64,000 bases of DNA from Owenia fusiformis (taxonomy: Eukaryota; Annelida; Polychaeta; Sabellida; Oweniidae): positions 22,303,754 through 22,367,753 of the forward strand of contig CAIIXF020000011.1 in NCBI GenBank assembly GCA_903813345.2, written 5' to 3'. Of this stretch, positions 1-64,000 are shown one piece after another; the stretch's first letter is position 1; each line of letters opens with the position of its first letter. The notes beneath the pieces were generated by a model. It was not told where the DNA came from and did not search any database. It worked only from the letters and a program-made list of their open reading frames with translations. A program made the position numbers and the translations under genes.

Positions 1-2
1 TA

Positions 3-272
3 TACGAGTATAACTCGGAAAAGGTTGTATTTTCAAGCTCCAAAAATAATGATGTCATCGACCAAATTCATCTTTCATTTGACACGTGGGACCGACCATA
101 TTTGTGGGTGAGAAATCGTAAGTTCAGTGATGCTCCACCTCCTGGACGAAGAGAATGCCCCACCCCCGTCCCTCCAGTCCCCTGTCCAACTCGGAGGAGC
201 TCTGGGTCAAGAAATGAGGCAATCAATCTTGTTGGGGTTCTTACATTTATAGTGATCCTTTTAGGTATATAG
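3..272 (+). CDS. C-terminal exon of an unknown membrane or GPI-anchored protein (5' partial)
   Basis: The reading frame is open from the window edge (first whole codon at 3) to TAG at 270-272, about 89 codons. It runs through FDTWDRPYLWVRNRKFSD, a proline-rich stretch (DAPPPGRRECPTPVPPVP), a short basic segment, and ends in a hydrophobic tail (NLVGVLTFIVILLGI). That tail looks like a final transmembrane segment or a GPI-attachment signal. The composition (Trp, Pro and Cys clusters, then a hydrophobic end) is unlike the random AT-rich frames nearby. I do not recognise the family. The upstream exons lie outside the window. A GT at 265 could be a donor that removes the last two codons. The frame could also be a chance opening, so confidence is moderate. 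Confidence 0.42.
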   Translation, partial: YEYNSEKVVFSSSKNNDVIDQIHLSFDTWDRPYLWVRNRKFSDAPPPGRRECPTPVPPVPCPTRRSSGSRNEAINLVGVLTFIVILLGI

Positions 273-1841
273 ATTACAACCACACTTTTCCCTTGAACTA
301 CTATATATCCCGCTATGGGTCGACCTCGGACTGTGCATTTTCCTATATGATTATAGGCACTTATTGCAATAATATATTATGCAGATTATAATTAAGGTTT
401 TGTACTACACCTTTCGCTTCTTAAAATATGTTAAAATAGTTATGACATCTCAATTTGGTTATTTGCATATGTAAATGTGTTTTCAGATTGAGAATGTATT
501 CCATGAGCTAATGCTATCTCATTCTCAATCTGAAAACAAAAAAGAACGGATTTTTTTAGGAATTCTGCCAAAGGCAAAGTGAATACAGGCAATATTGGCG
601 AAATTATGAAACAATGTAAATATGCTAAACATATTTAAAGCGCTTATAATTGTAATATATTCACATCATTGGTTTCTACTATTCTATCTTTCTCGTTTCG
701 ATAATGTTACATGGCCATTAAAAGTTTTACCAACTAAATTAAGTAAAACCATAATTGAAACCATATTTTGTATCCTTTGGCGCAATGTATTTTAATCGCT
801 AAAATACTTATTGATAAAGCAAGAACTAATTTGACATATGTATTAGTTTCATCTTCTCAAAGTAGAATGATTACCCTGCGTGTGAAGACGAAGCTCACTT
901 TTTAGAAGTGAAGTAGAACTAATGCAAAGGGATAAAATGATAATCTGTGTTTCGATATACTAAATATAATGATAGTTTTCCAACAAATTCTTATAGATGT
1001 ACAGTATTGAAACAAATTACTTTAAAGAATTTTTATCATACCTTGAAATAAACTTTATTATCGTTGTCTTGTGCTGATACGTGTGCCTGGTCGGGCGGAC
1101 GGACGGACTTCACATAAATCTAATCATCAACACTCCAGGAAAACCGCTTATCCGGTTAACTAGTAATTTAAAAAAACAGACTAGTGTCATGAATGATTAG
1201 GTTTTAGTAATGCTGGGTAAATTACATGCCATTTTGCATTTTAAAGTGCGATATTTTTCACTGTGTGTCTCTTTTTATTGCTCATTTGTATCATTATTAA
1301 ACAATGGTACAAAACATTTAGAAATGGACAATCGATATGACTATTAGATAGAAAAGTCAGACAATAACCACATCATTTTTGTTTGTTTACCCGCATAATA
1401 AAACTCGTTCATTATAATGCATATAATTGATATAGAATATATTAATAAACGTCTGTGTAAATGACTGTGCTTTTCATGAGAACCACAATGAACTCTTTAG
1501 AGCAAACCTTCAATTTCTGTGTATTGCCCTTAAGAAAAATATGACGTTAGCCGCCGTATTTTAAAGCGAAAAATAGAACCAAAAGTGGCACATGGAAGAG
1601 CCGGTGGGAAACAAATTTCCAAATATTGTAGTCGATGATCTTAACTTAATGGAGTGCCGATAGGCGTAAATGAAAAAATACGGGAATAAATTAAAGATAG
1701 CAAGATTTCAAATGTGATCAAATAGAGCAAAAATCTACATATTAATTGTTATAATATATAATATGTTATATACAATAACAACTTAGCGAGGAGACGTTTG
1801 GATCGAATTTACATGCACTGGATGGACGTATAATTCTGAAG
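273..1841. other. Intergenic stretch upstream of gene A
   Basis: No convincing coding frame is visible. The stretch contains a hairpin at 484-538 and a short CCG/GGAC-rich patch near 1091-1107. Gene A's promoter must lie near its right end, but I cannot place a TATA box or initiator with confidence. Confidence 0.5.
484..538. repeat. Short inverted repeat (hairpin)
   Basis: TTTCAGATTGAGAATG is followed about 20 bases later by its reverse complement CATTCTCAATCTGAAAA. It is a perfect stem of about 16 bp, probably the remnant of a small foldback element. Confidence 0.75.
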
Positions 1842-2718
1842 ATGTCAAATGCATCACCTTTCGGTAAGATTTATTATAATTTAAGTCTCAATTGATAAGT
1901 GTCCCGAATCAAGGATCTCTAGATAAAGTAGTTTTCTCGAATGATAATCCTTGAATATAAACTACTGTATGGAAATTAAACATTTAATTCAAAGAATAAA
2001 ACATTTGATCGCTACACCAATTAAAAGGTAAAAAATTATACATTTAATACAAAGAATAAAATATTTGATCGCTACACCAATTAAATCTAAGGTAAATATT
2101 TTTTAGGAGGAGTTTGGCTTGTGTGTGTTGCAGCCTTTGTATCTTGTGACACTGCATCCAAATATGTAGATATCTATGAGACGCACTTAGGAATAATAGA
2201 TTCTACCGATTCAACAACATTGAATCAGTACAGTTTCTACCAGATAAAACTACATTTAACCAAATTAATCGAGATCTTGGAAGAACCAATAGGAATAAGC
2301 AAAAGTTTTAAAAAGACTCTTGGTGCAACTGTGAGAAAAATAAAGAAAGTTAAGATAAAGACATCTACTGATACATTTCTGAAGAGTTCAGAATTGAACA
2401 TGAATAAACTTAGAGGAATTAATGGAATTGATAATTTGAAAGAAGCAACCATTGACATGATATATGGATACAGATATTACGGCTATAAAGACCAAGAAGC
2501 TCTTCTGAGAAAGACACAACAGTTATATGATAACAATAAAGATAAAGTTAATACTCAGAGGAACCTCAAGGCTCAATATAATTTGATAAAGAAAATGCTA
2601 AAACAACAGAAAGATGTGATGAAAAAATTGAAAAGAATCAAATTAGTGGATGTAAACAAGTTTAAAAGTGAATTACCTAGGCCGAAATCGTCACAAGGGG
2701 AGCAATGTACAGACCAAG
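1842..2718 (+). CDS. Gene A exons 1-2: signal peptide and N-terminal lysine-rich helical domain
   Basis: Exon 1 (1842-1863) gives MSNASPF and splices in phase 1 to exon 2 (2107-2718). The joined start reads [20 protein letters not shown], then CDTAS, a typical signal peptide. Residues about 26-205 are lysine-rich and predicted mostly helical. They are conserved in gene B, including the motif YYGYxDQ (YRYYGYKDQ here, WKYYGYNDQ in B). No known family is recognised. Cysteine is absent until QCTDQ at the end of the exon. The start was chosen because this ATG, its donor CGGTAAG and the phase match exon 2. The single long exon could easily be mistaken for a free-standing gene. Confidence 0.75.
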
Positions 2719-5700
2719 GTATTTAGGACGCAAACATATTTAATGTAAAAATATATCATTTATTTCAAAGAAGCAAACATATAAGAACTATCATAAATGT
2801 TAATTCCATATTTCTTTGTCCAAGGCTTTAAAAAACCTGGACGCAACTAACAGTTTGAAAAGTAGGGAAATTACGCCAGATAAGAATTCAATTTGCCCAA
2901 ATCGCCAGTAAATCAACCAAATGACAAATATGTGCAATGTTCAATTAATGTATTTTTGAAAAAATAGGGCCAGAAGGGAATTCTCTGCCCAGGCCCCCAG
3001 CTAACGGTAAAATAATAGCCCAAGGTAAATGCAACTCGACTATCAAAGTAGTGTGCGATTGCGGATTCAGACTCCAAGGAGGAGCAGAAATATTTGAACT
3101 GAAGAATTATGACGAAAATGTTCCGGTTTGTCATCGTAAGTAGTTGTTTTATTTGATATAAAATTTCGATAAACATTGACAAAACATTGTGAGTTACACT
3201 TAATTTTGGCAAAGGCATTATCTACATATAGAGTTAAAAACGATGATATTTTGTTTTCAAAATTAAAATTCAGAAGCAAGATTAACAACGAAGACACTTT
3301 GGCAAGATTCGGAATATTTGTTGCAGCAAAGCCAATTGGATATTGGCCTCTCAATAGAAAGGATAGAGGAATCAACTTCGCAGGAGAGCTAGAGATATGT
3401 TATAGGGGAGCGAGGAAAGGATCAACACATGCAGCGAACGCATACTTAGACAAGAATACCATCTTTGTTGAAGGTGTATCAGGGCAGGACGGAGAGGCAG
3501 TTCAGCTGGTGGACGAACGATCATGCATAAGGTTGTAAAAAGTTAATACTGTCCATCTAAAATAAAATGATTTAGGACATTAACACATAGGCTAAATTGA
3601 TTACAACACATGATAGATATATGGAAGGACTTCGTATTATGCTATGTTATGTATGCATTGATTTAATTTCATATTACATGGTTTACTTCTTTATAGGATA
3701 ATAAACAAAGAGGGGTATCTCACGCCTACAAAGGATTTTACTTGGATGTTTTATATGAAACTCGACTCAACAAGTCGGCCATACATACCTTTACTGCAGT
3801 ACTCTTCCAATAGAAAAGCAAGGATGTGGGTAGGGATATCACTCAACAAAATTGAAGCTGGACTTACTATAAAAGGAATGGATGATATCATTGTATTAAG
3901 TAATGGTACATTAAACTGGAACAAATGGGTATATATCGCTGTTTCGTACGAACATCACACATCTGGTAATGGGTCGATCCTTCAACTCCATGTCTCTGCA
4001 GACTCACACTCGTCTTACCAAACAACACAAACTTTAAATTCAAAATCAAATGGAAAATCTAGCTTTGATCCATTTGATGTATATATTGGAAAAGATTCAA
4101 ATGTTCCTAGAAGTTTCGCGTGTTTAAAGTTCTGTGCAGCTGCCCTATCTATTGGGCAAATTGAGATGGCCAAAGCAGCTTGTAGACAAGGTGAGTGTGC
4201 GTAGAAAAAGAAAGCAATTGGACTAAGACATGCACGTATAAAATTAACATTGGTTTTACAATTTTTAGATATCTTATTGGGAAAATGGCCGCTGGACAAG
4301 CTGGATGGGTTGCATGACGAACGTACTAATCGCGAGGCGCTTATGAGTACAGGACCTTTCACTCCATTGGTAGATGGTCCAAAACGAAGGCAAGCATTTC
4401 AAGTTGGACCTTCATATTTCCAATCTAGCACGATGCAAATAGCAAATACATTTTCTTGGTTAGGTGCATTCTATGTTGAGGAAATATCTGATGACTTTTG
4501 TGCTCTCGTTGATTTCTCGAATACGACTAATTTTGGATTCCACATTTGGATCGACAAAAAGACCAATACTCTTCAAATAGGTATTGGAGAGCCAAATCGG
4601 AAGTATAGCGTCGATGGATCTGATATAGGACTTGCTATTGCGTTGAAACAATGGTATCATATCGGTGTAACATATGATGGAACATCAGGTCATACTATGG
4701 TATATCTAACAGCCGAAAACGGAACTATGACGAAACTTGAGTTCACATTGGCTAAAATGACTGATGGTACACTCAGCGCAAGTTGGCTAGGTAAAAGTGA
4801 AAAGAGAAAAATACCAATGAGGGGTAGAATAACATGCGTGGAGTTGTATGGCGCAGTAATCACGCAAGCGGAGATTGTAAGACTCTCTAGCAGATGTCTT
4901 GGACGTAAGTCAGGGAATCTAGAAATTAACATGCAAAAAGTCACCGCCTGTCACTTACTAGTATTACAGACGCCAACCACCGGACACCATCCGCCGAACA
5001 TCATCCACAAAAAGGTGGAGACTATAACATTATGTCACCACTTGTGGTGATGACATAATATATAAATGTTATTCAGATTAAGATGAATACCTTCATGTAT
5101 GCTTTGTATGAATCATTCTATTCTTTAAAAAATACATTTCATGTGTAGAAAACGAGTTCTTTAACAAAACTTGTACAAGCAAGCAGAATATTGCACCAGT
5201 TTTTGGATCAATCGGTGGCATTGGAGGAGAAACAGCAGAGGCCCACAGTTGGCCATGGATGGTTCAATTCCGTTATAAGGATACCAAAAAGCACCATTGT
5301 GGTGGGGCCATATACAACCAAAACACTGTCATATCAGCAGCTCATTGCTTCTTAGGGTTTGTATGAAACGTTCTGTATGGCATTCTTATAATTATTAGTT
5401 TTTTACTCATATTTACAAACTATTAAGACTTACGGTCATGTTTTAAATAGGCTTGTCCCAGAGCTTAAAAACGAAAAATGAATACAAATTATATATCTTC
5501 CTAGAGTTTACAATGATTTCGACAAGTTTGAAGCAGTACTGGGATCACATCGTAGAACGAAAAGTGAAGGCTTTCAAGTTGTGTATGAACTACGATCTGT
5601 TGTATTTAACGATAACTTCAATGAATCAGCTGATTGGCCAGGGGGTGTCCCCTTTGAAAGTGATATCGCACTTGTAATCCTCGAAACAAACGACACGTGT

Positions 5701-8700
5701 GTGCGGTTCAGTGATGCTGTTCAACCTATTTGTTTGGCAGATACAGAACCTGTTGGTGGTCAGATATGTGTTGCCCTTGGATGGGGGAAATCTAAAACTG
5801 GTATATATATTATATATATAGTATGTTTTTATATACTTAATACAGTACATACAAAACAAAAAGCATATAATAGATTGGTGCATCTAATAATTATACTATA
5901 CTTACTTTTCGTGATTCGAGTAAAATACAGAAAAGGTTGTGCCCGAAACAGCCTGTATTTTACAAGGCGCTGGGGCGGATAAGCGGAATGTTAGAGACTT
6001 CTTTGTTTTGGAATCAATGTTACAACTGTAGTGTTACTATTGGACGTTTCTATATGTGTTTTGATATGTTTTATTTTCCATTTGGCATTTGTACTTATTT
6101 GTACTTTGTATTTATTTTAGAAATGAGCAATGCACACGATGAGCTAAAACAACTCAGAATACCAATTGTATCATATCATAAATGTCAGCACCATTTGACT
6201 GATCTACATGTCAGTAGTTTTTGCGCCGGGCATCGAGAAAAAGAACGGCCGGATACATGCATGGTAAGTCTTATATTAAAATCCACATAATGCTGTTTAC
6301 CAAACGAGGCAACAAAAAGGTCGATATGGATATGGGTACCAAACTTATTGGGATTTAACTTTTGATTGACATTGTATGACATAGATAAAGGTAAATTCAT
6401 TCTGTAACTAATCCTCTTCTAAAACAAATTACGACGAGATATGTTGTAACGTAAACAATAAAACGTAAAATTCACGATCAATGTTTAAATGTCAAGGTCG
6501 ACAATATGAAGACCAATCCGACTTAGTTTTATAACTAGATGATCTGTCTAGTAGACTTACATCCTACATGCGATTGATTTATTTTATACTCATCATATCA
6601 GGGAGATTCAGGAGGCCCATTGTTGTGTCAGTTTGATGACGATCCCAAATACAAGTTAGCGGGTATCACGAGCTGGGGAAAACAAATCTGTGGTAGCGGT
6701 ACACCAAGCGCCTACACGAGCATAGCTTACCATAGGGAGTGGATACAGCGTGTAACAAGTGCAGGTTAGATTTTCGTGATGTTTTAAGTTTTTGTTCATC
6801 GAGTTATAGTGTCGGTTATTGGGGTTAGTTGTCTTTGGGACTGTTGTACCCTTACTGCGTTTTGTAATACCATACATCAGGGTATATAGAAACGCCAGCA
6901 TTTTCGTCTGGTAGAACTAGAAATACTGGACGTAGACCTCCATTTTCGATCCATAGAGAGGTAGGTATAATTTTACTCGTTAGCCTGTGATCGTTTTACA
7001 GTGTGTCCTTACCTTAAAACAGGCTCATCAGATTCCCAGTACATTGGGGAACATCCAATTTTTTATAAAATGACAGCTATCTATCAGTTATATTTTATTT
7101 GCAATTTCATTGACATGCGAGATATGCAATTTTCTTGTGTATGAACTAACAATACAGCCTCCAATCTGCAAATGTTAGCTTATAAGTGATCGATAAGAGA
7201 ATTACTTGACGAAATAAAAAATGTACTGGACGCAAGCCTGTTCATACCGGATGGCTTGCGTCCAGTACATTTTCACTTCGTCCGGTATTTCTTTTTTCGT
7301 TATTTTTCTATTTTCGATCATTTCAAAGCTAAAATTTGCCGACTGGAAGCTGTGATCTTATTCCATACACAAGAAAATTGCATATCTTGTCAATGTAATG
7401 GTAAATAAAGAGAAATCTGACTCGATTCATGTATTTCCTGGGAAAAAATCAAAGTATTTCCGTGCTTAACCCCACATTACAAAATATCTAGATGAATGAC
7501 TGTACTTTTATAAAAATTGTGTGTTCCTCAATGTACTAGGAATCTGATGAGCCTGTTTCTAGATAAGGCAACTGTAAAACGATCACAGGCTACCGAGTAA
7601 AATCACACCTACCTCTCTCTGGATGGTGGTCTGCCTCCAGTATCTCGGTTTGTACCAGACGAAAATATTGGACGCGTTTCTACCCCCTGTACATGTTAGT
7701 TTTTCCTTTAGATGTATGTTTCGCTCTTAAAAACTTAAATATGAGTCCATTTCAACAAAATACATGTGTAATGACCAGTATTGTCAAAACATTCAAATAG
7801 ACGTGTCCATATTTCACAGAACAAACGTGGTCTAATTGGGGGGACTGGAGCAGTTGCCATGCAACAGAATGTAGGCCATTGGTGCGCAGTAGAATGTGTA
7901 CGGATAAGGATAGCACGGTGTTAGATGACTGCATGTGTACAGGGAAGGGTCTTGAGCTTGACCTAGACCCGAGATGCCTACCATGTCACGGTCAGTGGAA
8001 CATCAGTTCTAATAAACAGTAACACAACCGAAGATGTTGTTACACGACCGCATGTGGTTAAGGTCAGGGTGCATGATGGGAAATTTTCTGCATTCCTCAA
8101 ATGAGTCACATGTTATTTTTCAAACAAGAATCACTCCTTCCCTTCACTGTCTATATCTTCCAGTTTTGCACAAATAGTGCACTTATGTGCCTAGAAAAGA
8201 CTTGTGAGAAGAATGTTGTGATAAAGTCTATAAAAAACAAGAAAATTCAGTGAAAAAAATCAGAAAATTTTCAGAAATTTTTTTCACTGAATTTTCTCAT
8301 TTTTTATACATTTTACAAAACAAACCTTCTCACAAGGCTTTTCTAGGCACAGAAGTGCACTCTTTGTGCAAACTTGGAAGATGTAGACAATGTGGGGAAG
8401 GAGTTATTCATGTTTGAAAAATAACATGTGACTCAATTGAGGAATGCAGAAAATTTCCCAACATGCACCTTGTCCTTAAACACTAGTAGTGGTTGAAAAT
8501 GCTTCAATGAATTTGATTGGTTCAAAGGTACTACCCACGTGATATAAACATCTTGGGTTGTGGGGCATCGGAGCTCCCATTTCCCGCATGTCAAAACTCG
8601 ACATATATCGCATTATAAAATGGTTTATTGTGTCTATGTTAGGTGCAAAAATTAACGGAGGTGTGTCCGTACGTAAAGACGACAGGGAAAACTTTGCATG

Positions 8701-11700
8701 GATCGTTTCGCTTTTTAATCATGAAGGCCATTTTTGTGGAGGAGTCATCCTATCCGAATATTGGATCTTGACTGCTGCTCACTGCATATGTGGCAACGAT
8801 GACACCAAAGTTTGCTGCAACCGTAAGCAGATTAATCAAGAGTAAGACTTTGACACCTATAATTCATCCGAACACGTCTGCAGTCACTCCTTCTATAAAC
8901 TGTGAACAAACTCAATATTTCACCCGGTATTTATTCGTGGATGCAATACCTGGTCTGTACTAAACGTTTCGTTCAGTGCTAAACGCTAAACCGGTAGTAG
9001 GAGGTTATGTGAAGATTTTGCAAAATTTTGGTTAGTTTTCATCTTCGAATCGTAATATAGACCCCAGACAGGTATGACATCGAGTAATAAATACCTTAGG
9101 GGTAGGTTCGGTCGTTCGGGGTACAGAAAACGTTTACGCCTAGCCCTGTCGCATTTATTCGTCGATATAACACCTTTCTTAATTTGATCACTGACTGGAA
9201 AGGTCCGTCGGAGGGCACATTTTGAAGAAAGTGCGTTTGGGAATTGTGAGAATGGTGCAAGTTTAAGCAATGTCTCAACATCTTTTTTATTAAAATATAA
9301 TAAACAAGACGTCATCAAAGTTCTATCACATTTGAGAAAGTTTCACCAAAATTTAGGTCAACCTGTATATATAGAATTTAAGCACACGACTCAATGAATT
9401 GTTGGTGAGCTAATGCCCTGTCTTGTGTGCTAGCCTTTAAATTCAGTCTCCCGTCCTCATTCAAAGTCGCATACAAGACCCTATCAGTATCATCCACAAT
9501 TTATTGAACCCAGGGCTAAATCCTTTAATCCATTTGATTGCTAACACAACAATTAGCCATTGGTATCTGTATGGTATTCTTATTCAGGTGTATTAACTCA
9601 CGTATAAGCACTTGGAAAGTTACTGCTGGTAAACTGTCTGGCTCAAAAAAATTGCAGAAAAACGAACAGAAGATGAATGTTAAAGAGATATATGTTCATG
9701 AAAATTATGACTGGGACATTACTATACTGTCAAATGATATTGCCTTGATTCGCCTCAATGATTCACTTAATTTCAACAATTCATGGATCAGCCCTGCTGT
9801 TATCAGCACTGGCCTCTGCGGAACGTATAGTGATGATGGCGAATGCGAAGAGAATATTGCTGACCAATTGAAATATCACGATTGTAGTATTGCTGGTTGG
9901 GGGGCAACAACTATGGGTAAGAATATCTTTTTATGTTTTTCAATTTATCTAAAGCGGAGGAAGAGGAGAGTTCCATCTGGATACAAAACATTGCTGAAAT
10001 CCATGTAAAGAGCCTTTCTCCATTTTGCATGGTCATCTACTCACCATTTTTAACACCTCATACTTGGTTTATTGAAATAACACAGTGTTAGTGCGAAACA
10101 TATATAAATACAGGGTGTTCAAAAACAGGACCGTAAGAAAGTTGAATAATTCGGTCAATTTTGCATATTTTCCCTTGAAATTTAAGAATTATTTAATTCA
10201 TTCAATGAGAATTTTGTTGTGAAAGTTTCATGATAATCTGTCGATTGTGTCAAAAACTACAGTACCTTACAAAACATGCTCAAAATGGGCACTTCTTCTC
10301 TCTATGCACAAATGAATCCTGCGAACAAAGTTGTTAATGACCCTGACCTAAACACATCAATGTGGATGGTACAAATTGGGGTAGTTATTGCCCTCTTAAG
10401 ATTGTTAGGGGCCTGTCAGCATACATATTGGCTTTGAGAAATCCCCAAAGATAAAAATCTGAGAGATTTAGATCTGAAGAATAAGCTGCCCATATGTTAT
10501 AAGTTCTGCGACATGAGCTGATCACCAAAGCATTGCTTAAACCATCTCATCGTATCATTTGAAGTGTTGGGGTGGTATTGGCTTGTTGAAACCAATGACT
10601 ATCTCCTTAGATGCCCCTTCTGGTGCTTAGTGACTTCCAAAACTTAGTTAGACCTTGAAAATGCTGGTTCTTGTTCATTGGAAAGCACGTCCCCAGTCAT
10701 CTTCGAATCAAAAAGGACTGATGATTCCATGTTTGCTCAATCCCACCCAGAGAGTGCATTGTTCAGAATGCAATGTACACTGTAACACTTCATCAGGAGA
10801 ATGTAAGCCCCAGTAGCAATTGTTCTTGAAATAAACTTGTCCATTCAAAAAGAACTGTAAGGAACTGTAACTTTTGACTTAATAAGCAGATTATTATGAA
10901 CTAAATAATTCTGAAATTTCTAGGCAAAATATGCAAAACTGACTGAGTTATTTAACTTTCTTACGGTCCTGTTTTTTGGACACCCTGTATATCATAAGAT
11001 CATCTGACTGTTGACTGTGTGACTGTTGTGTTCCTCCAATCACATTCAATTCAATTCAATTTTTATTCATACATTTAATCATAATGTGTACACATATCAT
11101 TAATAACAGGTGGCACCATAGGTGATGCTTATACATATAGTAGATAAATCATTTAGTATATCATTATGTTGTCAAAGAATCAAACCAGAATACAGCCCCA
11201 AAAGTTAGGTTAATAAATAAAGGTTGTGGGGGGGATCCATGATGCTCATTTCTTTTGAAGCCAAGAAGGCGCCATATGCCATGGGAAAAATATATGAATG
11301 TGTAGCTTCATTAATTATTATTTAAAGACGCCAGGCTACCGCGTTGACGCCAATAATCTTCTAAAAGAGGGATTCTCATAAAATATTAGTTATTTTTGTA
11401 CCTCCCCAAGGTTGGTACGATCAGAATCAATATGTTAAATCTTCACTAGTTCAGGGTCATGTACAGTACCTCCCTTGAGAGCCTACCCTCTTACCGAAGA
11501 AACAAGAAATGACATAGTCAACCAATGATAAATAAGCTGAGAGAATATGTTCCTTCAGTTCTGAACTTGAGTTTTTTATTTCTTCTGGGAGACGGTTCCA
11601 TATGGATGAACCACTAAAGGCTATTTTTTGCCATAGTTTTCAGTTTTTGCTTTGGAAAGGGTAAGTTTGATTTGCCTCTAGTGTTATATCTATGAAAATC

Positions 11701-14700
11701 TCCATGGGTTTTGAAATAATCTGGAAAAATAGTTTTTTAATTGTTTATATCATTTTTCCATTTAAAGACAAATTCAGCAATATTAATTTTATATATATAT
11801 CATGTATTTGTATGATTCTAAGCTCTTTACAAAGTGGTTGACTGTGGTCTCTATAGCCACTTTGAGTTGCAAACCTCACAAATCTCTTCTGTATCAAGTG
11901 TAATGGATTAAGGATTGTGGGATTTGTATTACCCCCTATTATGTTACCATATGTAAGGTATGAATGAAACAGGGAGTTGTAGATAGTGATAAAAGTTTTT
12001 CTGTCTAAGATGTGCTTGATCTTAAAAAGAATCCCCAGTGTTCTGGAGAGTTTAACTCCAATCATACTCGTGTGATCTTTCCACAATAAATGTTGATCAA
12101 TGATCAAGCTTAAAGTGTCTCACACATTCGATCAAAATTTGCCATGCAAACATGTTAGTCTACTTTACTGGCCCCCCTTGCTGTAACAAGGAACCCAAAA
12201 CACATCAAAACGTAAACATAAACCAATTAGTCACTTCACTATGAAAGTGGGGGTGTTAGCAAATGTATATTAGCAGAATACGCTGTGTGCATGGACTACT
12301 AGTAACTCAATATCAGTGGTCATTTACTGTGTCAACTTAGTAACCCTTGCATATCGTGCTCACTCAAGTATTGAATAATTTTTTTATGATCTAAATGTTT
12401 GTGGTTTATAAAAAATGTGATATATTTTAGTTAGAAATACATTAATTAATATATTCATTCAAACAGCACTAGAATGCGGGAAGAAAGAGCAATGGTGACA
12501 AAATGCAGACAGAATTTTCCGTAAGGGTTTCAAACATTTCTGGACACAATCATACATGTACTTCATGTGTACTGTTATTTTTAGTGCTGTATTTATAGAT
12601 ATAATTTCACGTATTAAAATCATATTTTCCAGCAATGTTTGTTTGTTTGTTTTGTTTGTTTATCTTTATTTCCTTCTCGAAGAAGAGCTTTTTACAAATA
12701 ATTATACAAGCAGTTATTTACAAACAATTATTTACAAAACAAATATATTTACATTAGTAATTTGACTATGTTTTACCGCATGTTTACTTTGCCACCAAGA
12801 TGATTATTTGTTCACATACATTTTCATTTAACTGAATGTCAGTATTTGAACCTAGGAGAGTTTCAACTAAAACTTCTTCATCGCCATTTAATAATTGACA
12901 AGATGAGCTCACGTCTAATGCATTCGTTATATTATCAAAAAGACGATCTCTTTCAATCATAAGTCCTGAACATTCCAAAAGGACATGTTTTGTAACATCT
13001 CTGTATTCACCCTGGCAAAGTATACATTTAACAGTGACTGGGTGATCTTCAATTAAAGCAAGTTGAAGAAGACTTGCCAAAGGCCACAATAAAGCTGGGT
13101 ATTGTTTTCCTAGCACATAATGTATACTCGGTTCTAATTGTGTGTGGATATTTGCAAATCTTTTGAGCCGAACATCTTCGTGAACCTGACTTTGATACAA
13201 CTGATTTGCCGACTCTTGGATGTTACGTTTAATTCTAAATTTCCACATATCTTTGGGTACTTTTTGACCATGACAGATGAACCTTTCAAAGTCTTCCAAT
13301 AAATACGGGTATTTACTCAAAATGTTTTGAATATCTTGAATGAAACCATCAGATTTCCTTGAACATGACATCCTCACTATATAACTGCTAATTCTTGATA
13401 TAAATATATGTCTCTGCACAGATTTTTCAGATGAATTAATCAGTCTGTTTAAAAATAAGAGCTTTGTTTTTTCAATATATTGTTCCATTGTTATTAGGCC
13501 AAGCGCCCCGATAGCTGCAACTGATGGTGTTTTCCATGGAAGGCCCTGGGCACGCTTGGCAAAATATCTCTGGACTCTCTCAATTTCTAGCTTTTGAGAT
13601 TTGATGATATTACCCCAAAGCTCACACCCATAGAATGCTGAAGGAAGTATTACTTTATTCCATATGTTAACAGAACAAATAGGATTCAAACCACCATGTC
13701 GTATACCAATTCCACACAATGAGTTGAAGATTTGTTTTGTCTTAACACAAGATATATGGACAGCATCATTTGGCGTAAGCTTTGTGTTCAACGTATTTCC
13801 AACATAAGTCACTTGATTGACAACAGGTATTGCTTCTTGACCTAATCTAAATGTGTTTTGTAGCATTTCGGGCACATTGTTTTTACTATTAAAAACAATA
13901 ACTGAGCTTTTGTTGCTAGACCCAGTATGATACACAAGACGCCACTTTTGGCTAAAATCAAAGACAACATTAAGTAGGCTCTGTAAGCCATCTACAGTGG
14001 GTGACAAAATGGTAGTATCATCGGCAACTAGAATTACAGGGATTTTTACATCATTAATACTTAAACCACAATTCATTGCATGTATCTCATCTATCAAGTC
14101 GTTTATGTAGACTAGAAACCAAAAAGCAGAACAAACACGACCTTGTCCTACTCCTGGGTGTACATAGAAATCCCGAGATGTCGTTTTACCATACATAACC
14201 TTTGCTTTTGTGTTACTATAGCTATCGACGATCAAACGCCATAATTTTCCACATATACCGGCCCGATAGAGCTTGACAAAAAGCCCCACCCTGTAGACAA
14301 GATCAAAGGCCATTTTATTATCAAGAAACGCTGCATACACTTTAGAGCCTCTTTCAGTATAATGAGTGACAGATTCTTTTAAAACAAATGTAGCCATCTG
14401 GCTACCACTCCCTTCTGAGTAAGCAAACTGTAATTTGTTTGGTATGTTGCGCGATTCAAACCAGGATTTTGTCCGTTTTAACACTGTTTTGTCCCATAGC
14501 TTATTTATTATTGGTGTTAAAGACAGACCTCTATAACTGGTTTTCTTCAACTGTGGCTTACCTTTACCCTTATAGAGTGATAGCATTATGGCCAGTTTAT
14601 GAGAATCTGGAACCTTTTCAATTCTTATAATAGCATTTAACAATTCACAAATAATCTTAAAAACAATTTCCCCTCCATACTTTACATGTTCATATGTCAC

Positions 14701-17700
14701 GCCATCATGACCAGAGGCTTTATTATTCGGACATGAATTCACAATAGTCTTTATTTCACTATGCGTTATGTTTTCTTTCAGAAATACATTTTCATGTTCA
14801 AACGTATCTTTCAAATTACTTAACATTTCCTGTTCAATTTCATTCTTGAATCCATCGTCAAAGTGATCATAACTACAGGGTGTCCCAAGTTCCTCAAAGT
14901 GATCAGCCTAAGCGCTGCATATGTCAATTGGATTTCTCAGGATTTGACCATTATGTTCAATTTCATGTCTATTATTATCTTTTAATAGCCTTGAATTTCT
15001 TACTACTTTATAAAAATACCCAATGTCGACATCTGCAGCGTTTTCGAGTTGAGCATTTTGTTCCCGTTCGTATGAGAATTTCGCTCTACGAAGTTCCCTT
15101 TGAAAACTACGCTTTAGTTCTTTGTATTTCATATAATATGGACATGTATTTGACTTCACCTTATTAGCGTTTAAAATCCAGTCTATTCGAGCTGATTTCA
15201 TTGCTTTGTGTAGTGTTTTCACATCACCGTACTTCCAGAATGGATTCAAAAAACTATGAAACTTGCCAGTAGGAATTGTTTCCCTTGCACATTGTATTAA
15301 GCTTTCCATCAGCTCATTAGACTTGATCTCTAAATCTTTAACATTATTCACTTGTTCAAATTTCATTAATTTGATTTTTGACTTAACTTTGGCTTTATAT
15401 GATTCAATGTCACCAGAAGTAGCCTTATTCCACTTTAATGATTCTGGTCCATTTAACCAATCCAAATCTTTAAATGTATCCACATTAAACGTCATCCTTA
15501 TTGGATGGTGGTTAGATAGTATTAACTCATGATCGTTGATGACAGTGCATGATTTTACAAGATCAAATTGTGTTTGAGGAACCATTATATAATCAATACA
15601 GGTTTTGTTTTTACCATCAGAACTCCAAACATGTGTAAACATTGACCATGTGAATAAAAATTCAGATTTCACGAGCTCTTTCCTATTCGAGTACCTCATA
15701 CACCCCTGCATGGATTTGAGTTGGATTCGCCTTTTATACGTGAGCCGACACACTCGCAAACGCTGATTGGATAAAGATTGCGAGAATCTTTAAAAACAAA
15801 TTGTCACAGGAACTCTTTCTATATTTTGATCATTAGTAAGAATTTGTATGTCATTAGCATTGTATATTTTCTTTTTTGAAGAAAATATTATGTATTTCGT
15901 CTTTTCAACATTAAGTGAAAGTTTATTTGTTTCAAGTCATGCTTGTATTGTTTTAAGTTCTTGATTCAGAGTAGTTTGTAGGTCCACTAATGTTTTCAAA
16001 GTTCAGATTTTCAGGAATCATGCAACCATATATAGATAGTTGTAATTACAAACTTGATCTTGATTGGTCAATTGGTTACCATGACAACACAATTTGATTG
16101 CAAAATATTGTAAATATTAAGGATAAATCCACTGTTTCACTACAAACAGATGGTAGCTTGTCATTTTTAATTCTTCAAAATGAATGCAAAGTTGAGCTTA
16201 ATACATATTGAAGGAGTTAAGAACAAGATAACATGATAAATATATGAATAGGTTGACATATTTGGCTTTAGACCCTACTCATGTTTGATAACTACTGTTC
16301 GATTGAACACAAAGTGGGCGTGGCATTTTTTGTTATAATGTTATTACATTTCCAAATAATTTCATGTTGACAGAATTATATTTACAAGGGTCACTGATGC
16401 ATATATTATTATCTTGTATGGTAAGTCTAAACATGTTTTGTCAATTGGTTGCCATAGCAACACAACATAATGCATGAAAATAGTTGGTAGAGGTCATTTC
16501 AGGCGCAATCCTTACATAAATTATTTATTACATTCATCTTTAAGTACTGTTTTAGTGTATGATCTTTTTTAACAAATACAAGTTTAGATAATATTGATGT
16601 GCATTTGCCATGGTAACAGAACTAATAATGCAGTTTGTTGAAATATTGCTCTGTTTGTCCGTCTGTCCGCCAATCTGTCTAAGCATTTCCTGACCCATTT
16701 ATTAATCACTATTGGTGTTATATTTGACAAAATGGTGATTCTTGATTCTAGAAGAGTCTAGAAGATGTACCAACTTAAAATGTATGCAATTTTTATCTAT
16801 TTGTGAATATTTACAACGATTTTACTCACGCGGTCCTAACTTCGACCGTTAATTTGAATTTTTGACCTACCGGATGTTTGAAAATCAAGGATTACGAGTC
16901 TCATACTGCACCGTTTTTCTTCAAACTTGTTCCATTCAAAGCATAACAAAAATCCCTTTCTGATGGTACATTATTCTCTTAAACAGAGTCCCTACTTCCA
17001 GCGGCATTTTGGTCCCCAGCTGTAAGAAGGTGTAATGACCCGAGGGCGCCCCAGGGGAATAACTAATTAACTAACAACTAACGAGCATAGTGTAACAAGC
17101 CAGATAAAGAAATTGAAAGAAAGTTTAAGCCTCTTTAGCTCAGTCGGTAGAGCATCAGACTTTGGATCCAAAGGTCCTAGGTTCGATTCCCACACGGGGC
17201 ATTGAATTTAGCACACTTTCTTTCAATTTCTTTATCTGGCTTGTTACACTATGCTCGTTAGTTGTTAGTTAATTAGTTATTCCCCTGGGGCGCCCTCGGG
17301 TCATTACAAAGGCCTTCTAACAGCTGGGGACCAAAACGCTGCTAGAACGAGGGACTCTTTACAATAAAGTAATGCACCGACAGAATTTTGTTTTGCTTTT
17401 AATGGTATAAGTTTGAGGGAAAACGGTGCAGTATGAGACTTGCAATCCTTGCAATCAAATTAACGGTCAAAGTTAGGACCGCGTGAGTAAAATCGTTGTA
17501 AATATTCACAAATAAATGAAAAATTGCACTACAGAGTAAACCACGTGTTACTGGAGTACTGGGAAAAACAAGACATTTACGTGCCAAATTGTTCTGGTAC
17601 CCCCGATGGGACACGGATGGTGGAACCTCGTCAATGGTCAAGAGTCTGTATTGGGTGACGAAGATTATATAAATGCCGGTGTTCCACAAGGCTCTATTCT

Positions 17701-20700
17701 TGGACCCCTTCTTTTCCTGATATATATAAATGATGATGATCTCCCTGAAACTTTATCAAGCAAATGCTATATTTATGCAAATGCTGCATCTCTAAACCAA
17801 CCTCCAAATCAAATCTCATTGAAAATGATGAAACTTTACAAACTGATCTTAGCTCAATTTTCCAATGGTCCAAGACATGGAAAATGAACTTCAAAGGCCT
17901 CTAAAAGCAAAGACATAATATTCTCAAACCCAAGGAAATGTGAATTCAAAGTTCCTGACCTTAAAATTGAAAATGATGTTCGACCTAAAGTTGATCATCA
18001 TAAAACTTTAGACCTCATTCTAAATAGACACCCAACTTTTGACCAACACATCACGGAGTTCACCAAAAGGATTGATAAACTCTTAAACCAATAAGCAAAA
18101 AATTAAATAGAAAACACCTGGAATCAGCCAACATCAACCAACACATCACAGAGCTCACCAAAAGGATTGATAAACTCTTAAACCCACTTAAACTAATAAG
18201 CAAAAAAATTAAATAGAAAACACCTGGAATTTTCAAATCTTTCATACTTCCAATTTTTGAATGTTGTGATACTAGTATTCTTTATGGTTGTGACTTTTCC
18301 TAACTAATCATTGGCTGGGAGTCTCTCTCACCCGAAGTTAAAGAATCACCAAACTTAAATACTTTAAATTAAAATTAAAGAAAGAATTACTGACAACCAA
18401 CATCATTAATATTTCTGAAGTGTCCTTGACAAGGAGCCAAGCAAGAAATAGGGTGCATTGTGATCTGAACTTTCAGTCCCATCTTTATGCTCCCACCTTT
18501 ACTTATGTACCATCCCCTACATGCAAATGTGGGTGTAGCAATGAAACATCCGTTCATGTCATGTTTTCCTGCCATCTTAGATCACCAGGATCACATTATC
18601 TTCAAGATTTAGAGGATGTACTTACTCATCTAAATTTTAATGACCCATTTAAAAACCAGCAAGAGAAATTATCATTATTTTTGTATGGGACAGAAGTCTG
18701 CCAATAGAAATTAATATAGAAATTTTAAAGATCACTTCAGCTTTTATCTAAAGGTGTGCAAGCGTTTCTTCCACCACCAACTGTATAATTTTGTACACAA
18801 TTATTCTTTTGTTTATTGCAAATTCATTGTCATATTTTCTTTTTCAAATGTCATTGTTATTCAATTGTTGCTAATAATGCTGTATTGCAAAGCCGCAACC
18901 TGTGTATGTAATAATCATATTTTACTATGGAAATAAATCATGTATGTATGACAAAAAACTCCATAGAACTTCATGGTGATTTGCATCATGAATCCCCATA
19001 TGACTCCGTGAGACTTTGCTCCACCAAGCCCCAGCTAGAATGAACTATATTATGGAGCACCGTGGGAGTGATGATCATATGACGTGTCAGGTGACTTTTT
19101 CGATCAAAATGACGGCGGAATAACCTTCTTAACTAAACCACGTCATGTCCGTTGAATCGATGTGGCACGATGGGACTCGATGGAGCAAGTTGGACTTTCC
19201 CCATGGGTAGTGCAAGTAAAAGAGGTTTAATCATAATTAAGCTGCATATTTGGTATCATCGTGTAAAAATGTTTTTCACCTCTATAATGGTAGCACAATA
19301 AACCATCAATTCACTGAGATATAATCTTTACTACACGCTTTACTACTAGGAAAACATAATATGACCATTTATTGATTTAGTTTGGCTTTAATCAGGTCAA
19401 TTGATATTAGTGTATGAAAGTTATTGAGGGTGTAAGCAAGGGTCTTTTTTACTTTAATATTAATCTTGATTCAAAGAAATCTGCCCAAAGGATTCACTTT
19501 CAATTTGTAGAAATGCATAGCATCATACAAATCTATACCTGGGAAATATTTATACAAATCAAGAGAGTTTGAGATTTTTTTAGAAAACATTTCATAACTG
19601 ACATACTTTTTTAAATCTAATTTTGAAAACTTCCTCGCTTTCCACGGGTAAAACAATTTGAACAATGATTAGATATCATTTAACGTATACCTCACTTGTC
19701 CGTCTGTCTGTCCGTCTGTCCGTCAACAATAGTGGCACGTTTAAAATCTCTGTCGATAGGATCCCCGTTTTAAATTATTTTTCATTCAACATCAATAAAG
19801 AAAACTCCCCTATGACTCCTGATTGAAACTTTCAAAATGACCTCTATTTTTGAATCGCAAAATTCACTTTTGGACCATTTAGTTGCTTTAGCTTTAAAAC
19901 CCCTGTCGATTAGATTCCTGTTTTTTTTGTTCAACATCAATACAAAAAAAACAGGTATGACTTCTTATTCAAAGGCTCGCCTATTTTTTTAAATTGCCGC
20001 CATTTTTAACTCGCAAAATTCTCTTTTTGACCATATCGTAGCTTTAGTATTAAAACCTCTGTCGATAAGATTCGTGTTTTAAATTATTTTTTTTCAAAAT
20101 GAATACAGAAAACCCTGATTCAAAAGCTCATCTTCTTTCAAAATGGCCAACATTTTTGACTCGCAAAATTTACTATTTGAGCATTTAGTAGTTTTAATTT
20201 CAAAACCTCTGTCGATAGGATTCCCGCTTTCAGTGATTTTTTTTAACATCAATACAGGAAACCCCGAGGTATGACTCTTAATTCAAACGCTCGCATACTT
20301 TCAAAATGGTCGCCATTTTTGTCTCGCAAAATTCACTTGTGGACCATTAGTACCTTTATGGTTTCGAAACTTCTGTCGATAGGATTCCATTTTTTATTAT
20401 TTTTGTTCAACATCAATACAGAAAACCCCCTATGACTCCTGATTCAAAAGCTCGCCTATTTTTAAAATGACCACAATTTTTGTCTCGAAAAATCCACTTT
20501 TGGACCATTTAGTAACTTTATAGTTTTAAAACCTCTGTTGATATGATTCTCGTTTTAAATCATTTTTTGTCTAAAATCAATACAATGATTCCTGATTCAA
20601 AAGCTGGCCTACTCTCAAAATGGCCACGATTTTTGTCTCGCAAAATTCTCTTTTGGGCCAAATTAGTAGCAGTTTATACTTTTAAAACCTCTGTCGATAG

Positions 20701-23700
20701 GATTCTCGTTTTTATTATCATTTTTGTTCAAAATCAATACAGAAACCCCAAAATGACTCCCGATTCAAATGCTCGCTACTTTCGAAATCCCCCCCATTTT
20801 TGCCTTGCAAAATTCACTTTTGGGCCATTTCTCTGTCGATAGGATTCCCGTTTTGAATTATTATTGTTCAACATCAATACAGAAAACCCCCATATGATTT
20901 ATGATTCAAAATCAAGCGTACATTCAAAATGGTTGCCCCACGCTATGTGAGCCCAGTACCCACGGTGCTATTTTCTATTTTTTGTGAAGCCACTCAGTAA
21001 ATTAAGATTTCTCTGCGCCACGATGTCCAATCCACCAATGTTTGCACGCTATATTGACGTAATTTATTTCTGAAACAGGTTATAGGCCAACCTAATTTTT
21101 TAACAAAAAGATTTTCACCACCAAAAAATGTGGTGATAATCAGTAGGAACGTTATATAGATAAATAAATATCTCAAACATCTCATTGTGCGGTTTGCTAA
21201 AAAGCAGGAACCAGTAGAGGATTTTCTGGGATTTGTGTTACTACTTAATACAAACTATCATAATTTTAAACTTTTTTTCAGAATTCGAAGCAATACACAT
21301 GTACTATAAAAAGTGTACATGTACTAGAATTCCCATGAGTTCTCATGTTCTCGAAAACAATTGGTAAAATAGGGATCTCAAATGACAGAAATAGGCAAAT
21401 CCCATGGGAGATTACAGATCAAGCTGGCAATATCATCACAGATAAAACAGCTGTGTTACAGCATTGGGCTGATACATATGCTGAGTTATTTGATGACGCT
21501 GGAGATAACAATTTTGATAATGAACATCTTAGATTTGTAAAGCACAGAAGCAAAGACCATACAATTGAAACAAATGATACTAATGCAGACATAAATACAG
21601 ATATAACGTAATATAATATAATAGAAGAAGTCACAAAAGCAGTAGCCCGGGCAAAAATACGTAAAGCAGTTGGGGTAGATGGCATCCCAGCTGAGGCATT
21701 AAAAAATCCCATCTGTATAGATCTCTTACACACGCCCGGTGATCGTACAAAAAGTGCTCAATATTATTCAAAAAGCAAACCAGGGCCATATTTTAGAAAT
21801 GAAACAACCAATCAATATCAAGCAAACAGTCGGAAATGTTCAACTATACTTCCAAAGTCGAGACCCAATCTTAAATAACATATGGAATGACAAGGGAAAC
21901 CTAATAAATGGAAATAAATGAGGAACATATAGGGAATTTAAAGTCGGTGTCTGCACCATCGAAAAATACTGGCAGAATTTAGATCTGGTACTTTGAAGTT
22001 AGCCATAGAGACAGGTCGCTTTAATAACATTCCATTACACAACAGAAAATGTCTTTTATGTGATAGTGACCAAGTAAAAATGAAAAAACATTTTCTGTTA
22101 CACTGTACACACTATATTGATATCAGAAATGACCTATTTTCGCATTTAAGAATTCATCTGATAATTTTAGTGTTGATAATATTACAATCCACTCTATAAT
22201 GACACGTAAATCTAGTCAAAGGAAAATTGCTTCTTCTTTATATAAAATGTTTCAAAAGAGGGCATTTAATCTGGAACGTTGGTGATAACATTGTAATATT
22301 GATGCTATTTATGTATTCATATAAGTGTCTCATAAGCCAGTGTAAAAGGGTAGGAGGTCCTATTAATTTATGGTCCTACTCTCCATTGATTTATATGGTG
22401 ACCTCTTTGTGCTCTTTCCCTTATCATCTTATACACAATCAGGGCCAGTAAGGGCCTTTAAAAGGGGACCATAATTCCTGGGGGACCATAATTTCTTTCA
22501 CACCGGCGTCGGCTAAAGGTTTTTATTAATGTATTTTAGTATTGTATTTTATTGTATATGTATGAACCTGTGACACTATAATTAACTATATAAACTAAAA
22601 ACTAAAAAACTATAAATCGAGTTATAAGTCAAAAGTTGAGTTTTGGAGGATCCTGTCGTTTCAGCTTTTTTGTATCACCTTTGTTTGATCAAATAAAACA
22701 ACCAGCTAGTCTCAATGTCAAACGCTGCATACGTGTGTAATTTTCATTTACACAGGCACGATTCCTTCAGATAAATTGAAATGGCTTAAAGATGTTATTG
22801 TTGTATCAGACACTGAAGGAAGAGAAGATTTCTTATTTTCCACTGCAACGGGAGATGGGACGGCCTGTAAGGTTAGTTACAGTAGCAGTACAACTGAATA
22901 AAGTTTAGTTCTACAAGTATTTATTTATTCCACTTTGGAATGATGCTGAAGCTTTAAATATCGACTTGTTTTGATCTGTTCTTTATCAGAGGGGTGATCG
23001 ATGGACACTTTTTACACCGATGCTCTTTATAGACCAATACCTTCGATTCTTTTGCCAGTGATACATCATTCAATTATCTATCAACTCTGAAGCTGAAGAT
23101 TTGATGACAAAACATGTAATATATTTTGATATATCTTTATTTCTGTGAAGGGGATATTGGGACCGTCATAACGTCACACATTCTGAAGCCATTTTAGCTC
23201 ATTTAACATGCAATGCAGTTGAATGCAAGCTGATCAAAACAAACAATAATGCTCACGAATTACTACACCATTTTGATATGCTTTAAATGATTATGAATAT
23301 TTTGTCATCATTTGCACTATGTGGCATTCATGCCACCTTCATTCTACAGGGGCCTTTACATAAGTCATTAAAACTGCATATCCGTTCTCTGTAGAATTAA
23401 GTAGTATAGGAATAAATGTGGCCAGATCTAAACTAAAGGGGTAGGGGCTAAGGGCTCCATGTTCAGGTCCATACAACACGTCTTTGACATCACAATACTT
23501 ACCTTTTATGTATTACCGGGCAGCATGATATTCCAAACAACACATCACTTGTGGTATATCAAAAAGTTTTAATCTAACTGAAATATGCCAAATTGGCTAA
23601 AAAAAACTTGTGAATATGTGACATAAATGTCTGTCCCGGTGTAAAAGGGTAGAAGGTCCTATTAATTTATGGTCCTACTCTCCATTGATTTATACGGTGA

Positions 23701-26700
23701 CCTCTTTGTGCTCTTTCCCTTATTATCTTATACACAATCAGGGCCAGTAAGGGCCTTTAAAAGGGGGACCATAATCCCTGGGGGACCATAATTTCTTTCA
23801 CACCGGGTACTTCCTTCACGCAAATAATAGTCCCTGATCTGGTCCCCCTTGAAACAAGTTTTGTTGTCCGGTACTTTCCCACAAAAAATGATTGCACAGT
23901 TTGATAGAACAGACTACCCCCTTAAAGAAAATACCTCTTAAATTGATAGAAACAGGGGCAAAAGGCACCAAAATGGGGTTAGACAAGGTGGCATTCTGAA
24001 GTCTCACTTTCTTGTCATCACGATTCCAGGAAAACCACCAGATGGATTTACTTCAAATGTTACATGGTAAGAAGTTCTAGAGCTGATTAACTTTTCTGCG
24101 GCCATCTTGCATTCTGGCGGCCATGTTGGAATTGTTTTAGATAAATATTGTCATCGCCATTCCAGAAAAACCACTTAACAGATGTACTTCAAATGTTCAC
24201 ACATGTTATATGATAAAAAATCCCAGACCTCATTATTTTTTTGTTGGCCATCTTGGGAGTTTTAAGATAAATCTTGTCATCACGATTTCAGGAAAACCAA
24301 AGAGATTTACTTTAAGAAGTTCTAAAGCTAATTAATTTTTCGGTGGCCATCTTGCATTCTGGCGGCCATCTCGGAAGTTTTTGGATAAATCTTTTCATCG
24401 TGATTCCAGGAAAACCACTTTACTGGTTTTCTTGAATTTCTTATACATGTTACATGGTAGGTTACATGCTACCTTTTATATTGATATAAACAGGGGCAAA
24501 AGGCACTAAAATTGGATCAGAAAAGATGGCATTCTGAAGTCTCACTTTCTTGTCATCACGATTCCAGGTAAACAACCAAATGGATTTACTTCAAATTTTC
24601 ACACTTGTTACATTGTAAGAAGTTCTAAATGTGATTAACTTTTCAGCGGCCATCTTGCATTCTTGCGGCCATCTTAGAAGTTTTAAGATAAATATTGTCA
24701 TCACGCTTTCAGGAAAACCAAATGGATTTACTTAAAATCTTCACACATGCTATATGGTAAAAAGTTCTGGAGCTGATTAACTTTTCGGCGGCCATCTTGC
24801 ATTCTTGTGGCCATCTAGGAAGTTTTTAGATAAATCTTGTCATCGCGATTCCAGGAAAACAACTTAACAGATTTATTTCAAATTTTAACACATGTTAATA
24901 GTAACATAGCCGAAAAGTTAATCACCTCTAGACTTTCTTACATGTAACATGTGTGGAAATTTGAAGTAAATCCGTTTGGTTTTCCTGAAATTGTGATGAC
25001 AAGATTTATTTAAAAACTTCCAAGATGGCCGCCAGAATGCAAGATGCCCGCCGAAAAAATGACAAGAAAATGAGACTTCAGAATGCCACCTTGTGTAACC
25101 CCATTTGGTGCCTTTTCCCCTGTTTCTATCAATATAAGAGGTGTTTTCTTTATAAAGGAAGTCTGTTCTTTCAAACGGTACAATAATTTTATGTGGGAAA
25201 GTACCGGACAACAAACTCCTTATATAGAGCCGCTTTGGAAATCAGATCAGGGACTATAAAGATATATTAACATGTATCGCATATTTTGTCTTCAAATCTT
25301 CAGAGTTGATAGATAATCAAATGATGTATCACTGGTAAAAAATCAAAGAGATTGGTTTTTAAAAAGCATCCGTCTAAAAAAGCGTCCATTACTTATTGAT
25401 CACCTCTCGTAAAAAGGAATATAAAGGTTCAGCTCCTCTTTAAATATGGTTTCATATGTCGAAAGGGTCGAAACTTATTATATATCGGGAGACGTTGATA
25501 GGCATATTGTTCCCAAACAAAAAAGTTGGGAAAAGTCAACATACATGTAGGATCCCAATAAGGGAGTTGCTTTACTTGTATAGCTGAATAGAGCTAGATA
25601 AATAGAATGCAGATATGCTATTGAAAAGAAGGACTTAGTCTTGCTCAAAGACTGTATCCACCCCCCTGTCACCTTCACTCTCTTTACCTTGCAATATACA
25701 GAGAGAAGGATAAAGGGGGGGGGGGGGGGTACAGGATCTTTTAAGCAAGACTAGGCCAGACTGTCATAGGCTTCAAAGTTAAAAACTTGGAATAGTCTCT
25801 TAATTTTGTGATTTATCAAAAAGTGTTGGTTGAAGCTGTCTAAAATTTGAATGACATACTATTAGGGATGACCCTGTCGAACGAATTAACCAAGGTTTTT
25901 AATAAGAATTTAAAAATTGCATTATGGAGATTTGGTCCCCACTATTTAGAAAAGTGAAAAAGTCATGGAAAATGACTCCAATAACATAACTGAATTAATC
26001 AAAGATATTTATGTGGAAAACTTTTCACTGAATGCAGATATGCTATTGAAAAGAAGGACAACTAAGTCATTAGGGGATTCATATGCTTAAAATCTCACGA
26101 AAACACGAGAATAAACGAGATTTCAAGCATACCTCTTGATATACGTTTTGAATCTTTTGATAAGGGTGACAGTGGTGGACCGATGATGTGCGATGATCCA
26201 AACGGTAATACACGAGTTGTAATGGGCATCATGAGTTATGTTGATCTCGAAGGCTGTGTACCAGGCGTCATCAAGAACTTTCACTCATTTGTACCCTATT
26301 TTCTACCATGGATAAGTGAAACAATAAAAGGTATTGAACAACGTTCACCCTGGGTATAGTCTGTCACGTGACTTCATGGATGACGTGTGCGCGAGTGATT
26401 CGCATTTTCTTTCGCTTGAGGTTTGTAATCACACTTTTTACATGTTTTAAGATTTTGTATCTCTGTGAAACTTGTCCCGTACCATCAATGTCTGAAGACG
26501 ATCTAATTCACCAAATATCTCATCCAAGCGTGTCCCGGTTAAAGAGAAATTCGCACTTTTGTGTCTCGCAAAATGACGTGTGCGCGAGTAAATCGAATTT
26601 TACGAAGGATGGGTGCGCGAGTCTAAAATATTTTTATTCACTTGAGACAATTCTGCAAGCTAAGGCAGAATACAACTCACGTGACATTTGTTTTTGTCAT

Positions 26701-29700
26701 CTTAAAGTAGTATGTTAAAGAATAGTTTGCTATTTTGTAGATGTTTCATGTATGGCACATACATGTCTACGTTTAATGACAATAAATGTTTTGAAATAGC
26801 TTGTATGGCTGTCCGGCATTGCAGGTGAATTAAAATTTGAACCAAAAATTGAATTAAATTTTTGGCGGTCTCATAAAACCGGCAGCATATTCATTTATTG
26901 ACATCCCATACAAGGGGGGGGGGGGGTCAGAGTTGTTACGTGGTTACTCGGCATCCGCCACGATCAGAACCATGTAAGGAATAGTAAGGGGAAGCCCATG
27001 ATACCAAGTAATATCAAATAATTATAGGAGCTTCTAACTTCTTCCGCATCCCCACCCTTGGTATACGCAGCTGACAAAATGGATCGGTACGGGTCAAAAG
27101 CTGGACCTGTACGGGTGAACTTTGGGGGTACTTAAAATCATTCGGAGGGATCATATATTTCAACTTAGATACGAAGAAGTCAATATTGAGCAAGTTATAG
27201 CTGTTTTAAATTCAAATAAAACCGTTAACCCGTACCGGTTCAGCTTTTGACCCGTACCGATCCATTTTGTCAGCTGCGTATACCAAGGGTGGGGATGCGG
27301 AAGAAGTTAGAAGCTCCTATAATTATTTGATATTACTTGGTATCATGGGCTTCCCCTTACTATTCCTTACATGGTTCTGATCGTGGCGGATGCCGAGTAA
27401 CCACGTAACAACTCTGACCCCCCCCCCTTGTATGGGATGTCAATAAATGAATATGCTGCCGGTTTTATGAGACCGCCAAAAATTTAATTCAATTTTTGGT
27501 TCAAATTTTAATTCACCTGCAATGCCGGACAGCCCTACAAGCTATTTCAAAACATTCATTTTCATTAAACGTAGACATGTATGTGCCATACATGTGTAAC
27601 AACCGGGGTCACACTCGCCTAGCCTGACGTTACATAAAATTATGAGATGTTACAAATATACTTGAAATTTCTGTGGTAGCGTGTATATGGCTTTGACTAG
27701 GGAGTGTGTTGGTTGTTATGAATTCTAATCTGCTCTACTGACAACTAACTGTCACACTGATCTCAATAATAACATAAAATATGATTTGAATTAAAATATA
27801 TATATTATGTAACCAACTAAAAGTATGAAATATGTACAATGAGTTTTTACAATGAAGTTAAGGTCTTTCAGATGGTATGTCAAACAAGATACTGTAAATA
27901 CCTAACAAAACAGTTTTCAATCTTATTACCAATCTGACCTTATATAATACACACAACTACATGTAGATGCTCCACAACACTAGTGCCACCTTTTGGCAAA
28001 TATTCAAACTGATAAAAGTACACACATGGCAATGAATATCTATCTTCAACTAAAACCTTGCAAAATTAGTATGCTACCCTAAGCTGGTAATATTCACAGA
28101 ACAAAATGAGATATAATTCTGAACATATCTGATTGGAATCAACGATAGCAACTAAAAGAAATGATGTAGAATCTCAGAGTTTGCAAAATTAGGTCACTTT
28201 ACTTAGCGGTCTATTTCTGTTCAAAACTAACTTCCTTACCCTATTTAACTTGATCTATCTTATCCTAGGCCATTTACTGTGAACAGAATCATATCCTATC
28301 CTATCTTAGGACCTTAAGTCCTACATTTAAGACGATTATAATCTGCACAATATAAAAATGACAATCTCCTAAATTCTCCACGTGCGCCTCCTAACGCTTT
28401 TATAAGACGTGCTCTGATTGGCTAATCTAAACTAGGCTGAAGTTTTTGGCACCAAATTCAAAAGTTATAAAAAGTTTAAATGACCTTTAAATCTTACAAT
28501 AAAGTGAAATACAAATATTTACATTAACAGATATATGAAATAATTAAACTGGGCATGAAATATAAAAAGTAACAACCCAGGGTTGTTACACATGAAACAT
28601 CTACAAAATAGCAAACTATTCTTTAACATACTACTTTAAGATGACAAAAACAAATGTCACGTGAGTTGTATTCTGCTTTAGCTTGCAGAATTGTCTCAAA
28701 TGAATAAAAATATTTTAGACTCGCGCACCCATCCTTCGTAAAATTCGATTTACTCGCGCACACGTCATTTTGCGAGACACAAAAGTGCGAATTTCTCTTT
28801 AACCGGGACACGCTTGGATGAGATATTTGGTGAATTAGATCGTCTTCAGACATTGATGGTACGGGACAAGTTTCACAGAGATACAAAATCTTAAAACATG
28901 TAAAAAGTGTGATTACAAACCTCAAGCGAAAGAAAATGCGAATCACTCGCGCACACGTCATCCATGAAGTCACGTGACAGACTATACCCAGGGTGAACGT
29001 TGTACTCTTTCAAATTTCTATTTCTTAAATATTATGTAGCAAATAGTGTTTGAGGATGTGCAAAAATTATGCTCCTTAGAGGACGCTCCATGGATCTCTA
29101 CTAGCTGCAATTGTCATGGCAACGCAACGACGGGGAAAAGGCAAAAATACAGAGTGTGTAACAACCCCCTTATCACAGATAATTCACAGCCTATTTATGC
29201 CACGTTTCCTTGCACTGAAAAGAAGATGGAGGGGTGTTCAGGTAATATACACGATATACCAGTTAATTTACTGTATAAAATATTGTAACGTGGGGACAAA
29301 CTAAATATGTCAGATACCAGCTTTACCCTCTCAGTTAGCAAAGACAAACCAAAACTAATATGCCAGCCTTACCATCCAAAGCCAAACATTGCAAAATATT
29401 CTGTCTCAATATTATGTTTATAACTCAAAGCTGAGCCTAAAATGCTTTTATCGGCGATTGGAAAGTTCTTCTGTATTATAAATAATTATCGAGAGAAATA
29501 TTGATAAATAATAAAAAAAAACATGCTAGTCAATGTCTTTCTATCGAAATTGCCGTGATCTGTCTTAAACAAGTTTTTGTTTTAGACTGTTTAAGCAATG
29601 ACGCCGATGCCTGTGTGCAGGACGATTTTCATGAGAATGTTGAATGGACCATGGAACAATTTGACAATATTAGCAGAGCCCTTGGTGAAATACACACTGC

Positions 29701-30184
29701 TATAACAAATCTTACTTCCATCGACGATTTTACGAGTAAACGAGTCTCGGAAATCGTATTAATCATAACAGGTAAATTGGTTGAAATCCATGTTTCCTAC
29801 TTATATTTTACCCTATGTGAGAAATGAAGTAAGATAACGTATGAATAGTGAAAGAAATTAGGCAATCCAGGGATGGGTAATTTTTTTACAAAAGTTTCGG
29901 AGATGAGTTGTCAGTTTGTAAGTTTTTGTTTACTGAAATGCTCTAAAACATAAATACACTTGTTTACAACTTCAGGAAATAATATATGCACAATAGCAAC
30001 CTATATCAATATCACATGCGTATATCTAATCTCTTTATAAATTACTTTAGGGAGTGATCTTGGACACGATTGTTCCAGTGACAGTGGATGCTGCGTTGAA
30101 AATTCCATGTGTTCAAAGGCCAATAACAAATGTATGTGTAGGGCCGGTTTTGCTAACATTGGACTTGAGTGCAAATCAATATAG
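1842..30184 (+). CDS. Gene A: secreted mosaic protein with CCP, two LamG, two trypsin-like proteases and TSP1 modules
   Basis: Hand-built model: join 1842-1863, 2107-2718, 2968-3135, 3327-3531, 3697-4190, 4269-4904, 5149-5356, 5505-5800, 6121-6263, 6602-6764, 7820-7990, 8643-8841, 9588-9916, 22756-22871, 26165-26330, 29080-29241, 29586-29771, 30051-30184. Every junction has GT donor and AG acceptor, phases agree throughout, and the sum is 4410 nt (1469 aa plus stop). Approximate residues: signal peptide 1-25, helical Lys-rich domain 26-211, CCP-like 212-267, LamG 268-500 and 501-712, protease 1 713-982, TSP1 983-1039, protease 2 1040-1309, TSP1-like 1310-1363, spacer 1364-1425, EB/EGF-like tail 1426-1469. 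Inferred role: secreted protease with lectin-like recognition modules. Gene B downstream shares nearly every exon, which supports the model. The weakest link is the acceptor of exon 15, which has a poor pyrimidine tract. Confidence 0.85.
1978..2092 (+). repeat. Tandem duplication in gene A intron 1
   Basis: Two adjacent copies of a ~53 bp unit sharing GATCGCTACACCAATTAAA lie just before the exon 2 acceptor. The copies differ at a few bases. The second copy abuts the branch-point and acceptor region. Confidence 0.75.
2968..3135 (+). CDS. Gene A exon 3: CCP/sushi-like module
   Basis: This symmetric phase 1-1 exon of 56 codons contains [20 protein letters not shown] followed by CDCGFRLQG and ends VCH. 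The PANG start, the spaced cysteines and CDCGF resemble a shortened complement-control (sushi) module. The equivalent gene B exon is 39352-39507 (APANG ... CDCGFLLSG). Such modules bind proteins or polysaccharide surfaces. The usual conserved tryptophan is missing, so the assignment is tentative. Confidence 0.65.
3327..4190 (+). CDS. Gene A exons 4-5: first LamG-like (concanavalin A-fold) domain
   Basis: Exons 3327-3531 and 3697-4190 join in phase 2. The domain opens with [18 protein letters not shown], the usual start of LamG_3-type jellyroll domains. It continues through [10 protein letters not shown] and [11 protein letters not shown], and ends with [23 protein letters not shown] and a final cysteine. 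Length is about 233 residues. The fold in this family binds carbohydrates or proteins. Gene B carries the same two exons (40025-40226, 40394-40893) with the same intron phase. Confidence 0.8.
4269..4904 (+). CDS. Gene A exon 6: second LamG-like domain
   Basis: A single 212-codon phase 1-1 exon begins [10 protein letters not shown]. It contains [20 protein letters not shown] and [12 protein letters not shown], and ends [19 protein letters not shown] then RLSSRCLG. This is the standard LamG_3 ending. It is clearly related to the first LamG domain but has lost the internal intron. The gene B equivalent is 41065-41724. Confidence 0.8.
5149..6764 (+). CDS. Gene A exons 7-10: first trypsin-like serine protease domain (absent from gene B)
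   Basis: Exons 5149-5356, 5505-5800, 6121-6263 and 6602-6764 total 810 nt. The catalytic triad is present: His in ISAAHC, Asp in SDIALVIL, Ser in GDSGGP. Residue 189 (chymotrypsin numbering) is Asp in DTCMGDSGGP, which predicts cleavage after Arg or Lys. SWGKQICG and [11 protein letters not shown] close the domain. The oddity is the zymogen junction, which reads [19 protein letters not shown]: there is no Arg or Lys before the expected I/V-V-G-G, so ordinary tryptic activation is not evident. No equivalent exists in gene B, where LamG 2 is followed directly by TSP1 across a 149 bp intron. Confidence 0.85.
6871..7694. mobile_element. ~820 bp foldback (palindromic) element in gene A intron 10
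   Basis: The two halves are imperfect reverse complements. The left arm (CTGGTAGAACTAG ... GAGAGGTAGGTATAATTTTACTCG) is mirrored by the right arm (CGAGTAAAATCACACCTACC ... GTACCAGACG). Another pair is CAGGCTCATCAGATTCC and GGAATCTGATGAGCCTG. The centre is a tight hairpin at about 7218-7275 built on TGGACGCAAGCC and its complement. There is no coding capacity; this is a non-autonomous foldback or MITE. Confidence 0.8.
7820..7990 (+). CDS. Gene A exon 11: thrombospondin type-1 repeat
   Basis: A 57-codon phase 1-1 exon reads [20 protein letters not shown], then RSRMC and a CxxC-like end (CLPC). The WSxWxxWSxC start and the C-R-P-x-x-R-S-R element are the hallmark of TSP1 repeats, which bind extracellular matrix or glycans and are often C-mannosylated at the tryptophans. 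The gene B copy is 41874-42050 (WPNWSDWGHFSDC). Confidence 0.85.
8053..8483. mobile_element. ~430 bp foldback element in gene A intron 11
   Basis: Left-arm blocks GTGCATGATGGGAAATTTTC and CTGCATTCCTCAA recur inverted as GAAAATTTCCCAACATGCAC and TTGAGGAATGCAG. The centre near 8250-8280 (TTCAGTGAAAAAAAT and its complement) forms the loop. There are no coding frames. It is a MITE-like foldback. Confidence 0.8.
8643..26330 (+). CDS. Gene A exons 12-15: second trypsin-like serine protease domain
   Basis: Exons 8643-8841, 9588-9916, 22756-22871 and 26165-26330 total 810 nt, with introns of 0.7, 12.8 and 3.3 kb. The activation junction GAK|INGG has a basic P1. The triad is intact: His in LTAAHC, Asp in SNDIALIRL, Ser in GDSGGPM. 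Residue 189 is Thr (GTACKGDSGGP), not Asp, and 215 is Tyr (GIMSYVD), so the pocket should not be trypsin-like. Gene B has Thr at the same place. Intron phases match those of protease 1 exactly. The small exon 22756-22871 would be missed by ORF searching. It was found by matching gene B 43550-43674, both ending ...TACK just before GDSGG. Confidence 0.8.
9095..9180. repeat. Partial copy of the palindromic repeat seen at 44581-44745
   Basis: It shares the blocks GGTCGTTCGGG, AGAAAACGTTT and GCCTAGCCCTG with the right half of the 44.6 kb palindrome, followed by a diverged TTATTCGTCGATAT. It is only half an element and lies in gene A intron 12. Confidence 0.55.
10111..10987 (-). mobile_element. 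Degenerate Tc1/mariner-superfamily DNA transposon
   Basis: Terminal inverted repeats start CAGGGTGTTCAAAAACAGGA and its near-complement (ends with CACCCTG), with about 60 bp of recognisable similarity. They are flanked by TA on both sides, the target duplication of this superfamily. On the minus strand a broken frame near 10420-10520 reads [20 protein letters not shown], which matches the conserved W-P-x-x-S-P-D-L-x-P-x-D-F-x-L-W-G block around the second catalytic aspartate. Stops and frameshifts throughout show it is dead. Confidence 0.85.
11041..12115 (-). mobile_element. LINE 3' fragment (reverse transcriptase C-terminal region)
   Basis: A 120-codon open stretch (11745-12107) reads [20 protein letters not shown], then the [12 protein letters not shown] block. 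This is the thumb and post-RT region of Jockey/CR1-group non-LTR elements. The 3' end at 11041 is a short (CAATT)n tract on the plus strand, typical of a LINE tail. It lacks the RT core, so it is a 5'-truncated or interrupted copy. The 15786-15985 fragment, same strand and similar type, could be the missing upstream part. Confidence 0.75.
12784..14826 (-). CDS. LINE reverse transcriptase (680 codons)
   Basis: This is the RT of the LINE above. Visible blocks are [38 protein letters not shown], motif A in [11 protein letters not shown], motif B in [20 protein letters not shown], and the catalytic motif C as VADDTTIL. A cysteine/histidine cluster ([19 protein letters not shown]) near the C-terminus is a zinc-knuckle-like motif common in LINE ORF2. 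The frame has no stops, but it is separated from the endonuclease frame, so the copy is probably non-autonomous or needs frameshift repair. It lies antisense in a gene A intron. Confidence 0.88.
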   Translation of the reverse strand: MLSNLKDTFEHENVFLKENITHSEIKTIVNSCPNNKASGHDGVTYEHVKYGGEIVFKIICELLNAIIRIEKVPDSHKLAIMLSLYKGKGKPQLKKTSYRGLSLTPIINKLWDKTVLKRTKSWFESRNIPNKLQFAYSEGSGSQMATFVLKESVTHYTERGSKVYAAFLDNKMAFDLVYRVGLFVKLYRAGICGKLWRLIVDSYSNTKAKVMYGKTTSRDFYVHPGVGQGRVCSAFWFLVYINDLIDEIHAMNCGLSINDVKIPVILVADDTTILSPTVDGLQSLLNVVFDFSQKWRLVYHTGSSNKSSVIVFNSKNNVPEMLQNTFRLGQEAIPVVNQVTYVGNTLNTKLTPNDAVHISCVKTKQIFNSLCGIGIRHGGLNPICSVNIWNKVILPSAFYGCELWGNIIKSQKLEIERVQRYFAKRAQGLPWKTPSVAAIGALGLITMEQYIEKTKLLFLNRLINSSEKSVQRHIFISRISSYIVRMSCSRKSDGFIQDIQNILSKYPYLLEDFERFICHGQKVPKDMWKFRIKRNIQESANQLYQSQVHEDVRLKRFANIHTQLEPSIHYVLGKQYPALLWPLASLLQLALIEDHPVTVKCILCQGEYRDVTKHVLLECSGLMIERDRLFDNITNALDVSSSCQLLNGDEEVLVETLLGSNTDIQLNENVCEQIIILVAK
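14908..15759 (-). pseudogene. LINE endonuclease C-terminal region and linker
   Basis: [10 protein letters not shown] and [10 protein letters not shown] are the final blocks of an APE-type endonuclease (the His of the S-D-H-x-P/S-N-H-x-P signature is present), followed by a basic linker leading to RT. The N-terminal catalytic residues are absent. The frame ends 82 bp before the RT frame, which is evidence of a frameshift or stop in the original ORF2. Confidence 0.8.
15786..15985 (-). mobile_element. LINE RT fragment
   Basis: A minus-strand translation with one internal stop reads [20 protein letters not shown], the conserved W-L-x-x-N-K-L-S-L-N-x-x-K-T-x-x-x-x-F block downstream of the RT catalytic motif in Jockey/CR1 elements. 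It belongs to a different copy from 12637-15785 and may be the upstream continuation of 11041-12115. Confidence 0.7.
16075..16617 (+). repeat. Degenerate repeat with three X-box (RFX) like sites
   Basis: GTTACCATGACAAC at 16075, GTTGCCATAGCAAC at 16448 and the half-like TTTGCCATGGTAAC at 16604 fit the X-box consensus GTTNCCNNGGNAAC loosely. The first two share context (CAATTGGTT before and ACACAA after), so they are copies of one repeat unit rather than independent sites. Confidence 0.55.
16787..17527. repeat. ~740 bp palindrome with a tRNA-like sequence at its apex
   Basis: The arms are strongly complementary. The inner ~100 bp (CCCGAGGGCGCCCCAGGGG and TTATCTGGCTTGTTACACTA with their complements) are essentially perfect. 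The outer blocks (ACTCACGCGGTCCTAAC, CTCATACTGCACCGTTTT) are slightly diverged. The unpaired loop is the 72 bp tRNA-like sequence at 17129-17200. Confidence 0.85.
17129..17200 (+). tRNA. tRNA-like sequence or tRNA pseudogene, anticodon position TTG (Gln) or Lys-derived
   Basis: The A box (TAGCTCAGTCGGTAGAGC) and B box (GGTTCGATTCC) are intact and correctly spaced. The acceptor stem GCCTCTT against ACGGGGC pairs except at one position. The anticodon stem (TCAGA against TCCAA) and T stem carry mismatches, so this is probably a pseudogene or SINE-like derivative. The 5' half resembles tRNA-Lys. Counting loop positions gives TTG at 34-36, read as Gln. Confidence 0.6.
17606..18955 (+). pseudogene. 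Dead LINE (RT to C-terminal zinc motif)
   Basis: [20 protein letters not shown] is RT motif B of a non-LTR element. The next block reads YIYANAASL where YADD would be expected, so the catalytic aspartates are lost. After several stops, a C-terminal block with [17 protein letters not shown] ends the coding remnant. A ~90 bp segment is tandemly duplicated at 18033-18230 (TCACCAAAAGGATTGATAAA twice). Confidence 0.82.
19735..20940 (+). repeat. Minisatellite: about 8 tandem copies of a ~155 bp unit
   Basis: CTGTCGATAGGATTC-type cores recur at about 19750, 19905, 20058, 20210, 20371, 20534, 20690 and 20833. Between them, TTCAACATCAATACAGAAAA, GACTCCTGATTCAAAAGCTC and TCAAAATGGCCGCCATTTTT-like blocks recur in order. 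Copies are diverged by substitutions and small indels. A (GTCC/GTCT)n tract (about 19698-19723) precedes the array. Confidence 0.88.
21345..22200 (+). pseudogene. Internally deleted LINE relic
   Basis: The frame from 21345 gives [20 protein letters not shown] and then [20 protein letters not shown], the start of an RT domain. The RT core is missing, and the frame resumes at 21993-22199 with [19 protein letters not shown], the C-terminal zinc motif. The core has been deleted between the two ends. Confidence 0.75.
22337..22506 (+). mobile_element. MITE copy 1
   Basis: About 170 bp, nearly identical to 23635-23807. The shared body contains GTCCTATTAATTTATGGTCC and GGGCCAGTAAGGGCC. The ends GTGTAAAAGG and CTTTCACACCGG form a short terminal inverted repeat. 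Confidence 0.85.
22756..22871 (+). CDS. Gene A exon 14 (small protease exon)
   Basis: The acceptor TTTACACAG and donor AAGGTTAGT bound 116 nt in phase 1 to 0. The translation begins [17 protein letters not shown] and ends GTACK, which leads directly into GDSGGP of the next exon. The exon was found by comparison with gene B 43550-43674. It supplies the segment between the GWG block and the catalytic serine. Confidence 0.75.
23635..23807 (+). mobile_element. MITE copy 2 (complete)
   Basis: The 173 bp element has terminal inverted repeats CCCGGTGTAAAAG and CTTTCACACCGGG and no coding capacity. It is about 95% identical to 22337-22506. Confidence 0.88.
24000..25060 (+). repeat. Tandem array of a ~120-155 bp unit
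   Basis: TTGTCATCACGATTCCAGGA-like cores recur at about 24012, 24148, 24271, 24393, 24549, 24690 and 24838, each followed by a GCGGCCATCTTGCATTCT-like block. The last unit (about 24905-25050) is inverted. Confidence 0.85.
25715..25732. repeat. Poly-G tract
   Basis: A run of about 13 G follows AAAGG. Similar homopolymer G/C runs occur near 26916, 27420, 33529, 47140, 61602 and 62742. Their exact lengths are likely unreliable in assembly. Confidence 0.7.
26339..29002. repeat. Long inverted repeat, ~780 bp arms, 103 bp spacer
   Basis: The left arm 26339-27120 and right arm 27224-29002 (minus a 996 bp insertion) are nearly identical reverse complements. They start and end with CAACGTTCACCC and GGGTGAACGTTG. 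A 116-codon frame in each arm differs at a single residue (Leu against Phe), so the arms are young or kept alike by conversion. It lies wholly in gene A intron 15. Confidence 0.9.
27595..28590. mobile_element. 996 bp DNA transposon inserted in one arm of the inverted repeat
   Basis: Terminal inverted repeats TGTAACAACC and GGTTGTTACA are flanked by CATG on both sides (27591-27594, 28591-28594). The other arm has a single CATG at the same place, which proves both the insertion and a 4 bp target duplication. No transposase frame is visible, so it is non-autonomous. I cannot name the superfamily. Confidence 0.9.
29080..30184 (+). CDS. Gene A exons 16-18: TSP1-like module, helical spacer and EB/EGF-like tail
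   Basis: Exon 16 (29080-29241) reads [13 protein letters not shown] and ends EGCSG, a short TSP1-like cysteine module. Exon 17 (29586-29771) gives an amphipathic, cysteine-poor spacer ([20 protein letters not shown]). Exon 18 (30051-30184) encodes [18 protein letters not shown] and then [18 protein letters not shown] followed by TAG, an EB-like or EGF-like cysteine cluster. All three match gene B exons 45624-45779, 45872-46066 and 46248-46376 in phase. Confidence 0.82.
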
Positions 30185-30579
30185 AGTGAGTTTTTAAAAA
30201 TGTTTAAAAATCGCACATTTTTAGAATAATGATGTATATGATGAATTTGACAGTTTTCGTTATAACATTGTCAACATCATGTTTTCATCTCTATTTAAGT
30301 GTACATGGTGTGTTATATAACAATACCATGTTCCGTTGTATGTTTAGATAGAACATTTTAGTAAAATTATAATGATCTTAAACTACGAAAGGGATATTGT
30401 GTTTCACAACAAGTTTGGATATTATTAATGAGACTAAATGCTCTCTTATCTTCTTTCAGGACAGTTACAGTGTATTTGTATATGGTATGGTGTATTCACG
30501 ACACGTTCTGCCATACAAAAGTATACTTATTATAAATCGACTTCGAGTCTACAAACTAACTTATTCATTGCTATATCTG

Positions 30580-30585
30580 AATAAA
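30580..30585 (+). other. Candidate polyadenylation signal of gene A
   Basis: AATAAA lies about 400 bp past the gene A stop codon. Another AATAAA-like site occurs in GAAATAAAAT near 30758. Confidence 0.45.
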
Positions 30586-30599
30586 TATTATATTCCCTT

Positions 30600-31830
30600 G
30601 ATAACGAAATGCATTTTATTAATTATGTAATACAAAACATTAAGAAATGACTACTAGTAACATCTCTTTTCGAAGGATCTTTTAATTTTGGCGCATTGAG
30701 ACCAAGGACGACAAACGGCAGTCTGTAAAAAACATTATTTATTATGAAATAAAATTTTGCTCACCACATCCAATGTCCATCTGTCGTTCTTTATGAATAA
30801 TATAATAATAATAAAATAAAATAAATCAATCAATTATCAATCAATTATCATTTATGATAGTATTAAAAAATAAGTCAAGACGACGAGAGACTTAATTTTA
30901 TGACTATGCTTTAGCAATAATCTTTAAAAGTAGAAATCCCAGTTTTGATTGTATTGATTTTGGACGTTTCTTTCAATAACTTTGACAGGTGGCAGGGTAT
31001 CTAAATTTTTCCAGGCATCTACGTATTTCAAAATAAGCACTGAATGGAAAACATCGACAGAGATTTTTTGAAAAACACGTTGCTTCCAATATTCTGCATC
31101 CTCTATTTAATTCATCTATTTATAGTAATTCAATCTCATCCATGGTCTACGATACTTATAGCCTATGAACAGGTAATATTTTAACTGCCTTGGAATTAAA
31201 TATCATTTTAAGTAATTGAAGATATTATGTGAAGCTGAATATCTATCTATCTTGAATTTAAATTCATTTATAACATTCATATTGGAATATTTTTTATATA
31301 TATGATGGATAGATCCAATATGCAGAAATAGCTAGCCACCTGTGTAAATTGTACACATCTATAGGCAAACATAACCTTTGTTTTATATGCATTGTGTATA
31401 ATTTATCATATCTAGCATTCGTATAAATTAGTTATATCTACATATAACAAATAAAGTCATAATGAACAATACATCGGGTTTTAACTACCTGCGAAAACGT
31501 TAAATGAGCAACAGTAAATGGAATGTATTTTTGGACTGACTGTTAAGGAAAGTGATTCCGAAAATGCCCTACATCGGTAAGGTTTTGATGATTAGTTTCG
31601 TAGTTTGTATAAATATACATTTACAGATTTGTTAATGTACGTAAACGACATACGTGCATCTAGAAAACACACACTCGTATAAAATCCAAGCACTTCTTTT
31701 CTCGTTGTAATCCATCAACAGTAACAACAGTGCATCAAATTGCATATGAAACATCAAATTGGCACCAAATATGAGAAATAATGCCCAAATGTGATTTATG
31801 GCAAGTTACAATGCGATCATATATTTTTTT
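30600..31830. other. Intergenic, no features seen
   Basis: AT-rich spacer between gene A and the 4 kb foldback. I see no coding frame with family signatures, only a short (ATAATA)n/(ATCAATTATC)n simple repeat near 30797-30852. Confidence 0.5.
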
Positions 31831-34800
31831 GATATTAGTGCTACGGCCAAGCCCATTTGTGTCCAAAACACCTAGATTCAATTTGACTTTAGATTCTTGT
31901 AGGGGACCCCAAGGCATGTAAAAAAACTTTGTGAACCCTTGCAAAGCAGGCTCAAAAGTGCTGAGTCAGCAAATTTTATCATTTTCGAGTCGGAGTTTGA
32001 CCATATGCTTAGAACTATTTAATATCTCATTTGAGGTTGTTGCAATTATAATGAAACATTATTAATATATCAGTAAGGCAAGTATGAAGAATTCCTGAAA
32101 GTTTGGGTCTTATCCAACAGAATTTGGTAGAGATATAAGATATTTTGTCCCTAAAAGTACAAAATTTCTGTTCAAAATTTCTTAATCAGTCGATAGTTAA
32201 TCCGTCATTTAAAAAACAGTAAGGGCCTATGGTGTATAAAACCTGATTAAAAACGTCACTGATGATGTTAGCAAATATTTCTTGCATTAGTTTCAATAAA
32301 AAGTGCATGCATCTATTTTTCTGATTTTTTTCTTTACCTTCCCCTAAAAATTCAAGAAAGGGGGCGTGGCACCTTACACTTCAGTTGTTGAACTTGTTGC
32401 TAGGGTCAAATAGAAAATGTGTATCATTATAGCAAAATTTGTTATTCTAAATAAATCTAAACACTATATGTGACATCATAATATGCTAAATATATTCATT
32501 TTATATTTTTTACAGCTCATCTTTGCCATACTCCATAAAACCGTTTGGGGTATGTGTGGTCAGCAATTGGAAATACATGTATGTGTACTAATAACATTTT
32601 ATAACATCTTACAAAATTGTATTTCAGGTGCCATTCTTTCCTAATGTTGTTCATGTAGTTATGGTCTATGTTTATGAATGATAACACTTCCCATCATAAG
32701 TTTGGCAACTCGAACCCCTTTGAATCACTTATTAAAGCCTGCTTATTTTTGGCATATGAAATTGAAGTATCTGAAATAAGGTAATAAGGAACATAATCAA
32801 GGTTTTAAAATAGACAGACTTTCATATAATAACTTCCAGTTGCCCAACTTATGGAGGGGGTGTACATGCTTTATAGTATAGGGTCTATGTAAACTGCAAG
32901 GAGACTCCTATTGTTACTGCAGACAATTAGCTATATAATAACAAAATGTAACAACTAATGATTAAGAGCCAGAGTTTTAAAATGCTCTTTATTTTAAGCT
33001 TGAATCAAGATTTGTTATCAAGATTTGTAAATTTCAAGATAGATCTTAATTTTTAGCTTTTTTATGCCACAGTCGCACCCCCTGACATTTGGTATGGCAA
33101 TGGACCCAAATTTTAGGATGTGGTATGAGAATGCCCCCTCATTATGACTTTTGAGGGATGGAAATGGTCAGATTTTTCAACTTTCTGGTATGAGAATGGT
33201 CATGGAAAATATGTTACCTCACAATTATGGTATGGAATTGGTCTAGTAGTTACACATATCCTAATTTGAGGTTGTTTTGGTTCGTTTTCCTCAAAGATCT
33301 CCTTCTTCTTGGGACCTTCTTCAGTTTGAATAATAGCTTTTTTTCCCAGGAAATATTCTACTTTGGACCAGTCATGGCATTGGTCCTATATTTTGACATT
33401 TGGTATGGCATTGGTTTCAAATTTGGGTATTCGGTATGGCTTTTGGGCAATATATGGGAATATATTGATATCTGAGGGTTTAGCCTAAGGCCCCCGCCAA
33501 ATTTTGTACACAGTGAACCCCTTGGGATCGACCCCCCCCCCTGAAAGAAAGCTGGCTACGTCCCTGTTGTCCCTACAGAATTGGAGATAATGTTTCATCC
33601 CTAGTCTAGCACCCGATACTTCACATAGTATCAAGGGAATTGATTGTACTTTGTACAGGAAACAATTGTATCCCTGTGGATAGAAGAGTTAAGTAGCGCC
33701 AGCGAAGTAACCTCCTTTGTATATATGCACGAAAACATAGAAATAGATTTTTAAAATCTCGATTATTGGAATCAATTTCACTTGTTGATTAAGGTTATTT
33801 TAGTTATTATACACAAACTGAAGAATTTGTTCCTCTGTTCCATTTTCACAAGTTTTTTGTGCAACATGTGTTCATTTTCTTGACATCATCATTTATACCA
33901 GTAGAGGTCTTTATATTTTATAGTGTTGTTGAGTGGAATTACCTTTTAGCATCTCTTTCAACCAGTCAAGTATTCTTGAACTATTCATTAAGTGTCCGTC
34001 CAGTTTCATTTATTTATGATAAGCTCTTTCAGATGTCTGAGTCATCACCTCCATGTAAGTATAATAGTGTAAGTGTGCAATGGAGCTTATTATCATCTTC
34101 GACTTCAAAGTTGTTATTCATTACTTCGCTAAAGCCTAACGTACACCAATACGACATGGTGGGACCTCCATTGATTTAACAGCGGGTGGGACCTCATGGA
34201 AATTTGTTGGAATTCATTGAGCTTTGCCTGATGGAACACCTTGGGATTCCTTGGGACTTTGCCCCATGAAGCCCCATTGAGTCCCATGAGATTCGATGGG
34301 GTATCATTTGGCAAAGTCCCACGAAGCCCCCTTGAGAATGAACCTGTTCATTCTCTTTCCATTGGGCATCTTGGGACTTTTGATCATGGGATGTGTCACC
34401 TTACTTGGGATAAAAATGACCATGACAAACCTTCTAAACTAAATTACATAATTTATGGAGGAACTCGATGAGACTCCATGGGGCAAAGTTGACAAGGTCC
34501 CATGGGACATTGTGGGACTCGATATGGTGTGGTGGGACTTGATGGGGTGAGTGGGATTCTGCGCCATTGGAATATGTTAGCCTTATGACCAAACTCGAGT
34601 AATGTCACATATCACATAAGTAATGTCAACAAACCCAGTGCCAAGGAATTGATCACTTGGAGAGAATGTAACGGACTATTATTTCCTTTGGCTTCGGGTT
34701 TCTACAACTAAACAATTTATGACACATATAATACAAAGCATATACACTCCCTCCATAAGGTTGGCAACTGCAAGTTTTCATATGATAACATATCAACATC

Positions 34801-35820
34801 TGTCAATGTTTGAACCTCAATTTTGTTCCTTATTGCTTTATTTCAAAAGCTTGATGTCTTGTTTAAAATTGCCAAACAGCATGACAAGCTTTGATAAGTG
34901 ATTCAAAGGGGGACTCCCAGTTACAAAACTTATAATGGGGAGTGTAATATAACATATAATCATCATAATTCATTCTTAACATACCATAACTACATAAACA
35001 ACATTAGGATAGAATGGCATCTGAAATACAATTTTGAACTTGAATGTTATAAGTACACATACATGTATTTCCTATTGCTGACCACACATACCCCAAACGG
35101 TTTTATGGAGTATGGCAAAGATGAGCTGTAAAAAATATAAAATGGTAGAAAATGAATATATTTAGCATATTATGATGTCACATATAGTGTTAAGATTTAT
35201 TTAGAATAACAAATTTTGCTATAGTGATACACATTTTCTATTTGACCCTAGCAACAAGTTCAACAACTGAAGTGTAATGTGCCACGCCCCCTTTCTTGAA
35301 TTTTTAAGGGAAGGTAAAGAGAAAAATCAGAAAAATAGATGCTTGTACTTTTTATTGAAACTAATGCAAGAAATATTTGCTAACATCATCAGTGAAGTTT
35401 TTAATCAGGTTTTATACATCATAGGCCCTTACTGTTTTTTAAATGACGGATTAACCATCGACTGATTAAGAAATTTTGAAGAGAAATCATGTACTTTTTG
35501 GGACAAATTATCTCATATCTCTACCAAATTCTGTTAGATAAGACCCAAACTTTCAGGAATTCTTCATACATGCCTTACTGATATATTAATAATGTTGCAT
35601 TATAATTGCAACAACCTCAAACGAGATATTAAATACTTTCAAGCATATGGTCAGACTCCGACTCGAAAATGATAAAATTTGCTGACTCAGCACTTTTGAG
35701 CCTGCTTTGCAAGGGTTCACAAAGTTTTTTTTACATGCCTTGGGGTCCCCTACAAGAATCTAAAGTCAAATTGAATCTAGGTGTTTTGGACACAAATGGG
35801 CTTGGCCGTAGCACTATATC
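31831..35820. mobile_element. ~4 kb foldback element
   Basis: Ends GATATTAGTGCTACGGCC and GGCCGTAGCACTATATC are inverted, and the arms remain complementary for about 1 kb. Matching blocks include TTCAATAAAAAGTGCATGCA against TGCTTGTACTTTTTATTGAA, and CCATAAAACCGTTTGGGGT with its complement. The interior (33080-33480) has a TTTGGTATGGCATTGG-type repeat. No transposase is recognisable. Confidence 0.8.
34150..34560 (+). repeat. Degenerate GGGAC/CCCATG-rich repeat
   Basis: Irregular copies of TTGGGACTTTGCCCCATG-like words, in both orientations, lie within the foldback interior. A related scrap occurs at 18960-19200. Confidence 0.5.
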
Positions 35821-36166
35821 AGAGATGCATACATTGCAAATAATCAACCTAAGCCCCCTTATCTGGTCGCGATCAACTCTCAATGCTGATGACCTATAAA
35901 CCTTATTATAACGTTCCTATGATGATGTATAGTGTAAACTGTTCACAAGACAGCGGGCCAATATAACTTTTAAAAAGCCCGCGCCCGCTAACTTTCTGAT
36001 TGGTCAAGCGCTGGGACTACGTCATACATTAGGCCTAATTGACTCGTACATTCGTAAGATATAAACATGGGAATAAATCATCATTTCCGATCCATTGCTA
36101 GTCAAGAAACTCTCTAGTCAAGTACTCTCTGACCAGACTTGATCATCATAGGTATGTTATAAATCG

Positions 36167-36280
36167 TTTATGTCACTACAGTTGCACATATGCCCTCGGT
36201 TCTCAGTGATCAATGTCCCTCCCAAGGTCGGGCCATATATCACTGAAACCCTCGGGCATATATGCAACGATAGTGACATA
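36167..36280. repeat. Hairpin of ~45 bp arms
   Basis: TATGTCACTACAGTTGCACA pairs with TGCAACGATAGTGACATA. The loop carries TCAGTGATC and GATATATGGCC-like words. It abuts the larger foldback at 36290-37250. Confidence 0.75.
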
Positions 36281-36289
36281 ACCTCTAAT

Positions 36290-37250
36290 TATAGAAAAAG
36301 TGACTGCCATTGAGGGAATTACACCCCAGTCACATTTCCTACGGCGACCTTGCGGTCTATCATTTCTGCGGCCAGTAACATTTCTACGCTCGCCGTGGAA
36401 TTTCTGCGCTCTCATACTTTTGCAGTCACATTTCCCACGGCAGCCGCACGGTGAATTTTAAATTTCTGTTGATAAATAATACTTTTTTCATTTTATTTAC
36501 ATCGGGACAATTTATAAATGTTATTCATAGTGCTAGGATGTAATATCAAATGAAAAGTGATCGTGAAACATTGACAATTAAAGGGGCAACAAGGCCTGTA
36601 GAGAGAAAATAGGAAAATTTTAACTTTTTATGAGCTATCAAGGCAACATTTGGCTTAACATCTTCTTTGACAGACCTATTTTCTTAAAATGTATGTATAA
36701 ACTATCAATTTCAGCATTAAGAAGTGTAAATTCAGTTCAAAGCTTCAAAAAGGGGAAATCCGCTTTTATATTTTTAAGATCCACCATGTTTTAAGAGGAA
36801 TATATGCTGAAATATTGTTTATCTAGTGGTTTTTTTTGTGGATAATAAAAATAGATGTTAGTCTTGATGAAATATCCAAACTTAAATATATTTTGACACT
36901 GGTCCATGATCGTTGAATGGCCCCTCTGCACTAATTGTTGCACCTTTAATGATTCAATCTTGTTGAGCCAGTTGATTTCTACGGAGACCTAAGAAATGAA
37001 CAAATATTATAACTCCGAGTTATACTTTCTACGGCGACCCTGCGGCCTGTAAAAAACTGGATACGCCGAACGGAGGCCGTAAGTTTTCCTACGCTCGCCG
37101 CAGAAATACACTGATTTAATTGATCTGCGGTCGACGCACGGCCTCCGTACGACAAATGTGACTGGGGTTAGTGCAAAATACTTTTCCGAGGGAATATCCT
37201 GTCCTCTGACATGTTCCCGAGGCTGCCGGCTGGCAGTCACTTTTTGTTTT
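36290..37250. mobile_element. ~960 bp foldback element
   Basis: The left end AAAAAGTGACTGCCA and CCCCAGTCACATTT recur inverted as TGGCAGTCACTTTTT and AAATGTGACTGGGG at the right end. CTACGGCGACC occurs near both ends. No coding content. Confidence 0.7.
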
Positions 37251-37549
37251 ATTATATACCCCATATGTACTCTGTAAACAAAAACAAAATAAGAAGTCTT
37301 TTAATTTCAACATTTAATGCTTTACGAGGTCTTATTGGCAGTAAAAGGCATTTTGTCATTCAACTCTTTTAATCCCAGCTAGCAGGGAAGATAAAACATA
37401 CTAATGACTGGTCACATGACCTAACCGGTGATTAGTACATTTCATTTTCCTGTCAGAAGGAATTTATGACTTTCAGGGAAATTAGTTAATGTATTTCATA
37501 TCATGTGACCACGAATAAGCCAATGAACATCTAGAATGCATATGGGGTA

Positions 37550-38190
37550 TATAATAAAATATATCACATCACAAATCATTACCGATCGCTGTTGACAAAT
37601 CGAGTTAATACTCGGACACAATATGCACTTAGATCTGCAAACTCGTTTGGGCTGGTAAAATTTAATACGAGTTACTACAAAAATGCATTTATACCTTCAA
37701 CAGTGCGTGCTTGGAACGACTTGCCTAAACGAGATAAAAGATGAAATCAACTTTACGAAATGCAAACTTGAACTATCCAAGTATATTTACGGAGAACTTA
37801 AAGGAAAGTATCTTTTGAAATTATATAACATCGGAGATCGATTCTCAAATATCCAACGAGCACGTATGAGACTCGGCAACACCCTTCTAAATTCCTAGTT
37901 GTTTAAATTGGAGAAGGTAAATTCTCCTAACTGCTCGTGTGGAATCCAAAATGAAACCACCTTTCACTAGCTACCTGCTGATATGTCCAAACTTTACAGA
38001 TCAACGAAACGATATGCTTTATACATTAAATGATGTATGTGCTGACAATCCTGATATAAACCGCAACTCTCAAAATGTTATCAAAGACACAATTATACTC
38101 TTAGGGAAGAAATCTTTAACAATTGGCCATAACGAACAATTGATTTTGACACTACACAAGTTCATAAAAAGTACAAAGATATTTTAATAT
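37550..38190 (+). pseudogene. LINE 3' tail just upstream of gene B
   Basis: Broken frames give YYKNAFIPSTVRAWNDLP, then RARMRLGNTLLNS, then HLL-type ending SYLLICPNFTDQRNDML. This is the C-terminal region shared by many invertebrate LINEs, with its zinc motif degraded. Several frameshifts. The relic may have displaced or separated exon 1 of gene B. Confidence 0.8.
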
Positions 38191-38348
38191 TTTTGTCTAA
38201 CTTGAGATAAATTGATTCGTAATATGTTTGTTTTTTCTTTATTGTAACTGCATGTATTTAAATTCTGTACTTATATTTGTATATTTCATCGAGGTTTATT
38301 GTACTCTGATTATATACTTCATAGAAATTTATAATGTTTCTAATTTAG

Positions 38349-38948
38349 GATGGATAAAGATATGCGTTGCAGCTTTATACATATTTTATACTTGTGACGT
38401 AATTGTTGGTTCTTCTGAGACACCGATGACTAAGTACATGTTCGTTTATAACAGACACAAAGTAGTCATTGATTCGATAAACAAATACAGTTTTGCGCAA
38501 GTGGAAAAACATCTTCGTTATCTGCAGAAAGAACTAACATTTATCACGAATGGAGGTGGATTTACTAGAACATTGAAAAGAAAGTTGGACGCAATAATTA
38601 AGAATATTAAAAAAAATCTTAAATTAATAAAGACACCAAGTGATCAATTTCTGAAGGGATTGAATGACATTAAAGTGCAAAATGGTGCATTGAATGATGC
38701 CATAAAAAATCTCATATTCAGTTGGAAATACTATGGGTACAATGACCAACTTAAAGCTTTGAACGATATTTCTAAAAAGCATAGCAGAGAACTTGGGTCA
38801 AAAGTTGTACAACGCATGCTAACACAGCAAACGAAATTAAACAAGGGTTTGAAGTCAAAGAAACTAAAAATAAGTAGTTTTCCAACGGAAAAGTACTTCG
38901 AAGGTGAATTACTAGGAGGCAAAAGATTTCAAGATTGCGGAACAACAG
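38349..38948 (+). CDS. Gene B first visible exon: signal core and lysine-rich helical domain
   Basis: Phase 1-1, 200 codons. It begins WIKICVAALYIFYTCDVIVG (hydrophobic core of a signal peptide) and continues with the domain also seen in gene A 2107-2718. Shared landmarks are [22 protein letters not shown], the [17 protein letters not shown] block and YYGYNDQ. It ends FQDCGTTG. No known family. Confidence 0.75.
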
Positions 38949-41900
38949 GTTACATTTCTTTATATTTATTAAATATTTGATAAATAGAGAGTCCGATAAT
39001 TCATAAAGAAAGTAAGCAAATTCTGACTGGTGATAAAGATATCGGAGGGCATATTTACCGAACACACATTCAGAACTTAACTTAATGGTTCACATTTAGA
39101 GCCATCTTGAAAGTTTAAGGAGATCTGAATTGCCGTCATATTTATGTTTATGCAATACGTTGATCAAACGTTTGTCTAATGAGAAAATGGATTATAATCT
39201 AAAGATGGTATTAATAATTCGGTTGGCTGTACCATACTTCTGAAACGTATGTCCCAATACAAATGTGAAAACTCGATATATGATCATTCGTTTCAGATTT
39301 TTCTTTCAAATTAATATATTTTAACACATAAATATTCTTTCCTATTTAAAGGTAGTATCCCTATTGTCGCCCCGGCCAATGGTTTGATTACGTTCCAAGA
39401 CGAATGTAACTCAACTATCAAAGTAAATTGTGACTGTGGATTTCTGCTCAGCGGAGTTGCAGAATTTGAACGAGCGAATTATACTGAAAATATTGCATTC
39501 TGCCAACGTAAGTAGATTCTAGAATATAAAATACCCAGATGATAATAATATTGATAATTATTAGTGCTAACAAAATTTGAATTGAATCCTTGATAAAATT
39601 ATGAGTAAGATTCAAAATTTGAATAAACCTCATAAAATCTAATTATAGGTTGAGAATCATGGTGCAATCGGTTTAGTTTACAATTACTTAACTTTTGGTT
39701 ATTCTGATTTGGCGAATTTTCTGATTTTTCACATTTGACGGCTATAAAATTTTTATTAAATTGAGTCCAATTTTTTATTTATTTCAGAATCAGACCACCT
39801 TCAGTAGTTCACGATCCGCGCGAGCACTATTTGATTTTAATAAGCCGCCATGTCAGCAATATTTGCTTCCCTCAAATTGACGAATTCCATGTCTATTCAC
39901 GAAAAGAATAATATCCCGGGATTTTTCTTGAAATTATGGGACGATTTTAGTTTTATTAATCATGCTTGTGTCAAAACCAAGGTAACAGTAAAATTATGTA
40001 ATTTGTAACCTTTTTTCCTTGCAGCAAAAGCTATAGGATATTGGCCTCTTAACAAAAAGGATGAAGGAATCAACTTCGCTGGTGTAATATCAGAGAACTG
40101 TGTGAGGGGAAGAGAAAAGGGACCAATAAAGGTAGCAGATGCAGTTTTGGGCAATGACGCTAAATTTGTCAATGGTGTATCAGGAAAGGAGAATGAGGCT
40201 GTACAATTGGACCGATCCTATATAAGGTACATGTAGTTATATATTTAGTAAGATATTGTATCAAGGCTACATCTAGAAGTTTGTTTAATTCTCTTGAAAA
40301 ATTGGTTCCTCTTATATACGTTCGGATCATTTTGATACAATGGTACAAGAAGTTTTGCCATTGGACATTTACGAATTTTGAAATCTGTTAAAGCATATCT
40401 AACAACGGATATCTTACGCCTACAAGGGACTTCACGTGGATGTTCTATGTGAAGCTCGACAAAACTAGTGAACCATTCATACCATTACTGCAATACTCGA
40501 AAGTGAGAATGGGAGAAATGTGGATTGGAGTGAATAAGAATGATGGAATCGAAGCAGGACTCATTGGAAATAATGTTATTACTGTCGAGAGCGATGCTGC
40601 ATTAGAGTCAAATACATGGTCATACATTGCCGTCTCCTATAAACAAAACGATATAGAACAAAGTGCAACTCTGCAGCTCTACGTATTTAATGCCTCAAAC
40701 CTCCGATCGTTTAATCAAAGAAAAGTGACATTACATCCAATAGGAAGAATTGGGACAAAGGTCACTGATAGCACGTCTAATGTGTTTATTGGAAAAGATG
40801 CATCTACACCAAGATGTTTTGCTTGTCTGAAGTTTTGCGCAGCTGCGTTATCTGAAGGCCAAATAGCAAGGGCAGAGGCGGGATGTAGACAAGGTATGTA
40901 CTGTGTACTACATTCATGCATTTTTCCTACAAGCTCAACGATGATGGCAAAATTATAACACAATACAAGGCGATAGGTTATTTTCATGAATATATTAAAC
41001 AATATAAAGTATACAGTACAGATGACATTTACTATATAATGCAGTATACACATTGCCTTTTTAGATATCCTAATTGGAAAATGGCCGTTAAACGATGAGA
41101 ATATACTAGATGCCAGTAATAACAGCAATCATCTCATGGCCACCGGTCCTTACACACCATTGGTGGACGGACCAAAACAAAGCCGTGCAATATCGGTCCG
41201 CGCCCCAGAGCTTAAATTTCATCTCGAAGATGTCAAAATTCCAAATACATTTACTTGGTTAGGAGCTTTCTATATCGAAGAAATGATTGAACAAACATGC
41301 GCTTTGATTGACTTCTCAGAAAAAAATGATCATAAGTACTATCATAGATTTCATATTTGGATTGATAAAGACAGCAACAATGGTCAGATTAAAATTATGG
41401 CCGGCCTACAAAAACCGACACTAAAAAACACGGTAAAGAGTGAAAGAATATTCTTAAAACAATGGTACCACGTTGCCTTTACATATATTGGCACAACGGG
41501 TTATGCCACGCTCTATCTTAAGGAAGAAGATAGCAATGACACGGGCTTGAAGAGCTATTCTGCTATGATAGGAAAAGACCAAATAGAAATGACTGCAACT
41601 GGAACAATAGGTGGCAGTGTGATAAGGGAAATGCCGATGAGGGGGCGAATTACATGTATAGCATTATATTCCGATAGTCTTACAGAAGCAGAAATTAATA
41701 GACTAACCAGGAGATGTCTGGGTGGTAAGATTAAAATCAAATTGATATAACCACAACCTGCCCGCTATGTCATTCTTTGTCAACGCAATGCATATTAAGA
41801 ATAATGCTTCATTTAACATTATGATTAAATATCCTGCTCCAATATTTATCCCTTTAGTTTTTGTGTGACACAGATTGGCCGAATTGGTCTGATTGGGGAC

Positions 41901-44900
41901 ATTTTAGCGATTGCCATGCATCTGAATGTAGGCCATTGATCCGGAGTAGAATGTGTATGGACAAGGATGGTTCAGTCCTCGATGACAGTAGGTGTCCAGG
42001 GGAAGGCATTGACTTTGACCGAGAACCAGCTTCGTGCGAACTATGCACAGGTTAGTGTAACACTGGAATTTGAAAAATGATCTGTAAAATTCTGCTTACT
42101 CGCATTGGTGATTATCAGGTGAAATAACGGTTATCTTTATTTTCAGGTGAAAAGATTGCAGGAGGGAGTAAAGTCAGAACAGGAAACTTTTCATGGATCG
42201 TTTCACTTTCGGGCTCCGAAGGGCATTTTTGTGGTGCAGCTATATTGTCAGCATCATGGATCTTAAGCGCAGCTCATTGTATCTGTCCAGAATCACCAAA
42301 AGACGTTTGCTGTGTCGATTCAACTAGTGAAGGGTAAGGCTGTCATGAAATGTAAAAGATTTCTCCCTTAACAATTAACCCATTTTATGCATGTTTGGAT
42401 GATAAGCCAAATGGGTCTGGGTGCTTCTGTATGTGTTTATTCAGGCTTTCGCATTGTCTTGTACTATATTGATCAGCCACAGAATCAATTATGGGCGTTA
42501 ATCCTTTAGTTCTGTTAATATACTGCATATCGTGTTTACCTTTTCAAACGCAACACACAAACACATCATACAAAACATACAGCCAAAATGTATATCATGT
42601 TTCCATTATTATATCCAGCTGCAAAAACCTAACAAGTACGTGGAAAGTAACAGCAGGTAAACTAAAACTATCTGCAAAAAGGGGTGGACAAACAAGAACA
42701 ATAAAAGCCGTTTATGTTCACAAAAACTATAGTACACTTGGTCACAAGCAGGATCATGACGTCGCACTTATCAACCTCAATGCAGATCTAGATTTTAAAG
42801 ATTCATTGGTTCAGCCTGCTGTAATTACTGGAAAATGTGAAACTTATAACACCGACGAAGACATGTGCAGTGAGACACACGCAAAAAGTGTACTACGTCA
42901 GTACTGCAGAATAGCAGGATGGGGATATACAGGTATAGCTAACTTAGATTTAATATGACAGCCATTGTCGTTATGTTTTAACATCGTCACTGGTATCACT
43001 TTAAAGTGCATATTATACGATGTATTGTTTGTGTCTGAGACCATTATTTTGTTAACCCCCTTTTGTCTTATTTTACTTATCTGCATTGTGTTTTATATGT
43101 ATAATGTGATTTGTTATATGTATTGCTGCAGTGGAATCTTTCCATTGTGCCACTATTTCAAAAGTGTTTGGCAAATAAATAAATAAATAAAATAAATGCC
43201 TCTTTGTAGTACGCAATACTTACACAATGCAACTATATTTCAACCACTTTTTGCATCATTTCTTAGATTCATATCCCGTTGTTTTACTTGACCAAACAGA
43301 GGCCCTTTCCATGTCCAGAAATTTATATCCATTGTATCGACCTTAAATCTTGATTTGGGGCTGATATTGGAAAGGTACAATAAAATCAACAGTACTATTG
43401 TGATTCGGTGAACCATACAATATAAACAATAGATTTTGATTCGAAAAAGAAAGATGATAAAAAATGTTGTTGATTAAGCTTTAGTTGTTAAAATCGGTGT
43501 TGATCTATTCCATGTATATGAACATCTGTGTATTAAATGATTGCAACAGGGAGAGCACAGAAACTAGCAGACGTGCTACAATCGTTATCTTTACCAAATG
43601 GGGTTGACACGGATGATGAAAATAGACCGTACTATCTAAGAAGCAAAGCCCCATCTAGGTCTACGGCATGCAAGGTATATCTTATTCATTTATTTTTATT
43701 TGGAGGACTTATCTTAAAAGAAGAATCAACTATATAAGCCTAGCAGGGGATTTATAAATTGTAACCAAGATGTAGTATGTGGTCATGTCCTTGTTTGTGT
43801 GTCGGTTGAAAGAATTTCAAATATGTCCAATCAATTCAAAATGGCTGCCATTTTTCATAAAAATCTTCCAATCTTTGATGCCTCAAACACAGGTTGTTGA
43901 ATTCGTAATTCCAGTTCAAATCTTATTAGGCTAATGGCCAAGCACAAGGTTAAGAATGGTAAAATTTTGGGGAAATGTTATATTTTGATCGTTACCTAAA
44001 TACATTTATCAGATTCAGTCTAAATTTTGTGGGCTGATGTCTTCTAGAAATAAAACGTCTTTTAAAAGAGCATTCTCAGTCAAGTCGCTCGTTTCAGTTT
44101 TTAAAATATCTGCTTGAGTCAAAATGGCCACCATTTTTCATGAAAAATGTTATCTTAAATACATTGCATATCAGTTATCGGATTAGATCAAAGGACCTCT
44201 GCTCGAGAAGGAATTTCCAATTTGGCCACTCGATAAAAATGGCTGCTATTTTATATAAAAAGTAAGTATAATATTCGATATAATAACTCAAATTCCAGTT
44301 GACAATTTTGGCTTAAATTCTACATGCTGCTGCCCAATACTACTATCATGTTATGGTAAAAATGACGAGTGGTTTGATGAACTATGATTTATTCGATATT
44401 TGCTACTCTGAATTGAGTTGCTAGTTTTTTTCTAGTTTGAAACATTCACAATGTTTCCATGTGATATAAATGTATTGTCCCATATGGTTCTGGAATGTGC
44501 ATATATTGTTTTTTTGTTTGGCGATTGGTAATAAAGGGGGGCATTTGACACTGTTCAATTGTTTATTTGTTAATTAAGAAATATAGACCGAAGAGCAGGG
44601 GTAATATCGTCGAATACACCCTTAGGGCTAGGCACAAGAGCTTTCGAACCCCTCACTCCCTTCGGTCGTTCGGGTTTGAGAAAACGTTTGTGCCTAGCCC
44701 TGCGGGGTGTATTCGACGATATTATCCCTGCTCTGAGGTCTATATTACGATTCGTATGTATTGACAATCAATCATAATAATTAAAGTAGAAGTTTATCAT
44801 ATCACAGTTATTTATTAAAAAAGCTACGGACGTAGTTCTGTTTACCAGCTAGTTTTACTAGTTTCGTAGCATTAACTGAACACGTTGACTGACCAAAATT

Positions 44901-46895
44901 ATACTGGTAAAAGTTACGGGCGTAGTTCTGTTAACCAGCTAATTTTTTTTACTAAATAGTTTCGTAGCATTTACTGAACACGTTGACCGACTACGATTAT
45001 ACTGCTTCTCAGGGTGATAGTGGTGGACCATTGCTATGTGACCCAGATAGTAAGCATTTGAGTAATACTACTCGGTTGATGGGCATCATGAGTTATATTG
45101 ATCCTGTAAGTTGTGGACATGACCAAGATATAAGTACATATCACAATTACGTACCTTACTTTCTACCATGGATCGTTGGTAAGGTAAAAGGTAAGTTGAT
45201 CAAGGCTGCTGGCTCATCCTTCAAGATCGGGGACTTCACTGCTCTCATGCAGCTGATATAATGTAGCTGGTGTAATATAATGTAATGTTATGCAATGCAA
45301 TGCAATGTAATGTAATGCAAATTGGGCTATGGATGTGCTGGCTATAAAATAACTCATTTTAATTGGGAGCTTCACTATGTCAGTCATGACAATGAAGTTT
45401 ATACTGATTATCTAATAATTTATTAACATACATTTTGAATGATTTCTTTGCGATCCGGCATAGCATCTAAGCATTTTTCCCTCGAAATTTTCAAATGACT
45501 TTGCACAGTGTACCATCTTAGAATTTTGGAAAGATTATATATATATATTTTATATTAAAGATTTAGATAGTTTCATAGGAGATTACAGTTCGAGGTGTGT
45601 TCAAAATGTTTTGTTATTTGTAGAATATGACTCTTGGAATTACGGATCATGTGTGTGTAACAATGACAAAACAAAGGGAACGCAACAGAACCATAGGTCT
45701 TGCCATATACCACTTAATATTGATGATCCAAAAGATACTTACCGGGTCTGCGGAAAGAAAGAAACTGTTGATTGCTCAGGTGAAGTTGCACTCACCATTG
45801 ACATATACCTTTATGTTCTTCAAACATGTACTTTGAAATCACATTTTTAATCGTTTTATATTGATTTATAGACAAATGTAATGGTGGCCCTATTGTCACC
45901 AATACCTGCACACAGAAAGAATTTAATAACAATTCTTTGGAAGTGATAAAACGTCTAGACAATTTAAGAGTTGGATTGGATGATGTTGCAGCTAATATAA
46001 CCAGAATGGCCAGGATCCAATCTGACACGAGCGCTATTATTGGGGACATCGTATTTTCCATTAACGGTAACAACGACGGTTTTGTATTTCTTAATTCAAA
46101 TTACTACAATTATATACCGACTACATGTTAATAGTACAGCCATCCAATCAAATGTGGTCCTCTAATTTGGGATAACTGTCTCGACTATTGTGGGATTTGT
46201 AAGGGATCGTTCAAATCGTTCAAAATGCAACTCACTACTTGCTTCAGGATATGATCTTGGTAGTAAATGCTCTAGCAATGACGAATGTTGCGTGGATAAC
46301 TCCAGGTGCTTGGGAAACAGTTGCACATGTATGGTCGGGTTTATCGAGGTGGCATCTGAATGCAAAGCCAAAACGGGTGAGTTTTTATTCCAACTCTTTT
46401 CGGTCAGTGCAAAAACCCAAATTCAGTTAAGGATGTTAGTAATACTATCATGGGCGTTGAAAGCCCATGGTACTATCTAGTAATATAGAAATATAGAATC
46501 AAAGCTTTAAATTGGTTCATTTACTTAAAATATTGTATCAAGTTCAAGTCATGCGGAATGTGTCTGAATCGTTTCATTAGACCTACCCTACAAAGTGAAC
46601 TTTGTGAAAATAAGTTATGAACCAAACACAGGCAGATGACATTTCTATTTCCAGGATGATAGATATTCGTAATGATGATGTGAATGAAATGGGTGATGGT
46701 AAACATATATTCTGATTCTAGATTTATTTGTAAGAACATGATCAAAACCTGAACTAGCAGAAGCAATTCGACAATTAAGCATGACATAAGTTTACATTGT
46801 AAATATACACCATTGTTCATAATTATGGAGTATTTAGAAAACCATTGATTTAAAATATTTCAGTGTATCCTAAAATTTGGATTAAAGGGGTATAG
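38349..46895 (+). CDS. Gene B: paralog of gene A lacking the first protease domain
   Basis: Model: join <38349-38948, 39352-39507, 40025-40226, 40394-40893, 41065-41724, 41874-42050, 42147-42333, 42619-42932, 43550-43674, 45013-45190, 45624-45779, 45872-46066, 46248-46376, 46864-46895. All junctions are GT/AG and phases agree (about 1204 codons plus a missing first exon). Module order: N-terminal lysine-rich domain, CCP-like, LamG, LamG, TSP1, trypsin-like protease, TSP1-like, spacer, EB-like. The protease triad is intact. Exon 1 with the initiator Met was not found. In-frame Met codons at 38228 and 38254 upstream could alternatively start an unspliced first exon. The last small exon is the least certain. 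Confidence 0.82.
39352..39507 (+). CDS. Gene B CCP/sushi-like exon
   Basis: 52 codons, phase 1-1: IPIVAPANGLITFQDECNST, then CDCGFLLSG and FCQ at the end. Equivalent to gene A exon 3. Confidence 0.65.
40025..41724 (+). CDS. Gene B LamG-like domains 1 and 2 (exons 40025-40226, 40394-40893, 41065-41724)
   Basis: Domain 1 opens AIGYWPLNKKDEGINFAG and closes [15 protein letters not shown]. Domain 2 opens LIGKWPLND, contains FHIWIDKDSN and WYHVAFTYIG, and ends RGRITCIALYSDSLTEAEI. Intron positions and phases equal those of gene A. A further intron (40894-41064) separates the two domains. Confidence 0.82.
41874..42050 (+). CDS. Gene B thrombospondin type-1 repeat
   Basis: DWPNWSDWGHFSDCHASECR, then RSRMC and CELC at the end; 59 codons, phase 1-1. 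It follows LamG 2 after only 149 bp. In gene A four protease exons lie between these two modules. Confidence 0.85.
42147..45190 (+). CDS. Gene B trypsin-like serine protease domain (4 exons)
   Basis: Exons 42147-42333, 42619-42932, 43550-43674 and 45013-45190 (804 nt). Activation junction GEK|IAGG has a basic P1. Triad: His in LSAAHC, Asp in DHDVALINL, Ser in GDSGGP. Residue 189 is Thr (STACKGDSGGP) and the 214-216 block is MSYID, as in gene A protease 2, so these two are orthologous domains with a shared non-trypsin pocket. Exon phases are 1-2, 2-1, 1-0, 0-1. Confidence 0.85.
44581..44745. repeat. 165 bp near-perfect palindrome in gene B
   Basis: ATATAGACC and GGTCTATAT mark the ends. AATATCGTCGAATACACCC and its complement, and GGGCTAGGCACAAG against its near-complement CGTTTGTGCCTAGCCC, fill the arms. 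It lies in the intron before the catalytic serine exon. A half copy occurs at about 9095-9180. Confidence 0.88.
45277..45320 (+). repeat. (AATGT/AATGC)n microsatellite
   Basis: About eight pentamers of the type AATGT/AATGC, immediately after a gene B protease exon. Confidence 0.8.
45624..46895 (+). CDS. Gene B C-terminal exons: TSP1-like, spacer, EB-like and short tail
   Basis: 45624-45779 (WNYGSCVCNND ... VDCS), 45872-46066 (helical spacer with CNGGPIVTNTC), 46248-46376 (YDLGSKCSSNDECCVDNSRC, then CTCMVGF). The EB-like exon ends at a strong donor (GGTGAGT) where gene A has a stop, so I add 46864-46895 (VYPKIWIKGV and TAG). If that donor is not used, the frame reads on to a stop at 46478-46480. 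Confidence 0.72.
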
Positions 46896-47057
46896 CATTC
46901 CAGGCATTCGTTAAGGACAGTAACCTCATCGATGATAAATGAAAAGTTCCAGAAAATTATAAATTTAAAAAAATTATTCCATATCTGATCAACTGTGTAT
47001 TTACTCTATAAACCTGAATCGAAATCATTATGTTAGCGTAATATGGATGGAAACAAT

Positions 47058-47063
47058 AATAAA
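47058..47063 (+). other. Candidate polyadenylation signal of gene B
   Basis: AATAAA about 165 bp after the proposed stop and not far from the final exon, well placed for gene B. Confidence 0.6.
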
Positions 47064-48588
47064 GATATTGAACAATGCATTTGGAATTTTGTTGTTTCTA
47101 TATTGTTTTTTTTGTATCTAAAGTACATCGACAGCCCCCCCCCCCCTCTGTCCCCAATGCTTATCATACCGACGTCTTAACACATATTTTGGAATCGTGC
47201 TTACATTTTATAACTGACTAATTTTGACATACCCTTTCTGAATGAGTAGCATCGGTATTTGACTTCACAGTTGACCTTTGATCTCATAAATAAAAAATGA
47301 ATTACTTCAATACATAACAAATTATTTTCACAATTAAAAGTTATACTGTATGCATGTTAAAACTCAATAATGTTTGGACAAACTCACTCATAGAGTATAT
47401 TGTACATATTATATCATTCTATTTCGATAATTTGTCAGCCGAAAGTTCACATTTGATAGCGTGTTTAAACCTGGTTTTGTTTAAATCTTAATTATGAACT
47501 GATTTGAAATTTATGACCTACACATAAGCAATCTACTTTATAATGTGGTCCGAAAAACTTCCCGACGCCAAAGGGTCTAGTGCACTCTCCATTATGATTT
47601 CCCCATGAACAAAATGAATCATTTTTAGGTGCAACATAAAGAATACAATGTCACAAAATATTTTGGAAAATATTTAAGCACTTGAACCCACATGGGCTGA
47701 GGTTGAGGTCATTAAGTTCAGCAAGGGTGTATTGATTGACTTGACATTGGATGTGCTCCATTTACTTGCAATCGATTCAGGTCATACTTCAAATGAAAAG
47801 ATTATCATTATTTCATCATTTTTTTCCCTGAAAAATGGCTATAGAAAAATGCTTCAAAGGCAATTTTTACACTTATGAAATGCCACACAACTTTGTAAAT
47901 CAAAAGATTATACTGTTATGTTTCATTTATTAATAACATATTTGGATAAGATGTAAGGATGTGTAGGATGCAAATGGATTTTGACAGACACGAAAATACT
48001 TCCTGGTTTGAAATCTATGCCTCTACACTTCTTGATTAAATTATGACCCCAATAAGTGGCCCATACATCAAAACAGTGCTCAATATAGGTCAACGAGATA
48101 CTAGTGTACATATAAATGTAATAATAAAAGCAGTATACTCCTTTTGAAAAATCAGATGGACAATTGTTTTTCAAAGGGAGATCATAATGGAGAGCGCACT
48201 ACTTCCTTTATTAAGGGTAGTGTAATTTAGGTACTAGGTATGTTAGTTTTGTCAAAATTAATTGATGTGCTAAACTCAAATTCTTAAGTTTAAAAATGAA
48301 ATATATACAGTGTGTCAAATAAGTCCCCCCCTCTCTACGTCCAAAACCAAAATATATGGTTGAACCAATGGAAACATCGTCCAAAGTTATGTTGACTTGC
48401 ATATATCTGACACCCGTCAATCAATGTCAATGTGTATGGTTTTCTTTGAAAATGTTCTAGGTCGGGGAGATTCCCCATAGACCCCATGTTGTAAAACCAC
48501 AAAAAATGAAATATCTTTTCTTGTGTTGGGCAGATAATATTTTCTTTACTGGACATATTTTAATTTGTATAATTATCAGATACATAAG
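47064..48588. other. Intergenic, no gene seen
   Basis: AT-rich spacer with a C homopolymer near 47137. No frame with a recognisable family on either strand. Confidence 0.5.
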
Positions 48589-49820
48589 CACGGTGTCCAA
48601 CCCAAACGCTCTTACATGCACGACGGAGCGTTTCATCACTGAAACTAAACAAAGAAACGCTCCGGAGTAGGACAACTGGTGGGCGGGAATGATGAGCCGT
48701 CTGACGATTTCCCCAATAATGGGAATAAGAGGTATGAGTTACTTATTTCGAGTATACCATTCGATGGGTGTGACATTTATGTTGTACTTGTCTGGCGGTT
48801 CGTCATTCTACCGGTCAAAACCCCCTTTGTCGAGACATGTGATTAGTTGAGCCTAGATTAGAGCACCAATGTATATTTTGTTCAAATTTCAATGCTTCAA
48901 CGCACTAAACATTATCGTAATAGTGATTTGATGACCGAAAATCCATTCTTAGAAATGATGACATTCTCATATTCAAGAAACGCTCCGATCTGGTTAACAC
49001 AGTGAACTGGAAACGCTCCGGTAGTCTAGATCAGTTTAGGAAATATATAGCTTGACTTTCCTTTTCAGGAAGAGAAAGAAAAGATCTATTATACCCCTTG
49101 GCATCAAAAGAAGAAAGATTAATTCACATATAAACTTTTCGTTTTTTTCAATAGATTTATGTTTAAGCACACATGTAGACATGTAGACATCATCTAATGT
49201 AGGCTTAAGTCAGCTAGTTGCAAGTTCAGCACCACCAGGTTCGGACGTTTCAATTTGCCTAACAAGTACAACACGTTTTTGAGAGATAGATTCGATTCCG
49301 AACACTTCTCTAATAATCTGAAAATTATATCAAAACAAATTGGTAAGAGCGTTTCTAAAATTGTGTCCTAAATCGACGGAGCGTTTCGAGGAAAACGAGA
49401 TTTCCCGAGAACAAGTAATGGATTTGGACTGGGATTTTAGGAAATGAGAATATACGAGTTTGTGATCTACTACTTTGACAGAAAGATTGACGTTTTCATG
49501 TAAATACTAGTTTAAATGATCGTAATTTGTGGTCAATTCGTCAACTTCAGATTCGTTCGATCTACACTACGGAGCTTTGATCAAGCAAATAAAAGTTTAC
49601 CACCAGAAGTTGAATAAATAAGATCTTTGCTCACGGTATTGTACATCGAGTGGTACATAATATGTCACCATAACGTATGATATGTAAGAGAAACGAGTGA
49701 AACAATACTTACGGTCATAGTGGAATCTTCATTAGCCGCCATTTTATTTTGCTCCGGAGCGTTTCCGCGTAAATGAAACGCTCCGTCGTGCATGTAAGAG
49801 CGTTTGGGTTGGACACCGTG
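48589..49820. mobile_element. 1.23 kb transposon with perfect 48 bp terminal inverted repeats
   Basis: The ends CACGGTGTCCAACCCAAACG and its complement are identical for 48 bp on both sides. The decamer GGAGCGTTTC, in either orientation, recurs about seven times (48623, 48655, 48980, 49010, 49378, 49757, 49776). No transposase frame and no clear target duplication. A non-autonomous cut-and-paste element. Confidence 0.88.
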
Positions 49821-52659
49821 ATTAGGGTAATATGAGAAGTGAACCACTAAAACTGATGAATATTCTAGTGTAAGGGAATTTTGTAATACCCTGCCATGTT
49901 ATTTCCCCCGAATCAGCCACCTGGTAGCGAAACTGGTCACTACCTACTCGCATCTGAGTAATTGACCTAAGGATATGACAATTTGGTATATGTAGCAGGA
50001 TTTTAAAAATCCGGCGTCATAAAAGGAACACATGTGTATATGGTAACCCAATTTAGTCCATGGTATGACTTCCGAATATGAAGGATCCGTAGCACACAGT
50101 GCAGCAACATTTGAAACAATATTTATGGAGGTGCATATGTCTCGATTATTTTAAAATACCATTTACTGAAAAAACTTCCGGCTTTCAGGTCGAAAAATGT
50201 ATTTCATCACAAGGGGTCAAAAAACGTAAATATTTTGATTCGAACTTTTATATGTTTTATAAGACACAGACCGTTTTTCTAGCATACGAACAAAGATAAG
50301 ATTATGATAATGTGCAAATATACTATATTTTTTACTGTAGATGTCCGTGTTTAAAGAGTGTAATTACGCAAGTGTGTTTTACAGGTTTTGTTTGATTTTT
50401 CAAATATGAGCCAAGCAGATTCAACAAAATTGTGTGAAATATTTAGGTAATTTATACTTGGGAATATATTAGTTATCTTACTATTTAAAACATTTTATTA
50501 CCAGAATTTTTACACATAATCGGAAGGGGTCAAACAACAAATTATTGTTCATGTTTTATAAAACGTAATACAATAACAAATAGGTAAGATTTATATCTAA
50601 TTAAATGTTACAGAGGTATTGGAATGTCCATATATAGTTAGGCTGAATCACTTGAAAAACCCTCCCAATAATTCTTTTTATGATAGAAGCACCAAAATTG
50701 GTACAAGTGTAGCTGATTGTAATTGAAAAAAATGGCTCGAGGCAGCAAGTGATCCGGAGCCTCGTTTTGGAAAAAATTCAAAATGGCCGCCAGTCTGTTT
50801 GTGATTTTGCCGATTTCTATTAAAATCTCAAAATCCTCTAACATATTAATGAAAACTGCATAGAAACCTCAAGAAGTGGCTTTGAAATGAATCCTTTTTG
50901 ATTAACTGACATTTAACTTGAGTTTCAAATGTAAAACGGCGTAAAACAAGGTTCAGTATTATGACCTGTACTATTAAGTTCATAAATAACATATATTGTT
51001 ATTCATCAAAAATTGTTAACCAAAGACTGAGTACTTACATAATATTGGATAATAAGATATCTTACTTCTATTGAACAACTTGTATAAGAGAATATATTCA
51101 GCCACATATCCAAAATAAGGGGGTTATTGTTACAGTACCAGTTAGATGGTGCTACAATGCGAAAATTTCAATGATGGGGCAATTTATGTTTGATCAATTG
51201 TCACAATTTATGTTTGATAAATTGTCTATGTTTTACATTTTTGATCACCATCTTTCTCAAATCTCAAATATTTTGTCCTTTATTGTTACTCTCACTAATC
51301 AGTGCAAAGCCCACTGTACTTACAAAGGTCTGTGCATTTTGCCCAGCCAGCTTTTTTACATGAACAATACTAAGGACGACACCCCTTGCTGCATTGACAC
51401 TTTATGAGTTCTCTGCATGCTATTGACGTTTGCTGAAGAGTAGACCAAAAAGTGGAATCACGTGATCACCATCATCCTCCTCCGAGCCAAACTTAAAATA
51501 ATCCTGGACACCACTTGGGCGAGGATCCAGTATTTGGCCTCAAACAATCCCTCCTGTGAAGGCCGATCTCCTAATATGCTGCTCCAAAGTTGCCTTAGTC
51601 GGAGGTATCTTGTCAATCTGTCTTCCCTTCTTGGTGAAAAGATATTTTCTGGTTGAGTTACTGCTGGCTATCATCAAGTTTTATTATGGTTGTTTCTTTT
51701 TTGACCTTACCGCTGGATATCATCAAATTTTAGAAAGATAATGACAACGATTTTTTTCAAATATTCATGAATTCGACCAAGTCTTATTGGTTGTTTTATA
51801 AGCAACTGAGCTATATCTAACTACGAGAAATAGAATTTTAGCTGTAGTCCCAATTAGTCAAGGAAGAGCAATAGGCCCTCCTTTATCGATCATGTTCACC
51901 GCAAAATAAAAGTCCATATCTTAAAACGTATTGAGACATATTTTGTGAAAAACTAGCATAATTTAAGCATTTGTCATTCTAATACAAAAGTGATTCATTT
52001 GTAGCATTTATTGTATCAATACCTGAGAAACCATACAAAAGGCCGATACACTGATTACATAATTTTTTGGTATTGATAAGAAAAATAACCTCAAACTTAT
52101 AGCTTAGAAAACTAAATCATATATGTAAAATCATTTTGTATTATTTTCTGTTGCGCTGTGTACTCCAAATTGTGAAAAATTGGGATTTAATTTTTTGGTA
52201 ATTTTTTGACCTCTGTTAATGGAAGGCATAATTCAGCCTAAAAGCCGGAAGTATATGGAACGGTAATAATAAAAATTATTAGCGAACATATGTAGCTATG
52301 TTAATATTAGGCCAAATATCGCTGCGCTATTAGACGTCTTAGAGATTTCATACCATGGACTAATTTGTGAATATGGTTGGATGTGTAGCAAAGAGGGGTT
52401 ATGAAAAGTGGTAAAAACTTTATTGTAAGAATTGAATTGTGAAAAAGATTAACTTTTTTTGACATAATTTTACAGTTGTAAAGGGGTACACTATTATTAA
52501 AGACATCGTGAAAATATAGGTAACCGTTCTTCCAAATACTCGAGATTTAGTGAGTTAATTTAACTTTGTATGATCTTTCAAACGGCATATCAAACTAAGT
52601 ACCATCTTTCAACTGTTTTGCTGTAGAGGGTGGGGGACATATTTGACATCTTATTTATA
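49821..52659. other. Intergenic, only weak retroelement hints
   Basis: No solid gene. Near 51700-51740 a frame reads FFDLTAGYHQILER, like the D-L-x-x-G-Y-H-Q block of Gypsy-type RT. It is too short to call. Confidence 0.4.
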
Positions 52660-52924
52660 CAGGATGGGCCAAAAAACGTCTCTATCTTTTATTTCGAAAT
52701 TTTTTTGAAAATGCATAAATATTCGCAGAAATCTAGATTTCCCTGGAGACCCCTAGTGTCTGTTTATGTGTATTATTCGAAAACCCCTAGAGGTTCATTA
52801 ACCCCATTTTAGGAACAATTGTAAAATTGATTCTTGCATATCCTGCAACATTTTCATTAAAATCCTTGCAATTCAAAAAAGGTATATCTAAATATTTGAA
52901 TATGGACGTTTTTGGCCCACCGTG
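52660..52924. mobile_element. 265 bp mariner-like MITE
   Basis: Inverted ends CAGGATGGGCCAAAAAACG and CGTTTTTGGCCCACCGTG, flanked by TA on both sides. No coding content. Confidence 0.78.
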
Positions 52925-53134
52925 TATATTATATAAAACAGAATGCATGAAGTCTATAAGTAAAATCAAAATTCTCATTTTCGACAATGACAATTTAACG
53001 TGCAGGATGGCAAACCATTTACAGTAGACTTACACTATGTACACTTTATAACTAGATTCTTAGCCTCTCTGTATTCTTTCTTCACGCATTGGAATTAAAT
53101 TACACATTTCGTATTTCATGACAGAAATATGTGT

Positions 53135-53140
53135 TTTATT
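53135..53140 (-). other. Polyadenylation signal for the 53171-54118 gene
   Basis: AATAAA on the minus strand, 31-36 nt past the stop codon. Confidence 0.6.
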
Positions 53141-53170
53141 ACACAACAATTTTATATTACACGGTATCCA

Positions 53171-54118
53171 TCATGTGATGACATTATCATCTGTAGCATC
53201 ATGCTTTTCTCCTTTTGTCAAGTTTGTGTTATTCGGGAGGACAATAGTTCCCTCTTGTACAACTGTGTCAGCTTGAGTTGCCTCAACCACGTCTTGTTTT
53301 ACTCCATCCGTTGTCTTTTGCAATGTTTTATCACCAAGTGTTATTTTCTGTGATGTTATATAGGTGTCGACACGAGACCCTTTCTGTCGGGATGACCGTG
53401 TTGGTCTTTGTTTGGCAATAGAGGGCAGCACCAGTGGTGCTAACTGGTCCGCTTTTGGTTGTGTATAATGATCCAGTTGAATAGGACCGTTGATTCTTTG
53501 AGATGATATGAGTTGTTTTCGTCCATATACATCCACTGGTCTAACTCCCTTAGAGAATTTGATACGTGATGATTGTGGGATAAATGAATAGCTGCGGAGA
53601 TTCGATCTCCTTGATGGGAGCGAGTTTTCCGGTTCTGGTTTTGTTTTTGGGGCTTTATAAACAGTCCGCGTTGGGAAAAACGTTTTACTTTTCTCGAAAT
53701 TAGGTCTTGGAGTGGCGTTTGGCGATTCAGCTTTTTCACTCTCAGAGTCTGAATCTAGTCTGTGTTTCTGGATTGTGTGAGTAGTACTGTAGAATGCTGT
53801 GTTTTTCTCAATCCGGGGCACCGAATGAGGTTCATATCGACGAGTAATGGATCCGGACAGATCTTTTATTTCTTGTTCTCGACACCGTTGTGCCATACTT
53901 GTAAGCATTTTTTGTTGCGCTCCCAATCGCCTTTTTGTGAAACTCTCAGATAACTCCATAATTGCGTGCTTCTCTGGTGTTGGTAGACGCTCTGTTATCA
54001 TACCACGTTGGTTGTAATGGGTTGCATTATGTACAAGTTCGAAATCGTCTGGTGGATTCTCTGGATCGTACACCCGAGGCTTCGGGATATCATCCACGGG
54101 TATTGTTATTGTAAACAT
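53171..54118 (-). CDS. Intronless gene for a 315-residue basic, Ser/Pro-rich protein of unknown family
   Basis: One uninterrupted frame from ATG (CACAATGTTT context) to stop, followed by AATAAA 31-36 nt downstream on the same strand (53135-53140). There is no signal peptide or membrane segment, so it is probably intracellular. The N-terminal ~100 residues look conserved-type (PRVYDPENPPDDFELVHNAT; AQQKMLTSMAQRCREQEIKD). A central acidic-serine patch (DSDSESEKAESP) and basic Ser/Arg/Pro stretches follow, typical of low-complexity cytoskeletal or ciliary proteins. I do not recognise the family. It could be a retrocopy, but the frame is intact. Confidence 0.75.
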   Translation of the reverse strand: MFTITIPVDDIPKPRVYDPENPPDDFELVHNATHYNQRGMITERLPTPEKHAIMELSESFTKRRLGAQQKMLTSMAQRCREQEIKDLSGSITRRYEPHSVPRIEKNTAFYSTTHTIQKHRLDSDSESEKAESPNATPRPNFEKSKTFFPTRTVYKAPKTKPEPENSLPSRRSNLRSYSFIPQSSRIKFSKGVRPVDVYGRKQLISSQRINGPIQLDHYTQPKADQLAPLVLPSIAKQRPTRSSRQKGSRVDTYITSQKITLGDKTLQKTTDGVKQDVVEATQADTVVQEGTIVLPNNTNLTKGEKHDATDDNVIT

Positions 54119-55168
54119 TGTGATGTGAAAAAATGATTCTTAGTGAAGTTGTTTCCTCTTAATCATGTTGGTATTCTTAAATCCGTAGCATTTCAGGAAC
54201 TTCCAGGTTATTGACAAGAAGAGTATTCTGTTGTGTTTGCAGAGACATCTTGATTGTTATATTCCAATGACTAATATATCAAACTAATGTATACATTTTT
54301 TGTTCTTGTCCGCAGACACATTGTAGTGTCTACATTATAAGTTCAGACTACAGGCTAGTTGCTAAGAAATCTCGGATTAAAGAAACTCCATATAATCGAT
54401 GCCTTTCCAGATGAAGCCATTGTGCATTTATTACATGTTAAGTACTGATCCTATTTTATGATGAATGAATACATTTTAATACAATTTATTCTAATAGTTG
54501 ATCTAAGATCTTAACCGAGAGTTGAAAGCGGGCCATTTATTATGAAATAGGCATTGATTGGGAAAAATCTAATATTTTGTGTTTACGAACAAGAAAATAA
54601 ACGGAACAACCATAAACATTTTATTTAAGGATTTAAGCCCTGGACTCACGTGCATTGTTTGCTGAATCATACCATGAAGGTGTTGTTTCCAAACCTTTGC
54701 ATGACCGCGCAGCGGGAATGCAAAGTTTAGGAAACAACGCCTGAGTGGAATGAAGCAGTTACAATGCATTGAGTCTTGGGCTTAAATTCTTTTCACACTA
54801 TGCAAATGTTTCTACAAAATCATCCAAAAGGAACGAAATCACTAAAAGAACACATTTTCAATGAATTTTTTTGCAAGGGTCAAGTTGCCAAGTCATCAAA
54901 TCCAATGTGAAAAGTCCATTCATCACCATGACAACTCATCATGAGAAATCATGGCCTTCTACTAGCTTCACACTAGTATATTTCTGGTTGAAGACAAAAA
55001 GATGTGATGAGTATCAGAATGATGACAACTGTTAAACTAGTGACCCTGCATGTGTTCTTGATATTTCACACACTGTTCTATATGTGACATACTGTGGAAT
55101 CGGACACACCTTGCCTAGCTATGCGTGAATGCAAATTGTAGAGATATTTTGCAACTTATAGCATATCT

Positions 55169-55365
55169 ATTATTCCCGTATATCGTACAACTTAAGTGTT
55201 TGATTACGTCATCATTTATTGCGCAGCTCTATTACGTCGCAAGTGTGATATTCTTTTAAATCGTAGTATATACGTAAGAATATCACACTTAAGGACGTAT
55301 AAAGCTGCGCAATAAATGATGACGTAATCAAACGTTTCTTAAGTTATACATTATACGGGAATAAT
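55169..55365. mobile_element. ~200 bp foldback MITE
   Basis: ATTATTCCCGTATA ... TGATTACGTCATCATTTATT in the left arm, mirrored by AATAAATGATGACGTAATCA ... ACGGGAATAAT in the right arm. Confidence 0.85.
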
Positions 55366-55704
55366 AAACATACTGTAAGTGCGGGGGAGGTAAGTGAGTT
55401 ACGAAATGACTCCCAGAAATGACTACAGGTCTTTTCTTTGGATCCAATTGCAATTTTCCTTTTCTTAATACTCAATAGTGCTAGTAAATACTAAAATTGG
55501 GAGAAGATCTTATATATTTTGGAATGGATAAATGAGCTAAAATTTGTATTCTATTAATAAATATAAGGAGAACGAAATATGACTTGTTGTGTGAATTAAA
55601 AATGTACATTCTTTGGCATAGAGTCATTTCAATGTATTACTCTCTCATGTATTGATCTCTTCGATGTATGTACTTTTACGTGGCATTTAAACAATTAATT
55701 GATA

Positions 55705-55785
55705 AGTCAAGGACGTCTATCTCAATGACAAGGGCATCTCGATCTCAAGGTCGAGATGCCCTTGTCATTAAGATAAACATCCTTG
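55705..55785. repeat. Perfect hairpin
   Basis: AATGACAAGGGCATCTCGA and TCGAGATGCCCTTGTCATT are exact reverse complements, separated by a few bases. Confidence 0.85.
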
Positions 55786-55946
55786 GTACGTGCTATTAAG
55801 TCACAACACCCTTGTTTTTTTAAAGATTGACTTTCGAAAAAAAGTTATTGATCTTCAAATATTTGAATTTCCCTTCATTCTCGCGGCAAAAGTTAAGTTT
55901 TTGATCATCGATACTAACACATTTAACTAAACTTTGTTACCCAAAG

Positions 55947-56500
55947 GCAAGCAGTTGAAAAGTAAGAGTTACTTTATGAATGGGGTCCCCAGGTGCCTTC
56001 TAGATGGTAGAAAACATCATGAATGTAACGTCAGCTGAATTTTGTCAACAAAAGAGCGCGCGTGAACACAATATCAAAGATGTGTAAAATGAAGTGTCAA
56101 ATTGAAAACAACCGAAATTCACTTACTAGATCACCATTTCTAGAAACGTTCGGTAATATTTGAAATAATTTTCATATAAAACATGGTTTGTTGACACGCC
56201 ACGTGCATCATTTCCAGGAAATCTCTAGATCGTGGGTGTAAATGAATCAAGGGTATAGAGAGGGTAAGAAGAGCTCTATGCATCGAACGAACTGTTTTTT
56301 GAAACCATGCGTGGACTACTTTGAACGAAATAATGCTCAGATATAAAGAAAAATGGTAAAGTTGAAAAGCTATCAGACAGGTTAACATTATTAAATTTGT
56401 GGTGTTACATTAATTCATGAGTGTTTTCTACCATCTAGAAGGCACGTGAGGGTCCCATTCATAAAGTACTACTTATTTTTTTTCTAATTGTACTGCTTGC
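55947..56500. mobile_element. ~550 bp foldback element
   Basis: The arms share GCCTTCTAGATGGTAGAAAA and ACTTTATGAATGGG with their inverted copies near 56430-56480. The ends are GCAAGCAGT and ACTGCTTGC. Confidence 0.82.
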
Positions 56501-57120
56501 TCATGAGTCGATATGACCCGGTTCAATCACAACGTGGGTCAAACTTGGAAAATATGGGTCAAATTGTAAATAATAATTATGATAATTAAGCTCATTTTGG
56601 ATAAATCTAGAGTACAAAAATAAATGTGCTGCAATTTTTAACGAATAATATTTTTCTCTTGTGGGGAGCTTTGATCCGTATGATATAATATATATTTAAG
56701 CTTTCATGTTTCTATAACTTCTCCGAAAATGTCTAATCTTTTAAACCACGGGCTTTCAACTTTCAACTCTAATTGAAAGCCCATGTTTAAACCAATGAAA
56801 GAGAGTGACATATAATTTGATCGGTTAGATATAGGTCAAAACTTGTTTCATTTGTGTTGTGCGAATTCCCGGGAAATGGGGTTGGTCTATCTGGGGATCA
56901 AAGTGCGTCAATGAAACGCAATAAGCTGTCTATTCTGCGTCAGACTTGATCAAATATGCATAAAAACTGTAAAACGACATTTACGCCAGCTCTGTGTGAT
57001 TTCATGTAGATTTTATAAGGTTTTAGAAAAATTTGATATCATCAGGTTACGCCGTGGTGTTGTAATTTGGGGTGTAAAATTATTTTCAAATCTTTTTCAA
57101 ATTAAAATAATTGATATTGA

Positions 57121-58198
57121 TAGCATAGTAGCCGAGACAACACAAGTCCCAAGTCTGTATTTTTACTCTCATTTCTTCACTTTTAAGAGTTAAGTCACCA
57201 CATTTTGCATGCATATTCCTTGCAGAAATCCTAACATAGAATTTTATTGGTTTGGATTATAACTTATTTGTTGAAAATAGAGAAACATTTGATTCTGATT
57301 GGTCTATAATCAAAACTTGCCATTTTCAGCGACAAATGCATTATTTTAACTTTATATAAAAAATCACTACTTTTGGTGTAATCATTCCAAATTGATCACA
57401 TGTTTCCTTTTTCAGCAGAAGTGTAACTATTTTGGGATAATTGAGACATATCCGAGAAAAATGGTATGCAGAAACATGATATTTGAAATAAAACGGGGCC
57501 AAAAAGGACCCCTGAAGATGCCTGCATTATTTGAGATTTTTTGCGTGTTTTAATTTCCTGAAAAATGGATGGGGTAGGGGAGTGGCATACCCTTTGGGCT
57601 TATTCCAGTAACCATTTTAATCAAATGAATGATGACATATTTGGTATCATCTTAAAGCTTGTAATGTGTGCGTTAATTTGGTACCCGTATTATGACGTCA
57701 GATGCTATATTGTGATGTCACAGTAGAAACAAACGATCTTAAAGGGGAAATTAAGCACCAAAATGCCCCAAAATAATGGTGTGACTCCACCACTGTTTTG
57801 CCAATTCACTGCTTGCCACAATCAATGAATGCATTTCTCATTGAGGTACTCTTCCAATGCATGATCTGATGACTGGCAAAAAATATCTAGGATGATAGTT
57901 ATTGTCAATAAGATTAGAGACACCATATTGTCTCTATCATTTATAACTTCGATTTTTATTAATAATGTCAAAATGTTGCATTTGTTACACAAAATGGATA
58001 ATTCTGATAATGTACCAATACAAATCAAATGTTTCTCTATTTTTAACAAATAAATTATAATCGAAACCAATAAAATTCTATGTTAGGATTTCTTCAAGGA
58101 ATATGCATGCAAAATATGATGACTTAACTCTTAAAAGTGAAGAAATGAGAGTAAAAATACAGACTTGGGACTTGTGTTGTCTCGGCTACTATATTAGC
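57121..58198. mobile_element. ~1.08 kb foldback element
   Basis: The left arm ATAGTAGCCGAGACAACACA is mirrored by TGTGTTGTCTCGGCTACTAT (with CAAGTCCC/GGGACTTG adjacent). The arms run about 200 bp. No coding content. Confidence 0.85.
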
Positions 58199-58227
58199 TG
58201 AAAAGAAATGTTTACCATGCTTTAATA

Positions 58228-58996
58228 CACTCCCCTCCATAAGTTTGGCAACCTTTTTCCCCCATTAAACTGCGTGTTAAAGCCTCTTTACGTTTGAATT
58301 TTTATTTACTTAACCGGCGATGAAATAACTTATAATATTGATGGAAACGTAACTTGACTTTATTTCCAATACCTTCAAATTTTCTCATTTTTTCCTCAAT
58401 TACAATAGGTCGAAAATTGATGATAAAGATGAATTTTTGAAAATCGTCATTCCCATGTAATCCAATGGGAAATGGAGGGTTCGGGGCAAATCAAAATATT
58501 TTTATCTAGAAAATTGAATTGTCTAACTTTTTTGAACACTAAGTGTTTAGTTTATTTGATGAATATTAAAGTTACAGCGCTTCAAAGTCATTTTTGAAAA
58601 TAATGTTTCGCCTCCTGTGTTATTTCAATGGGAGAGGTTTTTTGAAAAACAATTTTGACTTTAAAGCCCTATAACTTTGTTGAACCTGAAGAAACATATC
58701 AATTTTTTATTAAATAAAGTTAGCAAATTCAATTGCCTGCCTAACTCGTATTTTTGCAAGGACTCGGATAGATTGATATTCTGTCATATGACTTGCGGCA
58801 AACCTACCATTTCCCTTTGGTTAACATGGGAATGTCGATTTTCAAAAATTCATCAAATTTATCATCAATTTTCGACCTATTGTAATTGAAGAAAAAAATT
58901 GAGAAAATTTGGAGGTATTGGAATTAAAGTCAAGTTACGTTTCCATCAATATTATAAGTTATTTCATCGCCGGTTAAGTAAATAAAAATTCAAACG
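58228..58996. mobile_element. ~770 bp foldback element
   Basis: CATTCCCATGTAATCC..., GGTCGAAAATTGATGATAAA and AAGTTACGTTTCCATCAATA have inverted partners across a centre near 58620. The left flank carries ACTCCCCTCCATAAGTTTGG, also found in the 4 kb foldback. Confidence 0.82.
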
Positions 58997-59009
58997 TCAA
59001 ATTGATATC

Positions 59010-59205
59010 CGATGATGTCAATTACTGCGTATTAATAGATGCGTGTGACAACAAAAATATTTGAAATAAGTTCACAATTTTTGAACAAACAGTTTGATTC
59101 TTTAAAACAATATTTTGAAATAAAATAGATTAGAATGTATGCTATCCGATGGTGTCAATTACTGCGTATTAATATATGCGTGTGACAACAAAAATATTTG
59201 AAATA
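59010..59205 (+). repeat. Direct repeat of a ~62 bp unit
   Basis: TGTCAATTACTGCGTATTAA and GCGTGTGACAACAAAAATAT occur in both copies (about 59015-59075 and 59150-59208). Confidence 0.85.
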
Positions 59206-59208
59206 AGT

Positions 59209-61690
59209 TTTCTGAACAAACAGATCGTTATAAGAATTTTTTGGTCTATATTCAAAAGAAAGTAAATAGAACCAGCTTATTTTCTTATCTTATGAAAAAA
59301 TGGAGACGGTCACCGATCACCTCGATTTTTGCACCAAACGTGCTCTTTTATCTGCAGCTATAGCTACTACGATTACAGAAAAATTGTTCATGGCAGAAAA
59401 GTACCGGGGAAAAATCCAGAGGGGGTAGGGGGTCATCCGACCTGCCTGCATAATGAATCTTGGATAATGTTTTGTAACGGTTTTTTAAGTTCATTATTAA
59501 ATATCACCCAAAATGGCTAAGGACGATTGAACATTATTTTGTATTTTTTTTTATATAAATAAGAAATAAATTCAATGATATTTAGTGGCCGATGAATATT
59601 ACGTCCGAAATTTCAATACACACAAAACATACTTGATAATAAATACCGGAGCAATGCATAATAATATTTATTCTAAATCATAAAATCCATGTTGTTATAT
59701 TTAATTCAATTCTTGCTTCAGTTTTTCACGATGCGGTTTAATCAAAATAAATATTTTCTCCGGCATCCTTGCGCGCCGTTGGCTAGCACATTTTGATTAA
59801 TTAATTAATAATTATATTTTATAAATATATGAACATACTTACTTCTACACAGTTCATTGAATTCTTCAATTCACATATGTATTTGTAAATTCCAAGGAAG
59901 CTAAGGATCATTCATACGACTGAAATGCAAGCTTTATCAAAGCAAATAAAGTTGAATTATAAGATGTCGCAGACAGAAATTGGCCCCTCTGCATATTCTA
60001 CAAGCAGGAGGTGTCAACTTGTGTCCGTTCTTCTAAGTTTCTCCAAAATTATAATTTACAAAAAACATTCACACGTTCATTCCGTAGTCGTATACTTGCA
60101 CTATAAGTTGCATTATAAGTTTGATAAGTTGTTTGTACCTGGAGTGGGAAAGCAACGCTGTGTCACATCAAAAATGTATTTAAGGTAATCAAGTGCTTCG
60201 TTGCTAGTATATATTATTTTCAAAGAAATGTTTTGAGGGGGCTTACAACTGTTAAAATATATGAAGGAGGTGTGGACAATTCGGGTGTCAGAATTTCTGT
60301 TCCTTCCTTACAATAGAGTTTCAATTAAGAAGTACAGTAGCTTTTCAACTTTTTATGTACCACTACATGGTTCATCTTTTGTCAAACTTAGTTTTTGAAT
60401 ACCTTTTGAAAATTAAACATGTATCAATATAAATCCATGCTAAGTTTTACAATTAAAATTCAATAAAGTGAACTTAATAAGTTAATATCCGTTCATGTAA
60501 AATCGATTGGGTCTATTGATCAGTCTACATATCTTAGATTTGTCCCATTTGTATTTTAGAAGGTGTAAAAATTATTTTTTATGAATCAATGCAACTGCTT
60601 TGATGCATCATCTGATTTAAAAAAAATTACTCTGGGTTCAATTTTTGCCTAATTTGGAACAGTCGTAACGATTTGGTCGAAAGCAATTATTCGTCAAAAA
60701 TAGACAATAGTTTTCTTGGAATCGCAAGTTACGATCGTACCAAAAATGAAACCCTGTATTGTAGCAAAAATGAGACAGTCGCTTTTTAGCATCATTTGAG
60801 AAATATTTGGGATTTTTTCTCTAAAAATCAGGGTTGTTTGGAAAAATCCTCTATTAATTATATATTAAGATGTAAATTAATTGTTTATCTTTTATCAATT
60901 TTTAATATCAAGTCAAGAATTTTTTGATTCTGTTGTATTGTACTTAATCTCATCAAATATCATCGTACTTGTATTCTTCTACTGTCATCATCGAACTCAG
61001 CTTTAATGGTGTTTTATAAGACTATAACTTTACGTTCATATTACCGACGAATAATTTAATAAGTTACTGATCCCACTGATTCCAGTTCTGGTTTAGATCG
61101 CGAGAAATCCCAATTTTTAGCGCTTATGATTTTTTAAGACTCCCGATTTTGAATGATAAAACTTTTTAAAGAACAAAATGGTCAAAGAGCTAGAATTGTC
61201 AGAGTAGCCCCCAGGTTTCCTAGTAAACTGAGCCCCCGGCCTTGGCAAAAGCTGGCTACAGGCCTGAAACTTGAATACCTTTAATGGCTTTAGATATGAT
61301 TACTTGGCCTGACATCTTTAATTTCAATATGCACAGCCCAGCCATCACCATGACAACCGTTTAACTAGTGGCCCTGAGTTCATTATTGGTTATATAACGG
61401 AATGCAATTTCGTGAAATAGCGTGTTCTGGTTGGCTTTGAAACCTTGTCTAGCTATTTGTAAATTCGTTCTTACACAGTTTTAAGCCTAGAATTGTGTTG
61501 TCAAGTCTTAAAAATATCTATATTTTGGTTTGAAAGTAGAGTATTTCGTATTTGTACGGAATAAGGACCGACGAAGGGACCGGGTCAACATTTCAATGTC
61601 CGGGGGGGGGGGGGGGGTTAAAACTATCTAATTCGGTGACAGGCATGATTAAGTCAAAGAACTCTGAGCAATATGCAAATCGTTTGGTCC
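59209..61690. other. Intergenic, no gene seen
   Basis: AT-rich spacer. I found no supported gene on either strand. A G homopolymer of about 15 lies near 61602. Confidence 0.5.
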
Positions 61691-62300
61691 CTGTTTTGAA
61701 CGTGTACCCTCATTGCTGAATCTTTTAATGTTGACGTGTTTATGTTAATTAGCTACTTCGTTCTTAAACAGTCTTCAATACGTCCATCTCGTTCGCAGTT
61801 CGTTCAGGTTGCACCACGTCGGTGTGCAACGTCGTAGAACGCTACGTTCATTCGTTCGCACTCAGTTTAAAACAAGTTTTGAAGAACGCAGCAGTGGCAA
61901 CTTGTTTGGTGTGATAGCTATATTTTTTGCTAACTCGTTCATAAGCAGTGTTAAATACGTTCTTAATCAGTTTAAACCCGTTTGCAATTAGTTCTACCTC
62001 GTTCTCAATACGTCCTTAGACAGTTCAACTCGTTGTTAAAACGTCCCTGGTAGGATTGAAGTACGACGGTTCCGTTCCTAGTACGTCCAGCTCGTCGTTT
62101 GTACGTTGTCAATTGTTCTAATTGTAGAACGTATCGACCACGAGAACATTTTGAGCATGTTCTAAGTTCTAGACGACCTACCCGTTCGAGTACGTTCGAT
62201 GAAGTTTGTAAATAGACCCCAAACGGTTCTAAGTACGTCCAGTCCGTTCTTACACAGTTGAAGCTCGTTTTCGAGAACGTAGTGAAAACTAGTTTGGTGT
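61690..62300. repeat. Degenerate repeat rich in GTTC...ACGTCC words
   Basis: CGTTC, ACGTCC and ACGTTC words recur every 10-40 bases. Two longer related blocks, ending CTTGTTTGGTGTGATAG and CTAGTTTGGTGTGATAG, lie about 390 bp apart, indicating decayed tandem units. Confidence 0.6.
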
Positions 62301-62310
62301 GATAGTAGGG

Positions 62311-62716
62311 TTAGAGAGCACTACGTTGGACTTGTTCTAGGGTATTGATGTTCCTTTGGGTATGGGGATTCCAGATTGAGGCACAATACTCAAGGTTGGG
62401 CCTAACGATTGAAGGCTTTTTCTTTGAGGGATGTGGGGCAACCTCGGAGGTTGCGACGCATAACTCGAAGTGCTCTGGTGGCTTTAGAGACCGCATTCCC
62501 AGTTTGTTCATTCCACCTGAGGAAGTCAGTAAAGATGGCCAAGTTATGGGTGCGAGGGTACTTCAGAGAGGATGGTGTTACAGAGTGTGTAGTCAGTGCG
62601 TTTGCGACTAATGCGGAGGATATGACACTTTTGGCATTCAGGCCAAGTTTTAACTGAGGAGGAGTTTTGGCTGGGTTTTTACCATGTAAGGGGGAGATTT
62701 TTGACAGTTTTGGCAC
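62311..62716 (-). pseudogene. LINE RT C-terminal fragment, frameshifted
   Basis: Two overlapping minus-strand frames give FTDFLRWNEQTGNAVSKATR ... LRVMRRNLRGCPTSLKEKAF and then RPNLEYCASIWNPHTQRNIN. This is the conserved C-terminal region of CR1/Jockey-group RTs, broken by a frameshift near 62410. Confidence 0.82.
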
Positions 62717-63134
62717 CAGGGGGAATCGGCCAGTCCCACCGCCCCCCCCCCCCCCCCCTGGCTACCGGCCTGGCATATCTCTGCACAGTGCACACTTAGC
62801 TTGTAAAATTCAATTAGGTGGTGCTGCCATCTTTACAATGAAATTCTATGTTTTATATCTTTCTAAGTCGCTCGATAGAGGTCAGTGTTCTCAATGTTTA
62901 CTTTTCAGCAGCAGAAGTTTGAAATCGTTGGAAGTCGAACTCCCGAACATAATCTAGGATTACATCTTTTTGACAGCTGCACAAACCTTCAACTAACTGC
63001 CTGTTGAGAGATAAGTCTACAAGGAACCTATCTTACAAGTCACAAAATGCCTTTGCAAGGATAAACACACGAAAACAAATGTAAACAATTTCGGAGTTTT
63101 CGAATTTTCAGATTTTTGCAACTTTTTAGCAACA

Positions 63135-63475
63135 ATGGCAGAAGTTGTAGATTCAACAGAGATAACATTAACTGGATCAACAACTGATTTCTCATTTTCG
63201 GATACGCCCCCTGATACCCCTCCAGTTCCTCCAGACCCACATGAACCTGCAGTAAAACGTACAGATGATGCTCCTATTGCAGAAGATGAAGATACTGCAA
63301 CCCTCGCTCTGTTGGACCCAAATGTGTTTCTTGCACCGGAGTGCCAAGTGGATCATGTAGTGGTGTATTTAGACAGAGCTGAAGTATGTAGATCCCTCAA
63401 GGCAAAATTGAATCGCGGGGAAAACGAAATCACTATTGGCCAATTGTCTTCGAGCATCGATAAGGACTCCATTAG
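63135..63475 (+). CDS. First exon of a DUF4139 / F37C4.5-like gene (3' partial)
   Basis: ATG in good context (CAACAATGGC) opens 341 nt ending at donor AG|GTAAGG in phase 2. An acidic, Pro-rich N-terminus is followed by VVYLDRAEVCRSLKAKLNRG and ENEITIGQLSSSIDKDSIR. This matches the start of the DUF4140/DUF4139 proteins (F37C4.5-like), where V-Y-x-D-R-A-x-V and I-x-x-L-x-x-x-I-D-x-x-S-I-R are the usual landmarks. The molecular function of the family is not established. Remaining exons lie beyond the window. Confidence 0.82.
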
Positions 63476-63477
63476 GT

Positions 63478-64000
63478 AAGGAGAATACTTTGGGTTTCAC
63501 CCCATAACTGTGGAGTTGAATTTTCAAATCACCTCTACAACTACTTGTGTATTGAAATCTTATGGATGAAAATGAGCTGGGTTAGTGGTTATTTAGATCA
63601 AATTCAGCTTTATGTCAACTACTGACACTTTTTAGCCCTAGATTTCAATACAAAAGTTGTTCGGGGTGATTTGAAAAATCAACCCCACATTTATGGGGGT
63701 AGCTTTGGGTTAAGGACATTTCGATGGGGTAGGGGATCGGAAGGGACGAAGGGACTATAGGGAAGGGTAAAACCTATATGTCATATACTTAATATTTTAA
63801 TTCTGTATATAGATTCCCTGATTTGTGTTAATACAGAAATGTTCATCTATTATCATTTTAACATGACCTCAAACAGTCAAGCCCTTTGGCCAAGAGCAAT
63901 AGAATCATTAGGGGAACACTGATTGATTGTACCAAATGCACATATATGAGCTGTACTGTTGAAAAATAGTAAATATATACAGGTAAAGAGCAAAGGTGAA
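63478..64000 (+). other. Intron 1 of the DUF4139-like gene
   Basis: No further exon is visible before the window ends. Confidence 0.6.

Follow-up and report, generated by a model that had tools for sequence, protein, structure and literature searches.

A tandem pair of predicted mosaic S1 proteases in Owenia fusiformis whose members differ by one whole protease module

Background

The Limulus clotting factor C is an arthropod recognition protease in which small modules and a lectin-type module precede one S1 domain; its modules are of the C-type lectin, EGF and CCP types, not LamG, and nothing follows its single protease. Chains with two or more S1 domains are known as polyserases, among them human polyserase-1, -2 and -3; polyserase-3 has its S1 domains in tandem, without the added domains of polyserase-1 (PMC1435904). 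Another arrangement is that of the MASP1/3 gene of the lectin pathway, in which two mutually exclusive S1 domains are joined to N-terminal modules in common, with CUB, EGF and CCP as the domains that MASP-1 and MASP-3 share (PMC3759447). The complement system is held to come from gene duplication and domain shuffling (PMC11312191), and LamG-domain proteins in tubeworms are reported to have expanded by tandem duplication (PMC8476170).

Here we describe two adjacent paralogous genes, copy A and copy B, in a window of 64 kb (the whole stretch of DNA analysed) from the annelid Owenia fusiformis. Copy A resembles the polyserases in that two S1 domains lie in one predicted chain; unlike polyserase-3, it has lectin-like and small Cys-rich modules that flank and separate two unlike proteases. 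It also resembles MASP1/3 in being one gene with N-terminal modules in common and two S1 domains, and differs from it in having LamG-like modules in place of CUB/EGF. With regard to the CUB-EGF-CUB-CCP-CCP A chain of MASP1/3, a Pfam search at E ≤ 1 detected no CUB or EGF match in copy A or copy B. On the best reading, the family described here is ordinary in kind. The module order of copy A is not named in the titles or abstract openings among the matches listed by a word-match search of the open-licence literature.

Results and discussion

Gene model and modules of copy A

Copy A lies on the plus strand at 1842-30184, where 18 exons, separated by introns with GT-AG borders in 17 of 17 cases, can be joined in frame to encode a protein ending at the stop codon 30182-30184. 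The open frame gives exactly the 1469 residues that an earlier, sequence-only reading had assigned to this stretch, and the gene model of that reading holds as far as the sequence alone goes. The exon borders of both copies were placed by hand, those of copy B with copy A as the guide; the match in exact borders between the copies is partly built in, and tblastn backs the exons, not each exact border. The features of both copies are listed in Table 1. The candidate first exon of copy A is putative; joined to the next exon, it would give a start in keeping with a signal peptide, residues 9-19 being the most hydrophobic 11-residue window in the whole protein. A blastn comparison of 801-2110 with 36001-38352, in which a copy B counterpart of this exon was sought, returned chance-level matches only.

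Table 1 Features of the two tandem copies in the window
Feature	Position	Strand	Remarks
Copy A, candidate first exon (MSNASPFG)	1842..1863	+	ATG, GT donor, phase 1; 22 bases; choice unproven
Copy A, hel1, N-terminal basic domain, probably helical	2107..2718	+	37% identical to copy B
Copy A, small Cys-rich module, first labelled CCP	2968..3135	+	62% identity between the copies (50 residues aligned)
Copy A, LamG-like jelly-roll 1 (LamG1)	3327..4190, exons 3327-3531 + 3697-4190	+	Laminin_G_3 stretch
Copy A, LamG-like jelly-roll 2 (LamG2), one exon	4269..4904	+	best Laminin_G_3 stretch, residues 559-703
Copy A, protease 1 cassette	exons 5149-5356, 5505-5800, 6121-6263, 6602-6764	+	Pfam Trypsin, residues 737-976
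Copy A, TSP1-like module ([10 protein letters not shown])	7820..7990	+	57% identical to copy B
Copy A, protease 2	exons 8643-8841, 9588-9916, 22756-22871, 26165-26330	+	second Trypsin stretch; PDB S1 chains
Copy A, small Cys-rich module, first labelled TSP1-like	29080..29241	+	33% identical to copy B
Copy A, hel2, 62-residue segment	29586..29771	+	25% identical to copy B; dN/dS 0.89
Copy A, EB-like module and stop codon	30051..30184	+	PF01683
Copy B, hel1	38349-38948	+	
Copy B, CCP-like module	39352-39507	+	
Copy B, LamG1	40025-40226 + 40394-40893	+	
Copy B, LamG2	41065-41724	+	
Copy B, TSP1-like module	41874-42050	+	
Copy B, single protease	42147-42333 + 42619-42932 + 43550-43674 + 45013-45190	+	
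Copy B, small Cys module	45624-45779	+	
Copy B, hel2	45872-46066	+	
Copy B, EB	46248-46376	+	

A Pfam search of the copy A protein gave two Trypsin stretches (whole-protein E 2.8e-83) and two Laminin_G_3 stretches (E 4e-14), which bears out both the LamG-LamG pair and the two S1 domains read earlier from the sequence, the latter with a catalytic triad present in each. The Laminin_G_3 profile (PF13385, cut-off 27.6 bits) scored 53.4 bits in the whole copy A protein and 61.9 bits in that of copy B. Cut out alone, LamG1 of copy A reached 22.3 bits, below the cut-off, and the same region gave a weaker Peptidase_A4 match of 17.9 bits (cut-off 22.3). A PDB profile search with LamG2 returned at best an uncharacterised protein at E 0.025, besides a pentraxin at E 0.27, no convincing relative, and the structure predicted for LamG2 from a two-row alignment had a mean pLDDT of 38, a confidence too low, as for hel1 below, to support a search by fold.

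The labels first given to three small modules, CCP, TSP1 and a second TSP1-like, found no Pfam support at E ≤ 10 in either copy, and the first two found no support from PDB families either. Among the 8 PDB matches of the supposed CCP module (two-row profile) there was no CCP chain; the best was a biofilm surface protein at E 0.00067, whose two repeats taken singly gave E 4.7 and 6.8. The single PDB match of the module at 7820..7990 at E ≤ 10 (E 0.98) was not a TSP1 domain. The spacing W-x-x-W-x-x-W is kept in this module of copy A, and on its sequence we call it TSP1-like only.

The domain hel1 had no Pfam match at E ≤ 1, and its best hit in a PDB profile search (E 0.019) was no convincing relative. 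It is probably helical, judged from an AF2 model built on a two-row alignment, which is all-helical with a mean pLDDT of 45; its charge is basic in both copies (37 K+R against 19 D+E in A, 34 against 15 in B). The segment hel2, judged helical by eye only, is acidic in copy A (3 K+R, 12 D+E) and not in copy B (7 and 7). The EB segment, when cut out, scored 24.8 bits in copy B and 20.8 bits in copy A (PF01683, cut-off 24.3); within the whole proteins, copy B gave 17.4 bits and copy A no match at E ≤ 1.

A tandem paralog lacking the first protease

The second gene, copy B, is located at 38349-46376 on the same plus strand, 8 kb downstream of copy A. Its frame is open across 13 exons and 12 GT-AG introns, in a model that excludes the first exon and the spliced end, neither of which was located. 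Pfam recognised one Trypsin stretch and two Laminin_G_3 stretches in its protein, with EB under the cut-off for the whole protein. The module series of copy B is that of copy A without protease 1, and the body common to both copies is hel1 - Cys module - LamG - LamG - TSP1-like - protease 2 - Cys module - hel2 - EB. Since a paralog 8 kb downstream repeats it, the series in copy A is not due to chance. The module order proposed by the sequence-only reading had omitted the 62-residue segment before EB.

Eleven of the 12 copy B introns each have a single counterpart of the same phase in copy A. The twelfth, of 149 bases, runs from the LamG2 exon to the TSP1-like exon and occupies the place of the protease 1 cassette of copy A. 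The introns at module borders are all in phase 1 (10 of 10 in copy A and 8 of 8 in copy B), and such class 1-1 borders are typical of extracellular modules that have spread by shuffling. By module, the identity between the copies ranges from 25 to 62%. Over 1131 aligned codons dN/dS is about 0.25 at a dS of about 1.9, which is near saturation, so that the value is rough; by module, dN/dS extends from 0.17 in protease 2 to 0.89 in hel2, two short modules having no usable dS.

Copy B joins the N- and C-terminal modules in one series, which argues that the modules before 4904 and those after 7820 in copy A belong together, and the earlier doubt whether copy A is one gene or two is answered in favour of one. 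That 1842-6764 and 7820-30184 are two separate genes, as an in-frame stop just past 6764 might suggest, together with the hairpin-bearing intron of 1055 bases that parts the halves, is highly improbable against a paralog in which both groups of modules stand in one series with the 149-base intron at the corresponding place.

The two proteases

In copy A, protease 1 sits between LamG2 and the TSP1-like exon, and since copy B has the series without it, we regard protease 1 as a cassette. Its outer introns are both in phase 1 and its inner introns in phases 2-1-0; flanked by phase 1 introns, it can be inserted or removed with the reading frame kept intact. The cassette may have been gained in copy A or lost from copy B. 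A tblastn search of the 64-kb window with copy A at E ≤ 1, in which a second protease 1 was sought, gave weak cross-matches to protease 2 exons only. Proteases 1 and 2 agree in their inner introns, which have phases 2-1-0 at matching positions. A recent origin of protease 1 by duplication of protease 2 was considered and rejected, the two being 23% identical.

Protease 1 shows the S1A features of a Pfam Trypsin profile and a His-Asp-Ser triad (His778/Asp835/Ser931), together with Asp194, and its best PDB match is enteropeptidase (E 3e-35). By alignment its pocket contains Asp189, in DTCMGDSGGP, with Gly216 and with Ser226, which departs from Gly. The usual activation site, Arg/Lys followed by Ile/Val-x-Gly-Gly, is not found: position 15 is Gly, position 16 is Gly or a gap depending on the alignment, and the activation region ([11 protein letters not shown]) is Gly/Ser-rich. 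With no Arg/Lys at the activation position and the nearest Lys 13 residues N-terminal to the Ile of IGGETA, it is doubtful that protease 1 is activated as a standard zymogen.

Protease 2 also shows the S1A features, in its profile, its triad (His1086/Asp1156/Ser1257) and a Lys-Ile activation site, AK-INGG in copy A and EK-IAGG in copy B. Its PDB S1 matches, at best E 2e-15 in copy A (in two pieces) and 1.2e-18 in copy B, are weaker than those of protease 1. Between the copies it is 48% identical, and the 168-182 cysteine loop is missing from it in both. The Asp189 of trypsin specificity is not found in protease 2 of either copy; according to the alignments the pocket has Thr189 (TACKGDSGGP, both copies) with Val216 in copy A and Ile216 in copy B, a combination which we take to be a closed, elastase-type pocket. 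With these residues protease 2 is not trypsin-like in specificity. The earlier description of two trypsin-like proteases fits the pocket of protease 1, with its Asp189, and not that of protease 2.

How the two proteases may be used

Our leading reading, which we hold tentatively, is that the two tandem copies encode secreted animal mosaic S1 proteases which arose via exon shuffling, and that copy A would carry both proteases on one chain and may be self-starting. What the sequence shows is the open exon structure, the module order, the paralogy, the triads and the pocket residues; the phase 1 introns at the module borders, the recurrence of the series in copy B and the inner intron phases common to both proteases favour this reading. 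One transcript would carry all 18 exons of copy A, and the LamG-like and small modules would tether the protein to a surface or matrix ligand. Protease 2 would be the constant enzyme, its zymogen cut after Lys at a trypsin-type site, and would itself cut after small residues, as its elastase-like pocket suggests. If activated, protease 1 with its Asp189 pocket could cleave the activation site of protease 2, be it on its own chain or on one nearby, a cut which in copy B would have to come from another protease; copy A would then possibly be a self-starting version of copy B. A role in recognition within an innate or extracellular cascade can be imagined for such proteins.

Splice sites were scored with a small matrix made from these same introns, leaving one out at a time (29 introns). 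The donor ending the cassette at 6764 is good, with 9.1 bits (9th of 29 donors), which favours the one-transcript reading. The acceptor into the cassette has 2.4 bits, the third lowest of the 29 acceptors, and the next acceptor after the cassette 4.0 bits, the fifth lowest; the weakest of all is that of the exon first labelled CCP. The weak acceptor into the cassette and the modest one after it speak against the one-transcript reading and would suit skipping. Gly15 and Ser226 of protease 1 and the missing 168-182 loop of protease 2 also count against the leading reading.

It is possible, if on the whole doubtful, that copy A is one gene with alternative proteases, whose transcripts either stop behind protease 1 or leave it out, each protein then having one protease as in MASP1/3. 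Beyond the weak acceptor, skipping the phase 1-1 cassette would give the arrangement of copy B, and the MASP1 gene is a precedent (PMC3759447). When the donor at 6764 is unused, the reading ends at once (RVTSAG, stop) in what looks like a natural S1 end, and AATAAA occurs at 7213 and 7404 in the intron that follows. However, that donor is a good one; where a phase-1 donor reads GTTAG, its own letters bring about a stop right behind it, the same motif being present at the TSP1-like exon of copy B; and both AATAAA fall inside the span of a hairpin repeat at 6895-7671.

We consider it unlikely that protease 1 is catalytically idle or zymogen-locked, serving as a binding module or being lost, a view that would be compatible with either our leading reading or the use of alternative proteases. 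The activation site without a basic residue would fit it, as would the fact that copy B manages without protease 1. On the other side, protease 1 keeps all three triad residues together with Asp189 and Asp194, its frame is open across four exons, and its GC3 is 0.363 against 0.366 for the whole gene.

To our mind quite improbable is a self-starting relay on one chain, in which the trypsin-type protease 1 would activate the elastase-type protease 2 at Lys-Ile and protease 2, with its expected preference for small residues, would cut the Gly/Ser-rich activation stretch of protease 1, with copy B as the enzyme without the starter.

With neighbouring paralogs of which one has a whole protease module more than the other, the contribution of a second catalytic domain to a mosaic protease can be judged by direct comparison. 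Should both domains be active in the same chain, a single protein would unite an upstream and a downstream step of a cascade; should the proteases alternate, the gene would parallel MASP1/3 independently.

Repeats and neighbouring features

In copy A, both introns that flank the TSP1-like exon contain a hairpin repeat (6895-7671 and 8054-8483); the corresponding introns of copy B (149 and 96 bases) are too short for such repeats. The 12.8 kb intron of protease 2 contains a reverse-transcriptase frame of 707 residues on the minus strand (12784-15789, RVT_1 E 2e-15), probably a LINE. A shorter RVT_1-like frame on the plus strand (17540-17887) is below the cut-off. A palindromic repeat at 16790-17522 has 94-base arms that are 100% complementary and a 90-base centre, within which a tRNA-Gln was predicted by ARAGORN and Rfam (17129-17201).

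An inverted repeat, 26338-26751 / 28590-29003, has 414 bases that are 100% complementary and starts at base 8 of the intron that follows the final exon of protease 2, with further near-perfect inverted repeats within it at 26747-27594. It may be a recent foldback-type insertion or a product of assembly. Downstream of copy B, a 322-residue open reading frame on the minus strand (53171-54139), with no Pfam match at E ≤ 1, is putative coding only, and at 63015-63479 another gene starts, with an N-terminal match to DUF4140 (E 1.8e-10).
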